NCBI GenBank assembly: GCA_015179045.1
Contig: WHUZ01000038.1
Span: 372,001 to 436,000 of the forward strand
DNA length: 64,000 bases
Origin: Kalaharituber pfeilii
Lineage: Eukaryota > Ascomycota > Pezizomycetes > Pezizales > Pezizaceae
Direction of reading: 5' to 3'
Positions 1 through 64,000 of the stretch are shown one piece after another. The notes under the pieces are model-generated. The model had not been told where the DNA came from. It saw only the letters and a program-made list of their open reading frames with translations, and did not search any database. The first letter of the stretch is position 1; every line of letters begins with the position of its first letter. The position numbers were made by a program, and so were the translations under genes.

Positions 1-109
1 TCCCAGCACTTCCCTTTTTCTGTAGTCTCCCATGCCACTCCTTTTTAGGTAACCTCTCCGTGCATCACTTCCACAAGAGGCACCCCTCCTGCATGCTATC
101 TACATGACC

Positions 110-212
110 TTCATCACACGTAGCATATCGTGACTAAATTGAAGGTAAATGCATATGAGTGGAACGAACAAATATAACTGCAGCAAGAGGTAACGGATGT
201 AATATTCCGACA
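110..212 (-). repeat. Relic of a Ty1/copia LTR end
   Basis: The end of this stretch (taacggatgtaatattccgaca, split by small changes) resembles the start of the copia LTRs at 2667-3041 and 7554-7928 read on the minus strand, including the TGTCGGAA-type terminus. The match fades to the left, so the left border is approximate. It interrupts the C-terminal part of the HNH pseudogene that follows. Confidence 0.55.
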
Positions 213-327
213 ATCCTCACATGAAGGGATACAACCAGAGAGCATTATAATAATAGTGCTGCCGTCATCGTGAACTGGCTCAGTTCTGGGAAGTGTGTGA
301 GTGTGCTCGATTGCCGAATGGTGGGTG

Positions 328-379
328 GGTTTTTTTTTTTTTTTCATTATTCGCGTGCCGCCCTGGGGGCTATGGCGAG
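328..379 (-). mobile_element. LINE tail-only insertion (type 1 hairpin + poly(A))
   Basis: A T run (330-344) is followed by the reverse complement of the type 1 hairpin, ending in ctatggcgag. The intact HNH copy lacks this segment, so the insertion can be delimited. No clear TSD is visible. The outer hairpin pair is a C-A mismatch in this copy. Confidence 0.8.
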
Positions 380-824
380 TGTGGTCGCTGGAGGCGACGC
401 GACTGCTGTTCACAAAGCCATAAGGACTGTCTGAAGAGGCAGAGCCACGATGCAATTCAGAGGCTGCACTGCGCAATGCTCCGTTGGCTGGCGGGTACAC
501 CGAGCGGTCGCTCCCCCAGCGGAGGTGGTCCCAGGTGTTGTGGGAAGGGTGGGGTCGGAGTAGCCAGGATACGCAATGGGACTTCGTGAAGCAGCATACG
601 GTATGCGGCAGCCGGTACTGGCCTTGGTGCAGCTCCTGCTTTTATTTTCTTTGGTGGCCATGGAGATTTCGACAACGCAGACAACGTTTCCCGTACCGTA
701 GCGGCGTATCCATGGCCACGGCGGCTAACATGCGCCACGCGATGATGAGCAATGCTAACAGAGCAGCTGAAGGGCGCGCAAGCTGCCCCGGCGTGGGTGT
801 ATGAAGGCGAAAGCGTGAACCGTC

Positions 825-871
825 TTTTTGTTTTTTCAAAAAAACAATCATTACTCGTATACCGCCCTGGA
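825..871 (-). mobile_element. LINE tail-only insertion, 47 bp, with 12-bp TSD
   Basis: Imperfect T/A tract followed by the reverse of the type 1 tail (cattactcg..accgccctgg), truncated inside the hairpin. Flanks GCGTGAACCGTC (813-824) and GCGCGAACCGTC (872-883) are a TSD with one mismatch. The intact HNH gene has one uninterrupted copy of this site, confirming insertion. Confidence 0.85.
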
Positions 872-1290
872 GCGCGAACCGTCGCGGGAAGGAATGAACC
901 TCAGTCAAAGTGCTCCAATACTATAGGGACCGCTTTTGAGACCGTTCCAATAGTATCCGGCGTGGAAAGAGAGGTCTGTTCAACCCGAAGGTCGGGCCAC
1001 ATGGTATGGCGATGGACTCTTGCGCTGGACGCATTTGTGATTGCGGGCGATATGCTTCCGGAACTGCCCCACGCCGCAGCATGTGGTGCTTTACCGCCTC
1101 CGATACAGAGTCTCGTGTACGTAGATTAGATGGGAAGTCGTAGTTGCTCTAACCTGTCCCGGGTATATAGCTCACATTAAAACAAAAGCTGGCGAGGTCT
1201 TTTGAAGTTGGGCTGCCCATGCCTTGGCTGAGGAGTTGAAGTTCAGTGGTAGGCGAGCATGTGGCGGTATTGATTGGTTTGATGGTCGCT

Positions 1291-1346
1291 ATTTTTTTTC
1301 TTTTAATTTCACGTAACCCCGCTCGCAGCTGTTCGCCATGGCAGGG
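1291..1346 (-). mobile_element. LINE tail, type 2
   Basis: T-rich tract then aatttcacgtaaccccgc..gccatggcagg, the reverse complement of the type 2 tail seen intact at 34991-35050 and 43864-43944. No coding part is attached and no convincing TSD was found. Confidence 0.75.
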
Positions 1347-1744
1347 CAAGGTTTGGTGGTAGCGATGGTGGGGTTGTACGTGCTGGTGGCTGTGGAGTAA
1401 CCGGTACAAATCGATTTCCTCGGTGGCCACCCCTTGAGCCTCTATGGAAGCTCATGTCACGTGTTTGACCGATTAGTGAGTGGTTGTGGGTAAGTCACGT
1501 CGCGTGCGGAGAAGACGCGTTGCGTGTGGCCGGCGTGGCAAAAATGATTTTTCAGATAAAAATTTGATCAACAGAATCAGCGTACTGAAAACTATTGATC
1601 CAGGTAAGGTTCGTGAGTAATCCTATTGTGGTTGCGAAGTCACTACAAAGCTCGTTCTGTGGAGGTTGTTGTCGGTGTTAGAAAGTCCCTGTAGCTAATA
1701 CTGAGAACAATAACAGAGGTAACCCGAAAACTTTAAAATAGTCT

Positions 1745-1895
1745 GTCGCAAGTATGAACTTCTATTCCTTGGAGCCCTTTCTCCTTCATGGGGTGGGGGG
1801 GGGGGGAGCTTATGCTTGCTCCGGACAGGCAGATTCTGCCTGTCGCTCCCGGGGGGCGGGTAGATTGATTGTGGGTGGATACATGCTACCAGCAT
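1745..1895. repeat. Dispersed repeat R1 fragment with palindromic core
   Basis: Holds the inverted repeat GACAGGCAGAtTCTGCCTGTC next to TCCGGA. The part upstream (caagtatgaacttctattcc) recurs near 22022, and the part downstream (cgggtagattgattgt) recurs inverted near 9310. It also has a G run of about 13. No coding potential is seen. Confidence 0.55.
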
Positions 1896-2661
1896 TTAGT
1901 GATGCAAAATGGAGGCCCTTGCAAGAAGACGTGACTCCGGTGTGTGGTAGTCTCGTGTGCGGTACAGCCAAAGACTTAACATTGGGCGCTAGTCAGCGAA
2001 GCTGGTCAGCGTAAGACGTGGAGAGTACACTGGACAAAAGTCTTGGTAAAAGGGATCTGAGGACCTCGCAGCGACACGGTTGACGTGAACAAAAATTGAC
2101 CAACAAGAGGCCCAGTTGACCTACAGCTTGAACTGACGATAGTATAGATGATGCTGAATATATTACAATACAGCAATAGAGTAGTAGAAGAATTTCGGTA
2201 TTTAATAGCTAGAGTCTCTTATTGAAGCCTATAGATTTAGCACTTAAAAACCATAAGATTTTGATGGACTATAATTTTTCCTACCACAGTTAGAGAGACA
2301 ATGGGACATTTTTTCTAAGATAGACATGACTGCAAACTTTATGGTTTTGATTGTAGAAGAGCCATTGAGGACCTCCACCTTTCTGTGGAAAAAAATGAAC
2401 TTTGAGGAATGCCAAGACTACAGTTTCCCATACAAAATGGCTATTTTGAGTCTTAAAAGTAGTATCTAACTATAAAAAGCTTACCAGAGAATGCACAGCG
2501 TAAAAAATAATAAAAATATGTGGTAGAATCTATTGGTCAAGTATTTTCATAGTAGAAGTTATAGCCTCCAAAAAAAAATTTCTACAAGAAAATTGCTGTT
2601 TGACAAGTGTAATTTTTGTTCAAAAACACATTCTCCACTTTTTTACTAATAGCGTCTAGAA
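1896..2661. other. AT-rich stretch without a recognisable gene
   Basis: Short open frames only, with no codon-like continuity and no similarity to other parts of the window that I could see. It is the left flank of the copia insertion; TTAGC at 2662-2666 is the left TSD. Confidence 0.5.
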
Positions 2662-2666
2662 TTAGC

Positions 2667-3041
2667 TATACGAGCGGGAGGGTCTGCGAGGGCTGCTTTG
2701 TCACGGTGAGGGCTATAGAAGTATAGAGATACCGTTAAGTCTATTGAACGTAGAGTCGCAAGAACAGCAGGTTTATATACATGAGAAAGCATAGCATAAC
2801 GTGACTTGTGAACCATGACTGAATAGGAAATTATCAGGGAAGATATCATATCAGGAAAGGTGAGAAAGGCACGGGATGCGTGGCTTGCAAAGAGAACGCC
2901 GTGGCGTAAGCCACATAAAAGCTGGCGTTGTGGCGTATTCATACATAATCCAATAGCGAGGTTAAATGCATGAGTGGAACGACACAATAACAGAGAACAA
3001 TAATAATAGCAACAGGTGGCAACGGATGTAATGTTCCGACA
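2667..3041 (-). repeat. 3' LTR of the copia element
   Basis: 375 bp, same length as the 5' LTR and no difference noticed on reading. Read on the minus strand it runs TGTCGGAACATT..CGTATA and includes a TATATAAA-type promoter box. Borders are fixed by the TSD TTAGC. Confidence 0.95.
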
Positions 3042-3048
3042 CTCTCTC

Positions 3049-6000
3049 TCAGACGTTGCAGCCAAGTTGACGTGAGAACCTGATGTGCTTCACATGTTCG
3101 AGGGCTTTGGTGCACAGATCGGAAGGGTTGGTATCTGTTTGGAGATAGTCAAGGGAGAAATCACCAGCAGCAAGATGCTCACGAGTGAAATGGTAGTGAA
3201 TATCTATATGCTTCGTTTTTTGGTGTTGTACTGGATTGTTGGAGATATCGATGGAGGCTGTATTGTCACACCAGAGATGTATTGGAATTTCGAGGCCGAG
3301 TTCCTGAAATCCATGGAGGTACCAGACAGCTTGACGAGCACAGAGGGAGAGGGCAACGTACTCTGATTCCGTAGTAGAAACAGAGACGCAGTTTTGTTTC
3401 TTAGATCCCCATGAGATTAGACAACCTCCCAATGTGAATGCATATCCAGACCATGAACGTCGAGTATCCAAGCACGGTGCATGTGCGGCATCCGAGTATC
3501 CAACGAGAGCAAGTGGCTGATGACGAGGGTATTTCAAATTCCAATGACGTGTTCCAGAAAGGTAACGAAGGACCCTTTTAAGAGCTGTATGATGCGATTC
3601 GAGGGGACGAGAAGCAAACTGAGAGAGAAAAGAGACAGAGAATGCAAGATCCGGGCGAGTTCCAGTGACAAGATACATGAGTGAACCAATTATTTGTTGG
3701 TACAGGTTGGTGTCGACAGGCTGTTCCTCAGGTGTAGCTTTGCAGAGTTTGACCTTAGGATCCAGCGGAGTTGTAACTGACCGGCAGTTATCCATACCGA
3801 ATTTTCGAAGGATTTGTTCGGCGTACTGGGACTGGGATAGGATAATGCTCTCTCTATCTTGTATAGCTTCGATACCTAATAACCACTGCAGTTTCCCCTT
3901 TACAGTCACTGTAAAGTGCTTCTTTAGATGCTCAGTTAAGAGATCCAGGTCGGCACGGGTACCACAGACAGTAAGATCATCAACGTAAACCACAAGAATA
4001 GTCCTGCGGCCGGCATTATAGAAAACGAAGACGCATGGATCGAAGTGTAACGGTGTAAAACCAAGGGCCGCAATTACTGAGGATAGTTTTTCATACCACT
4101 TCAGAGGTGCTTGTTTAAGCCCATATAATGCCTTCTTGAGACGAAGAACCTGGCCTTCTAGGCCGATGCCTGGTGGAGGCAGCATCCAGATTTCTTCGTC
4201 CAAATCGCCATTCAGAAACGCTGTCTTGATATCCAATTGCTCAAGTAACAAGTCCAGTGAGGCAGCGAGGGCAATAACGAGACGGAGGGAATCATACCGT
4301 GTAACAGGTGCGAACGTCTCGTCATAGTCAATACCGGGTTTCTGACTATACCCTTTTACTACCAACCGTGCCTTGTACCGATCAACAGATCCATCAGCTC
4401 GTAGCTTAATCTTGAAGACCCATCGAGAATGTATGGCCTTTCGACCTGCAGGTAACTCCGTGATATCATGCACATCCCAGACTTTGGCATCCTGAATTGA
4501 CTGGTATTCCTCCTGAATTGCGTCAGCCCATTGGGCGTAGTCATAGCATGACATGGCTTCTTCGTAGGACTGAGGTTCGCGAGCTAGAAGTGCTGGAAAG
4601 TAGTTAAACTCAGAGCCCTTTTTGACCTCTCTCTTAGGTTGTACACGAGAGGGACCAGGTGAGGAGCTGCGATTTCCACTATCTTCGTTTAGAAGCTGTC
4701 GTTCGGCTAACGCGGATTGTATTGCCTCAGGGAATGATTCGCCGTAGGCTTTCCACCATTCCGGTTCGACCGGTGGAGGTGAGGGAGGAGTCGTAGTCGA
4801 TTGTGCAGGAGGTGCCGTAGTAGTCTGAGGGGGTATTGAGGTGTCACGAGGTATAGATGCGGTTGCTGGTTTACTGGACGTTTGAGGAAACGTTCCAGGT
4901 ATACTCTGCAACTGGTCGTCAGTGGGTTCGATTGGCTTGCGAGATTGGGATTCTGTGGAGGAGACAGGTTGTTCAGTAGGAGGAGGAGCAGAGGAGAGTT
5001 CGATGTCGACCGTATTGAGATGTGATACGAATCGAACTTGTCGAACGGCCTCCACCGAACGTTTGGATGGGATGTAGATGCGGAATAACTCAGGTGATTC
5101 AGTATATCCAACTAAGTATCCTTCCAGTGCACGTGGGTTGAGCTTACTTCCAGGACCGCGAATTTGCTCAGGTATGTGAACGTAGCACTTGGTGTAGAAT
5201 GGGCGTAAGTGTCCTATCATAGGTCGTTTCCCATGAAGGAGTTCATATGGTGTTTTTCCCTTTAAGACCGTATGAGGGAGGCGGTTCTTGAGATAGGTTG
5301 CCGTAGAATAAGCTTCCGGCCACAAGAACCTAGGAGAATTTCCTAGAGATGGTCGGACCATGTTCGAAATGGTGAGGTTGTATCTCTCAGCAACACCATT
5401 CGATTCTGGTGAGTAGGCGGCGGTAACCTCATGAGTGATGCCATTTTCGGCACAGAAGTTGTTCCATTTGGTGTTGATATACTCACCACCTCTATCTGAC
5501 CTAATGCGGCGGGGGTATCTACCAGTGTTCGTATGCACCTTGTTACAGAGCGCAATGAGGTGGTCGGTGGCGTCACTTTTGCGAGCCATAAACCGAATTT
5601 CAGCGAACCGGGAGAAGTCGTCGATGAAGGTCATATAATAGAGATTTCCGCCTAACGATTGCGTTGAAAACGGGCCGGCGACGTCCGTATGAATGAGGTC
5701 AAAGGGGGTAGTCGTCCGGGTTTCTAGGGGTAAAGGGGTCCTATACGTGGAATTATACAGAGCACATTTGTCGCAAAGGAAGTGGGAAGGTCGCCTGGGT
5801 AGCTTTTCGCCATCAGCGTAACGGTCAAGAGCGCTTCCCCACATCTGTGGAGAAGTATGACCCAGTGCTTCATGCCAGAACTGTACACTTGTTAGATATG
5901 CATGACCGGATCTTGGGAGCACGGGTATTCGCAGGAGACCATGCTCACGGAGAGCAATGAAACAAGATTTATTATCAGCCTTCCTAACAATTCTGATCCA

Positions 6001-7452
6001 ATCATCCTCACCAATTATGCGAAACCTCTTTTGGTCAGCCAGCTGATTCCATGAGACCAAACATCCTTCATTCCAATCAGGTAAATACAGTACATAAGGA
6101 AGGAAAAGCTCTTGAACACGGCCATCAATCTTCACACTCATTCTAACACTTCCCTTGTGCGTACTCCAGAGTACGGTACCTCCTCCAACCTTGATCGGAG
6201 TGCGATCTAGAGTCGGATTATCTAGGTAGGAAAGGTTAGAAGAGATATGATGTGATGCGCCGGTATCAAAGAACCATACCTCGTCAGTTTCTGCATTGTC
6301 AGCCAATAGGGCTGTACCAAGAGGAGTAGAGGGAGGAGGCGGAGGAGAGGCAGCAAGGTAGGCGACGCCTGAGGACATATTGGGAGGTTGGACAGAGGCG
6401 GCGGGAAGGACCGTGAGCTGAGAGGAGGGAGAAGCAACGGCGAGATGAGCGGTACCGGAGGCGGCGGGAACGACGGCGAGCTGAGCTGTACCGGATTGAC
6501 TAGCCTTAAAGGCAGCCATCCTTGACTGGTAGTCCTTAAGAAATGAGCAGTTAATATGTACGTGCCCAATGTAATTGAGGTCATGTTTTTTACACCATGA
6601 ACACTCATTAGGACCAGCGTCACCTTTCCCTTTTCCTTTTCCTTTAGTCTGAGAGTTCTTCTTCTTGTCCTTTGACTTCGTCGGCTTCTTCTGTGATGCA
6701 GCCGCAACCAAGGCACTACCGGAGGTGGGGACGTTGGTTGTAGAGTCAATGAGCGAGGAGCGAATGCTGTTATATGATTCGGTTTCGGCACGTGAAAGAA
6801 GAATCTCCTTGAACTGCGATTGCGACGGAGGGAGCGAATTGATGAGCATAACAGACTTCCAGGAGTCGTCAGACCAGGACTGTTTGAGACCTTGGAGGTA
6901 TTCTTTGTCGCTGGTAGTGACAGAGTTCACGCGCTGTGCGAACCGACTCCAGAGTGCTTCGAATTGCTGTACATGGTCAATAGTGGGTGTAGCCTCATCC
7001 TTATGGCAATTGAGTACTGCAAGGAGGGCATTGACGTTTGACATGACGTTTTTTCGATCGAACTTGTCTTCTATGGCTTTCCATGCCGTCTTGGCGAGCT
7101 CATTATCGGAAATGAGGTAGTGATATTCGTCATCGATCATTTCCGTAAGGAGGGCCTTAGCGTAGTTGTTCTTGCGCTTCCAGTTGTTATGTTTGTCTGT
7201 GTCCGGTTTTTGCTCAGTACCTAAGACAATTTCCCAAACTTCGACGGTTTCCAGGTGCACTTTGGCCCTTGAGGCCCAGGAGGTGTAGCTTCCTTTGCCA
7301 TCAAGCCTGGTGAACCGGTTAATCCGGTAGTTAGGGATGGACCATGCAACATCAGTCATTTTGACGTAATGAGGAGGGATGCGACAAGCGACAGTGGTGA
7401 CAACAAGGATGCGACGGCGACAGCGACAGTGATGCGCAGAGTTGATATCCAC
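3049..7452 (-). CDS. Copia Gag-Pol polyprotein
   Basis: 1467 residues in one frame, in copia order. N-terminal Gag of the UBN2/Retrotran_gag_2 type (about 60-230) is followed by a lysine-rich stretch and a CxxC..H..C knuckle-like motif (CSWCKK..HVHINC). The aspartic protease motif is FFDTGASHH near 395. The integrase has the H..H..CxxC zinc module (HEALGH, CDKCAL) and DDE core (HTDVAGPF, FIDDFSRF, SDRGGEY..SNGVAERYN). Reverse transcriptase shows the copia signature KARLVVKGYSQ, LDIKTAFLNG and catalytic YVDD. RNase H shows GYSDAAHA, TESEYVAL and HIDIHYHF. The upstream methionine at 7452 may not be the real start; a downstream Met (MTDVAWS, near 7359) is a good alternative. The stop lies just before the polypurine tract. 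No stops or frameshifts are seen, so it may be functional. Confidence 0.97.
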   Translation of the reverse strand: MDINSAHHCRCRRRILVVTTVACRIPPHYVKMTDVAWSIPNYRINRFTRLDGKGSYTSWASRAKVHLETVEVWEIVLGTEQKPDTDKHNNWKRKNNYAKALLTEMIDDEYHYLISDNELAKTAWKAIEDKFDRKNVMSNVNALLAVLNCHKDEATPTIDHVQQFEALWSRFAQRVNSVTTSDKEYLQGLKQSWSDDSWKSVMLINSLPPSQSQFKEILLSRAETESYNSIRSSLIDSTTNVPTSGSALVAAASQKKPTKSKDKKKNSQTKGKGKGKGDAGPNECSWCKKHDLNYIGHVHINCSFLKDYQSRMAAFKASQSGTAQLAVVPAASGTAHLAVASPSSQLTVLPAASVQPPNMSSGVAYLAASPPPPPSTPLGTALLADNAETDEVWFFDTGASHHISSNLSYLDNPTLDRTPIKVGGGTVLWSTHKGSVRMSVKIDGRVQELFLPYVLYLPDWNEGCLVSWNQLADQKRFRIIGEDDWIRIVRKADNKSCFIALREHGLLRIPVLPRSGHAYLTSVQFWHEALGHTSPQMWGSALDRYADGEKLPRRPSHFLCDKCALYNSTYRTPLPLETRTTTPFDLIHTDVAGPFSTQSLGGNLYYMTFIDDFSRFAEIRFMARKSDATDHLIALCNKVHTNTGRYPRRIRSDRGGEYINTKWNNFCAENGITHEVTAAYSPESNGVAERYNLTISNMVRPSLGNSPRFLWPEAYSTATYLKNRLPHTVLKGKTPYELLHGKRPMIGHLRPFYTKCYVHIPEQIRGPGSKLNPRALEGYLVGYTESPELFRIYIPSKRSVEAVRQVRFVSHLNTVDIELSSAPPPTEQPVSSTESQSRKPIEPTDDQLQSIPGTFPQTSSKPATASIPRDTSIPPQTTTAPPAQSTTTPPSPPPVEPEWWKAYGESFPEAIQSALAERQLLNEDSGNRSSSPGPSRVQPKREVKKGSEFNYFPALLAREPQSYEEAMSCYDYAQWADAIQEEYQSIQDAKVWDVHDITELPAGRKAIHSRWVFKIKLRADGSVDRYKARLVVKGYSQKPGIDYDETFAPVTRYDSLRLVIALAASLDLLLEQLDIKTAFLNGDLDEEIWMLPPPGIGLEGQVLRLKKALYGLKQAPLKWYEKLSSVIAALGFTPLHFDPCVFVFYNAGRRTILVVYVDDLTVCGTRADLDLLTEHLKKHFTVTVKGKLQWLLGIEAIQDRESIILSQSQYAEQILRKFGMDNCRSVTTPLDPKVKLCKATPEEQPVDTNLYQQIIGSLMYLVTGTRPDLAFSVSFLSQFASRPLESHHTALKRVLRYLSGTRHWNLKYPRHQPLALVGYSDAAHAPCLDTRRSWSGYAFTLGGCLISWGSKKQNCVSVSTTESEYVALSLCARQAVWYLHGFQELGLEIPIHLWCDNTASIDISNNPVQHQKTKHIDIHYHFTREHLAAGDFSLDYLQTDTNPSDLCTKALEHVKHIRFSRQLGCNV

Positions 7453-7537
7453 GGGAGGTGTAAGGAGACTTTGACAGGAGCAGCGGATACGCAGTGGTGT
7501 ATGAGGAAGAAAGGTATCGGCAGTGGTGGTTGCACTA

Positions 7538-7553
7538 ACCCGGGCTCATAACC
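7538..7553 (-). other. Primer-binding site, half-tRNA(iMet) type
   Basis: Directly after the 5' LTR the minus strand reads GGTTATGAGCCCGGG. This is complementary to the anticodon-arm region of eukaryotic initiator tRNA-Met (..GGGCTCATAACC), the internal-fragment priming known from Drosophila copia. The same motif follows the LTRs at 41599 and 61959-61973. Confidence 0.8.
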
Positions 7554-7928
7554 TATACGAGCGGGAGGGTCTGCGAGGGCTGCTTTGTCACGGTGAGGGC
7601 TATAGAAGTATAGAGATACCGTTAAGTCTATTGAACGTAGAGTCGCAAGAACAGCAGGTTTATATACATGAGAAAGCATAGCATAACGTGACTTGTGAAC
7701 CATGACTGAATAGGAAATTATCAGGGAAGATATCATATCAGGAAAGGTGAGAAAGGCACGGGATGCGTGGCTTGCAAAGAGAACGCCGTGGCGTAAGCCA
7801 CATAAAAGCTGGCGTTGTGGCGTATTCATACATAATCCAATAGCGAGGTTAAATGCATGAGTGGAACGACACAATAACAGAGAACAATAATAATAGCAAC
7901 AGGTGGCAACGGATGTAATGTTCCGACA
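7554..7928 (-). repeat. 5' LTR of the copia element
   Basis: 375 bp, matching 2667-3041. The TATATAAAC box in minus orientation is the likely promoter. Right TSD TTAGC at 7929-7933. Confidence 0.95.
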
Positions 7929-8132
7929 TTAGCTACAGTACCATTGATATTGCTACTATCACCTTTGCTATGCAAAACAACGGCAAACATAACTCTCCAA
8001 CTTACAGGTATAAATGTTGAAATTCATCTGCTGGTTATGGAGATATGAATCTCTTCTGGTACAAATCCGAGGTTCCAAATATAGGTTTCACCAAGGCTTT
8101 TGTCCAGTGACGTAGACCAGTATAAAATCGAG

Positions 8133-8182
8133 TTTTTTTTTTTTTTTTAAATATCATTGATCGCGTGCCGCCCTGTGGGCGA
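8133..8182 (-). mobile_element. LINE tail-only insertion, 50 bp, 11-bp TSD
   Basis: T run, then aatatcattgatcgcgtgcc and the first half of the type 1 hairpin, truncated within it. Flanked by ATAAAATCGAG at 8122-8132 and 8183-8193, an exact 11-bp TSD. Confidence 0.9.
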
Positions 8183-8578
8183 ATAAAATCGAGTGCTAAG
8201 CGACCCGTACGGATACTCCTATATATCTCGAACGTACTACAGGCGGTTACTGTAGTTCTACGTTTTGGTGCAACGGTTTGCGAAACGGTCAGTCGCAACC
8301 CGTAATAGTGTGGAAACAGCGTATCCTCTCTTTTGAGAGGACAATTTTGTAGGGAAAACAGCAGCGTTTTTCTTAGGGGCCTGAGTCAATAGCAATGTAG
8401 CCGCAAAAGTCCACAGGTCTTCAACCAACTCATGCTACTACATCACTAACTGCTAGTAATGAGTAGGATTACTTACTAATATAAGGTTCTATGTCATAAC
8501 AAGCTTAGGCCTTTCTTTGAATTGTAGATGAAAATTCCAATCACTTTGATGTATTCTAGATAGCTATTACCTTTGAGG
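8183..8578. other. No recognisable gene
   Basis: No conserved frame and no match to other repeats in the window was noticed. Confidence 0.4.
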
Positions 8579-8650
8579 TTTTTTTTTTTTTTTTTTTTTT
8601 TGCCCTTTCCCAGTCACATAAGCTACATTCAAGCCACCAGCCTGTGCCAG
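8579..8650 (-). mobile_element. Possible LINE tail, type 3
   Basis: A T run of 23 (8579-8601) is followed by a sequence whose complement (..GGCTTGAATGTAGCTTATGTGACTGG) loosely resembles the type 3 tails at 44337 and 50899. Degenerate, border uncertain. Confidence 0.35.
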
Positions 8651-9081
8651 GAAAAAAATCATTTGAACTACAGTTTTTCATGCCAATCTTTCTAGCGAAG
8701 AAACAGAGTACTTTGCTTACTCTCGAGCCAATAAAATTACGCAGCTCATCCAGCAGATTGAAAATCATCAGGCTCTGCAGGATATACTGAAGTATTACTG
8801 CCTACACTTGCACCTCAATTGCACACCCTCAAAAGGCTCCGCACTGCAAATACATGAGCTCTTGTGCATGTGGAGTAGTGTACACCAAACAGAACTGAGT
8901 ACAGTGCCTCACATGCTAAGAGCAAGATACAGCAAAAAACAAAGACTATTAGCAGTGTAACTGGAATTGGTAAGTGAGTAATATCAGAGAGTGAGATACT
9001 ACAGGAGCTCCAAAGTTTCATTTTTGTTTCCTCATTTGCTCGTTAGTTCAGATCTATTTTTCCATTTTTCGTTTTTTAATC

Positions 9082-9113
9082 TTGTTTTTTTTTTTTTTAT
9101 CAATACTCGCGTG
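9082..9113 (-). mobile_element. LINE tail-only insertion, 32 bp, 11-bp TSD
   Basis: Only a T run plus atcaatactcgcgtg, about 15 nt of the type 1 tail. GTTTTTTAATC is duplicated exactly at 9071-9081 and 9114-9124. It is the shortest insertion I could bound by a TSD in the window. Confidence 0.85.
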
Positions 9114-9180
9114 GTTTTTTAATCAATTGAGTAATCCTGTATTCAAACTAGTAGCACACAGCATGGGCCGATACTTGGTA

Positions 9181-9234
9181 TCGCCATAGCCCACAGGGCG
9201 GTAAGCGATAAATGATATAAAAAAAAAAAAAAAA
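9181..9234 (+). mobile_element. LINE tail-only insertion with full type 1 hairpin
   Basis: tcgccatagcccacagggcggtaagcga hairpin, then ATGATAT and an A run. TTGGTA on both sides (9175-9180, 9235-9240). It begins exactly at the 5' base of the hairpin. Confidence 0.85.
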
Positions 9235-9257
9235 TTGGTAGCCAGTGGGCCTGTAAG

Positions 9258-9592
9258 CACTTAGGTCACCAGCCCACTTGTCTTGCAAAATGCCTGTACC
9301 AACAATCGATCTACCCGCCCCACAGTGTTGGTCCGTGTGTGGAGTGTCATGGCGTAGAGCTGATCGTCTGATGCGGTTTGGGAGCGGCAGGCAGAATCTG
9401 CCTGTCCGGACAGGTTCCGCATGTAGTATACGTTTTCCGGATCCTTCTATAATGAATATGAAGGAGGTAGAGCTAAATTATCTCTTACTTACTTTACTTT
9501 TCATTCTCCTAAAATTATCTCCTATGTACCTAAATCGCCATAGCCCCTAGGACGGCACACGATCACTGATATGTATATATATATAAAAAAAA
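9258..9592 (+). mobile_element. Dispersed repeat R1 ending in a type 1 LINE tail
   Basis: Contains the nested palindromes GGCAGGCAGAATCTGCCTG and CCTGTCCGGACAGG near 9388-9416. Then comes a segment shared with 22090-22145 (gtagtatac, ttttcc, gatcctt, atgaaggagg). The type 1 hairpin at 9534-9563 and an A-rich tail to 9592 follow. Whether R1 and the tail belong to one element is not settled. Confidence 0.5.
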
Positions 9593-9629
9593 GGAGGTGG
9601 GGGTGGCGGCAGACACGGGGTGCCACTGT

Positions 9630-9790
9630 ATGCTGGCTTTGCTGGAACCTGATATTGAAATTTATCGGGAACCCAAGGTTTAACATGGTTACGAACCTTT
9701 GACATTGACCCACAGGGGATGTCGAAAATCGGGTACTAGTAGTGCCATTAGGATATTCTTTAAAGGAGTGTAATAAAATTACCTCGTACT
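9630..9790. repeat. Dispersed repeat shared with 22230-22390
   Basis: The segments tgctggaacctgatatt, aacatggttac and agtgccattaggatattc occur in the same order at 22230-22390. Non-coding. Confidence 0.55.
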
Positions 9791-10036
9791 GGATACGAGA
9801 ACAGACCTCGTAAGAAACCAGCCGATGCATACAGTTCCGATCAATTTACTTATTACGCTCTGAGACTTCTACCTATCCACTTACTTCTACTCACCTAGTT
9901 TTTCCTTTTCTTCTCTTTTTCATCTAGGGCAGACATTACTCTTCCATATTCCCTTAGGCAGTATGATTTAACAACCATTTCCTTAGGCAGCATCAAGTAA
10001 TTTCCTTATGTCTCATCTCATTTTTGTACCTAAAAC

Positions 10037-10081
10037 ATCGCCATAGCCCATAGGGCGGCACGCGAAAAAAAAAAAAAAAAA
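10037..10081 (+). mobile_element. LINE tail, type 1
   Basis: Full hairpin tcgccatagcccatagggcggcacgcga directly followed by an A run to 10081. The preceding 180 bp have the UTR-like look of other copies, but no ORF end is recognisable. Confidence 0.75.
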
Positions 10082-10189
10082 GAAATCTGAGACTTCCACA
10101 GATAAAAATGAGAATTATAATTGTACTTTATTTTCGTGGAAAGAAAGGTACTAGGAGAGCAGTTATCTCACCATTGTTCCAGTTGTGTC

Positions 10190-10260
10190 ATCGCCATAGC
10201 CCCCAGGGCGGCATGCGATTAATGATGAGATAAAAAAAATAAAATAAAATAAAATAAAAT
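10190..10260 (+). mobile_element. LINE tail, type 1, with (TAAAA)n tail
   Basis: Hairpin atcgccatagcccccagggcggcatgcgat with an A-U outer pair, then a microsatellite-like (aaaat)n tail grown from the poly(A). Confidence 0.8.
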
Positions 10261-10319
10261 CCAGTCGCGTGGCGGGTTTACCTGAAAATTTCTGGGACAT
10301 CCACTACTGATATTTTTTT

Positions 10320-10410
10320 TTATATTATCGTTTCCAACCTCGTGACGGTCTATAGCCCAGGTTGAGGTTGTTTCTCTCCTCTGTCCAGGGTTTTTTGCCT
10401 ATCATCCGTG
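10320..10410 (-). pseudogene. LINE RNase H region fragment
   Basis: The complement resembles the DRQKTLDRGE..-TVTRLE stretch, equivalent to the K-RWTEERNRL..SYRPFTMLG region of the RNase H domain in the better copy at 41136-41272. Short and eroded. Confidence 0.45.
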
Positions 10411-11014
10411 AGGATGAGGTTTATTACAAAAGAGAAAGGGGCAGCAGCAAGAAGAAGATTAATGGAAGAAAGACATAGGGAACTAGTAGGTAGACTAATG
10501 AAGCCCAAGAAAGAAAAGAAGGAAGTAATTCAGGTACGAGAGAGAGTAATAAAGAGTACAATTCCAGATTTGAGAGTGATATATTTTGAGAGTGATAGAT
10601 AATTTTATTCTGATAACCTCCGAACTAGTGATCAAGGCTATTTCTTCAGCTCCGCGCGAGCGTATATTTATACTTCTGGTATTATAAAATTGAAAACAGG
10701 AGAGGCAGTGAATTCGTAGCATTCAGCTAATCGGAGGTCATGGGTGCGAAGAATGACCGTTGGTTTACTTCCCTGGAGAGCGCATAAAAAATTCTCTTCG
10801 GGTGGTTGAGATATATGTTCTCCTAACTAGTCAGTTTTGGCGTAAAACGTGCATCAACTTGTGGCGTACGTCACCTCGTGGTAAAAGATCCAACTCTGAC
10901 TGGATGATGTCGCATTCGCACAATGATTTCTTAGCCTCAAAGAGAAATACCTGTGCACCTGCTTTCATGAAAGAACTCTCGTACCAGTCAAAGCCTCGGA
11001 TACCAACCTATTGC
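10410..11014. other. No recognisable gene
   Basis: A 64-codon frame rich in K/R/E (10408-10602) looks like purine-rich low complexity rather than a gene. No other signal noted. Confidence 0.35.
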
Positions 11015-11125
11015 TTGTCACAGTGTCATGGCGTAAAGTTTATCGTCTGATGAGGTCCGGGAGCGGCAGGCAGAATCTGCCTGTCTGAAGAGGTTCCGGG
11101 TCGCGCACATAGTTTTTCGCTATGA
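11015..11125. repeat. Dispersed repeat R1 with palindromic core (copy)
   Basis: gtgtcatggcgta, atcgtctgatg and ggcaggcagaatctgcctgtc match 9345-9410 in order. The CCTGTCCGGACAGG half is degenerate here (ctgtctgaagagg). Confidence 0.6.
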
Positions 11126-11382
11126 CACCCCACTCCTGATACGCATACTTCTCACTCAGAGCCTACTTATACTTGCTGCACCTCAACTCAATCAGACCTC
11201 CATCGCAACAAAGCCAGGAAAATATTGGGCTCTATCTGGACTAAGAAACTTGCAGTAGGGTATGAGCCCACTATCATAGTAAAAAGTATATATTGGCATG
11301 GTGATAGCAGTGGCGCTATGGGCTCCAAGATTGGGTGAAGTGGCCAAAAGCAATGGAGAGAGGAGTTCGAGAGGTTGCAATA

Positions 11383-11442
11383 CCTCGCCATAGCCCATAG
11401 GGCGGCATGCGAGTAATGATATAAAAAAAAAAAAAAAAAAAT
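11383..11442 (+). mobile_element. LINE tail-only insertion, 60 bp, 13-bp TSD
   Basis: Starts at the 5' base of the hairpin (ctcgccatag..gcgag), then TAATGATAT and an A run. TSD AGAGGTTGCAATA (11370-11382) versus AGAGATTGCAATA (11443-11455), one mismatch. Confidence 0.88.
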
Positions 11443-11639
11443 AGAGATTGCAATATCAGGCACTTCGTAAGTGCACTAGCATAGTCTAAGAGACAGTTAG
11501 AGCAAAGATTGAGGCCATTACTAGGGTCAGTGAGGGACCTTATAGGAGTAGGGAACCTTTGGCCTGAAAGCTTCAGGGGAGTTGATACCTCAGACCCAGG
11601 CAGGAAAGGTGAGAAGGGGAGGGACTAGTGAGGCTTCAG

Positions 11640-12481
11640 TCTAGGTTATGCCATGTTCAAGAATGATGGATTTGAATCAGTAGCTGGAAAGATTGCCAGT
11701 ACGCTCGAGGTAGATAAGGAGGAAATAATATCATGGAGGTAGACAATTATCCCAGTAGAGCTAGAGGTTATAGACCTGAAGCTAAACAAGGAGGACTCCT
11801 CAACCAAGTGGGAGAAGGCTATAAGAGATGACAAAGATGACTCAGTAGCTATCTTCATAGATGGTAGCCAAAATGAGAAAACAGGAGTACGTAGGTGGTG
11901 GGTGGTGATGGCAGCAGGTGGTGTGATGAAGGCTCAACAGCATCCAATGTCTTGCACAGGCTACCAGTATCTAGAGCTGGCGGAACGAAGTCTCAAGGGC
12001 GGTCTCAATGGTCAAATGTCAAGGAAAGGGTCATAAAGGAAGAGTAATCAATTGTCCTGCCTGTGCGTGTCTGGTCTGTCTGATCTATCCATATCTACGT
12101 ATCCATATCTTGCCCTCCTTGCTTGTGTGCCCATACAGTCCTATCTACATCAATTTATAGACCACCTTCACCTTCCACCTGAGCCTGTACATCCACATCT
12201 CGCTTCTTCAATGTAACTTGCTTCCTGATCCTATGTATATATCATCATATGGCCTTACCGATGAGTACCGCTCCGGGCTGCGTTTGACCTTATTCTTTCC
12301 CTCGGTACTGTGGTTACCACCACAGTGGTAGCAGGTGAGGCAGAGGGGAGCCTTTAGGTCAGCATGAAGGCAACAGTGTGGGATAGTAAAGTTGTAGACA
12401 TGAGGGTGCCCTGGAGGCTGTTGACAACAGGACGAAGGTGCTGCTACTTGCAGACTCTCAGGCAGCTATCAGTACAGGCCA
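11640..12481 (+). pseudogene. LINE ORF2 fragment: RNase H domain, interrupted
   Basis: The frame around 11840 reads SVAIFIDGSQNEKTG, the first strand of an RNase H fold with its catalytic Asp. At about 12395-12480, GALEAV..VLLLADSQAAIS carries the later Glu and Asp strand motifs. Between them lies an unrelated segment including the repeat at 12170-12345. Stops and frameshifts occur. It has the RNase H architecture of the other LINE ORF2 copies in the window (e.g. 28441-29187). Confidence 0.7.
12170..12345. repeat. Dispersed repeat, pair of 19010-19190
   Basis: The pieces acatccacatctcgcttctt, catcatatgg, cttattctttcc and tgtggttaccac recur in order near 19030-19170. It interrupts the LINE RNase H fragment. 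No terminal repeats were resolved. Confidence 0.5.
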
Positions 12482-12733
12482 CATGCGAGTATGAATGGGA
12501 CAGGAGATGGACTGAGTAGACAGGCTTACCCTTTTTTCCTCCCTCCTTTCTCCCTTTGCCTGCAACACAGAGATAGCCACGGGCAGCACATTTTTGGGTT
12601 CTTTTCTTTTCATTTTCCCATCACACTAGCGGGGCTGTGGGTCATTACCGATGAGGTCTTACCTATATTTTTTCCTTTATTTCTTATGTACCTTAAATCG
12701 CCATAGCCCATAGGGCGGCATGCGATTAATGAT

Positions 12734-12761
<28 letters not shown>
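12482..12761 (+). mobile_element. ORF1-only LINE derivative (5'-truncated) with type 1 tail
   Basis: The first codons read CEYEWDRRWTE-stop, the end of the ORF1 domain also seen at 22682-22897 (YEWDR-stop) and 34054-34850. About 200 bp of 3' UTR follows, then the hairpin (12697-12726, A-U outer pair) and an A run of more than 25. No RT or RNase H lies between ORF1 end and tail. TSD weak (CAGGCC on both sides). Confidence 0.65.
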
Positions 12762-12764
<3 letters not shown>

Positions 12765-12765
12765 A

Positions 12766-12890
12766 GGCCCTCAGGCCTTTCCTCCCTAACAGTCTCGTCA
12801 GGGGGCCCACCTGCCACTCTAATCGTTGTAACGGTCTGTGATTCAGGCCCAGCCTTCCTCTCTCCCTAGCCCTGAGGGCATTCGCCGTGA
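12766..12890 (-). pseudogene. LINE RNase H C-terminal fragment
   Basis: Complement encodes RLGLNHRPLQRL..LTRLLGRKGLRAW, matching RLGLSYRPLTRL..LAGILGGKLLRKW of the copy at 25523-26145. Confidence 0.65.
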
Positions 12891-12894
12891 TTTT

Positions 12895-13240
12895 TGTAGC
12901 CGGCTTGGGTCTGTAAGATGTTTTCACCACTCTCAATGCCTTTCTCCTTCCAAAGTGGCCTAGTGCATCATAGGCCAGTGCCAATACCTCTTTCAACATA
13001 TCTTCTGGCAAATAGGTCTTCCGGCCATTGTTTGAATCAAATGAAAGAGAGTCGTCCTTTTCCAGTCTGAAGCCGTCAATCGTTCCGCCTTCTGATAACT
13101 GTGCGAGCTTTTCAAATATATTATCAGGATCAGGACCTTTTCTATACTTACACACTCCCTTATGGAAGGTGAGTTGTTTTCCAACATAGGTGAGAGCTTT
13201 TTTGTCATGCCTTCACATGTGATATACCCCAATCTCAGTT
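12895..13240 (-). pseudogene. Gypsy integrase H2C2 zinc-binding fragment
   Basis: The minus strand reads DGRKTYLPEDMLKEV-like sequence followed by LALAYDALGHFGRRKALRVV. This fits the H..H part of the N-terminal integrase zinc module of Ty3/gypsy Pol (known form: LP..lr..ll..aHd..GHfG..kT...l). Only this fragment remains. Confidence 0.6.
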
Positions 13241-13395
13241 GTCAATATCAGCCAATCTTGGGTTCCGTTCTTTTCTATTTTGAATGTCACCATCAGCTAT
13301 TCTTTTGCTCCTTTCAACTTTGCCCTAGGTGTCAATATCGGCCACTCTTTTGTTCCTTTCTTCTATACCTTCTTTCCAACCCGAATCTCAATATC
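13225..13395. repeat. Degenerate approx. 55-60-bp tandem repeats
   Basis: Three diverged units share tcaatatc(a/g)gcca, tcttttgttcc and ttctttcta-like blocks. Non-coding. Confidence 0.4.
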
Positions 13396-13402
13396 AACCA
13401 TC

Positions 13403-13438
13403 ATCGCCATAGCCCATAGGGCGGCATGCGATTAATGG

Positions 13439-13467
<29 letters not shown>
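13403..13467 (+). mobile_element. LINE tail-only insertion, 65 bp, 10-bp TSD
   Basis: Begins atcgccatag at the hairpin base, A-U outer pair, then A run of about 28. ATCAACCATC at 13393-13402 and 13468-13477 is an exact TSD. Confidence 0.9.
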
Positions 13468-13471
<4 letters not shown>

Positions 13472-13486
13472 ACCATCCCGTTTACA

Positions 13487-13692
13487 ACCTGATTGGCAGC
13501 CAAAACTGGCGCCTTCCTACAGTACCAAGACGAGATAGTCACCGAAGCCGGCATGCGACAACAAGTAAGATCGTGGAGAGCCACGGAACGGAACAGATTG
13601 GAAATCAGCTATAGACCATTACAGCGACTGGGACACAGGGTATCGACCGTAGCAGGAATTTTGGGGGGCAAAGGCCTAAGGCGATGGAAGTA
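13487..13692 (+). pseudogene. LINE RNase H C-terminal fragment
   Basis: Frame reads AKTGAFLQYQDEIVTEAGMR..ATERNRLEISYRPLQRLGHR..VAGILGGKGLRRWKY, the segment just after the RNase H core. It is cut by MITE M1 at 13693, and YELGK continues after the MITE at 14563. Confidence 0.75.
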
Positions 13693-14560
13693 TGGTGGAG
13701 TGCATCTATAAGGGACCCCCTGTAACCAAAATTACGGACTCAAACTTGAAATTCAATTTCATCACCCAACAACATCTGATTAAAATTTAAAGACCGAAAA
13801 TATGTACTATTTCGCCTGCTCTACAATCCTTCGCTATCAAAATTAAAAAATATACAGGCGTTGTTGAGAAATTTGAAATTTGAAATTCTATACTTTGTAT
13901 GAGAGCCCCTTAAATTGTTACACGCGCCAAGATTGCTAATTTTACTTAATTAGTATTAGTGTAGTGAGAGAAATTACGATATATAGAAATGATCTACCTA
14001 TCCAACTCTTCTATGACTCTTATATGCACGTTCTGTAAACTCCTTTGTACCATATGAACAACCATCTCTATATGCCTCCATAGTTCGTAAACACTTATAA
14101 AAAAAAAGATTAATAGTAATATTAGAAATAGAATCTAGGCCTCGTGGAATTGTTAGTTGTAAAGCATTAAAATTATATTCACAATGATTGCGAGAGCCCT
14201 CCTTTTCTCTCTGTTATTAGCAGCAGCAAGCAAGCAAGCTGTTCTTTTCTTACTGTTGCGACCCATTTTGTCAGCAGTGGACGGAAAGCTAAGTATGATG
14301 TTGGGTATCTGTAGAACTATCCCTTGGTTAATAATTGGTGTTGAAAAGAAGCTATGGGTACAATATACTCACTGACAGGAGCTTAAGCTATCCGAAGTTG
14401 AAAAGCTATTTCGATGTAGAAAATAGTCAGGTCGGGGCGCGGATCGAGTACGATGAGCATGTGCAAAAGAGGGTGAACACGCGCGACCAGAAGAAAAATG
14501 GTGTATTAGTCAGCAACCCAGCAAATGTTACAACTGGTCCCTTATAGATGCACTCCACCA
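13693..14560. mobile_element. MITE M1, copy 1 (TA-flanked, Tc1/mariner-like)
   Basis: Inverted ends TGGTGGAGTGCATCTATAAG and its complement at 14541-14560, flanked by TA (13691-13692, 14561-14562). About 868 bp, AT-rich. The left half is alignable to M1 copy 2 (51959-52973): catcacccaacaacatctg, tgtactatttcgc. It sits inside a LINE RNase H fragment. No transposase was seen in this copy. Confidence 0.85.
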
Positions 14561-14562
14561 TA

Positions 14563-16199
14563 CGAGCTGGGCAAGTAGTTGGCTTAAGCTTGGCAACGGT
14601 CAGCTCGGTCGATCGTTCTACGGCTGCCTGTTAAGGAAGTTTGTACCTTCATGAATTGCACTGCATGCAGCACTGGAGCGCAATTTTAGAAGAAAGTAAC
14701 CTGATCATAGACCCTACTAAATTCCAAGCGAATTCGTTAATGGCATGCTGCAGGGTCGACATTTGTGCCGTGAATCAAAATTTCATAGATGCGCTTCAAA
14801 TTCCTTAATTTTATATAGTCGCCATGAATGGAATTGTCTAGGCTAGAATAAATAGAGGATGGACTCAATCGAGACTTATTGTTAGTTTGTTCGACATAGA
14901 TATAAATTACTCGTTCAATTCAGGTTTTACGGAGGTTAACATTCCCCTGGCACCTCTCAGATATGGGCACAAAGTTCTTTAGGCAGGGTCAAATTATATA
15001 ACTCGGGTACCAATGCAAAAGCAAGGATTATAGAAATATAGTGTTCTCCTAAATTCCCTTAATCCCACTATCTCCGAGATGCGGTAATGATACCCCGGGT
15101 TCCACCTGTTCCAGCATCTTTCCATTTTATGCCTACGGGTAATGCCACTATATCTTGTGCTGCAACATTCCCGTACTACAAAGGCATGGCTTGGTACCCC
15201 CATAAGCATTACGCATAAATGAGCAAGGCACGATACTTCAAATAAATTTTGTACACAATGAACTCTCGAGCGGAGGTGGAGAGACGGTTGTGGGTGGACC
15301 TTCAGACCTTGCGGTGGAGTTCTTTTTATTTTTCTTTTTTTGCCGAGGAGCTGGAGCGCAGGCCAGAAAGGAATGGGAAGTACTTGGTCAATTGACCGAT
15401 GGAGTGAAGATAGAAAGATGTGCCACCAAGACCGGCCACTGCGATGAGGAAGGCATGCGAGAATTCTTTAGTGCTTGTTGTACCTTAGGAGCTGGCCCGT
15501 GTGGGGCGGGTGGAGCTGGTGCTCTGGTACATGCTTGCGTTCAAAGTGACAATTTATACTGTAACATCACCAGGTATGGGAGAAACGCGCAGGCCTTTAC
15601 ACGAAATCGGTAATAGCACCTGTACAACTTCCACTATCGCTGTTTTCCTGGATTATTGTACGTTACCTTTTTACCAAAAATCTTCAGCTCTTGCTTCCTT
15701 TTCTCTTTTTTTTCTCAAATTTTTCTTTAGAGTTTGATCTCAGCCCTAACGATTAACTTGAGCTTTCAGCTGAATTGACGTACCGGCACATGTTCGTTAT
15801 ATTACCGGAGCAAGGATCCGTGAGAACCTGCGCATTTCACCTCGCTTGTACTGCATCCTCCCCTGTTGGCCCAGGATGATGCTCATTCTGGATGCAAGTC
15901 ATTGATTTTGGAAGCTCTCACTCGATTCAGCGCTGAACTTTTAATATTGGCAGCAGCAAGGAAAGCTGAAAGCAGTTCTGGCGTTAACCTAATTCTGTTA
16001 CACAAGGAAAAACGGTTTGTCCAACTTCCAGCTCTTGTAAAATGGGGACCCTTCTGGATGGAAAAATTGACCCCTGCTAGCTTGGCGGAGGTGATGGACT
16101 GAGCGGCGGAGTAACCGGATATAGTCTCACTTTTTCCTTTCACTTTATGGTTTTATATGCTGTTTATTTTCCGTGTATTATTGTGCATGTATCTACACC
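14563..16199. other. No recognisable gene
   Basis: Short frames at 15290-15613 and 15866-16102 exist, but neither shows a motif, good splice partners or a repeat partner. Could hold an eroded gene. Confidence 0.35.
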
Positions 16200-16258
16200 C
16201 TCGCCGTAGCCTACAAGGCGGTATGCGAGTAATGAAATAAAAAAAAATAAAAAAAAAT
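16200..16258 (+). mobile_element. LINE tail, type 1, with compensated inner stem
   Basis: ctcgccgtagcctacaaggcggtatgcgag: the inner stem is GCCU/AGGC instead of GCCC/GGGC, a paired change. A-rich tail to 16258. Confidence 0.75.
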
Positions 16259-16674
16259 AGCTTTAATGCTAGTCAGGGCTATGAATTGAGAAACAGCTTA
16301 GCAGTTTGGAGAATGAAGAAGTGAGTACATCTTGCAAATCTAGCATCGCAAAATCAGCTGTATAGTTCCATATGCCCCTTCCACCTACAGGTTGTCGGTC
16401 ATTGTCCGCTAGATCGTGTTAGGCAGCCTTCAAAGCAAACAATTCGTGCAGGCTCGGGTTTTGTTGCCATGTTCGGTTTCTGGAGATCTACGGGCAGCGC
16501 GGTGATATTGAGAGGGATAGTTGGGATGAAGTATGATTTTAGTCTCAATTGATGCACCCGAACCGCTGTATGGTCCAACCCCGTAGCGGAAAGTTCCTAG
16601 GATTCTCAGCTTTCCCTGCGCTGTCCACTTAGTAGGTGACTGAAAATGCTGGCATGAAGGGTGGGCCGGCGGTG

Positions 16675-16681
16675 TATAAAA
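16675..16681 (+). promoter_or_regulatory. TATA box of the secreted-protein gene
   Basis: TATAAAA 157 bp upstream of the start codon at 16838, followed by three 26-bp repeats that would lie in the 5' UTR. Position is plausible for a TATA-type fungal promoter; not proven. Confidence 0.5.
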
Positions 16682-16701
16682 GAGCCATCTCAGCCATGGC
16701 C

Positions 16702-16779
16702 ATTGCGTATCTTCTCAATTCCATCCCATTGCGTATCTTCTCAATTCCATCCCATTGCGCATCTTCTCAATTCCATTCC
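16702..16779 (+). repeat. Three 26-bp tandem repeats in the 5' leader
   Basis: Unit attgcgtatcttctcaattc+catccc repeated three times (16702, 16728, 16754), with small changes in the third. They lie between the TATA box and the ATG. Confidence 0.85.
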
Positions 16780-16837
16780 AATTCGACCTTGCCCTTTCAC
16801 GTCTCGTTCCTGCCAGCCCGCATTACCTTTCGCAGAC

Positions 16838-17547
16838 ATGCCTTCTATGACCTGCTTTTCAACATTGGCACTATATGCCGTGATTCTTCTGGGACAGATT
16901 GCTCGTGTCTCTGGTGCACCGAGCACGAACGACTATACGTAAGTTACTGTGGGACTTGATAGCCTTGCCTGCAAAGTTCATGGCAACTAATCTGCGTTGC
17001 CATTTACTATAGTGATCCCGCCTGCTCTGTCCCGGTGCCTGTCCTCTCAACCTCTACTGTCACAACAACCGTGACGGAAACCGTTACAATTACTGCGTTT
17101 CCCGAATTCTGCTGTCCAAGTACCAACCGGATTGCCAATCCAGGTTTCGAGACTGACGATGCCTGGAACGTCGGAAACAACCAGATCCTCCGTACTAATC
17201 CCACCCCCGGTGTGCCCGACGCCCGCGTGATCGTTTCCGACTTCAGCGGTCCAAACCAAACCCGCACATTCTCCCAGACAATTTCTGGGCTATGCCCAGG
17301 TCGCGTCTACCGATTCAAGGCAGAAATTCAAATGTGGCAGGGAAGCGGAACAGCATACGTCAATTATTTGTTGGGCGGCATTCAGTTCTTGAGCACTCAG
17401 TCGCTCGCCACGGGGCCTTGGGTAACAGTCAGGGGTCTCGTGACGCCAACTGCAACAACGATGGTATTGACAGTGAACGTTATCTCAAATGGGGCGGCTG
17501 GTACAAGGAGGTTTGTGCAGGATGATTTTGAGCTTATCCTACTTTAG
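16838..17547 (+). CDS. Secreted protein with CBM-like jelly-roll domain (2 exons)
   Basis: Exons 16838-16938 and 17013-17547; the 74-bp intron has GTAAGT, a ctaa branch site and ATAG. The product is 211 aa. Residues 1-26 form a signal peptide (MPSMTCFSTLALYAVILLGQ, then small residues before APSTN). A short Thr/Ser/Val-rich linker (VLSTSTVTTTVTETVTITA) precedes a domain starting NRIANPGFETDDAW and ending FVQDDFELILL. The NPGFE..W start and DDF end are typical of carbohydrate-binding modules of the CBM4/9-like fold. Its role is probably extracellular polysaccharide or glycan binding. The start at 16838 is chosen because it gives the signal peptide in frame across the intron. No catalytic domain is present. 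Ligand and process are unknown. Confidence 0.85.
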
Positions 17548-18231
17548 AAGTAGTGGGCAGAAATTGAGAAGAGGAGCATTGGGTGCCTGTTCGCATGGTA
17601 TTACATTTACAGCATATGGGTTATATATGGTATAATCTCGCCTATTATATGGCGAAGATATATCCCTTGTGCGCTCCTGACATTTACTTCCTGAGGTTCT
17701 ACGTCGAGATAGTTTCTCTTTTGTTGTTCGTTGTTATATGTATGCAATTCCTTGTTATGCTGCTATGTGAGCTATGGTGATATTACTCTAGGCTTTAAAA
17801 TAGAGCAAATTAAATTTTCATCTATTTTGACTCCTAAAGAACCTTTTGTCCCTACACCTCCATGGCGCTTGTTGCTACCTCCATCACTGGAGACAACAGC
17901 ATTCCAGTTCGACCAAGGGATAGGTCAGTTCACAAGAATAGACAAAACCCAAGCCGCTTAAGCCCCCCTCCCCTCCGCTATCACCTCTCAATCATAAAAC
18001 TCACACCTCCCCCTCCACCATGTCTCAACTGTACCCCCATCTAGCAGCTGCAGCAGTAGCTCGACCCCTTCCCTCCCCCTTCAGCCAGCATCTTCACTCG
18101 CTCCGCCATCAGCCCCAGCTGCTCATAAAGCCCCTGCCATTAGTGGCTCCGACAGCCCTCCAGCAGCTGCTCCAAACAGTCACTCCAACAAGCTGTCCAA
18201 CATCTTCCTCCAACAGCCCTTATAGTTCCCT
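17548..18231. other. 3' flank of the secreted gene, no gene recognised
   Basis: AT-rich first, then a Pro/Ser/Gln-biased CT-rich stretch (17950-18220) whose frames are open through composition alone. Confidence 0.4.
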
Positions 18232-18296
18232 GTTTTTTTTGTTTTTTTTTAAAAAAAAATATCTTTAATCCCATGGTGCCCTGTGGCCTATGGCAT
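18232..18296 (-). mobile_element. Degenerate LINE tail, type 1
   Basis: T-rich then A-rich tract followed by tatctttaatcccatggtgccctgtggcctatggc, a decayed reverse type 1 hairpin. Confidence 0.5.
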
Positions 18297-18530
18297 GTTA
18301 TAGCTCCTTTTTCCAGTCAATGCAAATCAATCCCACGCATCTTTTTCAATTTTCCAATTTTATATCGCGTTCGTTTTATCACGGCCGATGATTCATATTC
18401 CTTTTCCCCCGCTTATACCTTCTACCAATAGCATCTTCATTCTTAATCTCAAGGGGGCTATGGATAGGTACAAACGGGCTCTATTTGGACCAAGTCTATA
18501 ATACGGTTGCCCGAGGAGAGCCTGGCTAAC

Positions 18531-18590
18531 GTAGCCCTTAGGGCGGCAATTTTTTTTTTTTTTTTTTTTTTTTTTATTTCATTACTCTTA
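18531..18590. mobile_element. Head-to-head LINE tail halves around one T run
   Basis: Forward hairpin half gtagcccttagggcggca (18531-18549), a T run (18550-18575), then the reverse tail start atttcattactctta (18576-18590). GCTAAC flanks both sides. It looks like an inverted or doubly inserted tail. Confidence 0.6.
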
Positions 18591-18634
18591 GCTAACTTGT
18601 GCGATGAATCGGAAAGCAGAAAGTGCTGTCCCTA

Positions 18635-18666
<32 letters not shown>
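18635..18666. repeat. T16/A16 palindromic homopolymer
   Basis: About 16 T directly followed by about 16 A. Could be two poly(A) tails facing each other. Confidence 0.6.
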
Positions 18667-19662
18667 TGCAACTTGTAGCTACACGGGGGTTTCTGTGTAG
18701 AAATTCCCGTAGCACAAAAAAAATCTCTATAGCATCAAATCCTCTTGCCTAACTCGAAGGATTGAACAAATTGTGGACAATCTAGTGAAGAATAAATTTA
18801 CCTGCTATTTATTTATTAATTGCGCGGGGCATTTATCTCATGGCGGGCGGGCGTATATTGTGTATGAGATACGTAATTTTTGTTGTGGTGCGAATGTTTC
18901 AACGGACTTTCGACTTTTCGATTTTCAATTTTCGACTTTGGCACTTTGTGACTCCCGGCAGCCGTAATCTCTCCGTGATCATCCGAACCATGCATGTCTA
19001 CATACAGTTTATAGTCCTTCCAACCAAACCTACACATCCACATCTCGCTTCTTATATATGGGCTCGCTTCTTCAATATATATGCGCATCATCATATGGTC
19101 CTACCAACAAGTGCTGCTTCGGGCAGCGTTTAGCCTTATTCTTTCCAACGGTGCCGTGGTTACCACTACAGCAGTAAGCAGGAGCAGCGTTAGCACCAGA
19201 CTGCAATCGCGATTTCCTATCCTAGCTTGTTGAAGCAATCCCTTTGCATGTATCGCCCCAAATTGGTACTAACAAACGGCGCCAGTAATCCTGAGAGGTG
19301 AGAATATATTTCAGACTTGGTAATGCAGCTATGTGCTCGAAGTGCAGGTTGGTTGAATTATATCATATCCCCTATTTCAATAACTATCAGCGGTAAAAGG
19401 ACCTATATATGCCCGCGCAGTTGGTCCACAAACCCCGTGTCTCCACAACAGGGCCATCGCACTAAGCACGACCGTGCAAAACCCCATATACTGTTGCGAC
19501 TCGTAACAGCAAAAAGCTGTCTATGCTATGAAGAAAAGAGATACAAGAAAAGTGAAAACAGGGCAACACTTGTGACATTAGTGGAGATGAATCATTGAGT
19601 GTTCAACCAACAACGTCCAACTTAAACGCCCCGCGGCGCTACTTCAAGTCTACCAGTACCCA
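18667..19662. other. No recognisable gene; partner of the 12170 repeat inside
   Basis: 19010-19190 is the second copy of the dispersed repeat at 12170-12345. The rest shows only short frames. Confidence 0.4.
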
Positions 19663-21768
19663 CTACCACGCATCTTCGTACTCATCCCAGCCATCGTTTT
19701 CATGGCAACTCTCCATGTCCCATATAGCCGTCGCATCGATGTTGAGCCCTTCCCGTGCCTTCCGTAGATACACATCCCAACCGCAACACTCTCTCACCCG
19801 TTGCAGGATGGCCTCATCATGCTGCATGAGTGTAATCTGTTTGGGGACAGGCCAGGCACCAGGTGCATCCAGCAGGAGATGAAGGAGAAGGTCGTAGAAT
19901 GCTGGGAGGGGGAGCTGGTTGAGAGCTGATGCGAGAGAGGTGTCATTGTCGGGATCTTCACATGAAGGGATACAACCAGGGGGCATTGTATGAACAGTGC
20001 TGCCGTCAGGGTGAGCTGGCTCGGCTCTGGGGAATATATCAGTGCCCTCGATTGCGGAATGGTGGGTGTGGTCGCTGGAGACTACGCGACTGCCGTTCAG
20101 AGAGCCGTAAGTACTGTCCGCAGGGACAGAGCCACGATGCAACTCAGAGGCTGCAGGGGGCAATGCTCCATTGGCTGGTGGGTGCACCGAGCGGTTGTTC
20201 CCCCCAGCGGAGGTGGTCCCAGGTGTTGTGGGAAGGGTGGGGTCGGAGCGGCCGGGATTCACAAGGGGGCTTCGTGAAGGCAGCATGCGGTATGTGGCAG
20301 CCGGCACCGGCCTGGGTGCAGCTCCCGCTCTCACCTTCTTCAGTGGCCGTGGAGGCTTCGACAGCGCAGAGAGCGTTTCCCGTAAGGGTGTATCCATGCC
20401 CACGGAGGCTAACAGGCGCCACACGAGGGCGCGGACTGCTAACAGATCAGGTGCAGGGAGTGCAAGCTGCCCCGGCGCCGGTGTGTGAAGTCGAAAGCGC
20501 GAACCATCGTCGAACGCATGAACCTCAGTCAAAGTGCGCTCCAACGCTACGGGGACCGCTTCTGACTCGGTTTCAATAGTATCCGGCATGGAAAGAGAGA
20601 CCTGTTCAACCGGCAGGTGGGGCCACAGGGTATGGAGGGGCCATAGGGTAGGGAGATGGACTCTTGCGCTGGACGCACTTGCGATTGCAGGCGATATGCT
20701 TTCCGGAGCTGCCCCACGCCGCAGCATATGGTGCTTCATCACCTCCGATGCAGAGTCTCCGACAAGCATGGCTTCAACGTCGTAGTAATATATACCGTAA
20801 GCATGTCGCTCCTCGTCATTCGCAGGCACAGGTAACCGGCACACTGGCAGCAACTGCAGCTGCCCCTTGTCGAACATGGTGTGTAATGCAGGGTTGATCA
20901 AGATGCCATTGGGCAATAGGCGTTCGCACATATCTACTGCATCGGGCCAAACGGAGGACCCGTCACCACCTTGCTGAGCCCCCGATGCAATATTGAAGAT
21001 GATATCGCGCACCGACTCACTGAGGAAAAAGGCCAGAAACTGCCATGCGTAACCTTCTATACGGCGGGGTCCGTAAAGAAGTGAGTACGGAATGATATGA
21101 GCATTGTCTAGCGGCGAGGTTGTGGCACTCAGCGCGCAGACTCCCTGACGGGCGACAAGAAGAGCAGAGAGCCCTGATGGTGTATGGTCGATTCGGGGGG
21201 CAGCACCTCCCGCAGCAGCAAGTAGTGGTGGCGGCAAGGGTGAAGAAATTGAGAAGGCGTTGTAGAGCGGCGCTAGCCATGGCAATCTCGGAGATTGTTC
21301 ATCTTGCGCATCAGCTGGGTGCTCGTCTGCTACAGATTGCCCCTCCTCGTTGGCGACGGCAACTGCAATGGCGGGGGTCTCCTCCTCCGCTGTCCTTTTC
21401 GCGCTGCTAGTACTCGTTCCGCTTCCGGCACTTTGCGGGCGGCTATCAGAGTCTGTCACTCCATGGGATCCCCTACCCCCCCAGCTGCGAAACGACTCTA
21501 GCCCGAGCAGCGCTACAACAGAAAGTGAAGAGAGCTCCTCGCGGCCCAGATGTGCCATTACTGTAAGAGTGTCAGCACATGGCGTGTTCTCCGCGATAGC
21601 AGCAAGCAGCGGCCGCCGGCGGAGTGCACGCCCAGATCCCGAGCATATGTTGTTTAATGCGAGATTGAGGAGGTCGGGGTGATTGAGACGAGCAGGAGTG
21701 AGCAGCTGATGTGCCAAGGCGAGACCCTGTGGGATGATGTCGGAGGTAGCAGCAGGTGATGCTGACAT
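19663..21768 (-). CDS. HNH-endonuclease-domain protein (intact copy)
   Basis: Single 701-aa frame on the minus strand, no intron needed. The HNH domain (PF13391-like, HNH_2) lies at about residues 215-310: CALSATTSPLDNAHIIPYSL supplies the first His, and NGILINPALHTMFDKGQLQL supplies Asn and the last His. A YYDVEAMLVGDSASEVMKHH stretch follows. Residues 400-600 are Pro/Ala/Ser-rich and probably disordered; the acidic C-terminus is ENDGWDEYEDAW. Fungal proteins with this domain are usually of unknown biological role; DNA cleavage is expected from the motif only. Two broken paralogues lie at 213-1125 and 35053-35860, and the region behind the gene (22400-22978) is also duplicated behind the third copy, so whole blocks were copied. 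Start at 21768 is the longest choice. Confidence 0.85.
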   Translation of the reverse strand: MSASPAATSDIIPQGLALAHQLLTPARLNHPDLLNLALNNICSGSGRALRRRPLLAAIAENTPCADTLTVMAHLGREELSSLSVVALLGLESFRSWGGRGSHGVTDSDSRPQSAGSGTSTSSAKRTAEEETPAIAVAVANEEGQSVADEHPADAQDEQSPRLPWLAPLYNAFSISSPLPPPLLAAAGGAAPRIDHTPSGLSALLVARQGVCALSATTSPLDNAHIIPYSLLYGPRRIEGYAWQFLAFFLSESVRDIIFNIASGAQQGGDGSSVWPDAVDMCERLLPNGILINPALHTMFDKGQLQLLPVCRLPVPANDEERHAYGIYYYDVEAMLVGDSASEVMKHHMLRRGAAPESISPAIASASSARVHLPTLWPLHTLWPHLPVEQVSLSMPDTIETESEAVPVALERTLTEVHAFDDGSRFRLHTPAPGQLALPAPDLLAVRALVWRLLASVGMDTPLRETLSALSKPPRPLKKVRAGAAPRPVPAATYRMLPSRSPLVNPGRSDPTLPTTPGTTSAGGNNRSVHPPANGALPPAASELHRGSVPADSTYGSLNGSRVVSSDHTHHSAIEGTDIFPRAEPAHPDGSTVHTMPPGCIPSCEDPDNDTSLASALNQLPLPAFYDLLLHLLLDAPGAWPVPKQITLMQHDEAILQRVRECCGWDVYLRKAREGLNIDATAIWDMESCHENDGWDEYEDAW

Positions 21769-21989
21769 TGCTAAGGTATTGAATTTAAACTTCGTGCTCC
21801 TTTGATAAGTTAGGGATAGGCAGTGACCCTCGTTGGTTCATCGGACAACTCGCAAGATTCGGGATAGGAGGGCATGAAGCGACGATGAGGTTTAACCAGT
21901 GGCGTTCGACTACAACCCAGACATTATTAGTAATGGATCACGTGACTAGTGAGTACTTCAAAACGAGAACAGAAGTAACACAAAATTTA

Positions 21990-22399
21990 AAAGGTGGTGA
22001 ACAACTTGAATGCTCTGTCGCAAGTATGAAATTTTCTATTCCTTGGAGCAGCTTTCTCCTTAGTGGGGCCGCGGGGAACTCATGCTTGCTTCCATGTAGT
22101 ATACATTTTCCAGATCCTTTTACAATGGATATGAAGGAGGTGAGTGTGGCGGCTGAAAGGTATTTTTTTTTTCTTTTTTTCCTTCTTTTTCATTACTCGT
22201 GTGCCGCCTTCAGAGATGGGCTGCCGCAATATACTAGTTTTGCTGGAACCTGATATTCAAACTTTATCCGGAAAGTATGTAGCCTTTAACATGGTTACAA
22301 AACTACTTTTAACAATGATCCGCGGGAAATAACGAAAACCGGGTAGTGCCATTAGGATATTCCTCAAAAGCGTGTAAAGCAGAGCAAATGACGTCATAA
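21990..22399. repeat. Dispersed repeat R1-related block
   Basis: Shares ordered segments with 1745-1800 (tcgcaagtatgaa..ttctattcc), 9420-9480 and 9630-9790. Non-coding; carries a degenerate LINE tail at 22163-22215. Confidence 0.5.
22163..22215 (-). mobile_element. Degenerate LINE tail, type 1
   Basis: Pyrimidine-interrupted T run then tcattactcgtgtgccgcctt. Truncated in the hairpin. The related block at 9600 lacks it. Confidence 0.6.
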
Positions 22400-22978
22400 G
22401 AGAAGAAAGTAAAAGAAAATTAAAAGGAAAACTAGAGACCACAATTGAGGAAAAAAATATCAGGGAAAAACAAGTACCTGCCCTCCTGAAACCCAGAACA
22501 GGTCTCGCTTACTTAGCAAAATTACTTAAATAATAATAAGAGAGACTCGAGGCATAAACAAAAGTTGAGTTTCGACCGTGAATCAAAAGCTTTTCTCGAG
22601 ACGGGGTCTTTGTATAGGAACCTAACCTGAATATCTACTAAGATTTAGGTAATTGGAGGTTAAGGTTCAGGAAGCAGGACCTTTTTTTTTTTTTTTTTTT
22701 TTTATTTCATTACTCGCGTGCCGCCCTAGGGGCTATGGCGAGGGTTTTATTAAAATAAAGGAAAAGAAATTTAGCTACCCGTCTAATTACATGTGGAACC
22801 CACGGACTTCGCTGGTGTTGTGGGTGGGCCAATGCGAGAGGCGTCGTTCCTTCCTTCACCTGTCCCACTCATATCGGCAAGCCCTCAGCCATCTTCCTCA
22901 GGAAGCAGGACCGACATAATGGGTTAGTTTAGTACAGACTAGAGAGTATAAAGACCTTGGTCTAGAGGAGAGGGAGGG
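22400..22978. repeat. Repeat R2 (partner 35866-36216)
   Basis: Starts aaaattaaaaggaaaactagag and ends ataaagaccttgg..gagaggga; the same order is at 35866-36216. Both copies lie directly beyond an HNH copy. This one is split by the ORF1-only insertion at 22682-22897. Confidence 0.75.
22682..22897 (-). mobile_element. ORF1-only LINE derivative, 216 bp, 15-bp TSD
   Basis: Minus strand: GRWLRACRYEWDR-stop, short UTR, type 1 hairpin (C-G outer pair), poly(A). TSD TCAGGAAGCAGGACC at 22667-22681 and 22898-22912; the empty site is present at about 36124-36140. The ORF1 end runs directly into the 3' tail, with no ORF2 sequence between. Confidence 0.88.
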
Positions 22979-23951
22979 GGTAACGACACTGGCAGGCATC
23001 CTAGGGGGCAAAGGGCTAAGGTAGTGACGACACAAACTACTGTACCAAAAAGTGCGGTATTATTACTATAGTTTTGATCTGGTTGTGATAAGGTTATCAT
23101 ACTAACCGGGTATTAATTGACTTTCACGATTTAATCCACGTATTGGTACAATAATTTCATATAATGCATATATCGGATATACTGCAAATTATATATTGTA
23201 GGTTTGTTGTATTGGATTTTCAATTGAATTAATATATTAAGATATAGCATACATATAAATAATGAGGTATAAGCAAGCAAAGCTGATACTAATTATATAA
23301 TGATTAGGTATATGCTTATTTACATATTAACATTTATCCTCATAACCAGCTTCATTTCTATTATGCATGCATAGGAATCTCCTAAAGTTTGATTACCTAA
23401 ATAGAACTCAGTAGTTAGAAAGGATAGAACAACTCACCGTTGTCTTTAGATTACAAGTTTTATGTATGCTGGGGGTAAACTTTGTTGGAATAATATTAAT
23501 CTAGCCTTTCATTCATGCACGACTGTAGAAGTTGCAGAATATTCAAATAATTGTACCAATGGACAGTTGAGAGAAGGTGATGAGGAGAATAGTTGCATCG
23601 ACAGACAGTTGAGAGAAGGTGATAGAGAGATAAATGGACTAATAGGGAGACGATAGACTCTAGTGTAAAGCAGAGAACTGTACTCTTATATATCCTATAC
23701 AGTAGAATTAGTTAGTTAGAATCTTTCATTGCAGTAATGATATACTTACGTGCCAGAGTCTTTTTGCTAGTATGAGATAGAATGAGATAATTATTAGCCA
23801 TTATATAGAATATCATTGTAGGACAAAAACTTACTCAAATTTGCTCAATGATATTGGCTACCTTGTTTGAGCTTAAACAGTAGGCTCAAAACGAAAGGCT
23901 GTAATAGACTTCAGAACAGAAGAGGATAGCCTTAGAACGGAGGGCTGTAAT

Positions 23952-24469
23952 TGTCACAGCCACCTACGCACGCATCAGTTTCGTCCTTTTCCGCAGCCGA
24001 CAAGTCAAACCGAGCCGACGTGCCAAGCCGGAAGTGAGACCTTACTAATAGCCGACTCGGAAAGGCCTGACAAGCCGTCCCGGTCCGGTTGATTAGCCCT
24101 CTGACAGCTCATTGATATGCCTTCCAATATTAGCACTACTATTGCCGCTCTTGCATTTCGGATTCTCTTTCTCATATTGTTATAGTCCTGTATTCCTTCT
24201 CTATGTCAATTCCGAAGCATATAAGGGCCCCAGGTCCGCCGCTGTAGATAGCTCTTCTTCTCCTTGTCCGTTGTCTTGTTGATCAATAGACCCGTCTGGT
24301 TTCTCCTACTCCTCCACCACTGCCATTGCTATAGTCCGTGACCCCTAGCCGCTGAGCCGCCGCCGCCGCCGCCGTAGTCCTTGACCCATAGCCGCCGACC
24401 CGCCGCCGATACCCAAGCTGACCGTACCCCTTGGCAAGGCCTTCGCCCAAGCCCACCGCCGACGTTACA
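23952..24469 (+). repeat. 5' LTR of a Ty3/gypsy element
   Basis: Runs TGTCACAGCC..GACGTTACA, 518 bp, directly upstream of the gag frame. Shares ccttgtc(c/t)gttgtcttg and aatagaccc(g/a) with the solo LTR at 53626-54575, and both begin TGTCAC. Confidence 0.75.
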
Positions 24470-24800
24470 CTACAACGGACCCGCCCACCCGCCAACCGGT
24501 ACAATCAGCATTCATGCCTTCCATTGGCCTGCCTGCTTCTGATGCATCATCCTCTTCAGCTCCGACGCCCTCCTCCGATGCCGCCGACTTTGTCACCCGC
24601 CTGCAAGCTTGGGAAAATAAGCCCATGCCTGACAATTCAACTGAATTCCAGACGTATCGACAGGAAATCTCCGATCTCGCGAATGCTGTGAATGCTAGAG
24701 GCACCTCGCTGCAGGACGAACTCACCCTTGCCCAACACCAGATCAAGGAGCTCCAAGATCAGCTAGATGCTGCCATTGACCAACAATCAGTGCTACAGAC

Positions 24801-25174
24801 TGTCGGAACATTACATCCGTTGCCACCTGTTGCTATTATTATTGTTCTCTGTTATTGTGTCGTTCCACTCATGCATTTAACCTCGCTATTGGATTATGTA
24901 TGAATACGCCACAACGCCAGCTTTTATGTGGCTTACGCCACGGCGTTCTCTTGCAAGCCACGCATCCCGTGCCTTTCTCACCTTTCCTGATATGATATCT
25001 TCCCTGATGATTTCCTATTCAGTCATGGTTCACAAGTCACGTTATGCTATGCTTTCTCATGTATATAAACCTGCTGTTCTTGCGACTCTACGTTTAATAG
25101 ACTTAACGGTATCTCTATACTTCTATAGCCCTCACCGTGACAAAGCAGCCCTCGCAGACCCTCCCGCTCGTATA
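24801..25174 (+). repeat. Copia solo LTR, TSD CAGAC
   Basis: TGTCGGAACATT..CGTATA, nearly identical to the LTRs at 2667-3041 and 7554-7928 (a couple of base differences and one indel noticed), in plus orientation. TSD CAGAC at 24796-24800 and 25175-25179. Product of LTR-LTR recombination inside gypsy gag. Confidence 0.95.
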
Positions 25175-25522
25175 CAGACCCAGTTGGATGATGCTCGCCA
25201 AACAATCAAGGCATTATCAATCACTTCAACATCCGGACCTGTTGATCACTATCGAGCTGCCAAGGTAGCGGACCCTGCTAAATTCGATGGATCTCGAGAT
25301 TTGCTGAAGACGTTCAAGACCATGGTCACACTCAAGCTGCTAGGCAACCCCGAACTCTTCCCCACTGAGAATCATAAGCTTGTCTATGCTATAGGCCTCC
25401 TCGAAGGGAAGGCCTTGTCCCAAGTCCAACCCTACATTGACAATAACACCATTACCTTAACCAGTATCACGGCCCTCTTCGACGTCCTGGATGAGGCGTT
25501 TGGAGACCCCGACCCTCAGGGA

Positions 25523-26145
25523 TTTTTTTTTTTTTTTTATATCATTACTCGCGTGCCGCCCTGGGGGCTATGGCGAGATTAGTTACATGAGATTAGATAC
25601 ATATGAAGGTAGAAGAAAAGGAATAAGAAAAGATCCTGTGTGTCTCCTATGCCCCTGCCCACTCCAAGATGTCTCTAAGTGGGTCTGTGTCCTTGCTCTT
25701 CGGAGGAGTGACCAAGTCTTGCATGCCTCCTGGCCACTTTCGTTTCCATGTCCTGCACCTAGTGAGCACATGTTCAGTAGTCTCCTCCTCCTCCCCACAC
25801 CATCGACATTCTGGGCTGTCTGCTTTCCCGATTTCGTACTGCCATTTCCGTAGTAACTTGCCGCCCAGTATTCCTGCTAGTGTGGCTATGTGTCGACTTC
25901 CAAGTCTTGTCAAGGGACGGTAGCTGAGCCCTAGCCGGTTTCTCTCTGTGGCGCGCTGATGTCTCGAGGTTTGTCGTATCCCATCTTCTGTTATGGTTTC
26001 ATCTTGGTAGGGGAGGCATGTGCCTATTTTCGCAGCTGTGTCTGCCTCGGTGTTCCCTTTGACTCCTATATGGGACTTGACCCACATCACTGCAACGTCC
26101 CAGTCACCTCGGTCTGTTCTCGCTTTCCAGGCGTCTCTAACCAGT
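25523..26145 (-). pseudogene. 5'-truncated LINE ORF2: RNase H end, zinc knuckle, type 1 tail
   Basis: TSD GACCCTCAGGGA at 25511-25522 and 26146-26157. The minus-strand frame is open: VAVMWVKSHIGVKGNTEAD (last RNase H motif with catalytic Asp), LGLSYRPLTRL.., LAGILGGKLLRKW, then CRWCGEEEETTEHVLTRC (zinc knuckle) and a stop before the UTR. Hairpin ctcgccatagcccccagggcgg..gcgag and poly(A) follow. This is the cleanest ORF2 3' end in the window and defines the autonomous family: endonuclease and RT are lost to truncation. Confidence 0.92.
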
Positions 26146-26471
26146 GACCCTCAGGGAACTGCAAGCCGTCAACTCAGCAATCTCAAGCAGGGTAATAAGG
26201 ATATCCCCAGTTACTATGCAGAATTCAACCGGCTTGCCTGTCTTGTTGACTGGACGGAAACTAGTAAGCTTGAAAGGTTCGAACAAGGCTTAACGATCGA
26301 CATGAGCGAACGTCTGCTCGCCTTCCCCGCACCCAAGACAGTCAAGGAGATGGCGACCCTTGCTATTAGTGTTGAACAACAAGCGAACCGCATCAAGACA
26401 TCTACCAACCAGGCCACTCGCCCTCAACAGTCCACTCGATCTAGTACTATGCGAAACCTACAGCAACTATA

Positions 26472-27002
26472 ATGAAATCTATTGTAGAACATGACGGCAG
26501 TCTGTTTACATTCGCTAGAGTAGGAAAACAATATGTAGCAAAGAATATTGCAGAAAAAAATGACTTCGAATCTATTGCTATAATATATCAGCAGACTACT
26601 GGTATAGATCCACGAATAATCAGAAAAGAATATATCCTGCGATACTGGGCCTCATTTTCTGGTATTTTCGATATATCTGATAAGCCCCGATTCTGTCCTG
26701 AGTCTATTGTTGCAACAACAGAATCTACCATACAGTTCGTTTTTATAGAGCGAATTATCTCAATGACAATTGGCCCTCTATCTCGAGTCTTCTTTGATAT
26801 TACACCATTCCGGAGAAATCCAGAAGAGGAATTTTGGGCTGCACCTTACCATGTATATACTCGAAAAAGTATAGATTTAGGGAATGATATTCCACGGATT
26901 ATTTTGCCACTGAAGTATATAAAACCTGGTAGATTTCATTTTGTTACTAAAATCAAGGACGTTTCATGGTGGTATAATGACCTATTAGTTAATACACACT
27001 GA
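26472..27002 (+). CDS. Unrecognised 176-aa protein in the right arm of element X
   Basis: Open frame MKSIVEHDGSLFTFARVG..VSWWYNDLLVNTH with AT-biased codons unlike the GC-richer gag before it. No signal peptide, membrane segment or motif that I can name; aromatic-rich C-terminal half (EEFWAAPYHVYT, ILPLKYIKPGRFHFV). The ATG overlaps the stop of the truncated gag frame (taatg), probably by accident of the junction. The similarity between X copies starts only near 27036, so it is unclear whether this frame belongs to X or to other inserted DNA. Could be the C-terminal remnant of a transposase. Confidence 0.5.
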   Translation: MKSIVEHDGSLFTFARVGKQYVAKNIAEKNDFESIAIIYQQTTGIDPRIIRKEYILRYWASFSGIFDISDKPRFCPESIVATTESTIQFVFIERIISMTIGPLSRVFFDITPFRRNPEEEFWAAPYHVYTRKSIDLGNDIPRIILPLKYIKPGRFHFVTKIKDVSWWYNDLLVNTH

Positions 27003-28440
27003 GTACTATAGAGTTCCGTTCTTATTCTTATGTGCTATTATAATTCTGGATACTTGTCTATAGAGATTGCACAGCAAAATGTATGAATACCATATGTAAT
27101 GATGATAATATTCAATTTAGTACAGAGCACATTACAAAATGGCTATGGTTGTGCTAGCACTATAAGATTTGGGCATATTTTACAAACTGCACAGTATGTA
27201 ATGCAGACAATACCGGGGAAAGTGTATGTACGCCAAGTCAGCTTTATTTATGGCTGGCAATTTTTGAATTTGAAATTCACTAATGTAATGTGGTAGTTCC
27301 GTTAAGCTACGATGCATACCGAAGTAATAACACCGCACTTTTTGGTACAGTAGGTAAAGATGACGGACCGGAGTGCAGGTGGTGCGGAGAGAAGGAAGAC
27401 ACCACCACACACATACTCAGGGAATGCAGAATCTGGAAGGACAAATGCCCGGGGGGCGAAGAGGATCTCCTATGACCTTCTGAGGACACGCGCTGATGGA
27501 CTGGGTAGAACGACATCTCTGACAGCGGGGATGCGACGACATTTCTAATGCCGGGTGGCTCGACTATATCTGTTTCTCTTACACTATGTTCCCTTTTCCT
27601 TTTCTTCCTCCTTATTTCTTTATGTAACTAAAACTTTCGCCATAGCCCCTAGGGCGGCAAGCGAGTCATGATATAAAAAAGAAAAAAAAAAAAAAATCTG
27701 AAATTTTTACAGGTAAGAATAAACAATTGTACTTGTAATTTTTTTTAGAAAGCAAGATTCTAGGAGAATTACTATATGAGCACCAGGTATCTCTTTCGTT
27801 AAGTGAAATTTCAGAACGTTACGTCCACACACAGCGATATACAGAATTCCTTGCTATCTTAGGGATTCGCTCTGGATCCTAGGCAATGCTGTGGAGAAAA
27901 AAGAGCATAATTTTTGATGATCTTGCGGCGATTGGCTATATATGCAGAAACTAATGCACATCGGCTTCGGAAAAGAGAGAAGATTTCTATCGACTATCAT
28001 ACATGTGAAAGAAAAGGAATGCACGCAATATGACTCAGCGCCATCTGACTGTTGGTTTCGAGGGTTGCGGAAAAAAAGGCCTAGGGGTTTCCAACCCCCT
28101 GTGCCCTTGGCATGCCGAAGGGGCATGCCGAAGGGCACGCCGAAGGACCCCCCAGTCTCTCCCTCGCGGAGGTTCGAGTAGCTGGGGTTACGGGGTCGGT
28201 GGGTGGGTGACTTCTGCGATTTCGTATGGCTTGCGAATCGCAGCGGCTTGAGGAGGGAATGCAAGGCCTCTCCTCCCTCTCTATATAGCACGAGGGCAGC
28301 ACGTGACCATCTCCCTGTGACTTCCCGAATGGGAAGACCTCTTCTCGTGGCTTGGTGGCGACCGTGGAGGCTCTGTTGGTGGCTTGTTGGTGGCTCGGTC
28401 ACGGGCCTCCGGGCCAGGGTCGCTGTCAAGCCTCGTCCAT

Positions 28441-29187
28441 TTTTTTTTTTTTTTTTTTTTTTTTTTATATCATTAATCGCATGCCGCCTTGAAGGCTATG
28501 GCGATGTTTTAGATACATAATGTGAAATGAGAATGAAAAGAATAATATGAAAAACTGAGATATCCCCGCCCGCTCTAAGTCCCAAGTTTACTCTTTCCCC
28601 GCCCAGTCCAATATCTCCGCCATGTTGATGTCTTTGTCCGGATGTGTGAGGCTTTCAGCCCCTCCTCTCATCCTCCTGAGCCAAGGGGCGCAATCGTTGG
28701 ATATGTGCGTCAGGTTTTCCAGGGCTCTCCCGCACCATCGACACTCCGGTGAATCGGCTTGGCCTATGCGGTGTCTCCACTCCTTGAGGCCCTAGTTCCC
28801 GAGGATCCCTGCCAGGGTGGATAATCTTTTTCGGTTGTCGATTGTCTGGTGGGGTCTGTATGATAGTCCCAGACGATTGCGTTCTTCTGCTCTGAGTCTT
28901 TTGGCTTCTTGTCTTATACCCGCCTCCGTGACCATTTCGTCTTCGTACTGGATGGCTGTGCTCGTCCTGGCTGCCTTGTCCGCCTTGGAGTTCCCGACTA
29001 TCCCTATGTGGCTCTTGACCCACATGACAGCTGTGTCTAGGTCGCCGCGTCTGGTCCTCTCTTCCCATGCCTGTCGAACTGCCATGGATGAGCCTTCGGC
29101 GTTTGGGTCGCCGTTGGCTCGTCTGGAAATTGCTGTGCGCGAGTCGGTTAGGATCATGAGTTCCCCTTCGGTGTTGAGGGCCTTGCC
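28441..29187 (-). pseudogene. 5'-truncated LINE ORF2: RNase H, zinc knuckle, type 1 tail
   Basis: TSD AAGCCTCGTCCAT at 28428-28440 and 29188-29200. Minus-strand frame: LMILTDSRTAISRRANG (RNase H Asp motif), AVMWVKSHIGIVGNSKADKAA, SYRPHQTI.., LAGILGN-stop-GLKEWRHRIG, then CRWCGRALENLTHISNDC. One in-frame stop and truncation make it non-functional. The hairpin has A-U outer and U-A inner compensated pairs (atcgccatagccttcaaggcgg..gcgat). Confidence 0.9.
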
Positions 29188-30027
29188 AAGCCTCGTCCAT
29201 TAGCCTGCGGCCTAACCGCCAAATCTAGTCAATCATCGGCGCGAATTATTTCTAGAATTGGGCAAGCGTCCTCTGACAACGGGCCGATGATTTTGCTCAA
29301 TGAAATGTCGATTTTTATGCCCATTTTCCTCCATAGTCTTCTAAAGGTGACAAAGACTACATTGATGCCAAGCATTAGAATTTAAATGGTGATATTACCG
29401 GGATGGGCTTCTACAAGCTGTTACTCAATACCAAGATCGGCTATAGCAAAACCAAATATCCGCAAAATCATAGTGAATGATCCGCATGGATCCAATTGAC
29501 AGTTTTAGCACTTGTTGGGTAATTAATCTTTTGGGTGCCTTATGCCTTATTATCCAACTAAGTGAGAGATATTGATTTCTTCTGCACGTCAACGGAATAA
29601 ATCTTTTACTTTGCATTTGTAGAGGCAGACATGGTAGGCATAATGATAAAGTTCCTCTCCACTGGGGCCTTGGCTCTCTCCTCTGTGCCCTTCACGGAAA
29701 AAATGCCTGGAAATTTCATGACACCTGGAAATCCCAGTAGTGCATGCGCATTCCTCTTTTATATACTGGCCGAACTAGTACGGAATTTTGAACAGCGCCG
29801 AAGGATACGAAATATGCACAAATAAAAATGAAAGAAGTGTTGCACTTATGACTCCTTCGTTTTAAGCAGGTGACGAATACCCTGCGCTCGACCGGCGGTA
29901 AAGTTCTTGGCGCCGGACCCTGGCATTTCCCCGCTTTCTCCGTATGACGTGGGCGCATCGTGTTGGCTTACGGTGTTCCAAGTTCTGATACCAACTTCCT
30001 CACAGTCTTGCATATACGGCAAACAAC

Positions 30028-31294
30028 ATGCCTTCACTCCCAGTAGGACAAGGCTCGGCAAGTCATCCAAAACGTGATCGCGACCTTCTAGTACCGGACG
30101 AGATCCTGGGGGACGCCGATTTGGACAACATATGGGATTGGTTTGCTTCCGCAGTTGAGACTAACGTGGATCGACAGCTTATTTTTGTGAAGCTTGTCAA
30201 TTCGGTGGGTACAGCCTTCAAGTTTCATTCATCGCACTCCCGTCCTTAATCACATTATCATGAGTAATCGCCAGGGCTGTTTTTTTTCTTTTCCAGCCTT
30301 AGTACTTGCAATGAGGCTCCATGGTCCGAGATTGTACGAAAATTCCTCATGTGTGGGACACCGTGCATAAGTCTGCCACTGAAATTTAGATGTGTTGTTA
30401 TACCTATCTTCCGGGCAGCAATGGGCCTGTCGAAGCATTTGTTGACTGATAAATGATCGATCTCCGTAACAGGTGCGAAAACCATATCTCGACCACTGCC
30501 GCCTCAATCATGCCGATTCAAACCGGAACCTATTTCCGTCGCGAACTGTTACCTCCTATACCCCAAGTGTGTGCACGATTATGGACCATGCACCTGGGGA
30601 GTCCCAGTCACCCGAGGATGGGGATTTGGAAGGCTTGACCTCTCAAAACAAGGAGCTGAAACTCCAACTTGAGGATGCTAGAGCTGACCTTGCAAAGAAA
30701 GACAATGAGATTCATGTGTTGGAGACGAAGTTTCAAACAATATCGGTAGCCCTTCAAGAACAGAGCGAAGGGGATGCACAACTTAGCAAGAGTTCGCCAA
30801 CGCGATCACCATCTGGGCCTCATGTGGCGATAATGTCAGCGGCATCACTGCACATTTTCATACAAATGGATGGCAGGGAAGTCTCCTCGTATGAACCCAG
30901 CGGCAGCGGCATCGTGTCTGTCCAACCCCACATCTGGGATCATGAAACATTCGAGATTGAGTATTATCCTGATGGTATCATTGCTTTTAAGTCTGTTTGT
31001 TTCCAGAATGTCTATCTGCGTGCTACCTGTAATCCATGGGACCTGCTCCCAGGGGTTGTAAAAAGTGGTGGGGGCGGGATTGTGAATTGTCAGTATATCA
31101 GTGAAGGCTCCGATGGCTGTAGCATTCAAGAAAAGTTTCGGATTCATCCTTTGGGCCATGGGCAGGTAGCAATTGAGCCAGTGGCATTCCCGGGCAGGTA
31201 TTTGAGCCTGGATGCCACGAACAAAACTGTAACTTTGCAGGGTACAAGGGGTGATGGTGAGACATTTTATCTCATATTTGTGACGTTTTTGTGA
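30028..31294 (+). CDS. Coiled-coil/beta-trefoil (fascin-like) protein, copy A (2 exons)
   Basis: Exons 30028-30204 and 30473-31294 with a 268-bp phase-0 intron (GTGGGT..AACAG), giving 332 aa. The N-terminal 100 residues are acidic and of no known family (DEILGDADLDNIWDWFASAV). Residues 120-180 form a coiled coil (LTSQNKELKLQLEDARADL..). The C-terminal 140 residues look like a single fascin/actin-crosslinking beta-trefoil: VSSYEPSGSGIVSVQP, IAFKSVCFQNVYLRA, GRYLSLDA. Such domains bind sugars or actin; the ligand here is unknown. No signal peptide is seen. Copy B (37982-39248) has the same exon borders and stays open, so both may be active. Confidence 0.78.
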
Positions 31295-31322
31295 TGCTTT
31301 TTGGTCAATGGGGGTTCAATGA

Positions 31323-31402
31323 TTGTTTTTTTTTTTTTTTTTTTTAATATCATTACTCGCGTGCCGCCCTAGGGGCTATGGCGAGGGTTTATTAAAGGAA
31401 TA
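31323..31402 (-). mobile_element. LINE tail-only insertion, 80 bp, 12-bp TSD
   Basis: TSD GGGGTTCAATGA at 31311-31322 and 31403-31414. Type 1 hairpin plus about 20 nt of UTR. The same insertion is present in copy B, so it predates the duplication. Confidence 0.88.
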
Positions 31403-32112
31403 GGGGTTCAATGAAGAATTGGGGTTCATATGACCATAGTTGACGAATTCATATTTCAAAGTCTTTGGTAGCAGAAGTACGCATATCTATTATCGTAGGG
31501 TGTGCAGCAAATGAGACGAGATGATGATTCTAAGGTTGGAGTACCATCGGGTTCTTGACGAGGCTCTGCATCGTGCATAATTTACTTGGGCAGTGCGCCG
31601 TTTAGATGGTCAAAACCCGTCTATTAGCTGGGCAGGTATTCAAGATTCAAGTAAGCTGCAATTCCGATACCATATTCCGGAATCGTAGTCCGTCCCAGGT
31701 CATAATTGAATACCTTTACTAATTATGATTGGCGCTGTTTTGATCTACACGGATCCGAAATCACCTATATACATATTATGTATGCACTGGGATAAATACC
31801 AAGGTAGTAAATATATCTATGGTTACGAGACTAGTTACGCGACTAAGTAGCGGCATATAGTTGTTATGTACTGCCTGAGCAATCAGGTCCCAGCGGCGTC
31901 AAGTACAAATTTTGTGCTCCATTGTGAAGCAGCATGGTGCTTGGGGTCGGCCTCGTAGACTACCTCTCAAGAAGCCTCACCTCCAGCCTCAAATCTCACA
32001 ACCACAAGTTGAATATAAGACTGTTATTTGCACATTGCTGCCAATCATCATACATCAACTCTCTTGAATTGCGGTTCATCCATCCGTATAAACACTCGAA
32101 TGTGCATGCTAT

Positions 32113-32456
32113 CGAAGGCCGCGGACAACAAAGACCTGAAGAAGGTAGTCGGGATCCGTTGGCTCCGAAAGAAAGACATACTAGTCGGAGAGGGCAAGAA
32201 GACCAGCTCCATTGTGGTATACTTGGAGGACTCTCAGAATATGGACAAGGTGCGACTCGGAGGAAGATGGCTCAAGGCGAGCCAGTACGAGACTGAGAGA
32301 GGAAGGAGATAAGTTAGACTGCTGGCCGTTCCCCCCGCAACACAATTAGAACCGCGGGTCCCATGTATTTAAATTTAGTTATTTTTTCCTTTAATAAACC
32401 CTCGCCATAGCCCATAGGGCGGCACGCGAGTACTGATATAAAAAAAAAAAAAAAAA
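32113..32456 (+). mobile_element. ORF1-only LINE derivative with type 1 tail
   Basis: Frame reads KKVVGIRWLRKKDILVGEG.., TSSIVVYLEDSQNMDKVRLG, GRWLKASQYETERGRR-stop. About 100 bp of UTR, hairpin 32401-32430 and poly(A) follow. Copy B lacks it; compared with B a short target stretch was lost, and there is no TSD. No ORF2 part. Confidence 0.85.
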
Positions 32457-32599
32457 CTCTCAAAAAAACTCTCAAAAAAACACACACACTCTCTCTCTTA
32501 AAAAAAAAAAAAAAAAAAAAAAAATCCTTCTGCTCCGCCCACTTCACCTCTCCTCAACCTCTCCGGCGTGTACAACATACTTCTCGGCGCCCCCTTGAT

Positions 32600-33010
32600 G
32601 CAATACCTTCAGGTGCCTTTCCACTCCTTCAACGGTATGGGCCTTTTTATCTCCTGTAATCTTAGTATGTTGTACCTATACTTCTGTCTGTTTTCAGTTA
32701 TTCCCTCCACAGGGAGGCTTTTCACATACTCCGCTACGACGGTGGGCCCAATTTCTGCTATTTGATTCATTGCGGACGTTGTGTGATAATATAAAACCAT
32801 TGCACGGCCAACTGAGGATTTGAGGGAGTACGAACTGAACTCGTAATCCTAGGTGGGGGCAATAATTTGATTCATGTAAGGCTCTCGCATCGGGGGGATC
32901 AGGTCTGTCATAGCCGGAGCTGTGCCTTCTATGGTTACCTTGGCAACCTCTCCTTCTGTCACAACTTTTGTTGGAAGTGGCGCTTCAAGTTGTGGGGTTG
33001 CATGTAGATA
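32600..33010 (-). pseudogene. Broken copy of the 138-aa frame at 40276-40692
   Basis: Same sequence as copy B, but an in-frame stop (TAG, from ccta at about 32850) splits it. Products read MVLYYHTTSAMNQIAEIG.. and RPIPLKEWKGT. Function unknown. Confidence 0.55.
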
Positions 33011-33219
33011 ACAGGCAGGTTGCATTTCTCACTCACGTTGCGGGCTCGAGCCGGAATCTATACATTGACCAACGCATGAACCCTCCTCACTCCACCCATT
33101 ACGGCATCTTCGGTATGTGTGGCCCGAAGCATTGCCTTGGGTCCCCGTGGATGCGGCTATATATATCACTGTATCGTGCAAACCAGACTAACCACTGTAC
33201 AACCCAAGTAGTTTTGAAT

Positions 33220-33592
33220 CTGGCGTAGCAGCATATAAGCGGCAACCCACCCAAGCAACCCAACAGATCTCCCAGTGGGTCCTCTTCGCCCTGTTTGCCC
33301 TTATTACCGCCTCCAACCACCCTTGCCACCTCTTCCTCTACACCTCGTACCTGTTCCAGATGTGTGCCATCATCTCCTCTTCCATTCCGTAGCACTGGCA
33401 TTCGAGCCAGCCGCCTTCCCTATCCTTAGCCCTCCATGACTCCAAACCCCTTCCCCCCAGCAGGCCTCACAGCGTGCTCGTAAGTCTTCCTAGCCTCGTG
33501 AAGGGTCTATAGCTCAAGTTCAGTCTATTTCTCTCTGTCCAGCTTTTTTTGCCCATCATCTTTATCCCTGCCTCAGTCACTATTATTTCCTC
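33220..33592 (-). pseudogene. LINE zinc-knuckle/RNase H remnant in copy A
   Basis: The complement gives CQCYGMEEEMMAHIWNR-like zinc-knuckle sequence and, further up, the DRQKKLDRE..LSYRPFTRL segment. The counterpart in copy B is 40890-41272. Eroded. Confidence 0.6.
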
Positions 33593-33650
33593 TTTTTTTT
33601 TTTTTTTTTATATCGATACTCGCTTGCCGCCTGTAAGGCCATGGCGAGGT
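33593..33650 (-). mobile_element. LINE tail, type 1, with compensated inner stem
   Basis: T run then tatatcgatactcgcttgccgcctgtaaggccatggcgag; inner stem GCCU/AGGC. It marks the right end of duplication copy A. Confidence 0.8.
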
Positions 33651-33885
33651 ATTATGTTTTCGCGCCTCAGCGACAACCACTTCGACAGGGCGAGCGCTCG
33701 GAAGCCACTCCGCAACCACAGCGTCCCCCCAGCGAAACCTACATAGATCGAAAGCTCTCAGTGCGCTGAGTCTTTAGATCTAATTTTTATTCCAAAAAAC
33801 CCAACTCCTCAAAGTTTCCCCTTGGGGGTTAAGTTTTGAGGAAATTTTCAGCTCCTTACATACTCCGTTGCCAGCACACCACCAT

Positions 33886-35050
33886 CCCTGACTTCTTGGC
33901 ATTCCCACATTGGATCCGACCAATAGATTCATGGCATTGGGCAGCCCAGCACCAAAAAACATGCCCGTAGGTGCCAAAACAACTCTGGCCAAGAGTACCC
34001 GTCTCGAGGCCCCACTGTAGAAGTCTATCGCAGATCGGCTCGGCGGAGTCAATATGTCCGTTATGCTTGATGCCGTGGGGGATGTCATCGAACACATACA
34101 TGCTTGCATAAAAGGCCAGAAGACAAGACCAAACTTTAAACCAACAGACAGGTTCCTGGGTGAAATCAGGAGTGTGCATCGCGTCATTGCTGCTCTTGCA
34201 CTAGCGGTGAAGACGGAATCATGCACAGAAATACACAATATGCACCTGAGGAAACCCTCAAAGGAAGGGGAATCACAAACTGACCCGGAGAAACCACCAA
34301 AGCTGTCATATGCAGCAGTTGTCTCCCAGAACATCCCGCCAAGCACACCCCCGGAAGGGGACAATTCTGACCGACCTCCGGTGCCACCACCCAAAAGCCG
34401 AACAAAGTCCACTGCTTTCCAGTCCAAAAAAGTGAAAGGGGGACAGAGTACCAGTCCCCCCAAGCAGAAAATGTCCAAGAAACCATCTCCAGCATCATCT
34501 CCGAAGCCAATCCCAAAGGAAAGGACACTCCCGCAATCCAGTCGTGCGATCGTAGTACATGGAATTGCGGTGACAAAGAAACTCGGGAAAGTAAGAGATT
34601 GGATGGAGAATGCGAACCCATGGATGGGAAAGATTGTTGCGGCAAGATGGTTGGTGAAGAAAGAGAGGAGGGAGGGAAAGAAGGCTAGCTCGGTTGTCAT
34701 CTACCTGGAGGGGGAGGTAATCGGATAGCCAAACACCAGCGAAGGTAAGGTTGTCAGGCAAGTGGTACGATTCGTGCCTGTATGACTGGGACAGAAATTC
34801 GAAGGTGGACAGAAAGGGGAAGAGGAGGGACGTGGAGGAAATGGACTTGACGGCGTAATCTTTCATTTTTGGAGGAGCGGGTTGTCTCAGGGGTTTTATT
34901 TCCTCTATTCCCTTATGAATGTCGGTGTATATAGTGAGTTGTTTGTTTTTAGGTGCCTGTCTCCGGGCCATAAGGACTTCGGTCCAGGGACCCTGCCATG
35001 GCGAACAGCTGCAAGCGGGGTTACGTGAAATTAAAAAAAAAAAAAAAAAA
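33886..35050 (+). mobile_element. Longest ORF1-only LINE derivative, type 2 tail
   Basis: ORF1 can be followed from about 33886 (LGIPTLDPTNRFMALGSPAP) through one stop (TAG near 34018) into the open frame 34054-34728. That frame has ADRLGGV..VGDVIEHIHACIKG, SYAAVVSQNIPPSTPPE, a Pro/Lys-rich linker and the conserved C-terminal domain AIVVHGIAVTKKLGKVRDWM.., AARWLVKKERREGKKASSVV. A frameshift near 34716 leads to AKVRLSGKWYDSCLYDWDR and a stop near 34858. Some 130 bp of UTR, the type 2 hairpin (34991-35020) and poly(A) to 35050 follow directly. No endonuclease, RT or RNase H is present. Confidence 0.82.
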
Positions 35051-35052
35051 AT

Positions 35053-35860
35053 ATGGTGCTTCATCACCTCCGATGCAGAGTTCCCGACAAGCATGGCTTC
35101 AACGTCGTAGTAATATACACCGTAAGCATGTCGCTCCTCGTCATTCGCAGGCACAGGTAACCGGCACACCGGCAGCAACTGCAGCTGCCCCTTGTCGAAC
35201 ATGGTGTGTAATGCGGGGTTGATCAAGATGCCATTGGGCAATAGTCGTTCGCACATATCTACTGCATCGGGCCAAACGGAGGACCCGTCACCACCTTGCT
35301 GAGCCCCCGATGCAATATTGAAGATGATATCGCGCACTGACTCACTCAGGAAAAAGGCCAGAAACTGCCATGCGTAACCTTCTATACGGCGGGGTCCGTA
35401 AAGAAGTGAGTACGGAATGATATGAGCACTGTCTAGCGGCGAGGTTGTAGCACTCAGTGCGCAGACTCCCTGACGGGCGACGAGAAGAGCAGGGAGCCCT
35501 GATGGCGTATGGTCAATTCGGGGGCAGCACCTCCCGCGGCAGCAAGCAGTGGTGGCGGCAAGGGTGAAGAAATTGAGAAGGCGTTGTAGAGCGGCGCTAG
35601 CCATGGCAATGTCGGAGATTGTTCATCGTGCGCATCAGCTGGGTGCTCGTCTGCTACAGATTGCCCATCCTCGTTGGTGTCGGCAAAAGCACCGGCGGGG
35701 ATCTCCTCCTCCACAGTCCTTTTCGTGCTGCCAGCACTCGTTCCGCTGCTGGCACTTTGCGGGCGGCTATCAGAGTCTGTCACTCCATGGAATCCCCTAC
35801 CCCCCAGCTGCGAAACGACTCTAGCCCGAGCAGCGCTACAACAGAAAGTGAAGAGAGCTC
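35053..35860 (-). pseudogene. Broken copy 2 of the HNH-nuclease gene (N-terminal half with HNH core)
   Basis: Near-identical to residues about 75-345 of the intact protein, including AHIIPYSLLYGPRRIEG and NGILINPALHTMFDKG. One G is missing from the run at about 35520 (five versus six in the intact gene), shifting the frame. The 3' half is cut off at KHH by the poly(A) of the ORF1-only element, creating a chimeric open frame. Confidence 0.9.
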
Positions 35861-35865
35861 CTGCT

Positions 35866-36216
35866 AAAAGGATATTAAAAGGAAAACTAGAGACCACAAT
35901 TTAGGAAAAAATTATCAGGGAAAAAAAAAGTAAACCTGCCCTCCTGAAACCCAGAATAGGTCTCGCTTGCTTAGCAAACTTGCTTAAATAATAACAAATA
36001 AGAGAGACCCGAAGCGTAAACAAAAGTTGAGTTTCGGCCGCGAATCAAAAGCTTTTCTCGAGACGGGGTCTTTTTGTGGGAACCTAACCTGAACATTTAC
36101 TAATCAGGTAATTGGGGATAAGGTTCAGGAAGCAGGACCGACATAATGGGTTAGTTTAGTACAGACCAGAGGATATAAAGACCTTGGTGTAGAGGAGAGG
36201 GAGGGGATCTCTTCTA
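35866..36216. repeat. Repeat R2 (partner 22400-22978)
   Basis: ttaaaaggaaaactagag .. ggaagcaggaccgacataatggg .. accttggtgtagagga. It contains the empty site of the 22682 insertion. Confidence 0.78.
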
Positions 36217-37163
36217 TCATCATCAATACGAATAAGAAAAACAGCTCTCATAAAATAACTGCTGTCACACTTTGGACTTTGGCTGGGCTATGTTTGGCTG
36301 ACCTTTTAATGAAATAAAAAGGTTAAGCTTTAGCTTGCTACAGTAACCTGCTTCCAGCGATGGCCATGTCTACAGTTCCGATCAATTTATTTATTACGCT
36401 CTGAGATTTCTACAGCTAAGAATAGCCAATTGTATTTGTAATTTATTTTAGAAAGCAAGATTCTAGGAGAATTACTATATGAGCTCCCAGTATCTCTTTC
36501 GTTGAGTAAAATTTCAGAATGTTACCTCTACATACAGCGGTATCCAGAATTCCTTGCTGTCCTAGGGATTCGCTCTGGATCCTAGGCATTACAGTACTGT
36601 GGAGAAAAAAGAGCATAGTTTTTGATCTTCCGGCGATTGGCTATATAGAAACTAGTCAAACAATCATCGGCGCGAATTATTCCTAGATAGGAAGTAATTT
36701 GTCTGACAACGGGCCGATGATTTTGCCCAATGGAAATGTCGATTTTTATGCCCGTTTTTCTCCATAGTCTTCTAAAGTTGACAAAGACTACATTGATGCC
36801 AAGCATTAGAATTCAAATGGTGATCTTACCGGACTGGGCTTCTACAAGCGCAAAGCAGCTGTTACTCAATACCAAGATCGGCTATAGCAAAACCAATTAT
36901 CCGCAAAATCATATTGAATGATCCGCATGGATCCAATTGACAGTTTTAGCACCCTTGTTGGGTAATTAATCTTTGGGTGCCTTATGCCTTATTATTCAAC
37001 CAAGTGAGAGATATTGTCACGTCAACCGAATAGGTTTTTTACTTTGTATTTGTAGAGGCAGACATGGTAGGCATAGTGATAAAGTTCCTCTGGACTACCG
37101 GTAGGGCCTTGGCTCTCTCCTCTATGCCCTTCACGAAAAAAATGCCTGGAAATTTCATGACAC

Positions 37164-37668
37164 TGTGGTAGGCGGCGCGCGCCTACTTGCTAGTTGCTAC
37201 TTATTTACTAACCGCGCTGGCGCTGGGCTCAGATAACGCCGTAGGTCACGTGGAAGTTCAAGAGCAATAGTGAAGTAGCACGGGCACGTGAGGATGAGGG
37301 TAAGCCGGGTTGATTAGAAATGACCGAACGGTCTGCGGTATAAAGAGGTTCTGTTCCTTTTGCACATGTATCATACACAGATATACAATACACACATCAT
37401 CCATTTGTACATACGCACGATTACTCTGTCTTCTACAGTCATGTAGATATCGCCGCGCCGTTATACTACTTCCTTTTCCTACTTACCACATTCCCGCACT
37501 CTTTTATTGTACTTACACATTCTACTCGCTACTGCCATTGCCGAATATACACATATCGAGACTTTCTACTACTCAAGATAGCGATTCGCCTCCTTCGGAC
37601 AGTGACTCGAGGACCACCTAGTAGAGGAACCGCGCATAGTTGACTGAGCAGCCTCGCGCCCGCTCATA
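37164..37668 (+). repeat. Solo LTR-like insertion in copy B
   Basis: Begins TGTGGTAGGCGG, ends CGCTCATA, and is absent at the same place in copy A (29720). ACAC is duplicated on both sides. Contains a TATAAAG box near 37338. The TG..TA termini match the copia LTRs of this window. No coding sequence. Confidence 0.65.
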
Positions 37669-37981
37669 ACACCTGGAAATCCCATTAGTGCATGCGCGTT
37701 CCACTTTTGTATACTGGCCGAACTAGTACGAAACTTTGAACAGCGCCAAAGGATACGAAATATGGACATAAAATTGAAAGAAGTGTTGCACTTATGAATC
37801 CTTGGTTTAAAGCTCTGAGTGCAGGTGACGAATACCCTGCGCTCGACCGGCGGTGAAGTTCTTGGCGCCGGACCCTGGCATTTCCCCGCTTTCTCCGTAG
37901 ACATGGGCGCATCGTGTTGGCTTACGGTGTTCCAAGTTCTGATACCAACTTCCTCACAGTCTTGCATATACGGCAAACAAC

Positions 37982-39248
37982 ATGCCTTCACTCCCAGTAG
38001 GACAAGGTTCGGCAAGTCAGCCAAAACGTGATCGCGACCTTCTGGTACCGGACGAGATCCTGGGGGACGCCGATTTGGACAACATATGGGATTGGTTTGC
38101 TTCCGCAGTTGAGACTAACGTGGATCGACAGCTTATTTTTGTGAAGCTTGTCAATTCGGTGGGTACAGCCTTCAAGTTTCATTCATCGCACTCCCGTCCT
38201 TAATCACATTATCATGAGTAATCGCCAGGGCTGTTTCTTTTCTTTTCCAGCCTTAGTACTTGCAATGAGGCTCCATGGTCCGAGATTGTACGAAAATTCC
38301 TTACGCGTGGGATACCGTGCATAAGTCTGCCAGTGAAATTTAGATGTGTTGTTATACCTATCTGCCCGGCAGCAACGGACCTGTTGAAGCGTTTGTTGAC
38401 TGATAAATGATCGATCTCCGTAACAGGTGCGAAAACCATATCTCGACCACTGCCGCCTCAATCTTGCCGATTCAAACCGGAACCTATTTCCGTCGCGAAC
38501 TGTTACCTCCTATACCCCAAGTGTGTGCACGATTATGGACCATGCACCTGGGGAGTCCCAATCACACGAGGATGGGGATTTGGAAGGCTTGACCTCTCAA
38601 AACAAGGAGCTGAAACTCCAACTTGAGGATGCTAGAGCCGACCTTGCAAAGAAAGACAATGAGATTCATGTGTTGGAGACGAAGTTTCAAACAATATCGG
38701 TAGCCCTTCAAGAACAGAGCGAACGGGATGCACAACTTAGCAAGAGTTCGCTAACTCGATCACCATCTGGGCCTCATGTGGCGATAATGTCAGCGGCATC
38801 ACTGCACAAATACATACAAATGGATGGCAGGGAAGTCTCCTCGTATGAACCCAGCGGCAGCGGCATCGTGTCTGTCCAACCCCACATCTGGACACATGAA
38901 ACATTTGAGATTGAGTATTATCCTGATGGTATCATTGCTTTTAAGTCTGTTTGTTTCCAGAATGTCTATCTGCGTGCCACCTGTAATCCATGGGAGCTGC
39001 TCCCAGGGTTTGTAAAAAGCGGTGGGGGCGGGATTGTGAATTGTCAGTATATCAGTGAAGGCTCCGATGGCTGTAGCATTCAAGAAAAGTTTCGGATTCA
39101 TCCCTTGGGCCATGGGCAGGTAGCAATTGAGCCAGTGGCATTCCCGGGCAGGTATTTGAGCCTAGACGCTACGAAGAAAACTGTAACTTTGCAGGCTGCA
39201 AGAGGTGATGGTGAGAGATTTTATCTCATATTTGTGACGTTTTTGTGA
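37982..39248 (+). CDS. Coiled-coil/beta-trefoil (fascin-like) protein, copy B (2 exons)
   Basis: Exons 37982-38158 and 38427-39248, same 268-bp phase-0 intron as copy A, 332 aa. Differences from copy A are scattered substitutions (e.g. HPKRD/QPKRD, WDHE/WTHE, NKTV/KKTV) with no frameshift. The trefoil hallmarks IAFKSVCFQNVYLRA and GRYLSLDA are unchanged. Role as for copy A: a probable ligand- or actin-binding module behind a coiled coil. The intact frame in both copies suggests some selection or a recent duplication. Confidence 0.78.
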
Positions 39249-39278
39249 TGCTTTTTGGTCAATGGGGGTCCAATGATT

Positions 39279-39312
<34 letters not shown>

Positions 39313-39365
39313 TCATTACTCGCGTGCCGCCCTAGGGGCTATGGCGAGGGTCTATTAAAGGAATG
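39279..39365 (-). mobile_element. LINE tail-only insertion, copy B
   Basis: Same insertion site as 31323-31402 but with a longer T run. Type 1 hairpin ctcgccatagcccctagggcgg..gcgag on the minus strand. Confidence 0.85.
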
Positions 39366-40275
39366 GGGGTTCATATGACATAGTTGACGAATCCATATTT
39401 CAAAGTCTTTGGTAGCAGAAGTACGCATATCTGTTATAGTAGGGCACACACCAAATGAGACGAAATGATGATACTAAGGTTGGAGTACCATCGGGTTCTT
39501 GATGAAGCTCTGCATCGTGGGAAATTTACTTTGGCAGTGTGTCGTTTAGATGGTCAAAAACCGTCTATTAGCTCGGCGGGTATCAAGGTTCAAGTAAGCT
39601 GCAATTCCGATACCATATTCCGGAATCGTAGTCCGTCCCAGGTCATAATCGAATACCTTTAGTAATTATGATTGGCGCTGTTTTGATCTACACGGATCCG
39701 AAATCACCTATATACATATTATGTATGCACTGGGATACATACCAAGGTAGTAAATATATCTCTGGTTACGAGACTAGTTACGCGACTAAGTAGCGACATA
39801 TAGTGTTATGTACTGCCTGAGCAATCAGGTCCAGCGGCGTCAAGTACAAATTTTGTGCTCCAACGGTGCTTGGGTCGGCCTCGTGGACTACCTCTCAAGA
39901 AGCCTCACCTCCAGCCTCAAATCCCACAACCACAAGTTGAATATAAGACTGTTATTTGCACATTGCTGCCAATCATCATACATCAACTCTCTTGAATTGC
40001 GGTTCATCCATTCATATAAACACTCGAATGTGCATGCTATCTAACAGCTTCTCCACTCACTCTTCCTATATGCGCGATTTCGGAATGCGTTGTTCATGCC
40101 ATTATTGCACTATTCGGAGTATCACCCGATATCTACCTCCCTTCAACCCAGCTTTACATTTCTCTCCACTCTCAAAAAAAAAAAAAAAAAAACCTTCTGC
40201 TCCGCCCAATTCACCTCTCCTCAACCTCTCCGACGTGTACAACATACTTCTCGGCGCCCCCTTGATGCAATACCT

Positions 40276-40692
40276 TCAGGTGCCTTTCCACTCCTTCAAC
40301 GGTATGGGCCTTTTTATCTCCTGTAATCTTAGTATGTTGTACCTATACTTCTGTCTGTTTTCAGTTATTCCCTCCACAGGGAGGCTTTTCACATACTCCG
40401 CTACGACGGCGGGCCCAATTTCTGCTATTTGATTGATTGCGGACGTTGGGTGATAATATAAAACCATTGCACGGCCAACTGAGGATTTGAGGGCGTACGA
40501 ACTGAACTCGTAATCCTTGGTGGGGGCAATAATTTGATTCATGTAAGGCTCTCGCATCGGGGGGATCAGGTCTGTCATAGCTGGAGCTGTGCCTTCTATG
40601 GTTACCTTGGCAACCTCTCCTTCTGTTGCAACTTTTGTTGGAAGTGGCGCTTCAAGTTGTGGGGTTGCATGTAGATAACAGGCAGGTTGCAA
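40276..40692 (-). CDS. Unrecognised 138-aa frame
   Basis: MQPACYLHATPQLEAPLP..AMVLYYHPTSAINQIAEIG..RPIPLKEWKGT. Open in copy B, stopped in copy A (32600-33010). No signal peptide or known motif. It may be part of a longer broken gene or of a mobile element; the neighbouring sequence in the same orientation is a LINE remnant. Low support. Confidence 0.35.
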   Translation of the reverse strand: MQPACYLHATPQLEAPLPTKVATEGEVAKVTIEGTAPAMTDLIPPMREPYMNQIIAPTKDYEFSSYALKSSVGRAMVLYYHPTSAINQIAEIGPAVVAEYVKSLPVEGITENRQKYRYNILRLQEIKRPIPLKEWKGT

Positions 40693-41278
40693 ATCTCACT
40701 CACGTTGCGGGCTCGAGCCGGAATCTATACATTGACCAACGCATGAACCCTCCGACCGCCACCCATTACGGCATCTTCGGTATGTGTGGCCCGAAGCATT
40801 GCTTTGGGTCCCCGTGGATGCCGCTATATATATCACTGTATCGTGCAAACCAGACTAACCACTGTACAACCCAAGTAGTTTTGAATCTGGCGTAGCAGCA
40901 TATAAGCGGCAACGCACCCAAGCAACCCAGTAGATCTCCCAGTGGGTCCTCTTTGCCCTGTTTGCCCTTATTACTGCCTCCAACCACCCTTGCCACCTCT
41001 TCCTCTACACCTCGTACCTGTTCCACATGTGTGCCATTATCTCCTCTTCCATTCCCGTAACACTGGCATTCGAGCCAGCCGCCTTCCCTATCCTTAGCCC
41101 TCTATGACTGCAAACCCCTTCCCCCCCAGCAGGCCTCACAGCGTGCTCGTAAGTCTTCCTAGCATCGTGAAGGGTCTATAGCTCAAGTTCAGTCTATTTC
41201 TCTCCTCTGTCCAGCGTTTTTTGCCCATCATCTTTATCCCCGCCTCAGTCACTATTATTTCCTCCTGGTATTGGATGA

Positions 41279-41598
41279 TGTTGAAAGATACGAGCTGAGG
41301 TGTGCATACAATGCACGAGTTCAGCTGATACAAGACAAGCTGATGCTGTCACTATGTTCAGCTGTTGTTACCACTGCATATGTCGTCATCTTCAGCTCTC
41401 ATCAGATTGCAGCAACACAGCCTCATGTCTTGGCTCAGCTACTTTGGCAAACTCATGCTCGTGACAACGTCATAAGTCTGATAACTATGTCATATATTTT
41501 AATGACTCCTGTATATAAATCATTGTTTTTCTCTCTCATGTTCAGTATCAATTAAGCCATAAGACTGCACAGGTCTATTACCATCTCGTTTTACAACA
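41279..41598 (+). repeat. 5' LTR of the 2.5-kb non-autonomous element
   Basis: 320 bp, TGTTGAAAGATACG..TTTTACAACA; TATATAAAT box near 41512. Matches 43483-43802. Confidence 0.93.
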
Positions 41599-43482
41599 GG
41601 TTATGAGCCCGGACTGTGCAAATCAGTCCACCGCATTCAAGTCGCATTTTGTTGCAGCCGCTTTTGATCGCACTTACTGCTCATCGCATTTCCTCGCATC
41701 CATCATCTACTGTCCACATTCAGATTCACCGATCTTCATGAGAAACTGGCAGCGCTACACCCACTCGGATACGGATAACTCTACCATAAACAATTTAGAC
41801 ATTAAGCCTGAATGTCACGATCAACCGAATTCCCCTCGAGTGCATCATGGAACCTCGTTGGCCTCTACACCAGATTCCGCTTGCCTGCCTGCAATCTCAC
41901 TCAGCAAGTCAACATATTGGTCCTCCATATGCTATGTATAGCATATGTACACATATATAAAAACTATGTTGTGTTTATTGAACGAAAGTGGGAGAATTAT
42001 TAGGCTTCAAAAGTAATGCGATGATGAGTTTGGGAACTGCATCATGCATACTTTGTGTCTGAAGTTGTGTTTTGATTATCGTTCATCTAAGCAGTTAAGT
42101 ATACTTACTAGTATGGAGAATACTGATATGGCGAATGTTTCGGCTAGAGGACTGAGTACCTGGTAGCAGCAGCTGCTGCTGAAGAGATCCTATCCACGCC
42201 GCTTGCGTGCAGCCGCAACCAGCTCAATTATGAGTGGTAAAGACCCGAGAAACGCCCCTGCATATGTATATGCCAGGTGGCTTTGCACCTCACAATTCAT
42301 TCATCCACTGTGCATAACGCAAGTGAAGAGATCTCTAGCTGCTGCCATGTACTAGAATCTGGAACAAGTCATGCCCGACGAGGAAGACTTCATCTACTGT
42401 GCTTATACGCAAGTAAAGAGATATCTAGGTGCTACTACGCACTAGAATCTGGAACCCGCAAGTTACGCCCGACAAGGGAAGACTTGAAGCTCTGACTGGC
42501 CTGGTGAATGCTCTGAGGAGATTCGACCTACATATATATGGGAGCTTGTTTGAGTCCCGCCGTCGAGTAAGGGTTGCAAATGGGTATATAAGGAGTTGCT
42601 GAGATCAGTACTCGCATGAGCGCTCGCCTTGTTAATAAAGCACTATGAGCATGTGGAAGGTGCTGGTGAGACCTTCGCATTAGTGGCTAAGTTTACCACA
42701 TTGTGATATGTATATGGCGCAACCTGAAGCGTTCGCTAGTGGGAGCAGTGTCTACTGGCTCAATGAGGCATGTACAGCCTAAAACAAGTATTAAAACCAT
42801 GATAATGTGACGTATCTCACATCTGTTAATTTTATTCCATCTTCTGAATATTTTAATCTGTATATGATAGCTAACGAAAAGGTTCTACTGTTACTCGCCT
42901 GTACCGATTACATCAAACGATTCAATGCCTCTTCGCCCTTTCAGCATTTGACAGCTACAAATGAGTTCTTATTCATCGCACCAGACAGCAGCATGGTCTA
43001 CAATTCCAAGGACGGCACCTATACCTATGGCTACACCTTTATGTTTTCGTAATGTCTAGTCAGACATGTACATGATAAGTCAGAGGTCGCTCAAATGGTC
43101 GGATGTCTGTGTGGTCATGGAGGACTAAGCACATCGCGATTCACCATTACGGAAGGAATCGAAGTCAAGCGAAACAGTGGGAGTTCAGCTTGTAGAACTG
43201 GCATATTGGGGTAGTACTCTTTCTCTCACGTAAGCTTTTTTCCCACTGGGTTTTTGCTACGGCGGTATGCATAAGGCATCGAGAGTTTTAAGGAGGCTAT
43301 ATGGAAAGAATATACATTGAGTGAAGTGTCTTTATATTGAGTTAAGTTTTTACCTGTTTTGTGTTGAACACTCTTTTTCCCTACCACGATGCTTTTTGTC
43401 CCACAGGGTTTTAGCACTGGAAAGGTTTTTATCGAGGTCAACAGTTCTGTACTATTGCCAGAGCATTTCGTTTGAGTGGGAG

Positions 43483-43802
43483 TGTTGAAAGATACGAGCT
43501 GAGGTGTGCATACAATGCACGAGTTCAGCTGATACAAGACAAGCTGATGCTGTCACTATGTTCAGCTGTTGTTACCACTGCATATGTCGTCATCTTCAGC
43601 TCTCATCAGATTGCAGCAACACAGCCTCATGTCTTGGCTCAGCTACTTTGGCAAACTCATGCTCGTGACAACGTCATAAGTCTGATAACTATGTCATATA
43701 TTTTAATGACTCCTGTATATAAATCATTGTTTTTCTCTCTCATGTTCAGTATCAATTAAGCCATAAGACTGCACAGGTCTATTACCATCTCGTTTTACAA
43801 CA
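43483..43802 (+). repeat. 3' LTR of the 2.5-kb non-autonomous element
   Basis: 320 bp, no difference from the 5' LTR noticed. Followed by TSD GATGA. Confidence 0.93.
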
Positions 43803-43863
43803 GATGAGTATGCCTATCTATACTGCCCTGTCCGCCTCTCATTGCCTTTTATCCCCTCGTGGC

Positions 43864-43905
43864 ATGCCCTGCCATGGCGAACAGCTGCAAGCGGGGTTAC
43901 GTGAC

Positions 43906-43944
<39 letters not shown>
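43864..43944 (+). mobile_element. LINE tail-only insertion, type 2, 81 bp, 10-bp TSD
   Basis: ccctgccatggcgaacagctgc aagcggggttacgtga, then A run of over 30. TSD CCCTCGTGGC at 43854-43863 and 43945-43954. Confidence 0.9.
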
Positions 43945-43946
<2 letters not shown>

Positions 43947-43973
43947 CTCGTGGCCTTTGACCCACATCACTGC

Positions 43974-44264
43974 TAGTGAGCGGCACGAGCCGAGCCAGCT
44001 CGAGCTCAAACGAGCCAAGATCATGCTTGTGTTTTTCTTGACAGCTCGCTAAAATGCTTAGCCAGTGCAAGGTTTCATAAACTGTAAATACCTAATATAG
44101 TAATAGTTAGAGACTTGGAGCTCATTCTGACCTACCAACAACTTCGAAATGCACAATTTAGCTGATAGTAGTGAGAAAGATGAAAATTTAGCTTAGTTTA
44201 GTTTAGTTTGTCAATATTATGTATATAATCAATCCAGGCTCGAGCTAGCTCGTGCCGCTCACTA
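43974..44264. mobile_element. hAT-type MITE, 291 bp, 8-bp TSD
   Basis: Inverted ends TAGTGAGCGGCACGAGC and complement at 44248-44264, with AGCTCGAGC subterminal motifs. TSD ATCACTGC at 43966-43973 and 44265-44272. An 8-bp TSD is diagnostic of hAT. No ORF. Confidence 0.9.
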
Positions 44265-44336
44265 ATCACTGCGACATCTATCAGGTACCTTGCCACCCCT
44301 CTGGCCTCATCGTAAACCAAGAGCACGGCTTGAACC

Positions 44337-44724
44337 TTTTTTTTTTTTTTTGACCACTTAAGCCCACCCACATACAGGTTTCCAGCTTATGACAGGGAAA
44401 AAACACTAGCTCAGCCGTGGTATACTTGGAGGAAGAGACCGAAATTCAGAGAGTGCGGTTGGGAGGGAAATGGTTGAGGGTATGCAAATACTAGTCGGAC
44501 AGGCGTAGGAAATAGGACTCGTCGACTTGTTGTCTTTGTCTTTGTTTTTGTTACCTGCATCATCATCACACACCGCGGGCCCCACTAGTGCTTACTTTTC
44601 GTTTCTTTCCCCTACACACAGGAGGATCGGGGATCTCTACTTAAACTATTTATCTATTTCCTTCTTTTATTTCATATGTAACTAAATCTCGCCATAGCCC
44701 TTGGAGCGGCATGCGAGTAATGAT

Positions 44725-44759
<35 letters not shown>

Positions 44760-44769
44760 ATGACAGGGA
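44337..44769 (-). mobile_element. LINE tail, type 3, carrying a nested ORF1-only insertion
   Basis: TSD ACGGCTTGAACC at 44325-44336 and 44770-44781. T run, then the complement of CCCTGTCATAAGCTGG..GTGGTC, a third tail type. After removal of 44400-44757 plus one nested TSD only about 60 bp remain, so this is also a tail-only insertion. Confidence 0.75.
44400..44757 (+). mobile_element. ORF1-only LINE derivative, 13-bp TSD
   Basis: TSD TTATGACAGGGAA at 44387-44399 and 44758-44770. Frame TSSAVVYLEEETEIQRVRLG, GKWLRVCKY-stop, then about 170 bp of UTR, type 1 hairpin at 44687 (ctcgccatagcccttggagcgg..gcgag) and poly(A). No ORF2. Confidence 0.9.
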
Positions 44770-44781
44770 ACGGCTTGAACC

Positions 44782-46039
44782 ATGAATAAGAGACGAACAA
44801 GTTCAATATTAGATATTGCATTTGGAGACTGTCGAAGGTCATGAACTAATAAAGGATGCAACTGATGATAACTCTGTTGGTATTCAAAGGGCGCGAAGTA
44901 GAGTTGCATTTTAAATAATGATATATATTAACTAAAATAACCTAGATAGTACCTGATATTGTCTTAGTCTAGGCGTTGGGAGCTTGCTTATGTTATTGTA
45001 TTTATGCCTCCGCTTGTTTTAGTTTTAGTTTTATTTTCCTTATCCCCAATGTAGTACTAGTAGTAATTGTATTAGACCATAGATCTTAATTCATTTTTAC
45101 CTTAGGTTGCAAAAGGATAAGCTGCCCGTTGCATTATGATAGATATCCAAATTGTAATTTTGAGACATATAGAATATGGAGAAGCATCTCTCAATTCAGG
45201 GTAACAGCGCCTGCATTCTTTGCCAACCACCCCTGAATTGTTCGATTTCAGCTATTATAGCTATTAGTAGGGTCAATGACAATGTTCATATCACTAAGTA
45301 GAGTATCCATATGATTTGAGAAATCATGTATTCTACCGTAATTCACTGCCAAGCGAGCTACACTGCCAAACAAGCTCACTTGCGCAACAAACAGACTACT
45401 CGCTACAGTATGTATCTCCACTACTATAAAATATTTTTGTGTCCCCCTTCTAACAAGGTCAAACCAACAGCCATTCTTTCTATCCTGTACCTTTAATTCC
45501 CTAATTTTATGATGGTTAAGGTATTATGGCTCCTCACATTTTTGCAATGCTTCTTGGCATACTAGTACATTTTTGTAGTAATAGAATTCTAAGGTCTGCA
45601 CTTCGCAATAAAATATTCACAGCTGTAAATATGGTAATTGCATTGTATGTAAAAGTATAAAAAGAGCAGTGAAGCAATTTCTGCAGTGGTTGTGAAAAAA
45701 TTCACTGTATTCACCTTCTCGTAGAAACAATTTGTATGAGAATACCGGCCAAAACTAGGTATTGGGATTTTTGCATTGCAATTGCTCAATTTAAATGGAG
45801 AAAGTATTGTATACCTATCTACTGTATAGATAAGTCTCTTCAATCACAATTTGAGGCCGTTATAGTACAAGTGACACAATTGGGAGGCATTGCAATTGAA
45901 TCCGGTAAGCATTTTGTATGAGCAAACCAATGACAAGACATTGTGTGAAAATGCGGTGATATGTAAGTCCTCCAAAACTATGCTTTGGTGAAAACAAATG
46001 GGCTGAGAATGAAGTACGTGGTCTTATTTAGTTTATATG
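44782..46039. other. AT-rich, no recognisable gene; possible MITE end at 45339
   Basis: TA-CCGTAATTCACTGCCAAGCG at 45337-45358 resembles the end of MITE M3 at 62076, but the opposite end was not found. Other short frames look random. Confidence 0.35.
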
Positions 46040-46383
46040 CAAACGGACGGCCCAGAGTGCAGATGGTGCGGGGAAGAAGAAGAGACAGTGGGGCATTTTT
46101 GGAGGAGATGGCCCGGGGGCTGGAAGCGGTGAAAGACCCTCCGAAGGCGAGGGAGGGGAGTGGAGACCCAATAATGGTGTTGATGGTGTGGGTGGAGAGA
46201 GGATAACGAACTCCCGTCCCGGGGAGGGAGCTGAGTCTGCGTTGAAGGCATGGCTTTACTTTACTTTTTTGTTTATTTCCTTATTCTTCTATGTAATTAA
46301 TCTCGCCATAGGGCGGCATGCGAGTATGATTTTCAAAAAAAAAAAAAATAAATAAAAAAATAAATAAAAATAAAAATAAAAAA
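46040..46383 (+). pseudogene. 5'-truncated LINE ORF2 end with type 1 tail
   Basis: Frame QTDGPECRWCGEEEETVGHFW then frameshift; UTR; hairpin with its central loop deleted (ctcgccatagggcggcatgcgag, 46302-46324); A-rich tail with T interruptions to 46383. Confidence 0.78.
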
Positions 46384-46418
46384 GGAAACTGCGTGGATCA
46401 TTCTATGGTGGTGGAGAT

Positions 46419-46969
46419 TTTTTTTTTTTTTTTTTTTTTTTTTATTTCACGTAACCCTGCTTGCAGCTGTTCGCTATGGCAGGGTCCCTGAACCGAAGTC
46501 CTTATGACCCGGAGACAGGCACCTGTGCAATTACATACAAATACGTTCCCTAATATGACATCAACGAAAAATAAAACTACCCCTTCAGCTACGAGATACC
46601 AGCTGTCCGTATTTTGGGCAGTTGGTAAAAGGGACACCCAAGAACCCCACATAAGAAGTTCTCCCTCACACTTCTGAGAGCGCTTTTCCTTCCCTTCTAC
46701 CACTGCTTCATTCACGCCCATCCTGTCATCCCGCTCTTTCCTCTTTTCTCTTGTACCCACTCCATTCCACTCATATAATTTCGAGTGTAACCATTTCCCC
46801 GACAACCTTACCTTCGCAGGTTTTTGACCATCCTCCCCTTTTAGGTAGACTACTACCGAGCTGGCCTTCTTCCCTTCCCTCTTCTCCTTCTTCAACAACC
46901 ATAGGGCTGCAACTATGCTCCCCATTCACGGGTTCGCCTTCTCCATCCAGTCCTCAACCTTTCCAAGCT
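46419..46969 (-). mobile_element. ORF1-only LINE derivative, type 2 tail, 13-bp TSD
   Basis: TSD TGGTGGTGGAGAT at 46406-46418 and 46970-46982. Minus-strand frame KLGKVEDWMEKANP-stop-MGSIVAALWLLKKEKREGKK, SSVVVYLKGEDGQKPAKVRL, SGKWLHSKLYEWN and a basic tail. UTR and type 2 hairpin follow with a compensated pair (ccctgc..gcaggg instead of gcgggg). The W-to-stop change kills the frame. No ORF2. Confidence 0.9.
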
Positions 46970-47245
46970 TGGTGGTGGAGATATTTGCTTTGTCAGGTCG
47001 TCAGTTTTGGTGCGGAAGTGTGCTTATTTGGCAATGAATTACAGTAAGTAGGGCACATCTAACTGGCACTCACGATTGATGCACGATACAGAAAGAAATG
47101 GGAACGACTTACATCTGAGTATTGCATATTATCAATTAAAATTTCAAAATGGTGACCATCCATATATCAGAAAATGAAACTTGTATTAGCTAGAATTCAT
47201 GCACTCATACATCATTCCAATACTCCGTAACATCACTCTCTTGCT

Positions 47246-47291
47246 GTAGCCCTCTGAGCAGCACATGCTAGTAATATTACAAAAAAAAAAG
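47246..47291 (+). mobile_element. Degenerate LINE tail, type 1
   Basis: gctgtagccctctgagcagc, atgctagtaatatt, then a short A run. Old copy. Confidence 0.5.
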
Positions 47292-47496
47292 TTCAGGAAC
47301 ATTATTTGTATCCAAATTTGAACAGCAATAGCAAAATAAGACCAGCATAAATCATCATTCATCAATTATAGCAGTATCAGGTCATTCCCAGCGAACATGA
47401 TATCTGTGATTGGTTTTATAAACTCAACGTTAGGGCCAGGCAATGATGCACCTACGTTGGCAATGTTCGTAATCCAGTCTCTTTCTTAGTTTTGAA

Positions 47497-48547
47497 TTAT
47501 CTATCAACAAGCGTAAGCTCAGCTGTGCCTGGACAGCCTTCCGTAATTCCATTAGAGCTGGTGCATTCCGAGAAGAGCTTCTTTCCGATGTGGCTGTCTC
47601 CTCCGTAGCCGAGACGGTGGCAGTTGCCTTGAGATTGTGCGTTTTCTTTAAGAAACCATTTGAATGCGACGGTTGAATCCAGCACGAAACTGGGTACTGT
47701 GGCCTCCGTGGCTCTGGGATTGCACAGCATGGGTACCTTCAATGTTAACACTCCTCTCAAGATGCAATATCCCAGCCTCCGAATGGTGCACTCACTCTGC
47801 TTCCTTGTTCTCCGATCCAGCATCTTTTCAACCTCTTGCCAACCTCCATACACCCATTCCGGTACCTATATATCATCCCTGATGAGCCCCACTCTTTGTT
47901 CCTCCCGCAATGCCTCATCCGAATTATGAACCTAAGGTTAATCTCACCCTTTCCGCCCTCTCAGTTCCCTTGATTCCTTCCTGTTCCTGCCTCGGTAGCC
48001 CCAATCGGACCCTGACTCCCTCTTTCGCCTCTCTCAGCAGCCTCTCCTCGTCGGCAATCACGATCGGCATGCCATTGATTCTCTCCTCCGATATCCAAGT
48101 GGGCCTCCTAGGTACCTGTGTCGGGGTCCATCTTAACGGGCATGGATCTCTTACCGGCAGGATCGGAGGGATTGTGGTGGAGGGACGGAAGTCGGGAGGG
48201 TGAGATATCACTGTATCGCAATACAACAGTCAGTCCTCAACAGCGTTCGCTGTCAATATGGGAACCGAATGCGTACCTGTGTCCCGCGGAATTGCTAGTT
48301 TATTTCCTTCCCTCTCCATGTACTCCTTCCAATTGCACCTGGGAAACGCCCTGCCGCCCACCCAACCGTGGCCGCATACCCAGCTGACGCCGTTCCAGAC
48401 CGTAGTGCGTTCCATTTCCGCAATGTTGGGGAGTTGATAGCGAATGTCGTATGGGAACTTGTTAGGGCCGGTTGGAGACATTCTCAATTGTTGAAGGAAG
48501 CCCGATGGTCTACTACTCGCGTTTTGATGAGACTTGTAAATAGACAT
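47497..48547 (-). CDS. Unrecognised 300-aa protein, three exons
   Basis: Minus-strand exons 48547-48277, 48210-47948 and 47865-47497. Intron 1 is 66 bp (GTACGC, CTGAC branch, ACAG); intron 2 is 82 bp (GTGAGA, ATATAG). Phases match (1 and 0), giving one 300-aa frame. Exon 1 contains KFPYDIRYQLPNIAEMERTT and VWNGVSWVCGHGWVGGRAF; exon 2 is proline- then charge-rich (EERLLREAKEGVRVRLGLP); exon 3 has VYGGWQEVEKMLDRR and CILRGVLTLKVPMLCN. No domain I can name, no signal peptide or TM segment. Start at 48547 is the first Met of the open stretch; an upstream exon is possible. Support comes from fitting splice sites only. Confidence 0.5.
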
Positions 48548-48961
48548 AATGGCAATCCCGTCCCGATAGAGTCGTGGATCAAACAGTTCGAAATAAGATC
48601 AAAGTGTGAAGTGATTGAAGGTGGCGTGAACCCCAAGTGATCGAGTGAGTGGATTGGCTTTATGCTTCCTGGGCCCAGAGGTTGAGTGGGACTTGAGTTC
48701 CGAACCTGCTAAAAGACGTCGATCACTCTCTGACCCGCCTGAATTCTACACAGAGGGATCTGCGTTGCCGTCACGCGTGATACCGGATCATTACAGCGAG
48801 GCAATTGATACCAGCGCTGTTTATGCTCCCTGTGCGAGTTCCTGCCCAAAGCCAGCGAAGTCCAGTCACGATAAAGTAAACTCCAGTCGGAGTACGCCAC
48901 ATGTTCACCTTTAAAGATCCACGTGTACAGAGGGCCACAAAACGAGGGCTCACCAGGGCTG

Positions 48962-49642
48962 CTAGTTTTCATGTGGGGAGTACGAGCTTAGGCTCTCCGC
49001 TCCTTGCGAGGTGCGAACTAGCATAAGTGAGCTTGAGAGAGACCGTGAAATCAGTTTCCGATTGCTAAGCTGAAAGTGCCGTGGCTGTAAAATCTTTCTT
49101 GCAACTATATCGGATAGATCATACAAACCTGGCACGACCTTCTGAAGCTTCGGGAACCAATGGAAGGACATGGCCGTAATGCTTATCCACGAGCAACCAC
49201 AAAAAGAAGTAGAAGGTATACCTAGGTGAGTTGTCCAAATTTTTCCTTTGCATGTTAGCTTCATTGATTTCGAGGTTCTATGAATACAGTTTGGGTGCAC
49301 TCTCATGCCGAGCCTTTGGGGGATGTCTAGATTTTTTTTGAATTCCTGGTCGGCTCCTAGTTGTCGTAGCGTCGTACCCAGGCCATAACTTTCGTAGGTA
49401 CGAGCGGCCTGCTCAGGACGTAAAAAGCAAAAGCCTCTGAACAGATATGATCTTAACGTTTCAGTCAAGCGAGCCAAGAGAGTTGTATATGGCAGCGGAA
49501 CAGGCACAGCATCCCGGGAATGAGAACGCTCAGCACTGGTATCCCGTATAGTGATATTAGTGTACAGTACTGCTATCGTTTCCAAAACTGAAATAGTCAC
49601 ATGAACTGTAATAGCTACTTGTTCCAATAGGAAATTTCTCAT
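48962..49642 (-). CDS. Unrecognised 226-aa open frame (doubtful)
   Basis: MRNFLLEQVAITVHVTISVL..SLSSYSPHEN. Long for a random frame in AT/GC-balanced DNA, but the composition (Ser, Leu, Arg-rich) and lack of motifs do not separate it from chance. It lies upstream of, and in the same orientation as, the 47497-48547 gene. Confidence 0.25.
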   Translation of the reverse strand: MRNFLLEQVAITVHVTISVLETIAVLYTNITIRDTSAERSHSRDAVPVPLPYTTLLARLTETLRSYLFRGFCFLRPEQAARTYESYGLGTTLRQLGADQEFKKNLDIPQRLGMRVHPNCIHRTSKSMKLTCKGKIWTTHLGIPSTSFCGCSWISITAMSFHWFPKLQKVVPGLYDLSDIVARKILQPRHFQLSNRKLISRSLSSSLMLVRTSQGAESLSSYSPHEN

Positions 49643-50577
49643 TTAGCCACGGGGAACGGGACTGAAAGTCAGCCCGTACGAGGGCAGAAGCGCATCATTT
49701 GCCTGATGAATCACGCGCGCTAATTCTTGTACTGTGATTTGTGCACTATACTACGTCTTTTTGTGCGATTGCAGCCATACGGCTATCACAAGAATCCCTC
49801 GTTGGCGAATGAACGCAACTGCTGCAAAATATTCGATACAATGTTACTAGACCTTAAGGACATACCAGTACTGTAGCTTAGGGAATGGAAAGAAAATGGA
49901 ACTCAATTCCATTTCCCATGTGAGCACCATGCCCATGTCCCATACGGACATGCTATACTGTAGAGTACATAGGCACAAAACTTGCCCCCACCTCAGTTCT
50001 CGAACCAGACGATGCTTACCTGTAGAGCGGCAAGTCAACACCCCCCTGCACCTGTAGGCGAACTTCAGCCCATGCGCATGCCCACGGCAATCTGCAGTAA
50101 ACTGGACCCCTGCTCCATGTACATTGCTATCCCTGTCAGTTCCAAGTCTCGTGTAGGAGCTATCGTGTGGTCTTGAGGGAGAGCCTACATTCAATGACTC
50201 AGCGAAGTCTCACTTTTCTTGGCGCCTCCGTTCGCGGGCTTCATGTGCGAGCAGAACGTCGATTTCAAATTTGCTCCTTGAATTTGTAGAGCGATAACCA
50301 TACCATGTACTGCATAGCAAAGGGGGCATTTTCTTGATAATTGTAGCTAATTCTACGGACTATGACAAAAAAAGTAAAGAACAGCGCTCTTTAACCCAAA
50401 TTATGCCATATGTTCACCAACTTAGCTCTCTAATCGGAGTCATGTTTGCTGGCTGCTAAAATTCTGCCATCATAATAGATGTTTAATCCATTCTATTTAG
50501 CATTTGTAAGACTTTGTTTCCCTGGCTTTGCTAGTTTTCAAGCAAGCTTTCCACTTCTCAAAACCGTCAATTTGTTA
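49643..50577. other. No recognisable gene
   Basis: Short frames only; the stretch gtactgcatagcaaaggggg near 50307 recurs near 58840. Confidence 0.4.
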
Positions 50578-50650
50578 GCCTCGTCCCCAGCGCTCACGTG
50601 ATCACCCGATTAGCTAATCTCAGGCTTCTACAAACGCCTGGGGACGAGGC
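50578..50650. mobile_element. 73-bp mini-MITE
   Basis: 13-bp perfect inverted ends GCCTCGTCCCCAG..CTGGGGACGAGGC flanked by TA on both sides (50576-50577, 50651-50652). Non-coding. Confidence 0.75.
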
Positions 50651-50898
50651 TATCAATTTGTATGGGAAATTGGCCCTCTTAGAATATGTGGGAGTTTGTA
50701 ATTTTTTAAGTTCTACGACCAGAACCGTACGGCTCTAATTAGGTCATATCACGAGACTATAGTAGTATCTCAACCAATGCGATAAACACGTACAGTTCTC
50801 TTTCCCCGCCTACGCCACAACGCAAGAGACATAGAGGATGCATCCGAGATGGAGAATAAGACCTTAAACTTCTCCTTACTTCCCTAGCTTTCTAGGTT

Positions 50899-50990
50899 TT
50901 TTTTTTTTTTTGGGGGGGGAGGGGTGGGGAGAGTCACGTAATCCCACATATAGGCTATCAGTCTATGGCAGAGATAGCTTTCTCACTTGA
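50899..50990 (-). mobile_element. LINE tail, type 3
   Basis: T run, G-rich stretch, then the complement of GCCATAGACTGATAGCC..GGGATTACGTGAC. The GCCATAG and TTACGTGA blocks are shared with types 1 and 2. Confidence 0.6.
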
Positions 50991-51956
50991 TCGTGGGGTA
51001 ATTCGTCAACCCCAAGAAGCGTAAGTCTGGTTCGAGATTAGGCCCCCAAAAAAATATAAAACAAAGAATCAAAAGAGCTGATAGAGTATAGCGGAATGAT
51101 TGTTGTGATAGAAAGTCATACAGTTAGCTTTTATTCCGATAAGGAACTCCATCTGGTCAAGACTGCCCGCTTGGTATTTAACTTTGGGCAGCTAAACTTA
51201 TCAATAGAAACGAAGTTCTTCAACAAAAACAACACTGAATGGGTACCAAATTGATCTTTATCCAGGCGTCTTTGGTCACGCACTACGTATTTAGATCTTC
51301 GCTGTGTAAAATGCAGCATGGAGAGCATTTCTGACATAGAGTTAACTTTGCAAGCGTATATTGATGACATCTTGCATCAACACACCCACGACCACTGTCC
51401 TCTTCCAATACAGGTTCTCCAGAGTCCCTAAACCAACTTTTCCTTGTGCCCGGCACGCACGCGCTAGTGAGGGCAAACGGTATGAGGGTAATAAGAGCAA
51501 GGAGGATGAGAGAGGGTCGCTATTGCGTCAAACAGAGCCATGTGTTGCTATGTCTATGTTTGCACGTTGCAATCAGGGAATAGGACGTGATGATTTGGGA
51601 GGAACTCTTAAAGGTCGATGAGTGGGAGAAGATATTGCAATGACGCCGAAGTGGGAGGATGGAGGGTGCGGATGCAGTGGGTTTTATAAGATCTTAGTTG
51701 GAGGGGACTACGCTGGCCAGCGCAAACTGGCGATCGTACCCGAATTTGACATGAAATCATTTTTGTCACTTCTATGTTTTGGACTGCGATCATGCCTAGT
51801 CTAAAGGTTTGTTTCACATTTCCTTTTTCCGCAATAACTTCTAGATACGTCCTTGTGTTGAGAGGTGAGACTCTCAAAAGAACAACTTGGGTGCAACAAA
51901 ATTTGATGCCTTCATAGTCTGGTTGGCAGTGGCTAACGCTTTCGCATGCTGGGCGA
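50991..51956. other. No recognisable gene
   Basis: Frames of 79-89 codons on either strand show no motif or splice support. Confidence 0.4.
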
Positions 51957-52409
51957 TATGGTGGAGTGCATCAGTAAGGGACCACCCGCGACCAAAATAC
52001 TAAACCGGAACTTGCAACTCTATTCCATCACCCAACCACATCTGATTAAAAATTAAACAATGTAGGCATGTACTATTTCGCTTGCTCTACAACTCTTCAT
52101 TGTCCAAATTAAAAAAAAATTAATGTGGTGTTGAGAAATAGCAGATTAAAAAATTTGCACTTTGTATGGGAGGCCTTCTAATTGTTACATGCCAAGATTG
52201 CCAAGATTGCAGTATTAGTACTAGTGCAGAAAGAAAAATTACTATATAGAGAAAAGATCTACTCAACTCTTCGATGACTCTTATATACACGTTGTGTAAA
52301 CTCATTAGTACCATATCTACAACCATCCCGATAAGCCTCCATGGTTATAAAAGAAGCGATTAATAGTAACATCTGGAACAGAACTAAGACCTTTAGGAAT
52401 TGTTAATCG

Positions 52410-52640
52410 TTAAGCATCAAAATTATACTCACAATTATTACGAGTATAACGTTTTACTGCTGCCCAAAAAAATTCAATAAAATTCAACTCACAATGAAAA
52501 CGAGGATAAAATAATACTAAATGACCACGAGCTTCTATCTCCTCCTGTAAACGTCCTTTTTGTTCCAAAAAGTCACGTTGCATTCCTAAACATCGACGTG
52601 CACAGCAATCACGAGATTCAGAAGGACACTTATGCCGGAA
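52410..52640 (-). pseudogene. Tc1/mariner-like DDE transposase C-terminal remnant
   Basis: Minus strand encodes SESRDCCARRCLGMQRDFLE.., ARGHLVLFYPRFHCELNFIEFFWAAVKR, YTRNNCEYNF (quoted in parts). The ELNFIEFFW block corresponds to the LNPIE..W motif containing the last acidic catalytic residue of IS630/Tc1/mariner transposases. It links M1 MITEs to this superfamily. Confidence 0.7.
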
Positions 52641-52753
52641 TATCAGTAGTATTTAGTTAATATTCATAAATAAATAGAAGCTATGAAATTGCACTCACCT
52701 GTAGAAGTTTAATTCAAGTTGTCCGAAATTAAAAACCGTTGCGATGTGGAGAT

Positions 52754-52826
52754 TTTTCTTTTTTTTTTTTTTTTTTTTTTTTTTAAGTCACATAACCCCG
52801 CTTGTAGCACGTGGCCATGGCAGGGT
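52754..52826 (-). mobile_element. LINE tail-only insertion, type 2, 73 bp, 11-bp TSD
   Basis: TSD GATGTGGAGAT at 52743-52753 and 52827-52837. T run, then aagtcacataaccccgcttg..gccatggcaggg. Confidence 0.9.
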
Positions 52827-53464
52827 GATGTGGAGATATGAGGCGCCCAAAAGTCTCAAGGGGAACAAAGAGAGTGGGCGAGCGGGGCCTGAGCTACATG
52901 GGTCAGGAATTTGGTGTATTAGTCAGCAGGCGGCCGAATGTTACAGGTGGTCCCTTACTGGTGCACTCCACCATACCTACTGTACCAAAAAGTGTGGTGT
53001 TATTGCTATAGTTTTGATCTGGTTGTGATAAGGTTATCATGCTAATCGGGTATTAATTGACTTTCACGATTTAATCCACGTATTGGTACAATAATTTCTT
53101 GGCAAGAATCTTGTATCTTGTGAGTACGTATTTCATGAATTAGTATAGGCTGATACTATAATCCTAACAATTCCATTTGAATCCTGTAATGGTTGGAATA
53201 CGTACATGTGTAACTTTGGTATCTATTCTGGATGTACCTTAGGTTGTATCATTCATTTTACATTCTCTACTTCCACATACATATGGTATTCTTCTCGCTT
53301 TAAGTACATTACCCATTGGCAAGTATATGGTTAGTCTGAACTTCGTTTAATTTCAACTATAGCAAAATGACAATACATTTAATGTGTATTACACTGTGCA
53401 TGCAATACAGATGCAATGGAGTATAGTAAACAGAGAGTACGTTATGTGTATAGTACGTTTAATA

Positions 53465-53600
53465 GTGAGTACATTTAAAGAACAGTATATATAGTGAAGA
53501 ATGCGTTTAAGCAAGAGTACATATAGTGAAGAGTACGTTTGAGTAAGATTACATATAGTAAAGAATACGTTTGAGCATGAATACATATAGTGTGGTATGC
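53465..53600 (+). repeat. About 31-bp tandem repeats in element X
   Basis: Repeats of gagtacatatagtgaagaa plus tacgtttgagca with variation, four to five units. Confidence 0.6.
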
Positions 53601-53625
53601 GGGCTCAGGTTCAATACATATATTG

Positions 53626-54575
53626 TGTCACGGCCCGCTCCCTACAGTCTCCGTACACTAAGCCACGACCGCCGGCAAGCCACGACCGCCGGCAAGCCAC
53701 GACCGCCGGCAAGCCACGACCGCCAGCAAGCCATGACCACCAGCAAGCCATGACCGTATCCCGCCTCCCAGTATAGCCCGCCTGCCAGTATGGCCCGCCT
53801 GCCAGTATGGCCCGCCTGCCAGTATAGCCCGCCTGCCAGTATAATCCACCTGCTAGTATAGCCCGCCTGCTAGTATAGCCTGCCTGCCAGTACGACCCGC
53901 CTGCTAGTATAGTCCGCTTGCTAGTATAGCCCGCCTGCCAGTACGACCCGCCGGCTAGTATAGCCCGCCGGCTAGTATAGCCCGCCTGCTAGTATAGCCC
54001 GCCTGCCAGTACAGCCCGCCTGCTAGTATAGCCCGCTCACCAGTACAGCCTGCCTGCTAGTATCGCCGCCTGCCAGTATCGCCCGCCTGCCAGTATCGCC
54101 CGCCTGCCAGTATCGCCCGCCTGCCAGTATCGCCCGCCTGCCAGTATCGCCCGCCTGCCATGAAAACTCTGCCTTCGCTACTCTGTTCTTACTGCTGCCC
54201 TCGTCGCTGCTTCTACCTTTGTATTATGCTTCTTAGGTAATAAACCTATCATGTATATATAGGCTCTATCTTGCCCTCATGTAAATAGTTCCTTCTCTCC
54301 TTGTCTGTTGTCTTGTCTCCTTAATAGACCCATATGGTTCCTCGCAGTATATATGTTCTTGTTATTCTTGTCAATCCCTAGATCCAATTCAGTACTTGGT
54401 CTTCTCTGCCTTTTCACCATAGCCTGCCATCGCCGTTGAACTGGAACCGCTGAACTGCTCCTGTCAAACCTCTCCTGTCAAGTTTGTCAGGCTTCTGCCA
54501 TTCAGCGCTTGCAAAACTACTGTTACCCTGAACCGGTCGTATCCCTTAGCAGCACCAGCTTGCCGCCGCGTGACA
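53626..54575 (+). repeat. Gypsy solo LTR, 950 bp, TSD TATTG
   Basis: TGTCACGGCC..CGCGTGACA with TATTG at 53621-53625 and 54576-54580. Same family as the LTR at 23952-24469; nearly twice as long because of internal minisatellites. Confidence 0.85.
53655..54165 (+). repeat. Two adjoining 17-bp minisatellites inside the gypsy LTR
   Basis: First gcaagccacgaccgccg, about five to six units (53670-53757); then cccgcctgccagtatag, about 24 units (53758-54160). Unit length is 17 in both. Spacerless, so not a CRISPR array. Confidence 0.9.
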
Positions 54576-55324
54576 TATTGGCTCGGGGAGAGATATATAA
54601 TGCATATATCGGATATACTGCAAATTATACATTGTAGGTTTGTTGTATTGGATTTTCAATTGTATTAATGTATTAAGATATAGCATACATATAAATAATG
54701 AGGTATAAGCAAGCAAAGCTGATACTAATCATACAATAATTGGGTATATGCTTATTCACATATTAACATTCATCGTTATAACCAGCTTCATTTCTATTAT
54801 GCATGCATAGGAATCTCCTAAAGTTTGGTTACCTAAATAGGACTCAGTAGTTAGAAAGGATAGAACAACTCACCGTTATCTTTAGATTACAAGTTTTATG
54901 CATGCTGGGGCTACACTTTTTTGGAACGATGTTATTCTAGCCTCTCATCCATGCATGACTGTAGAAGTTATGGAAGAATAGTTGCACCATTTGATAGTGG
55001 AGAGAAGGCGATGGGGAGAATGGTTGCGCCAACGGACAGTTGAGAGAAGGTGATGGGGAGATAAATGGGCTGACGGGGAGGGGATGGACTCCAGTGTGAA
55101 GCAAAGAACTCTTATATATCCTGTGCAGTAGAATTAGTTAGTTGGAATCTTTCATTGCAGTAATGATGTACTTACGTGCCAGAGTCTTTTTGCTAGAATA
55201 AGATAGAAAGGATCTAAAAGTTATATAGAATGAGATAATTATTAGCTATTGTATAGAACATCATTGCAGAGCAAAAACTTACTCAAATTTGCTCAATGAC
55301 ATTGGCTATTTGGCTTAAATAGTA

Positions 55325-55575
55325 GGCTCAGAACGGAGGGTCTGTAATAGGCTCAGAACGTAGGGTGATAGACTTAGAACGTAGGCCTATAATAGGCTCA
55401 GAATGGAGGGCTGTGATAGGCTCAGAATGTAGGGGGATAGGCTCAGAATAGAGGAGGATAGACTCAGAACGGAGGGCTGTAATAGGCTTCAGAATAGAGG
55501 AGGATAGACTCAGAACGGAGGGCTGTAATAGGCTTCAGAATAGAGGAGGATAGGCTCAGAACGGAGGCCTATAAT
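55325..55575 (+). repeat. Imperfect tandem repeats of aggctcagaacggaggg type
   Basis: About ten units of roughly 20-25 bp (ataggctcagaacggagggctgta). The same motif occurs two to three times at 23880-23951 in copy 1. Confidence 0.75.
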
Positions 55576-55984
55576 CTTATTAGTGGTATATTCTTGACAA
55601 TAGTGATGAAGATACCTCACAGAATGATTGGAACCTTTATAATTTCAATATCCGTTAAGCTAACACCTCAAGGACTAAAGGATAGAAAGACTGTTATAGG
55701 CTCACTGCAACTGTAGACAGAGTAGTCGGTAGATGCAGGCGATATGCGACAGTCAAGGAACCCTAAATGAGTATCATGACTTGTTGTTAGTTTAATTTAT
55801 AAAAAGTATAAAGGGATGAGTAAAATAAAGGCCAACTGCTCATTTCTTATGAATCTTTCATATAGGACACTTTTTGTGAAGAAGGTTTGTTGAGAAGTGC
55901 TGAATGAAAGAGGCATTGGAAAGGCCTTATAAGCGCGTATGAAAGCCCTGTAGATTGATATGGTAGTCTATTGGCCTGTGGAAT

Positions 55985-57726
55985 GTATATTACCACCAGT
56001 CATTTTCCTGATATGGCTGGCGCCGATGCTAGAGGATTTGGAGGAGACGCTGAGGAGGGAGTGCCCGGGGGTAGAGTGCGAAGTCCCGTCGTACGTAGAC
56101 GACATCAATGTGACGGCATGGGACTGGGAGGGGGAGGTGGATCAAGAGAGACTGAGATTTTTTTTTTTTTTTTTTTTTTTTCTTTCATTACTCGCATGCC
56201 GCCTAAAAGGCTATGGCGAGGTATAAGTAAACTGCCTAACTATCCAACTAGGTACAAGAGAGTGTCTGAAACAAGGGAGGGATGTCTGACGCATGGTGTC
56301 GAGCCCGTCTAAACCCTTTTCCTGTCTGGCTCGTACACCTCCGACTTCAACCATTTCCCGCCAAGCCTGACCTTTCCGGGCTCCACCTTTGTCTTCGTGT
56401 ATAAGACTATGGAGCTAGCCGTCTTGCCTTCTTCGTCAAGTGTCTGCTTCCGTCGCAACCATCGGATGCCCGATGTCTTTTTGTCTAGGGTCTGGTTGTC
56501 TTCCTCAAGCCATTTTCTCACCTTCTCCAAGTTTCTCCTGGTGGCGACGCCATGGATGACGATGCCTGTGGTTTGGGGAGAGGGACGGCTGTGTGTCTGG
56601 CTTCGGGGGCGTGATGGTGCTTGGGGTTGTTTTTGTCGTGGTGCAGGGGTGGGAGTTGATGTCGGTTCGGGTGTTGGGGAGGCTGGGGAGACCTCCCGAG
56701 AGAGACTGAGAGTGAAGTTGGGTGGTATAACGGGAAGAGTGGCAGAAAAATGGGGAGTACCGCTGGAGAAAACGAAACACGAAGATATAGTCTTCGGCAA
56801 GGGGAAGAGAAGAAGAAAGGAGGTGGAGAGAGTGAAATGGCTAGGAGTAATTTTCGACTCGACTCTAGACTTCGACTTCCATTGGAAGGCGAGGATAGAG
56901 AAGGCGAGAAAGCTCACGGGAGCCATGATGGGGGTGGGCGCGGGACAGTGGGGGATGAGCCCACGGAGCTGGCGACAGCTATACACGGGGATGATCAGAG
57001 CGGTGATGATGTGGGGGTCGGAGATAGGATGGAGGGGACAGAAAGACTGGAGAAGGGAGATGGAGAAGATTCAGTACCAGGTACTGAAGAAAGCCACGGG
57101 CGCTGTCCACGGGGCAGCAATTCACAGAAGGGGGCTGCGGCAGAAGTGGAAACGACTGCGCGCGGCGGAGAGGAAAGAAAGGGTGTATGGGGGGGGCGTG
57201 GTGATGGAGTGGAGAAGGGGAGCGGCAACGGCGTTCACGAGGTTGAGAACGGGAAAGGGGATGGGGAAGGAGTGGGAAGTGGGGATTGGGAAAGCGATGG
57301 AGGGGAGTGTATGTGGGTGCGGGGAAAAAACAAACAGCGGACCACCTGGCGTTCAGGTGTGAGGAGGTGGAGTACCTGGAAGGATGGGGAAGGTGGGAGG
57401 ATATCGATGATAAGAAATGGAGGGTAGAGCAGGAGAACGGGGAGGTGGTGAACGTGCTAGGGGAGTTCTTCGGATCGCTGAAGGTGTAGGGGAGGGGGTG
57501 TTTTTTCGTTTGTTCGAAGGTGGCGGGGGAAGAAAGATGTAGCTATTTTTATTGCCTCGAGGAGGTGGGGCGGGGAGGGGTCGAGGATTTCGTTTGTAGA
57601 GATGGCGGGGGAAGAAGTAGGTAGAAAAGCCTGCCTCCGGGCTTTGAGGGTCGAAGACCCAGGGGCCCTGCCTTGGCGAGCAGCCGCACGCGGGGTCATG
57701 TGATATAAAAAAAAAAAAAAAAAAAA
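55985..57726 (+). pseudogene. LINE ORF2: reverse transcriptase to C-terminus, type 2 tail
   Basis: 5'-truncated inside RT at VIFLIWLAPMLEDLEETLR; catalytic box VPSYVDDINVTAWD follows. After the nested insertion (56158-56698) it continues ERLRVKLGGITGRVAEKWGV, VERVKWLGVIFDSTLDF, KARKLTGAMMGVG, then frameshifts (a run in the second frame) to QTADHLAFRCEEVEYLEGWG and stop at 57487. UTR, a type 2 hairpin with paired changes (ccctgccttggcgag..cgcggggtcatgtga) and poly(A) end it. It shows that type 2 tails belong to ORF2-encoding LINEs. Confidence 0.88.
56158..56698 (-). mobile_element. ORF1-only LINE derivative, 541 bp, 13-bp TSD
   Basis: TSD AGAGAGACTGAGA at 56145-56157 and 56699-56711. Minus-strand frame open to the stop near 56309: Pro/Thr/Ser-rich linker, TTGIVIHGVATRRNLEKVRK, SGIRWLRRKQTLDEEGKTAS, VRLGGKWLKSEVYEPDRKRV. 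Short UTR, type 1 hairpin with U-A inner pair, poly(A). Inserted in antisense within a LINE RT. No ORF2 of its own. Confidence 0.93.
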
Positions 57727-58060
57727 GAATTATAATTCTGGATACTTGTCTATAGAGATTGCATAGCAAAGCGTATGAATACCATATGTAATGATGATAA
57801 TATTCAATTTAGTATAGAGCACATTACGAAATGGCTATGGTTGTGCTAGCACTATAAGATTTGGGCATATTTTACAAACTGCACAGTATGTAATGCAGAC
57901 AATACCGGATAAATTCGGGGAAAGTGTATGTACGCCAAGTCGGCATTATTTATAGCTGGCAATTTTTGAATTTGAAATTCACTAATGTAATATGGTAGTT
58001 CCGTTAAGCTACGATGCATACCGAAGTAATAACACCACACTTTTTGGTACAGTAAGTCAC

Positions 58061-58124
58061 CCCCAAGCCCTGCCATGGCGAACAGCTGCAAGCGGGGTTA
58101 CGTGAAATAAAAAAAAAAAAAAGA
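58061..58124 (+). mobile_element. LINE tail-only insertion, type 2, 64 bp, 7-bp TSD
   Basis: ccctgccatggcgaacagctgcaagcggggttacgtga (in two blocks) plus A run; AAGTCAC at 58054-58060 and 58125-58131. It begins a few bases before the hairpin. Confidence 0.82.
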
Positions 58125-58264
58125 AAGTCACTCCGAACAGCTCTATCCACATTCATACTCAACGTGCGCCAGTGGAGCAGACCTGTCACTCCGCACGCCG
58201 TGCAGCTGTTCCATTTTTTGTAAAACTTAAAAGATGCCAGCCTGGTGTTCTCGTGCCCAGACTA

Positions 58265-58699
58265 TGGTGCCGGCAGCTTAGTACCAACACCTTGTAACAT
58301 TTCGCTCGACCATTAGTCAGCAGCCTTTTTTCGCTTTTCTTTACTCCTTTGAGTTAGTCTTATGCCAAGTCCATTGCATTTTCGTGTTTAGATAGCACAA
58401 ATTGCATACTATGCATGCATTTCTCAGAAGAAATGTGCCAAGACTAGCCCATTTAGGATATTTTTGCCTTCTTGGCACGTTACATTTTTGACCATCTCTC
58501 ATACAAAATGTCCTCTTTTATTTTCCTATTCACATGTGCAGTTTTTTTTTATTACTTTTTTCTGACCTCGTAGAATTGTTCGCAATAGCAAATACTATAG
58601 ATTTACGGCATTTAAAATTCCAGATCTATAGTTGTGGTGTTGTAGATACATAATTTGTCACCCCCTTGATTTGGTGTTGGCACTAAGCTGCCGGCACCA
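58265..58699. mobile_element. MITE M2, 435 bp, TA TSD
   Basis: Inverted ends TGGTGCCGGCAGCTTAGTAC..CAACACC (27 bp, one mismatch) at 58265 and 58673-58699, flanked by TA. Interior AT-rich, non-coding. Confidence 0.88.
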
Positions 58700-58701
58700 T
58701 A

Positions 58702-59386
58702 TAGCATGGTTAGTATTTGAGAAGATTGAGCGCAGTGGGGAGCGGGAGTGGAGCAGTGCAGGGGGAGCGGAGGAGAGCGAGGGGTAGCGGTACGGGAGTA
58801 GGAGCGTGGTGGTATCGCCAGTTACTGCTTGTAACATGTACTACATAGCAAAGGGGCGTTGGGGTCGAATGCTCCACACCAGCGTGCCAACCAGGCTGGG
58901 GTTGCCAAGCCTAGGAAGAGTGCGGTACTTCAAGTAAGTACAGTAGTTGCCGCACCCGCAATCAAGCGATCAAGCAGTTCAGCGATGAAGCAATCAAGCG
59001 ATCAAGCAGGGGGTAAGATGCGCATTAGCCAGGCTCCGAATTCGGGCGCATGGGTTAGCGCTGTGTTCTGGAACAGGTTAGTGCAAGGTTAGTCACTGCT
59101 GGACGGCCAATAATATATGAGCAGATATTTTCCCGTTCATCTCGCGCATATCGAGGTGTGAGGCCATTGCTGCTGCTGCTGGGAGAGTCCCACGTCCTTG
59201 ATTAAACGTGCCATGATGCTGGCTCTCTTCTCTCCATAGCCTCGTATGCACTTCTTCAGCTCTGGGATGAAGAGCCTTTTGCAAAATGTATAAATGCAGC
59301 TCTACATCGCACCATGAAAATCCAATATTCCTCTCAAATAAATATCTGACAATACCAATTGCAACGAGACCCAAAAACAACTAGCA
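58702..59386. other. Upstream region of the four-exon gene
   Basis: G-rich purine tract (58738-58800) and short repeats of caagcgatcaagca (58965-59010). No gene recognised. Confidence 0.4.
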
Positions 59387-60457
59387 ATGGCTGACAACTA
59401 TCTTGCACCAATCCACCACTCCATGACCACTACCAACAGCGCCCCAGGCGCAACTGGCGCTGTACCAAATTGCATTGTCGAACCCCTCCACGGACGCAGC
59501 TGCATGCCTCACATTTTGTCTCTGGGTGGGAATTTCCCCCGACACCTGTTAAGACCACCTCCTGTGGAGGCACCGATTCCCGCCTCCACATCCCTTGCGC
59601 CTGCGCCTCACGATATCCGAACTGTTGACCGCGCCAATTCTGCTGAACCCATTGGCATCTTCCCGGATGATGGGGTTTTCCCAATGGAGCTGGAGCCCGA
59701 CAGGTTCCATTACCATCATGCCGCTGCAGAGGGCATATCGAGAGCTGCTAGCGGTGCTGGTGAGTTCAGCGCACCCAGTGACACAGAGACTAATTAACGC
59801 GACATATTTAGATCCACGGAACACCGTTGACCTTCTCAACTGCCATATACCAGACAAACAACTGATCACCCTGCCAGTGCCATACAGCGAAACAGGGCCA
59901 CTGGCTCCGCTTTTCAAACCCACTGCCGTAGCGACCACAGCACAAGAATCATCGCCTGAGGATTGTACATATGCAATGCTGGCTGCGGATAATGATTTCG
60001 AGTTCCCGCCGGATAGTTTACTACCAGAGCCGCCAAATGTGGATGAAAAGCAGTCTCTAACAAGGACAAGGTTATTGGTAAGAGTGTTAAGACAAGTCTA
60101 AGCTGACTCGTGACATTCGTGTCCTAATAGAGCTCTGCGACTTAGGTGCCCACTGCAGAGCAGTACATCCTCAGGGAACCTGGAAGGTGGGCAGCAAACC
60201 CCGAAGAACGGAAACGGAAAGATGCACCCGGTGGTAAGCAAACATGTACCAGTCAAAAAGTAAGACAGTACAGCTAATGGTGATATTACTACACAGATTG
60301 CTTCGGCCACCCCTACCAACAAGCCCTTGAGATAGAGGGGATAACTAGTGGCGAGACAACTCCGAGCTCGCACTCCGATGCATCAAGCAGTGCGACATTG
60401 ACCGTCTTCACTCCTTCAAGCACAAAACCCGGCAGCCCCACACCTGCTTCCTCTTAG
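59387..60457 (+). CDS. Unrecognised 295-aa protein, four exons
   Basis: Exons 59387-59759, 59812-60077, 60146-60233 and 60297-60457. Introns are 52, 68 and 63 bp with GTGAGT/GTAAGA/GTAAGC donors and TTTAG/CTTAG/ACACAG acceptors; branch-like taac/ctaat elements are visible. Phases join as 1, 0, 1 into one frame. The product starts MADNYLAPIHHSMTTTNSAP, has a proline-rich middle (RPPPVEAPIPAST), DPRNTVDLLNCHIPDKQLIT, an acidic stretch and a Ser/Thr-rich end (TVFTPSSTKPGSPTPASS). No catalytic or DNA-binding motif seen; probably largely disordered. Three good introns in frame make a real host gene likely; its function is unknown. Confidence 0.68.
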
Positions 60458-60706
60458 GATCCTGTTGCATTCCAGTGATGCGTTAGTTGATGTGCAGAGT
60501 CACTGCTGACTTACGCACATATGTCGGAGTCGATTACGATAATAGAATGGAGACGACATTGTGAGCGGGTTAATGTTCGATAACCTATTCCTAGTTATTG
60601 GTAGTATCATTATGATTATTATTGTTTTTTTTCTTTTTTATCTCTTTTGTTTTGGGTATTATATGGCCTTAGGATAGAGCAGTGTGGATGGATTACTACG
60701 GGCTCA

Positions 60707-60926
60707 TTGGCGGACATATTGGACTAGGCGGGACAATAGGACTTTTCTTATCTTAATTTGATTTTTCCTTTCCTTTCAGGCAGGCACAGAGACTCCACGA
60801 AGCAGTGTCGAGCAATTCTCTTACATCTCCTATCCCCTTACATGTCGTTTCATTCCTGTAACTAAAACATTGCCATAGCACATAGGGCGGCACGCGATTA
60901 ATGATAAAAAAAAAAAAAAAAAAAAA
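60707..60926 (+). mobile_element. LINE 3' end with type 1 tail, 220 bp
   Basis: Hairpin attgccatagcacatagggcgg..gcgat (A-U outer pair) at 60869-60898 and poly(A). TSD ACTACGGGCTCA (60695-60706) versus ACTATGGGCTCA (60927-60938), one mismatch. The upstream 160 bp are UTR-like; no ORF end recognised. Confidence 0.72.
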
Positions 60927-61256
60927 ACTATGGGCTCAGAATCAATGAAACCGCCAATATGTCCTACGGATACATAATATGCTCGGTCACAATCAAAATT
61001 CTAGGATTCAGGTAGCATTGCCCCACTCGTATATTCGAGAGGGGGAGAGTATTGGATATTTGGGATTATTGGATGGATAGCCTGTCCGGCAGCTCGGACA
61101 GGGGTATCACTAACAATTTTTCTCTCTCATATTGGATATCGCCATAAACTAATACTTAGTATATGACACTACCAGGTGAAATACATGAAGTGAACATAGT
61201 GTATAGGCCTTCGTCTCAAGCTATAATGTGAAGCATATCTGACTTGAACTCAAAAC

Positions 61257-61429
61257 TGTTGAGCTTTGGGTAGAAAGAGATGATTGTTCCTTCGTAGAGA
61301 GAGTAGCCAAAGTAATACACCTATATACATAGAGCATGAGGTTGCTCTCGGGCCCTTACCACCCTTTATCACGGACCTCTCTGATATCCGACACCTCCGA
61401 CACTCCGACATTACTGTAGATCTCTAACA
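61257..61429 (-). repeat. 3' LTR of the TRIM
   Basis: 173 bp, minus strand TGTTAGAGATC..AGCTCAACA. Confidence 0.92.
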
Positions 61430-61559
61430 CACCCCCTCAACCGAAATGCTTTAGCCAAACACAAGACGTAATACAGAACTGTTGACCTCGATAAAAACCT
61501 TTCCAGTGCGAAAACCCTGTGGGACAAAAACGCATCGTGGTAGGGAAAAAGAGTGTTCA

Positions 61560-61600
61560 ACACAGACAAGACAGACAAGACAGACAAGACAGACAGAAAG
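61560..61600. repeat. (GACAGACAA)n microsatellite in the TRIM
   Basis: Four to five units of acagacaag within the TRIM interior. Confidence 0.7.
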
Positions 61601-61973
61601 ACAAACAGCTCCACTCAACTAGAGTGGACTCATCACCTCACTGAGGTGGGACTTACTACTTGACCCAAGTAGGCGACTTGTTCAACTAGAACAGTCTCAT
61701 CACTTCACAGAAGTGGGACGTATGTACTACCCGACCCGAGTAGACAGGCTCAACTAGAGCACACTGCTTCGCTCAACTAGAGCATGTGCAGACACATCAT
61801 CACTTCACTGAAGTGGAAACATAGACATTGTATAGGAGGAAAGGAGGACGTAAAAGGAGTAGGTAGGAACAGGAGTACGACAGAGGAATTCTGAGTGCGA
61901 CGACGACTGCGACTGTAATGGTAATGCGACTTGAATGCGGCTTGGCTATATGGCACTATCCGGGCTCATAACC

Positions 61974-63003
61974 TGTTGAGCTTTGGGTAGAAAGAGATGA
62001 TTGTTCCTTCGTAGAGAGAGTAGCCAAAGTAATACACCTATATACATAGAGCATGAGGTTGCTCTCGGGCCCTTACTGTAATTCACCACCAAGCGGGCCA
62101 CACCGGCAATCGGGACACCTTCGTCACCAAAACTGCACAACTTTCGCACTCAATATCTCAACAACCACAACAGCATTTGTTAATGTGCTTTATGTAGATA
62201 GCAATCAAAGGGTCATTCTTGGGATCTAGCACTTGTGCCTGCTCAAAAAGTGTAGATGTGAAGGAATTATGGCTTGTCGCATTTCCATAAGAAGGCTTGG
62301 CATTTATTTGCATGGGATGCCCATGCAAAATGTTCGCAAGACTAGAATGTAGTCCTACTCTTCAACGCTAATTACATTACGTATAATATTATATGTCAAG
62401 AGTCATCTGAAGAGCCATAGTAAGGTGGTGTATTAATTTGGCTTAATCTGTTGAACTGTAGATTTGGCAACACAATTTATCTACTATGGGGGGTTGTTCT
62501 CATACAAACGCTCTCTATGGGAGTATGCTATTGTGAAAAATCTCACAATCACTACAGGTATTACCTAATTATGTTGCCCATATATTCCTAATAAGCGATC
62601 CTGTTGCATGTGAGTGTCAGGATTTTTTTAATGTATTTATTGCAGGTGTAGCATACAGAATTCGATACCGGTGGCACTTGTATGGGCATCCCATACAAAT
62701 AAATGCCAAGCCTTCTTATGGAAATGCGACAAGCCATAATTCCTTCGCACCTACAATTTTTGAGCAGGCAAAAGTGCTAGATTGCAAGAATGGCCTTTTG
62801 GTTAATACCTACATAAAGCACATTAAGAAATGCTGGTGTGGTTGTTGAGATATTCAGTGCGAAAGTTGTGCAGTTTTGGTGAGGAAGGTGTCCCGATTGC
62901 CGGTGTGGCCCGCTTGGTGGTGAATTACAGTACCACCCTTTATCACGGACCTCTCTGATATCCGACACCTCCGACACTCCGACATTACTGTAGATCTCTA
63001 ACA
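61974..63003 (-). repeat. 5' LTR of the TRIM, split by MITE M3
   Basis: 61974-62075 plus 62933-63003 make 173 bp, exactly the length of the other LTR once MITE and one TA are removed. Confidence 0.93.
62076..62930. mobile_element. MITE M3, 855 bp, long inverted repeats, TA TSD
   Basis: CTGTAATTCACCACCAAGCG.. and its complement at the right end; TA at 62074-62075 and 62931-62932. The two arms stay alignable in inverted orientation for about 250 bp (e.g. tatggcttgtcgcatttcc near 62267 and ggaaatgcgacaagcc near 62720), so it can fold back. No ORF. Confidence 0.92.
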
Positions 63004-63008
63004 AAAAC

Positions 63009-63812
63009 AACTACCACTCACCATTCCGATGAAGAGGATGAAGAAGAGCTACCTCTTGTTTCTGTAATACCAAACCCTCTCAGGAGTACTGCGCGCTCGT
63101 CCCCTGTGACCTCCTACTCCTCGAACTTCAATCCTCTTCCCTCTACCTGGTCCAATAAATGTCTAAATCAACTCGAAGTTTGCCAGGCCCTCCATAACAT
63201 TGTGTCGCCTCCTGAAGATGCCCCCGTGATGGCCTGGCCACTACCACTACGTACTACCATTTCTCCAATTTTTCTCAGCTAGAGCACTGGCCTCGCCCCC
63301 CTGGCGTACTGCATGCATTCCCCCCCACAGCACATGCTTGGGCAGGAGATGGCGGTGTAGATTTGCCTCCATTTTGCAGTCCCGATACTTGTTAGCCTGC
63401 TCGACACGTCCCTACGAGATTAGGCCTTTTCCGAAAATATGTGTTCAGTTCATCTCCCAGTCCACCTGTAACCATCCCAGTTGGTACTCTGGCCTCTTGA
63501 CCCCTGATACCAACACTTCTCTTTTCCCTTTGTCCGGACTGTATCCCTCTTTTCTTTCCTCATCCTTTAATCTCCCATAATCGTTGCTTGCTGTTTTTCT
63601 GCGCTTCGCGAAGGATGTGTCTGATATGACTTTGTGCATATCATCTCCATATGGTCACCTCATCTCCCTATGACAGCTGCATCTACAACTGGCTTGATTC
63701 CCATCAAGAAGACGACTGGCGATAGGGTGAGCTTTCAGGTGTCTCATCTGTCATTGTAGCACCGTCTCTGTTCCTCCCGTCCCAGCTCTGGCTGGTGGTA
63801 GGCGGTGGAAAC
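63009..63812 (+). other. Interrupted open frame and gene-less DNA
   Basis: A frame from before the TRIM insertion point to 63280 (SDEEDEEELPLVSVIPNPLR..NQLEVCQALHNIV) looks protein-like and acidic, possibly a retroelement Gag/ORF1 or a host exon. The rest shows nothing. Confidence 0.35.
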
Positions 63813-63909
63813 CGTCTATGAAGTCTAATACTTGAGTAATCCAACGTTTTCTCAACTCCAAGGTTGGATTACTCAAGTATTAGACTATCCAACGTTTTCT
63901 CAACTCCAA
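63813..63909. repeat. Inverted and direct repeat
   Basis: gtctaatacttgagtaatcc and its complement ggattactcaagtattagac flank gttttctcaactccaag, which is then repeated directly (tccaacgttttctcaactcc twice). Confidence 0.8.
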
Positions 63910-63912
63910 GGT

Positions 63913-63972
63913 ACCTCGCCATAGCCCATAGGGCGGCATGCGAGTAATGAAATTAAAAAAAAAAAAAAAAAA
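63913..63972 (+). mobile_element. LINE tail-only insertion, 60 bp, 13-bp TSD
   Basis: Starts two bases before the type 1 hairpin (ctcgccatag..gcgag, C-G outer pair), then TAATGAAATT and A run. TSD TCAACTCCAAGGT at 63900-63912 and 63973-63985. Confidence 0.92.
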
Positions 63973-64000
63973 TCAACTCCAAGGTTGTGAGGGGCTTTCT

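Follow-up and report, generated by a model that had tools for sequence, protein, structure and literature searches.

According to the available parts of the published reports, one strain of Yarrowia lipolytica carries 104 fragments of the LINE Ylli, which range from 30 bp to 1 kb and have poly(A) tracts (PMC5014426), and in the MINE/MGL elements of Magnaporthe reverse transcription breaks off at favoured sites that have predicted hairpins close by, and the direct repeats measure 10–20 bp (PMC2104539). The 3′ stem-loop of ZfL2 is bound by its cognate ORF2 protein (PMC4176376), and a plant L1 lineage has a 3′ stem-loop with compensatory changes (PMC3747384). For L1 inserts with recurrently truncated U3, 5S and tRNA halves, it has been proposed that cleavage of the RNA, ahead of reverse transcription, determines the ends (PMC13174262).

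The tail-only inserts presented here are poly(A)+ insertions of two LINE 3′ tails, with TSDs. They resemble Ylli in being many short 3′ fragments of a fungal LINE with poly(A), but differ in that no TSDs were identified in Ylli, and a pile-up at a hairpin is not reported in the available part of that study (PMC5014426). They resemble MINE/MGL, likewise a fungal LINE, in that reverse transcription ends at preferred, hairpin-associated points, whereas the site described there is GCC*A/U, the RT jumps to another RNA, and the MGL parts measure 230 to 5461 nt (PMC2104539, available part). With the stringent-type tails of UnaL2, ZfL2-1/-2 and the plant L1 lineage they share a short 3′ stem-loop (PMC4176376, PMC3747384); they differ in belonging to other LINE clades and in having a tail-only class that starts at the hairpin base, which the available parts of those reports do not describe, and binding of the hairpin by protein would here be by analogy. 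In the inserts with U3, 5S or tRNA, mammalian L1 is joined to a host RNA, whereas here the LINE's own tail stands alone (PMC13174262, available part). In the literature searched, in which subscription journals were poorly covered, we found no report of a 3′ hairpin with LINE insertions piled at its 5′ base.

Tail-only insertions in the window

The window is the whole 64,000-nt stretch of Kalaharituber pfeilii DNA analysed (GCA_015179045.1, contig WHUZ01000038.1, positions 372,001–436,000, forward strand). Flanks were inspected for all 11 intervals named in the original prediction, and all 11 proved to be real insertions of a tail plus poly(A); most had been said to have a TSD of 10–13 bp, and 9 of the 11 have one of at least 10 bp. 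The list of at least eleven was correct as given, but it missed three tail-only copies. It also assumed a single tail family, and there are two: tail 1 at eight of the listed sites and tail 2 at the other three (43864, 52754 and 58061). The insertions are as follows.

330–378, minus strand: tail-1-only, absent from the original prediction; begins with TCGCC, at the base of the hairpin; short, ill-defined TSD; empty paralogue site near 20065
825–871, minus strand: tail 1; starts in the hairpin loop; TSD GCGYGAACCGTC, 12 bp with 1 mismatch; empty paralogue site at 20496–20508
~1292–1347 (ends approximate), minus strand: tail-2-only, absent from the original prediction; TSD imperfect
8133–8182, minus strand: tail 1; starts at the inner stem (GCCC); TSD CTCGATTTTAT, 11 bp; 5′ junction with 2 extra nt
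9082–9113, minus strand: tail 1; starts in the hairpin 3′ half (CACGCGAG); TSD GATTAAAAAAC, 11 bp
9181–9234, plus strand: tail-1-only; starts at the hairpin base; TSD TTGGTA, 6 bp
~10189–10260, plus strand: tail-1-only, absent from the original prediction; imperfect TSD CCAGTYGYGT by eye, none resolved by the strict finder
11383–11442, plus strand: tail-1-only; starts CCTCGCC; TSD AGAGRTTGCAATA, 13 bp with 1 mismatch
13403–13467, plus strand: tail-1-only; starts ATCGCC; TSD ATCAACCATC, 10 bp
31323–31402, minus strand: tail 1; starts 13 nt beyond the hairpin base; TSD TCATTGAACCCC, 12 bp (16 bp with 1 mismatch)
43864–43944, plus strand: tail-2-only; TSD CCCTCGTGGC, 10 bp
52754–52826, minus strand: tail-2-only; starts at the first base of the extended stem; TSD ATCTCCACATC, 11 bp
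58061–58124, plus strand: tail-2-only; TSD AAGTCAC, 7 bp exact, or 13 bp with 2 mismatches, which puts the start at the stem base
63913–63972, plus strand: tail-1-only; starts ACCTCGCC; TSD TCAACTCCAAGGT, 13 bp, with a second TSD copy 46 nt upstream

With the nearer TSD copy, the 63913–63972 insert starts at 27 nt; the upstream repeat would give 73 nt. Empty sites had been described as seen directly. Among the eleven this holds for 825–871 only, and it holds in addition for 330–378; no empty site was found for the other ten. A paralogous segment (20059–20759) lacks both of these inserts, and the alignments that flank the 825 insert overlap there by 13 bp, at 20496–20508. The 31323–31402 insert and a copy at ~39280–39360 are probably one insertion event, because both sit in a duplicated segment (29716–32116 and 37664–40044, 94% identical).

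Matches to the hairpin core far exceeded chance. With up to 7 mismatches allowed the window has 24, whereas five base shuffles gave 0.2 per strand; with up to 2 allowed the genome has 7,426, and the reversed control none. The exact 3′ end of tail 1 occurs at 3,132 places in the genome and that of tail 2 at 1,101. An apparent strand bias of tail 1 on one contig (C2) came from the way the matches were listed: tails on both strands were recovered with a second pattern, and one place (L121) has an exact minus-strand hairpin that had been left off the first list. Searched against Rfam for known RNAs including ribozymes, the whole window gave no family at gathering score, and on 11300–13600 every one of the eight matches lay far under it.

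Two LINE clades with different 3′ hairpins

Tails 1 and 2 are the 3′ hairpins of two LINE clades whose ORF2 proteins are 29% identical. Both ORF2s contain the Pfam endonuclease, RVT_1 and RNase_H domains, and by this domain content both LINEs are probably Tad-like. LINEs and tails were paired by the position of the tail behind ORF2. In two LINE-A copies the C terminus is followed by tail 2 at a distance of 119 nt (L072) and 150 nt (L069), and tail 1 lies 71–224 nt behind the last aligned residue of LINE-B, in the set of matches that reach residue 1057 or beyond with a tail in range (L018, L032, L038, L071, L081, L098, L109, L113, L115, L123, L124 and two window copies). The inserts thus have the features of LINE 3′ end products, namely a tail that lies directly behind ORF2, poly(A), and TSDs of the type left by target-primed reverse transcription (TPRT).

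Inserts begin at the pair that closes the tail-1 stem. Among 143 unselected copies this pair is C-G 88 times and A-T 43 times (131 of 143 together), and the inner closing pair is C-G in 118, T-A in 19, T-G in 4 and C-A in 2. The outer and inner closing pairs covary in an alignment of 30–32 hand-chosen rows, of which 6 of 32 were picked for a U-A variant. In these rows 98.5% of cells are paired, and both sides are changed in 21 cells versus 7.3 in shuffles, with none of 500 shuffles as high; the numbers of doubly changed pairs (2 versus 2.0) and of pair types (4 versus 4.6) show no excess over shuffles. In the hand-chosen rows, tail 1 therefore has the 3′ stem-loop with compensatory changes that marks stringent-type tails.

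Insert starts peak at the hairpin base

Insert 5′ ends were mapped for the first 100 listed of the 3,132 tail-1 places, of which 59 had a resolved TSD and 41 did not; in 19 of the 100, flanks were short (mostly ~200 nt upstream), so that longer inserts are undetectable there. The 59 ends are strongly non-random. They fall at 0–9 nt (n = 11), 10–22 nt (n = 1), 23–28 nt (n = 21), 29–73 nt (n = 1), 74–200 nt (n = 16) and 201–650 nt (n = 9), with all 25 of the longer inserts within 74–581 nt. The 0–9-nt bin includes one start at 0 (L026) that is ambiguous owing to a nested tail, and the 201–650-nt bin includes two inserts (L094 and L101, 350 and 353 nt) whose 23-bp matches may be repeats rather than TSDs. 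A smooth decay of lengths that lacks a peak at 30–80 bp, the outcome that would have spoken against the original prediction, was not seen over these 100 of 3,132 places.

The main peak comprises 21 of the 59 starts, at −2/+3 nt of the hairpin 5′ base, or 22 with one deletion variant, the lone insert in the 10–22-nt bin, which has a deleted inner hairpin and still starts at the base. A smaller class (11 of 59) starts in the hairpin 3′ half. Starts at or near the 5′ base had been claimed for several of the window inserts, and the pile-up there is confirmed; the inserts at 825, 8133 and 9082, however, begin inside the hairpin, and that at 31323 begins 13 nt past its base. The end of the insert seems to be fixed by the stem or its sequence and not by a constant distance from the poly(A), because two copies that have lost inner hairpin bases (L112 and L107) still begin at the stem base.

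Tail 2, which has a different stem, behaves in the same way: 11 of 16 sites with a strict TSD start at its own stem base (23–28 nt), 6 of these exactly where the extended stem begins. This set was drawn from the 30 of 52 motif rows retained at a poly(A) score of at least 8, and 2 of the 11 sites are window sites already in the original prediction. Independently of TSDs, homology past the hairpin base is absent in 32 of 33 tail-only copies (score ≤7.5) and present in 34 of 38 longer copies (score ≥8.5). When flanks were shuffled between sites (84 sites, 829 pairings), a TSD-like match with a score of at least 9 and within 40 nt of the tail arose in 1.4% of pairings, a null that is slightly lenient in that it omits the finder's poly(A) extension.

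Templates, stalling or release

For the ends at the 5′ base, templates that end there, or release of the RT there, are more likely than stalling. We give roughly even odds to an account in which the 5′-base peak reflects hairpin–poly(A) remnants used as templates for LINE TPRT and the 3′-half starts reflect RT stalling. LINE RNA would decay and be trimmed up to the hairpin, leaving a hairpin–poly(A) RNA with its 5′ end at the base, and the hairpin may be held and protected by LINE protein, by analogy with other LINEs that have a recognised tail. The LINE machinery would then insert this RNA by TPRT, and the 3′-half starts would arise where the RT stalls on meeting the folded stem. Because the RNP would insert the remnant just as it does a whole LINE RNA, this suggests that a hairpin of ~40 nt with its poly(A) would suffice for insertion in vivo. 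The original prediction had offered abort of reverse transcription just after the hairpin; that idea keeps some standing, but the class that most clearly resembles stalling starts in the hairpin 3′ half, and the data are explained no less well by a template that is a hairpin–poly(A) remnant of LINE RNA.

A 5′–3′ exonuclease tends to halt some nucleotides upstream of an RNA structure. For starts flush with the stem (0–3 nt), a trimming endonuclease or a protein roadblock fits better than such an exonuclease.

Release of the RT is a plausible but less favoured explanation, and it predicts DNA ends identical to those of a remnant template. LINE protein would grip the hairpin, and once the stem had been melted and copied the anchor would be lost, so that some enzymes would drop off at the 5′ base and the rest would carry on for at least ~50 nt. 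The peak is alike in two clades, and only 1 of 59 inserts falls at 29–73 nt versus 5.7 expected from the 74–200-nt density (P about 0.02), as if enzymes were either released at once or processive; in other LINEs, a tail stem-loop is bound by ORF2 (PMC4176376, available part), which would be the analogous grip. Release would be needed, however, at a point where the stem is no longer ahead of the RT, and the stalling-like stops sit in the 3′ half. Junction microhomology, found at 12 of 30 tail-only inserts (27% expected by chance) and at 6 of 17 longer ones (the 17 of 34 with a usable relative), does not discriminate run-off from abort.

A third possibility is a minimal SINE, a dedicated short gene for a hairpin–poly(A) RNA that LINEs mobilise in trans. 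The start point is discrete, the copies are numerous, and a LINE tail is commonly shared by SINEs (PMC3747384, available part). We nevertheless consider it improbable. Among 33 tail-only copies, the 41-nt hairpins show no clonality when compared with 109 others (the ambiguous start at 0 being excluded): the mean nearest-neighbour distance is 2.70 to each other versus 2.62 to size-matched others, and the 33 copies have 11 different triloops, so that neither a clonal master nor descent from a few short-form source loci is seen. The 1–3 nt that precede the stem are often similar to sequence found upstream in LINEs (ACCT, ACAT), and the effect is present in two tails. The short hairpin RNA put forward in the original prediction as a minimal SINE is hence unsupported if taken strictly, as one short master. 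Each tail-only copy is made up of the LINE hairpin and poly(A). These copies have the look of usual TPRT products derived from the ends of LINE RNAs rather than one clonal SINE, because their hairpin diversity equals that of LINE-borne hairpins and their TSD lengths match those of longer inserts (mostly 11–14 bp in 33 tail-only inserts versus 10–14 bp in 26 longer ones; Mann–Whitney P = 1.0).

Trimming at the DNA level, in which single-stranded cDNA would refold and a 3′-flap nuclease would cut at the hairpin base before joining to the target, predicts stem-flush ends in both families, but longer inserts would have to be spared; we regard it as very doubtful. Although LINEs in general are often 5′-truncated, random truncation or a matching artefact can be given practically no weight: 21 of the 34 inserts that start within 73 nt share one 6-nt bin (binomial P = 4e-15), the shuffled-flank control gives about 1–2%, and the TSD-independent homology test points the same way.

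Implications for LINEs and SINEs

Truncation of LINEs at the 5′ end is usually regarded as nearly random. The truncation point here tracks RNA structure, and it does so in two LINE clades whose hairpins differ. The two classes of start, in the 3′ half and at the 5′ base, distinguish RT stalling from a boundary set by the template or by release. More speculatively, and with a small chance of being correct, the LINE RNAs of two clades may give rise to a discrete small RNA, a ~40-nt hairpin plus poly(A), that moves recurrently in its own right. It would perhaps be the smallest of retroposons, and an initial stage in the making of a SINE from a LINE tail. The inserts amount to a deletion series made by nature, with a bearing on the minimal requirements of a SINE and on SINE origins; the tail-only inserts may hint at SINE beginnings, and they suggest how little RNA LINE insertion needs.

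Two tails from two LINE clades

The original prediction treated eleven inserts of a LINE 3′ hairpin and poly(A) alone (tail-only copies) as one tail family; two tails are in fact present. Eight of the eleven sites carry tail 1, with the consensus [C/A]TCGCCATAGCCC-NNN-GGGCGGCANGCGA[G/T]TAATGATAT-poly(A), and the three beginning at 43864, 52754 and 58061 carry tail 2, with the consensus [A/G]CCCTGCCATGGCGAACAGCTGCAAGCGGGGTTACGTGA-poly(A) and variants of it. Folded examples share a general shape and differ in their stems. Tail 2 belongs to LINE-A, whose ORF2 C-terminus lies 150 nt (locus L069, 1220 aa) or 119 nt (locus L072) before it, and tail 1 to LINE-B, a diverse clade in which 71–224 nt separate the last aligned residue from the tail (locus L071, 1083 aa, and relatives). 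The two ORF2s are 29% identical and each include endonuclease, reverse transcriptase (RT) and RNase H domains; from this domain content, we provisionally label both LINEs Tad-like. A tail-2 variant with a different inner hairpin occurs in two further loci (L003:525 (−); L025:2375 and 2922 (−)), with CCCTGCCATAGGCYGGTAGYCTGTATGCGGGGTTACG in L003 and at L025:2922, and its architecture recalls tail 1.

Upstream of many tail-1 copies, about 116–200 nt before the hairpin 3′ arm, a conserved ORF comes to its C-terminal end:

L069:5792–6112, conserved-ORF C-terminal end
Window 56315–56566 (−), conserved-ORF C-terminal end
Window 32121–32309 (+), conserved-ORF C-terminal end
Window 44393–44512 (+), conserved-ORF C-terminal end

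This ORF matched no Pfam family and gave no significant match in a comparison with LINE-A ORF1. Possibly it represents another protein-coding element making use of the LINE-B tail.

Target-site duplications and empty sites

Flanks of all eleven intervals were read directly. Target-site duplications (TSDs), predicted at most sites, are evident, with direct repeats of 6 bp or more at 11 of 11 and of 10 bp or more at 9 of 11. The claim of empty sites holds for 825–871 and for one unlisted copy, and thus for a single site among the eleven:

~330–378, tail-only copy, inside a segment with a paralogue at 20059–20759

The paralogue lacks both this insert and 825–871, which lies in the same segment, and at 825–871 the flank alignments share a 13-bp overlap in it, as expected of a TSD. 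Tails inserted in or beside older tails form nested hairpin–poly(A) stacks (loci L035, L085 and L026; window 18225–18290). A 701-aa protein encoded in the window has its single database match, at 84% identity, in Kalaharituber pfeilii, which makes a relative of this desert truffle (family Pezizaceae) the likely source. The window also contains several diverged tandem arrays, clustered at 53467–55575 (periods 16–64, 17, 42 and 21–90), an additional copy of a copia-flanking 376-bp repeat at 24797–25174, and the copia element itself:

3049–7452 (−), copia-type retrotransposon ORF, 1467 aa, open, with identical 376-bp flanking repeats at 2666–3041 and 7553–7928

Insert starts cluster at the hairpin 5′ base

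We searched the genome (78 Mb, 360 contigs) by the tail-1 3′ end alone, so that sites were not picked by their 5′ end; 3,132 exact matches were found, and none with the reversed control. The pattern requires an intact 3′ end and so favours young copies. The first 100 places listed, all on contigs C1 and C2 and not a random draw, were all recovered, with a search depth of at most 650 nt everywhere and a short flank (about 200 nt upstream for most) at 19. Among the tail-1 matches on C1 (2.99 Mb) listed by a separate, hairpin-based search, 4 of 42 lie beyond the first 550 kb, which suggests that this contig is split into repeat-rich and repeat-poor parts.

Insert 5′ ends in tail 1 (100 places; zero, 3′-arm GCGA; hairpin 5′ base, 25)
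0–9 nt: 11
10–22 nt: 1
23–28 nt: 21
29–73 nt: 1
74–200 nt: 16
201–650 nt: 9
Unresolved: 41

The predicted clustering of starts at the hairpin 5′ base is thus seen in 21 places, against 0.76 expected from the 74–200 nt density (Poisson P = 3 × 10⁻²³); of the 34 inserts that begin no farther out than 73 nt, 21 do so at these six positions (binomial P = 4 × 10⁻¹⁵). The inserts at 0–9 nt, of which L026 is ambiguous, begin in the hairpin 3′ half. The sole 10–22 nt start (L112, 18 nt) belongs to a hairpin whose inner part is missing and which starts at its stem base. Copies in the window and at loci on other contigs, though not sampled for that purpose, fit this pattern; two window copies outside the sample, 825 and 8133, begin at the loop and the inner 5′ arm.

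Tail 2, with 1,101 exact 3′ ends in the genome, behaves similarly. Its sites were unselected by-catch in the window and fetched loci, 30 of 52 motif rows having a poly(A) score of at least 8. A strict TSD was found at 16 of the 30, and 11 of these start at 23–28 nt, including two sites of the original prediction and six that begin exactly where the extended stem does. The others are a deletion variant starting at its own base (L107, 16 nt), one at 31 nt and three at 221–509 nt. Stops in the 3′ arm would go undetected here, because the search motif includes it.

With shuffled flanks, and without the finder's extension into poly(A), matches scoring at least 9 arose in 1.4% of 829 pairings (84 sites) when limited to 40 nt, and in 2.7% at any distance. 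Independently of TSDs, each of 140 full-hairpin sites was checked for upstream homology to the rest. No homology extended past the base (score 7.5 or less) in 32 of 33 TSD-defined tail-only copies, the exception being L026, whereas it did (8.5 or more) in 34 of 38 longer inserts. Scores were below 9 in 24 of 69 unresolved sites, and some of these 24 may be tail-only copies whose TSDs have been lost. TSD length did not differ between 33 tail-only and 26 longer inserts (Mann–Whitney P = 1.0).

The tail as a hairpin

Tail 1 is predicted from its sequence to be an RNA hairpin. In a hand-picked set of 32 copies (30 distinct; six taken for carrying the U-A variant), standard pairing holds for 98.5% of the cells of a nine-pair structure. 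At the outermost position C-G occurs 18 times, A-U 11 times and U-G once; the inner closing position has C-G in 20 copies and U-A in 10. Of 143 unselected copies, 88 have C-G and 43 have A-T at the outermost position, while the inner one is C-G in 118, T-A in 19, T-G in 4 and C-A in 2. The hand-picked set has 21 cells changed on both sides, where shuffles give 7.3 and none of 500 reaches 21, a signal from two pairs that may represent few events; in the same alignment, neither the double-change pair count nor the pair-type count exceeded shuffles.

Source and mechanism

A minimal SINE, in the sense of one short master gene, is disfavoured: tail-only hairpins are as varied as those of other copies (mean nearest-neighbour distance 2.70 among 33, versus 2.62 to size-matched sets of 109 others; 11 triloops among the 33), and the 1–3 nt that separate the TSD from the stem are often similar to what lies upstream in LINEs (ACCT, ACAT, CACCT; exceptions L075 and L105).

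Starts in the hairpin 3′ half are what an RT would leave on meeting the folded stem; the main 5′-base peak, lying past a fully copied hairpin, is not what such stalling leaves. At that peak, either the template would have ended at the hairpin base or the enzyme would have let go there. As the shortened hairpins L112 and L107 still start at the stem base, the boundary seems, in these two copies, to be set by the stem rather than by distance from the poly(A). Junction microhomology does not discriminate between template end and enzyme release, being low in tail-only inserts (any in 12 of 30, versus 27% expected) and longer ones (6 of the 17 with a usable relative, out of 34) alike. In human L1 it is described as common where the 5′ end is truncated, and as no more than chance predicts where the element is full-length (PMC2912911). 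The explanation that we favour is that protected hairpin–poly(A) remnants would serve as templates, with RT release at the hairpin 5′ base close behind. Our preference rests on the binding of this element described for the ORF2 proteins of other LINEs (PMC4176376), and on reports that RNA fragments with a pre-cleaved look are inserted by L1 (PMC13174262).
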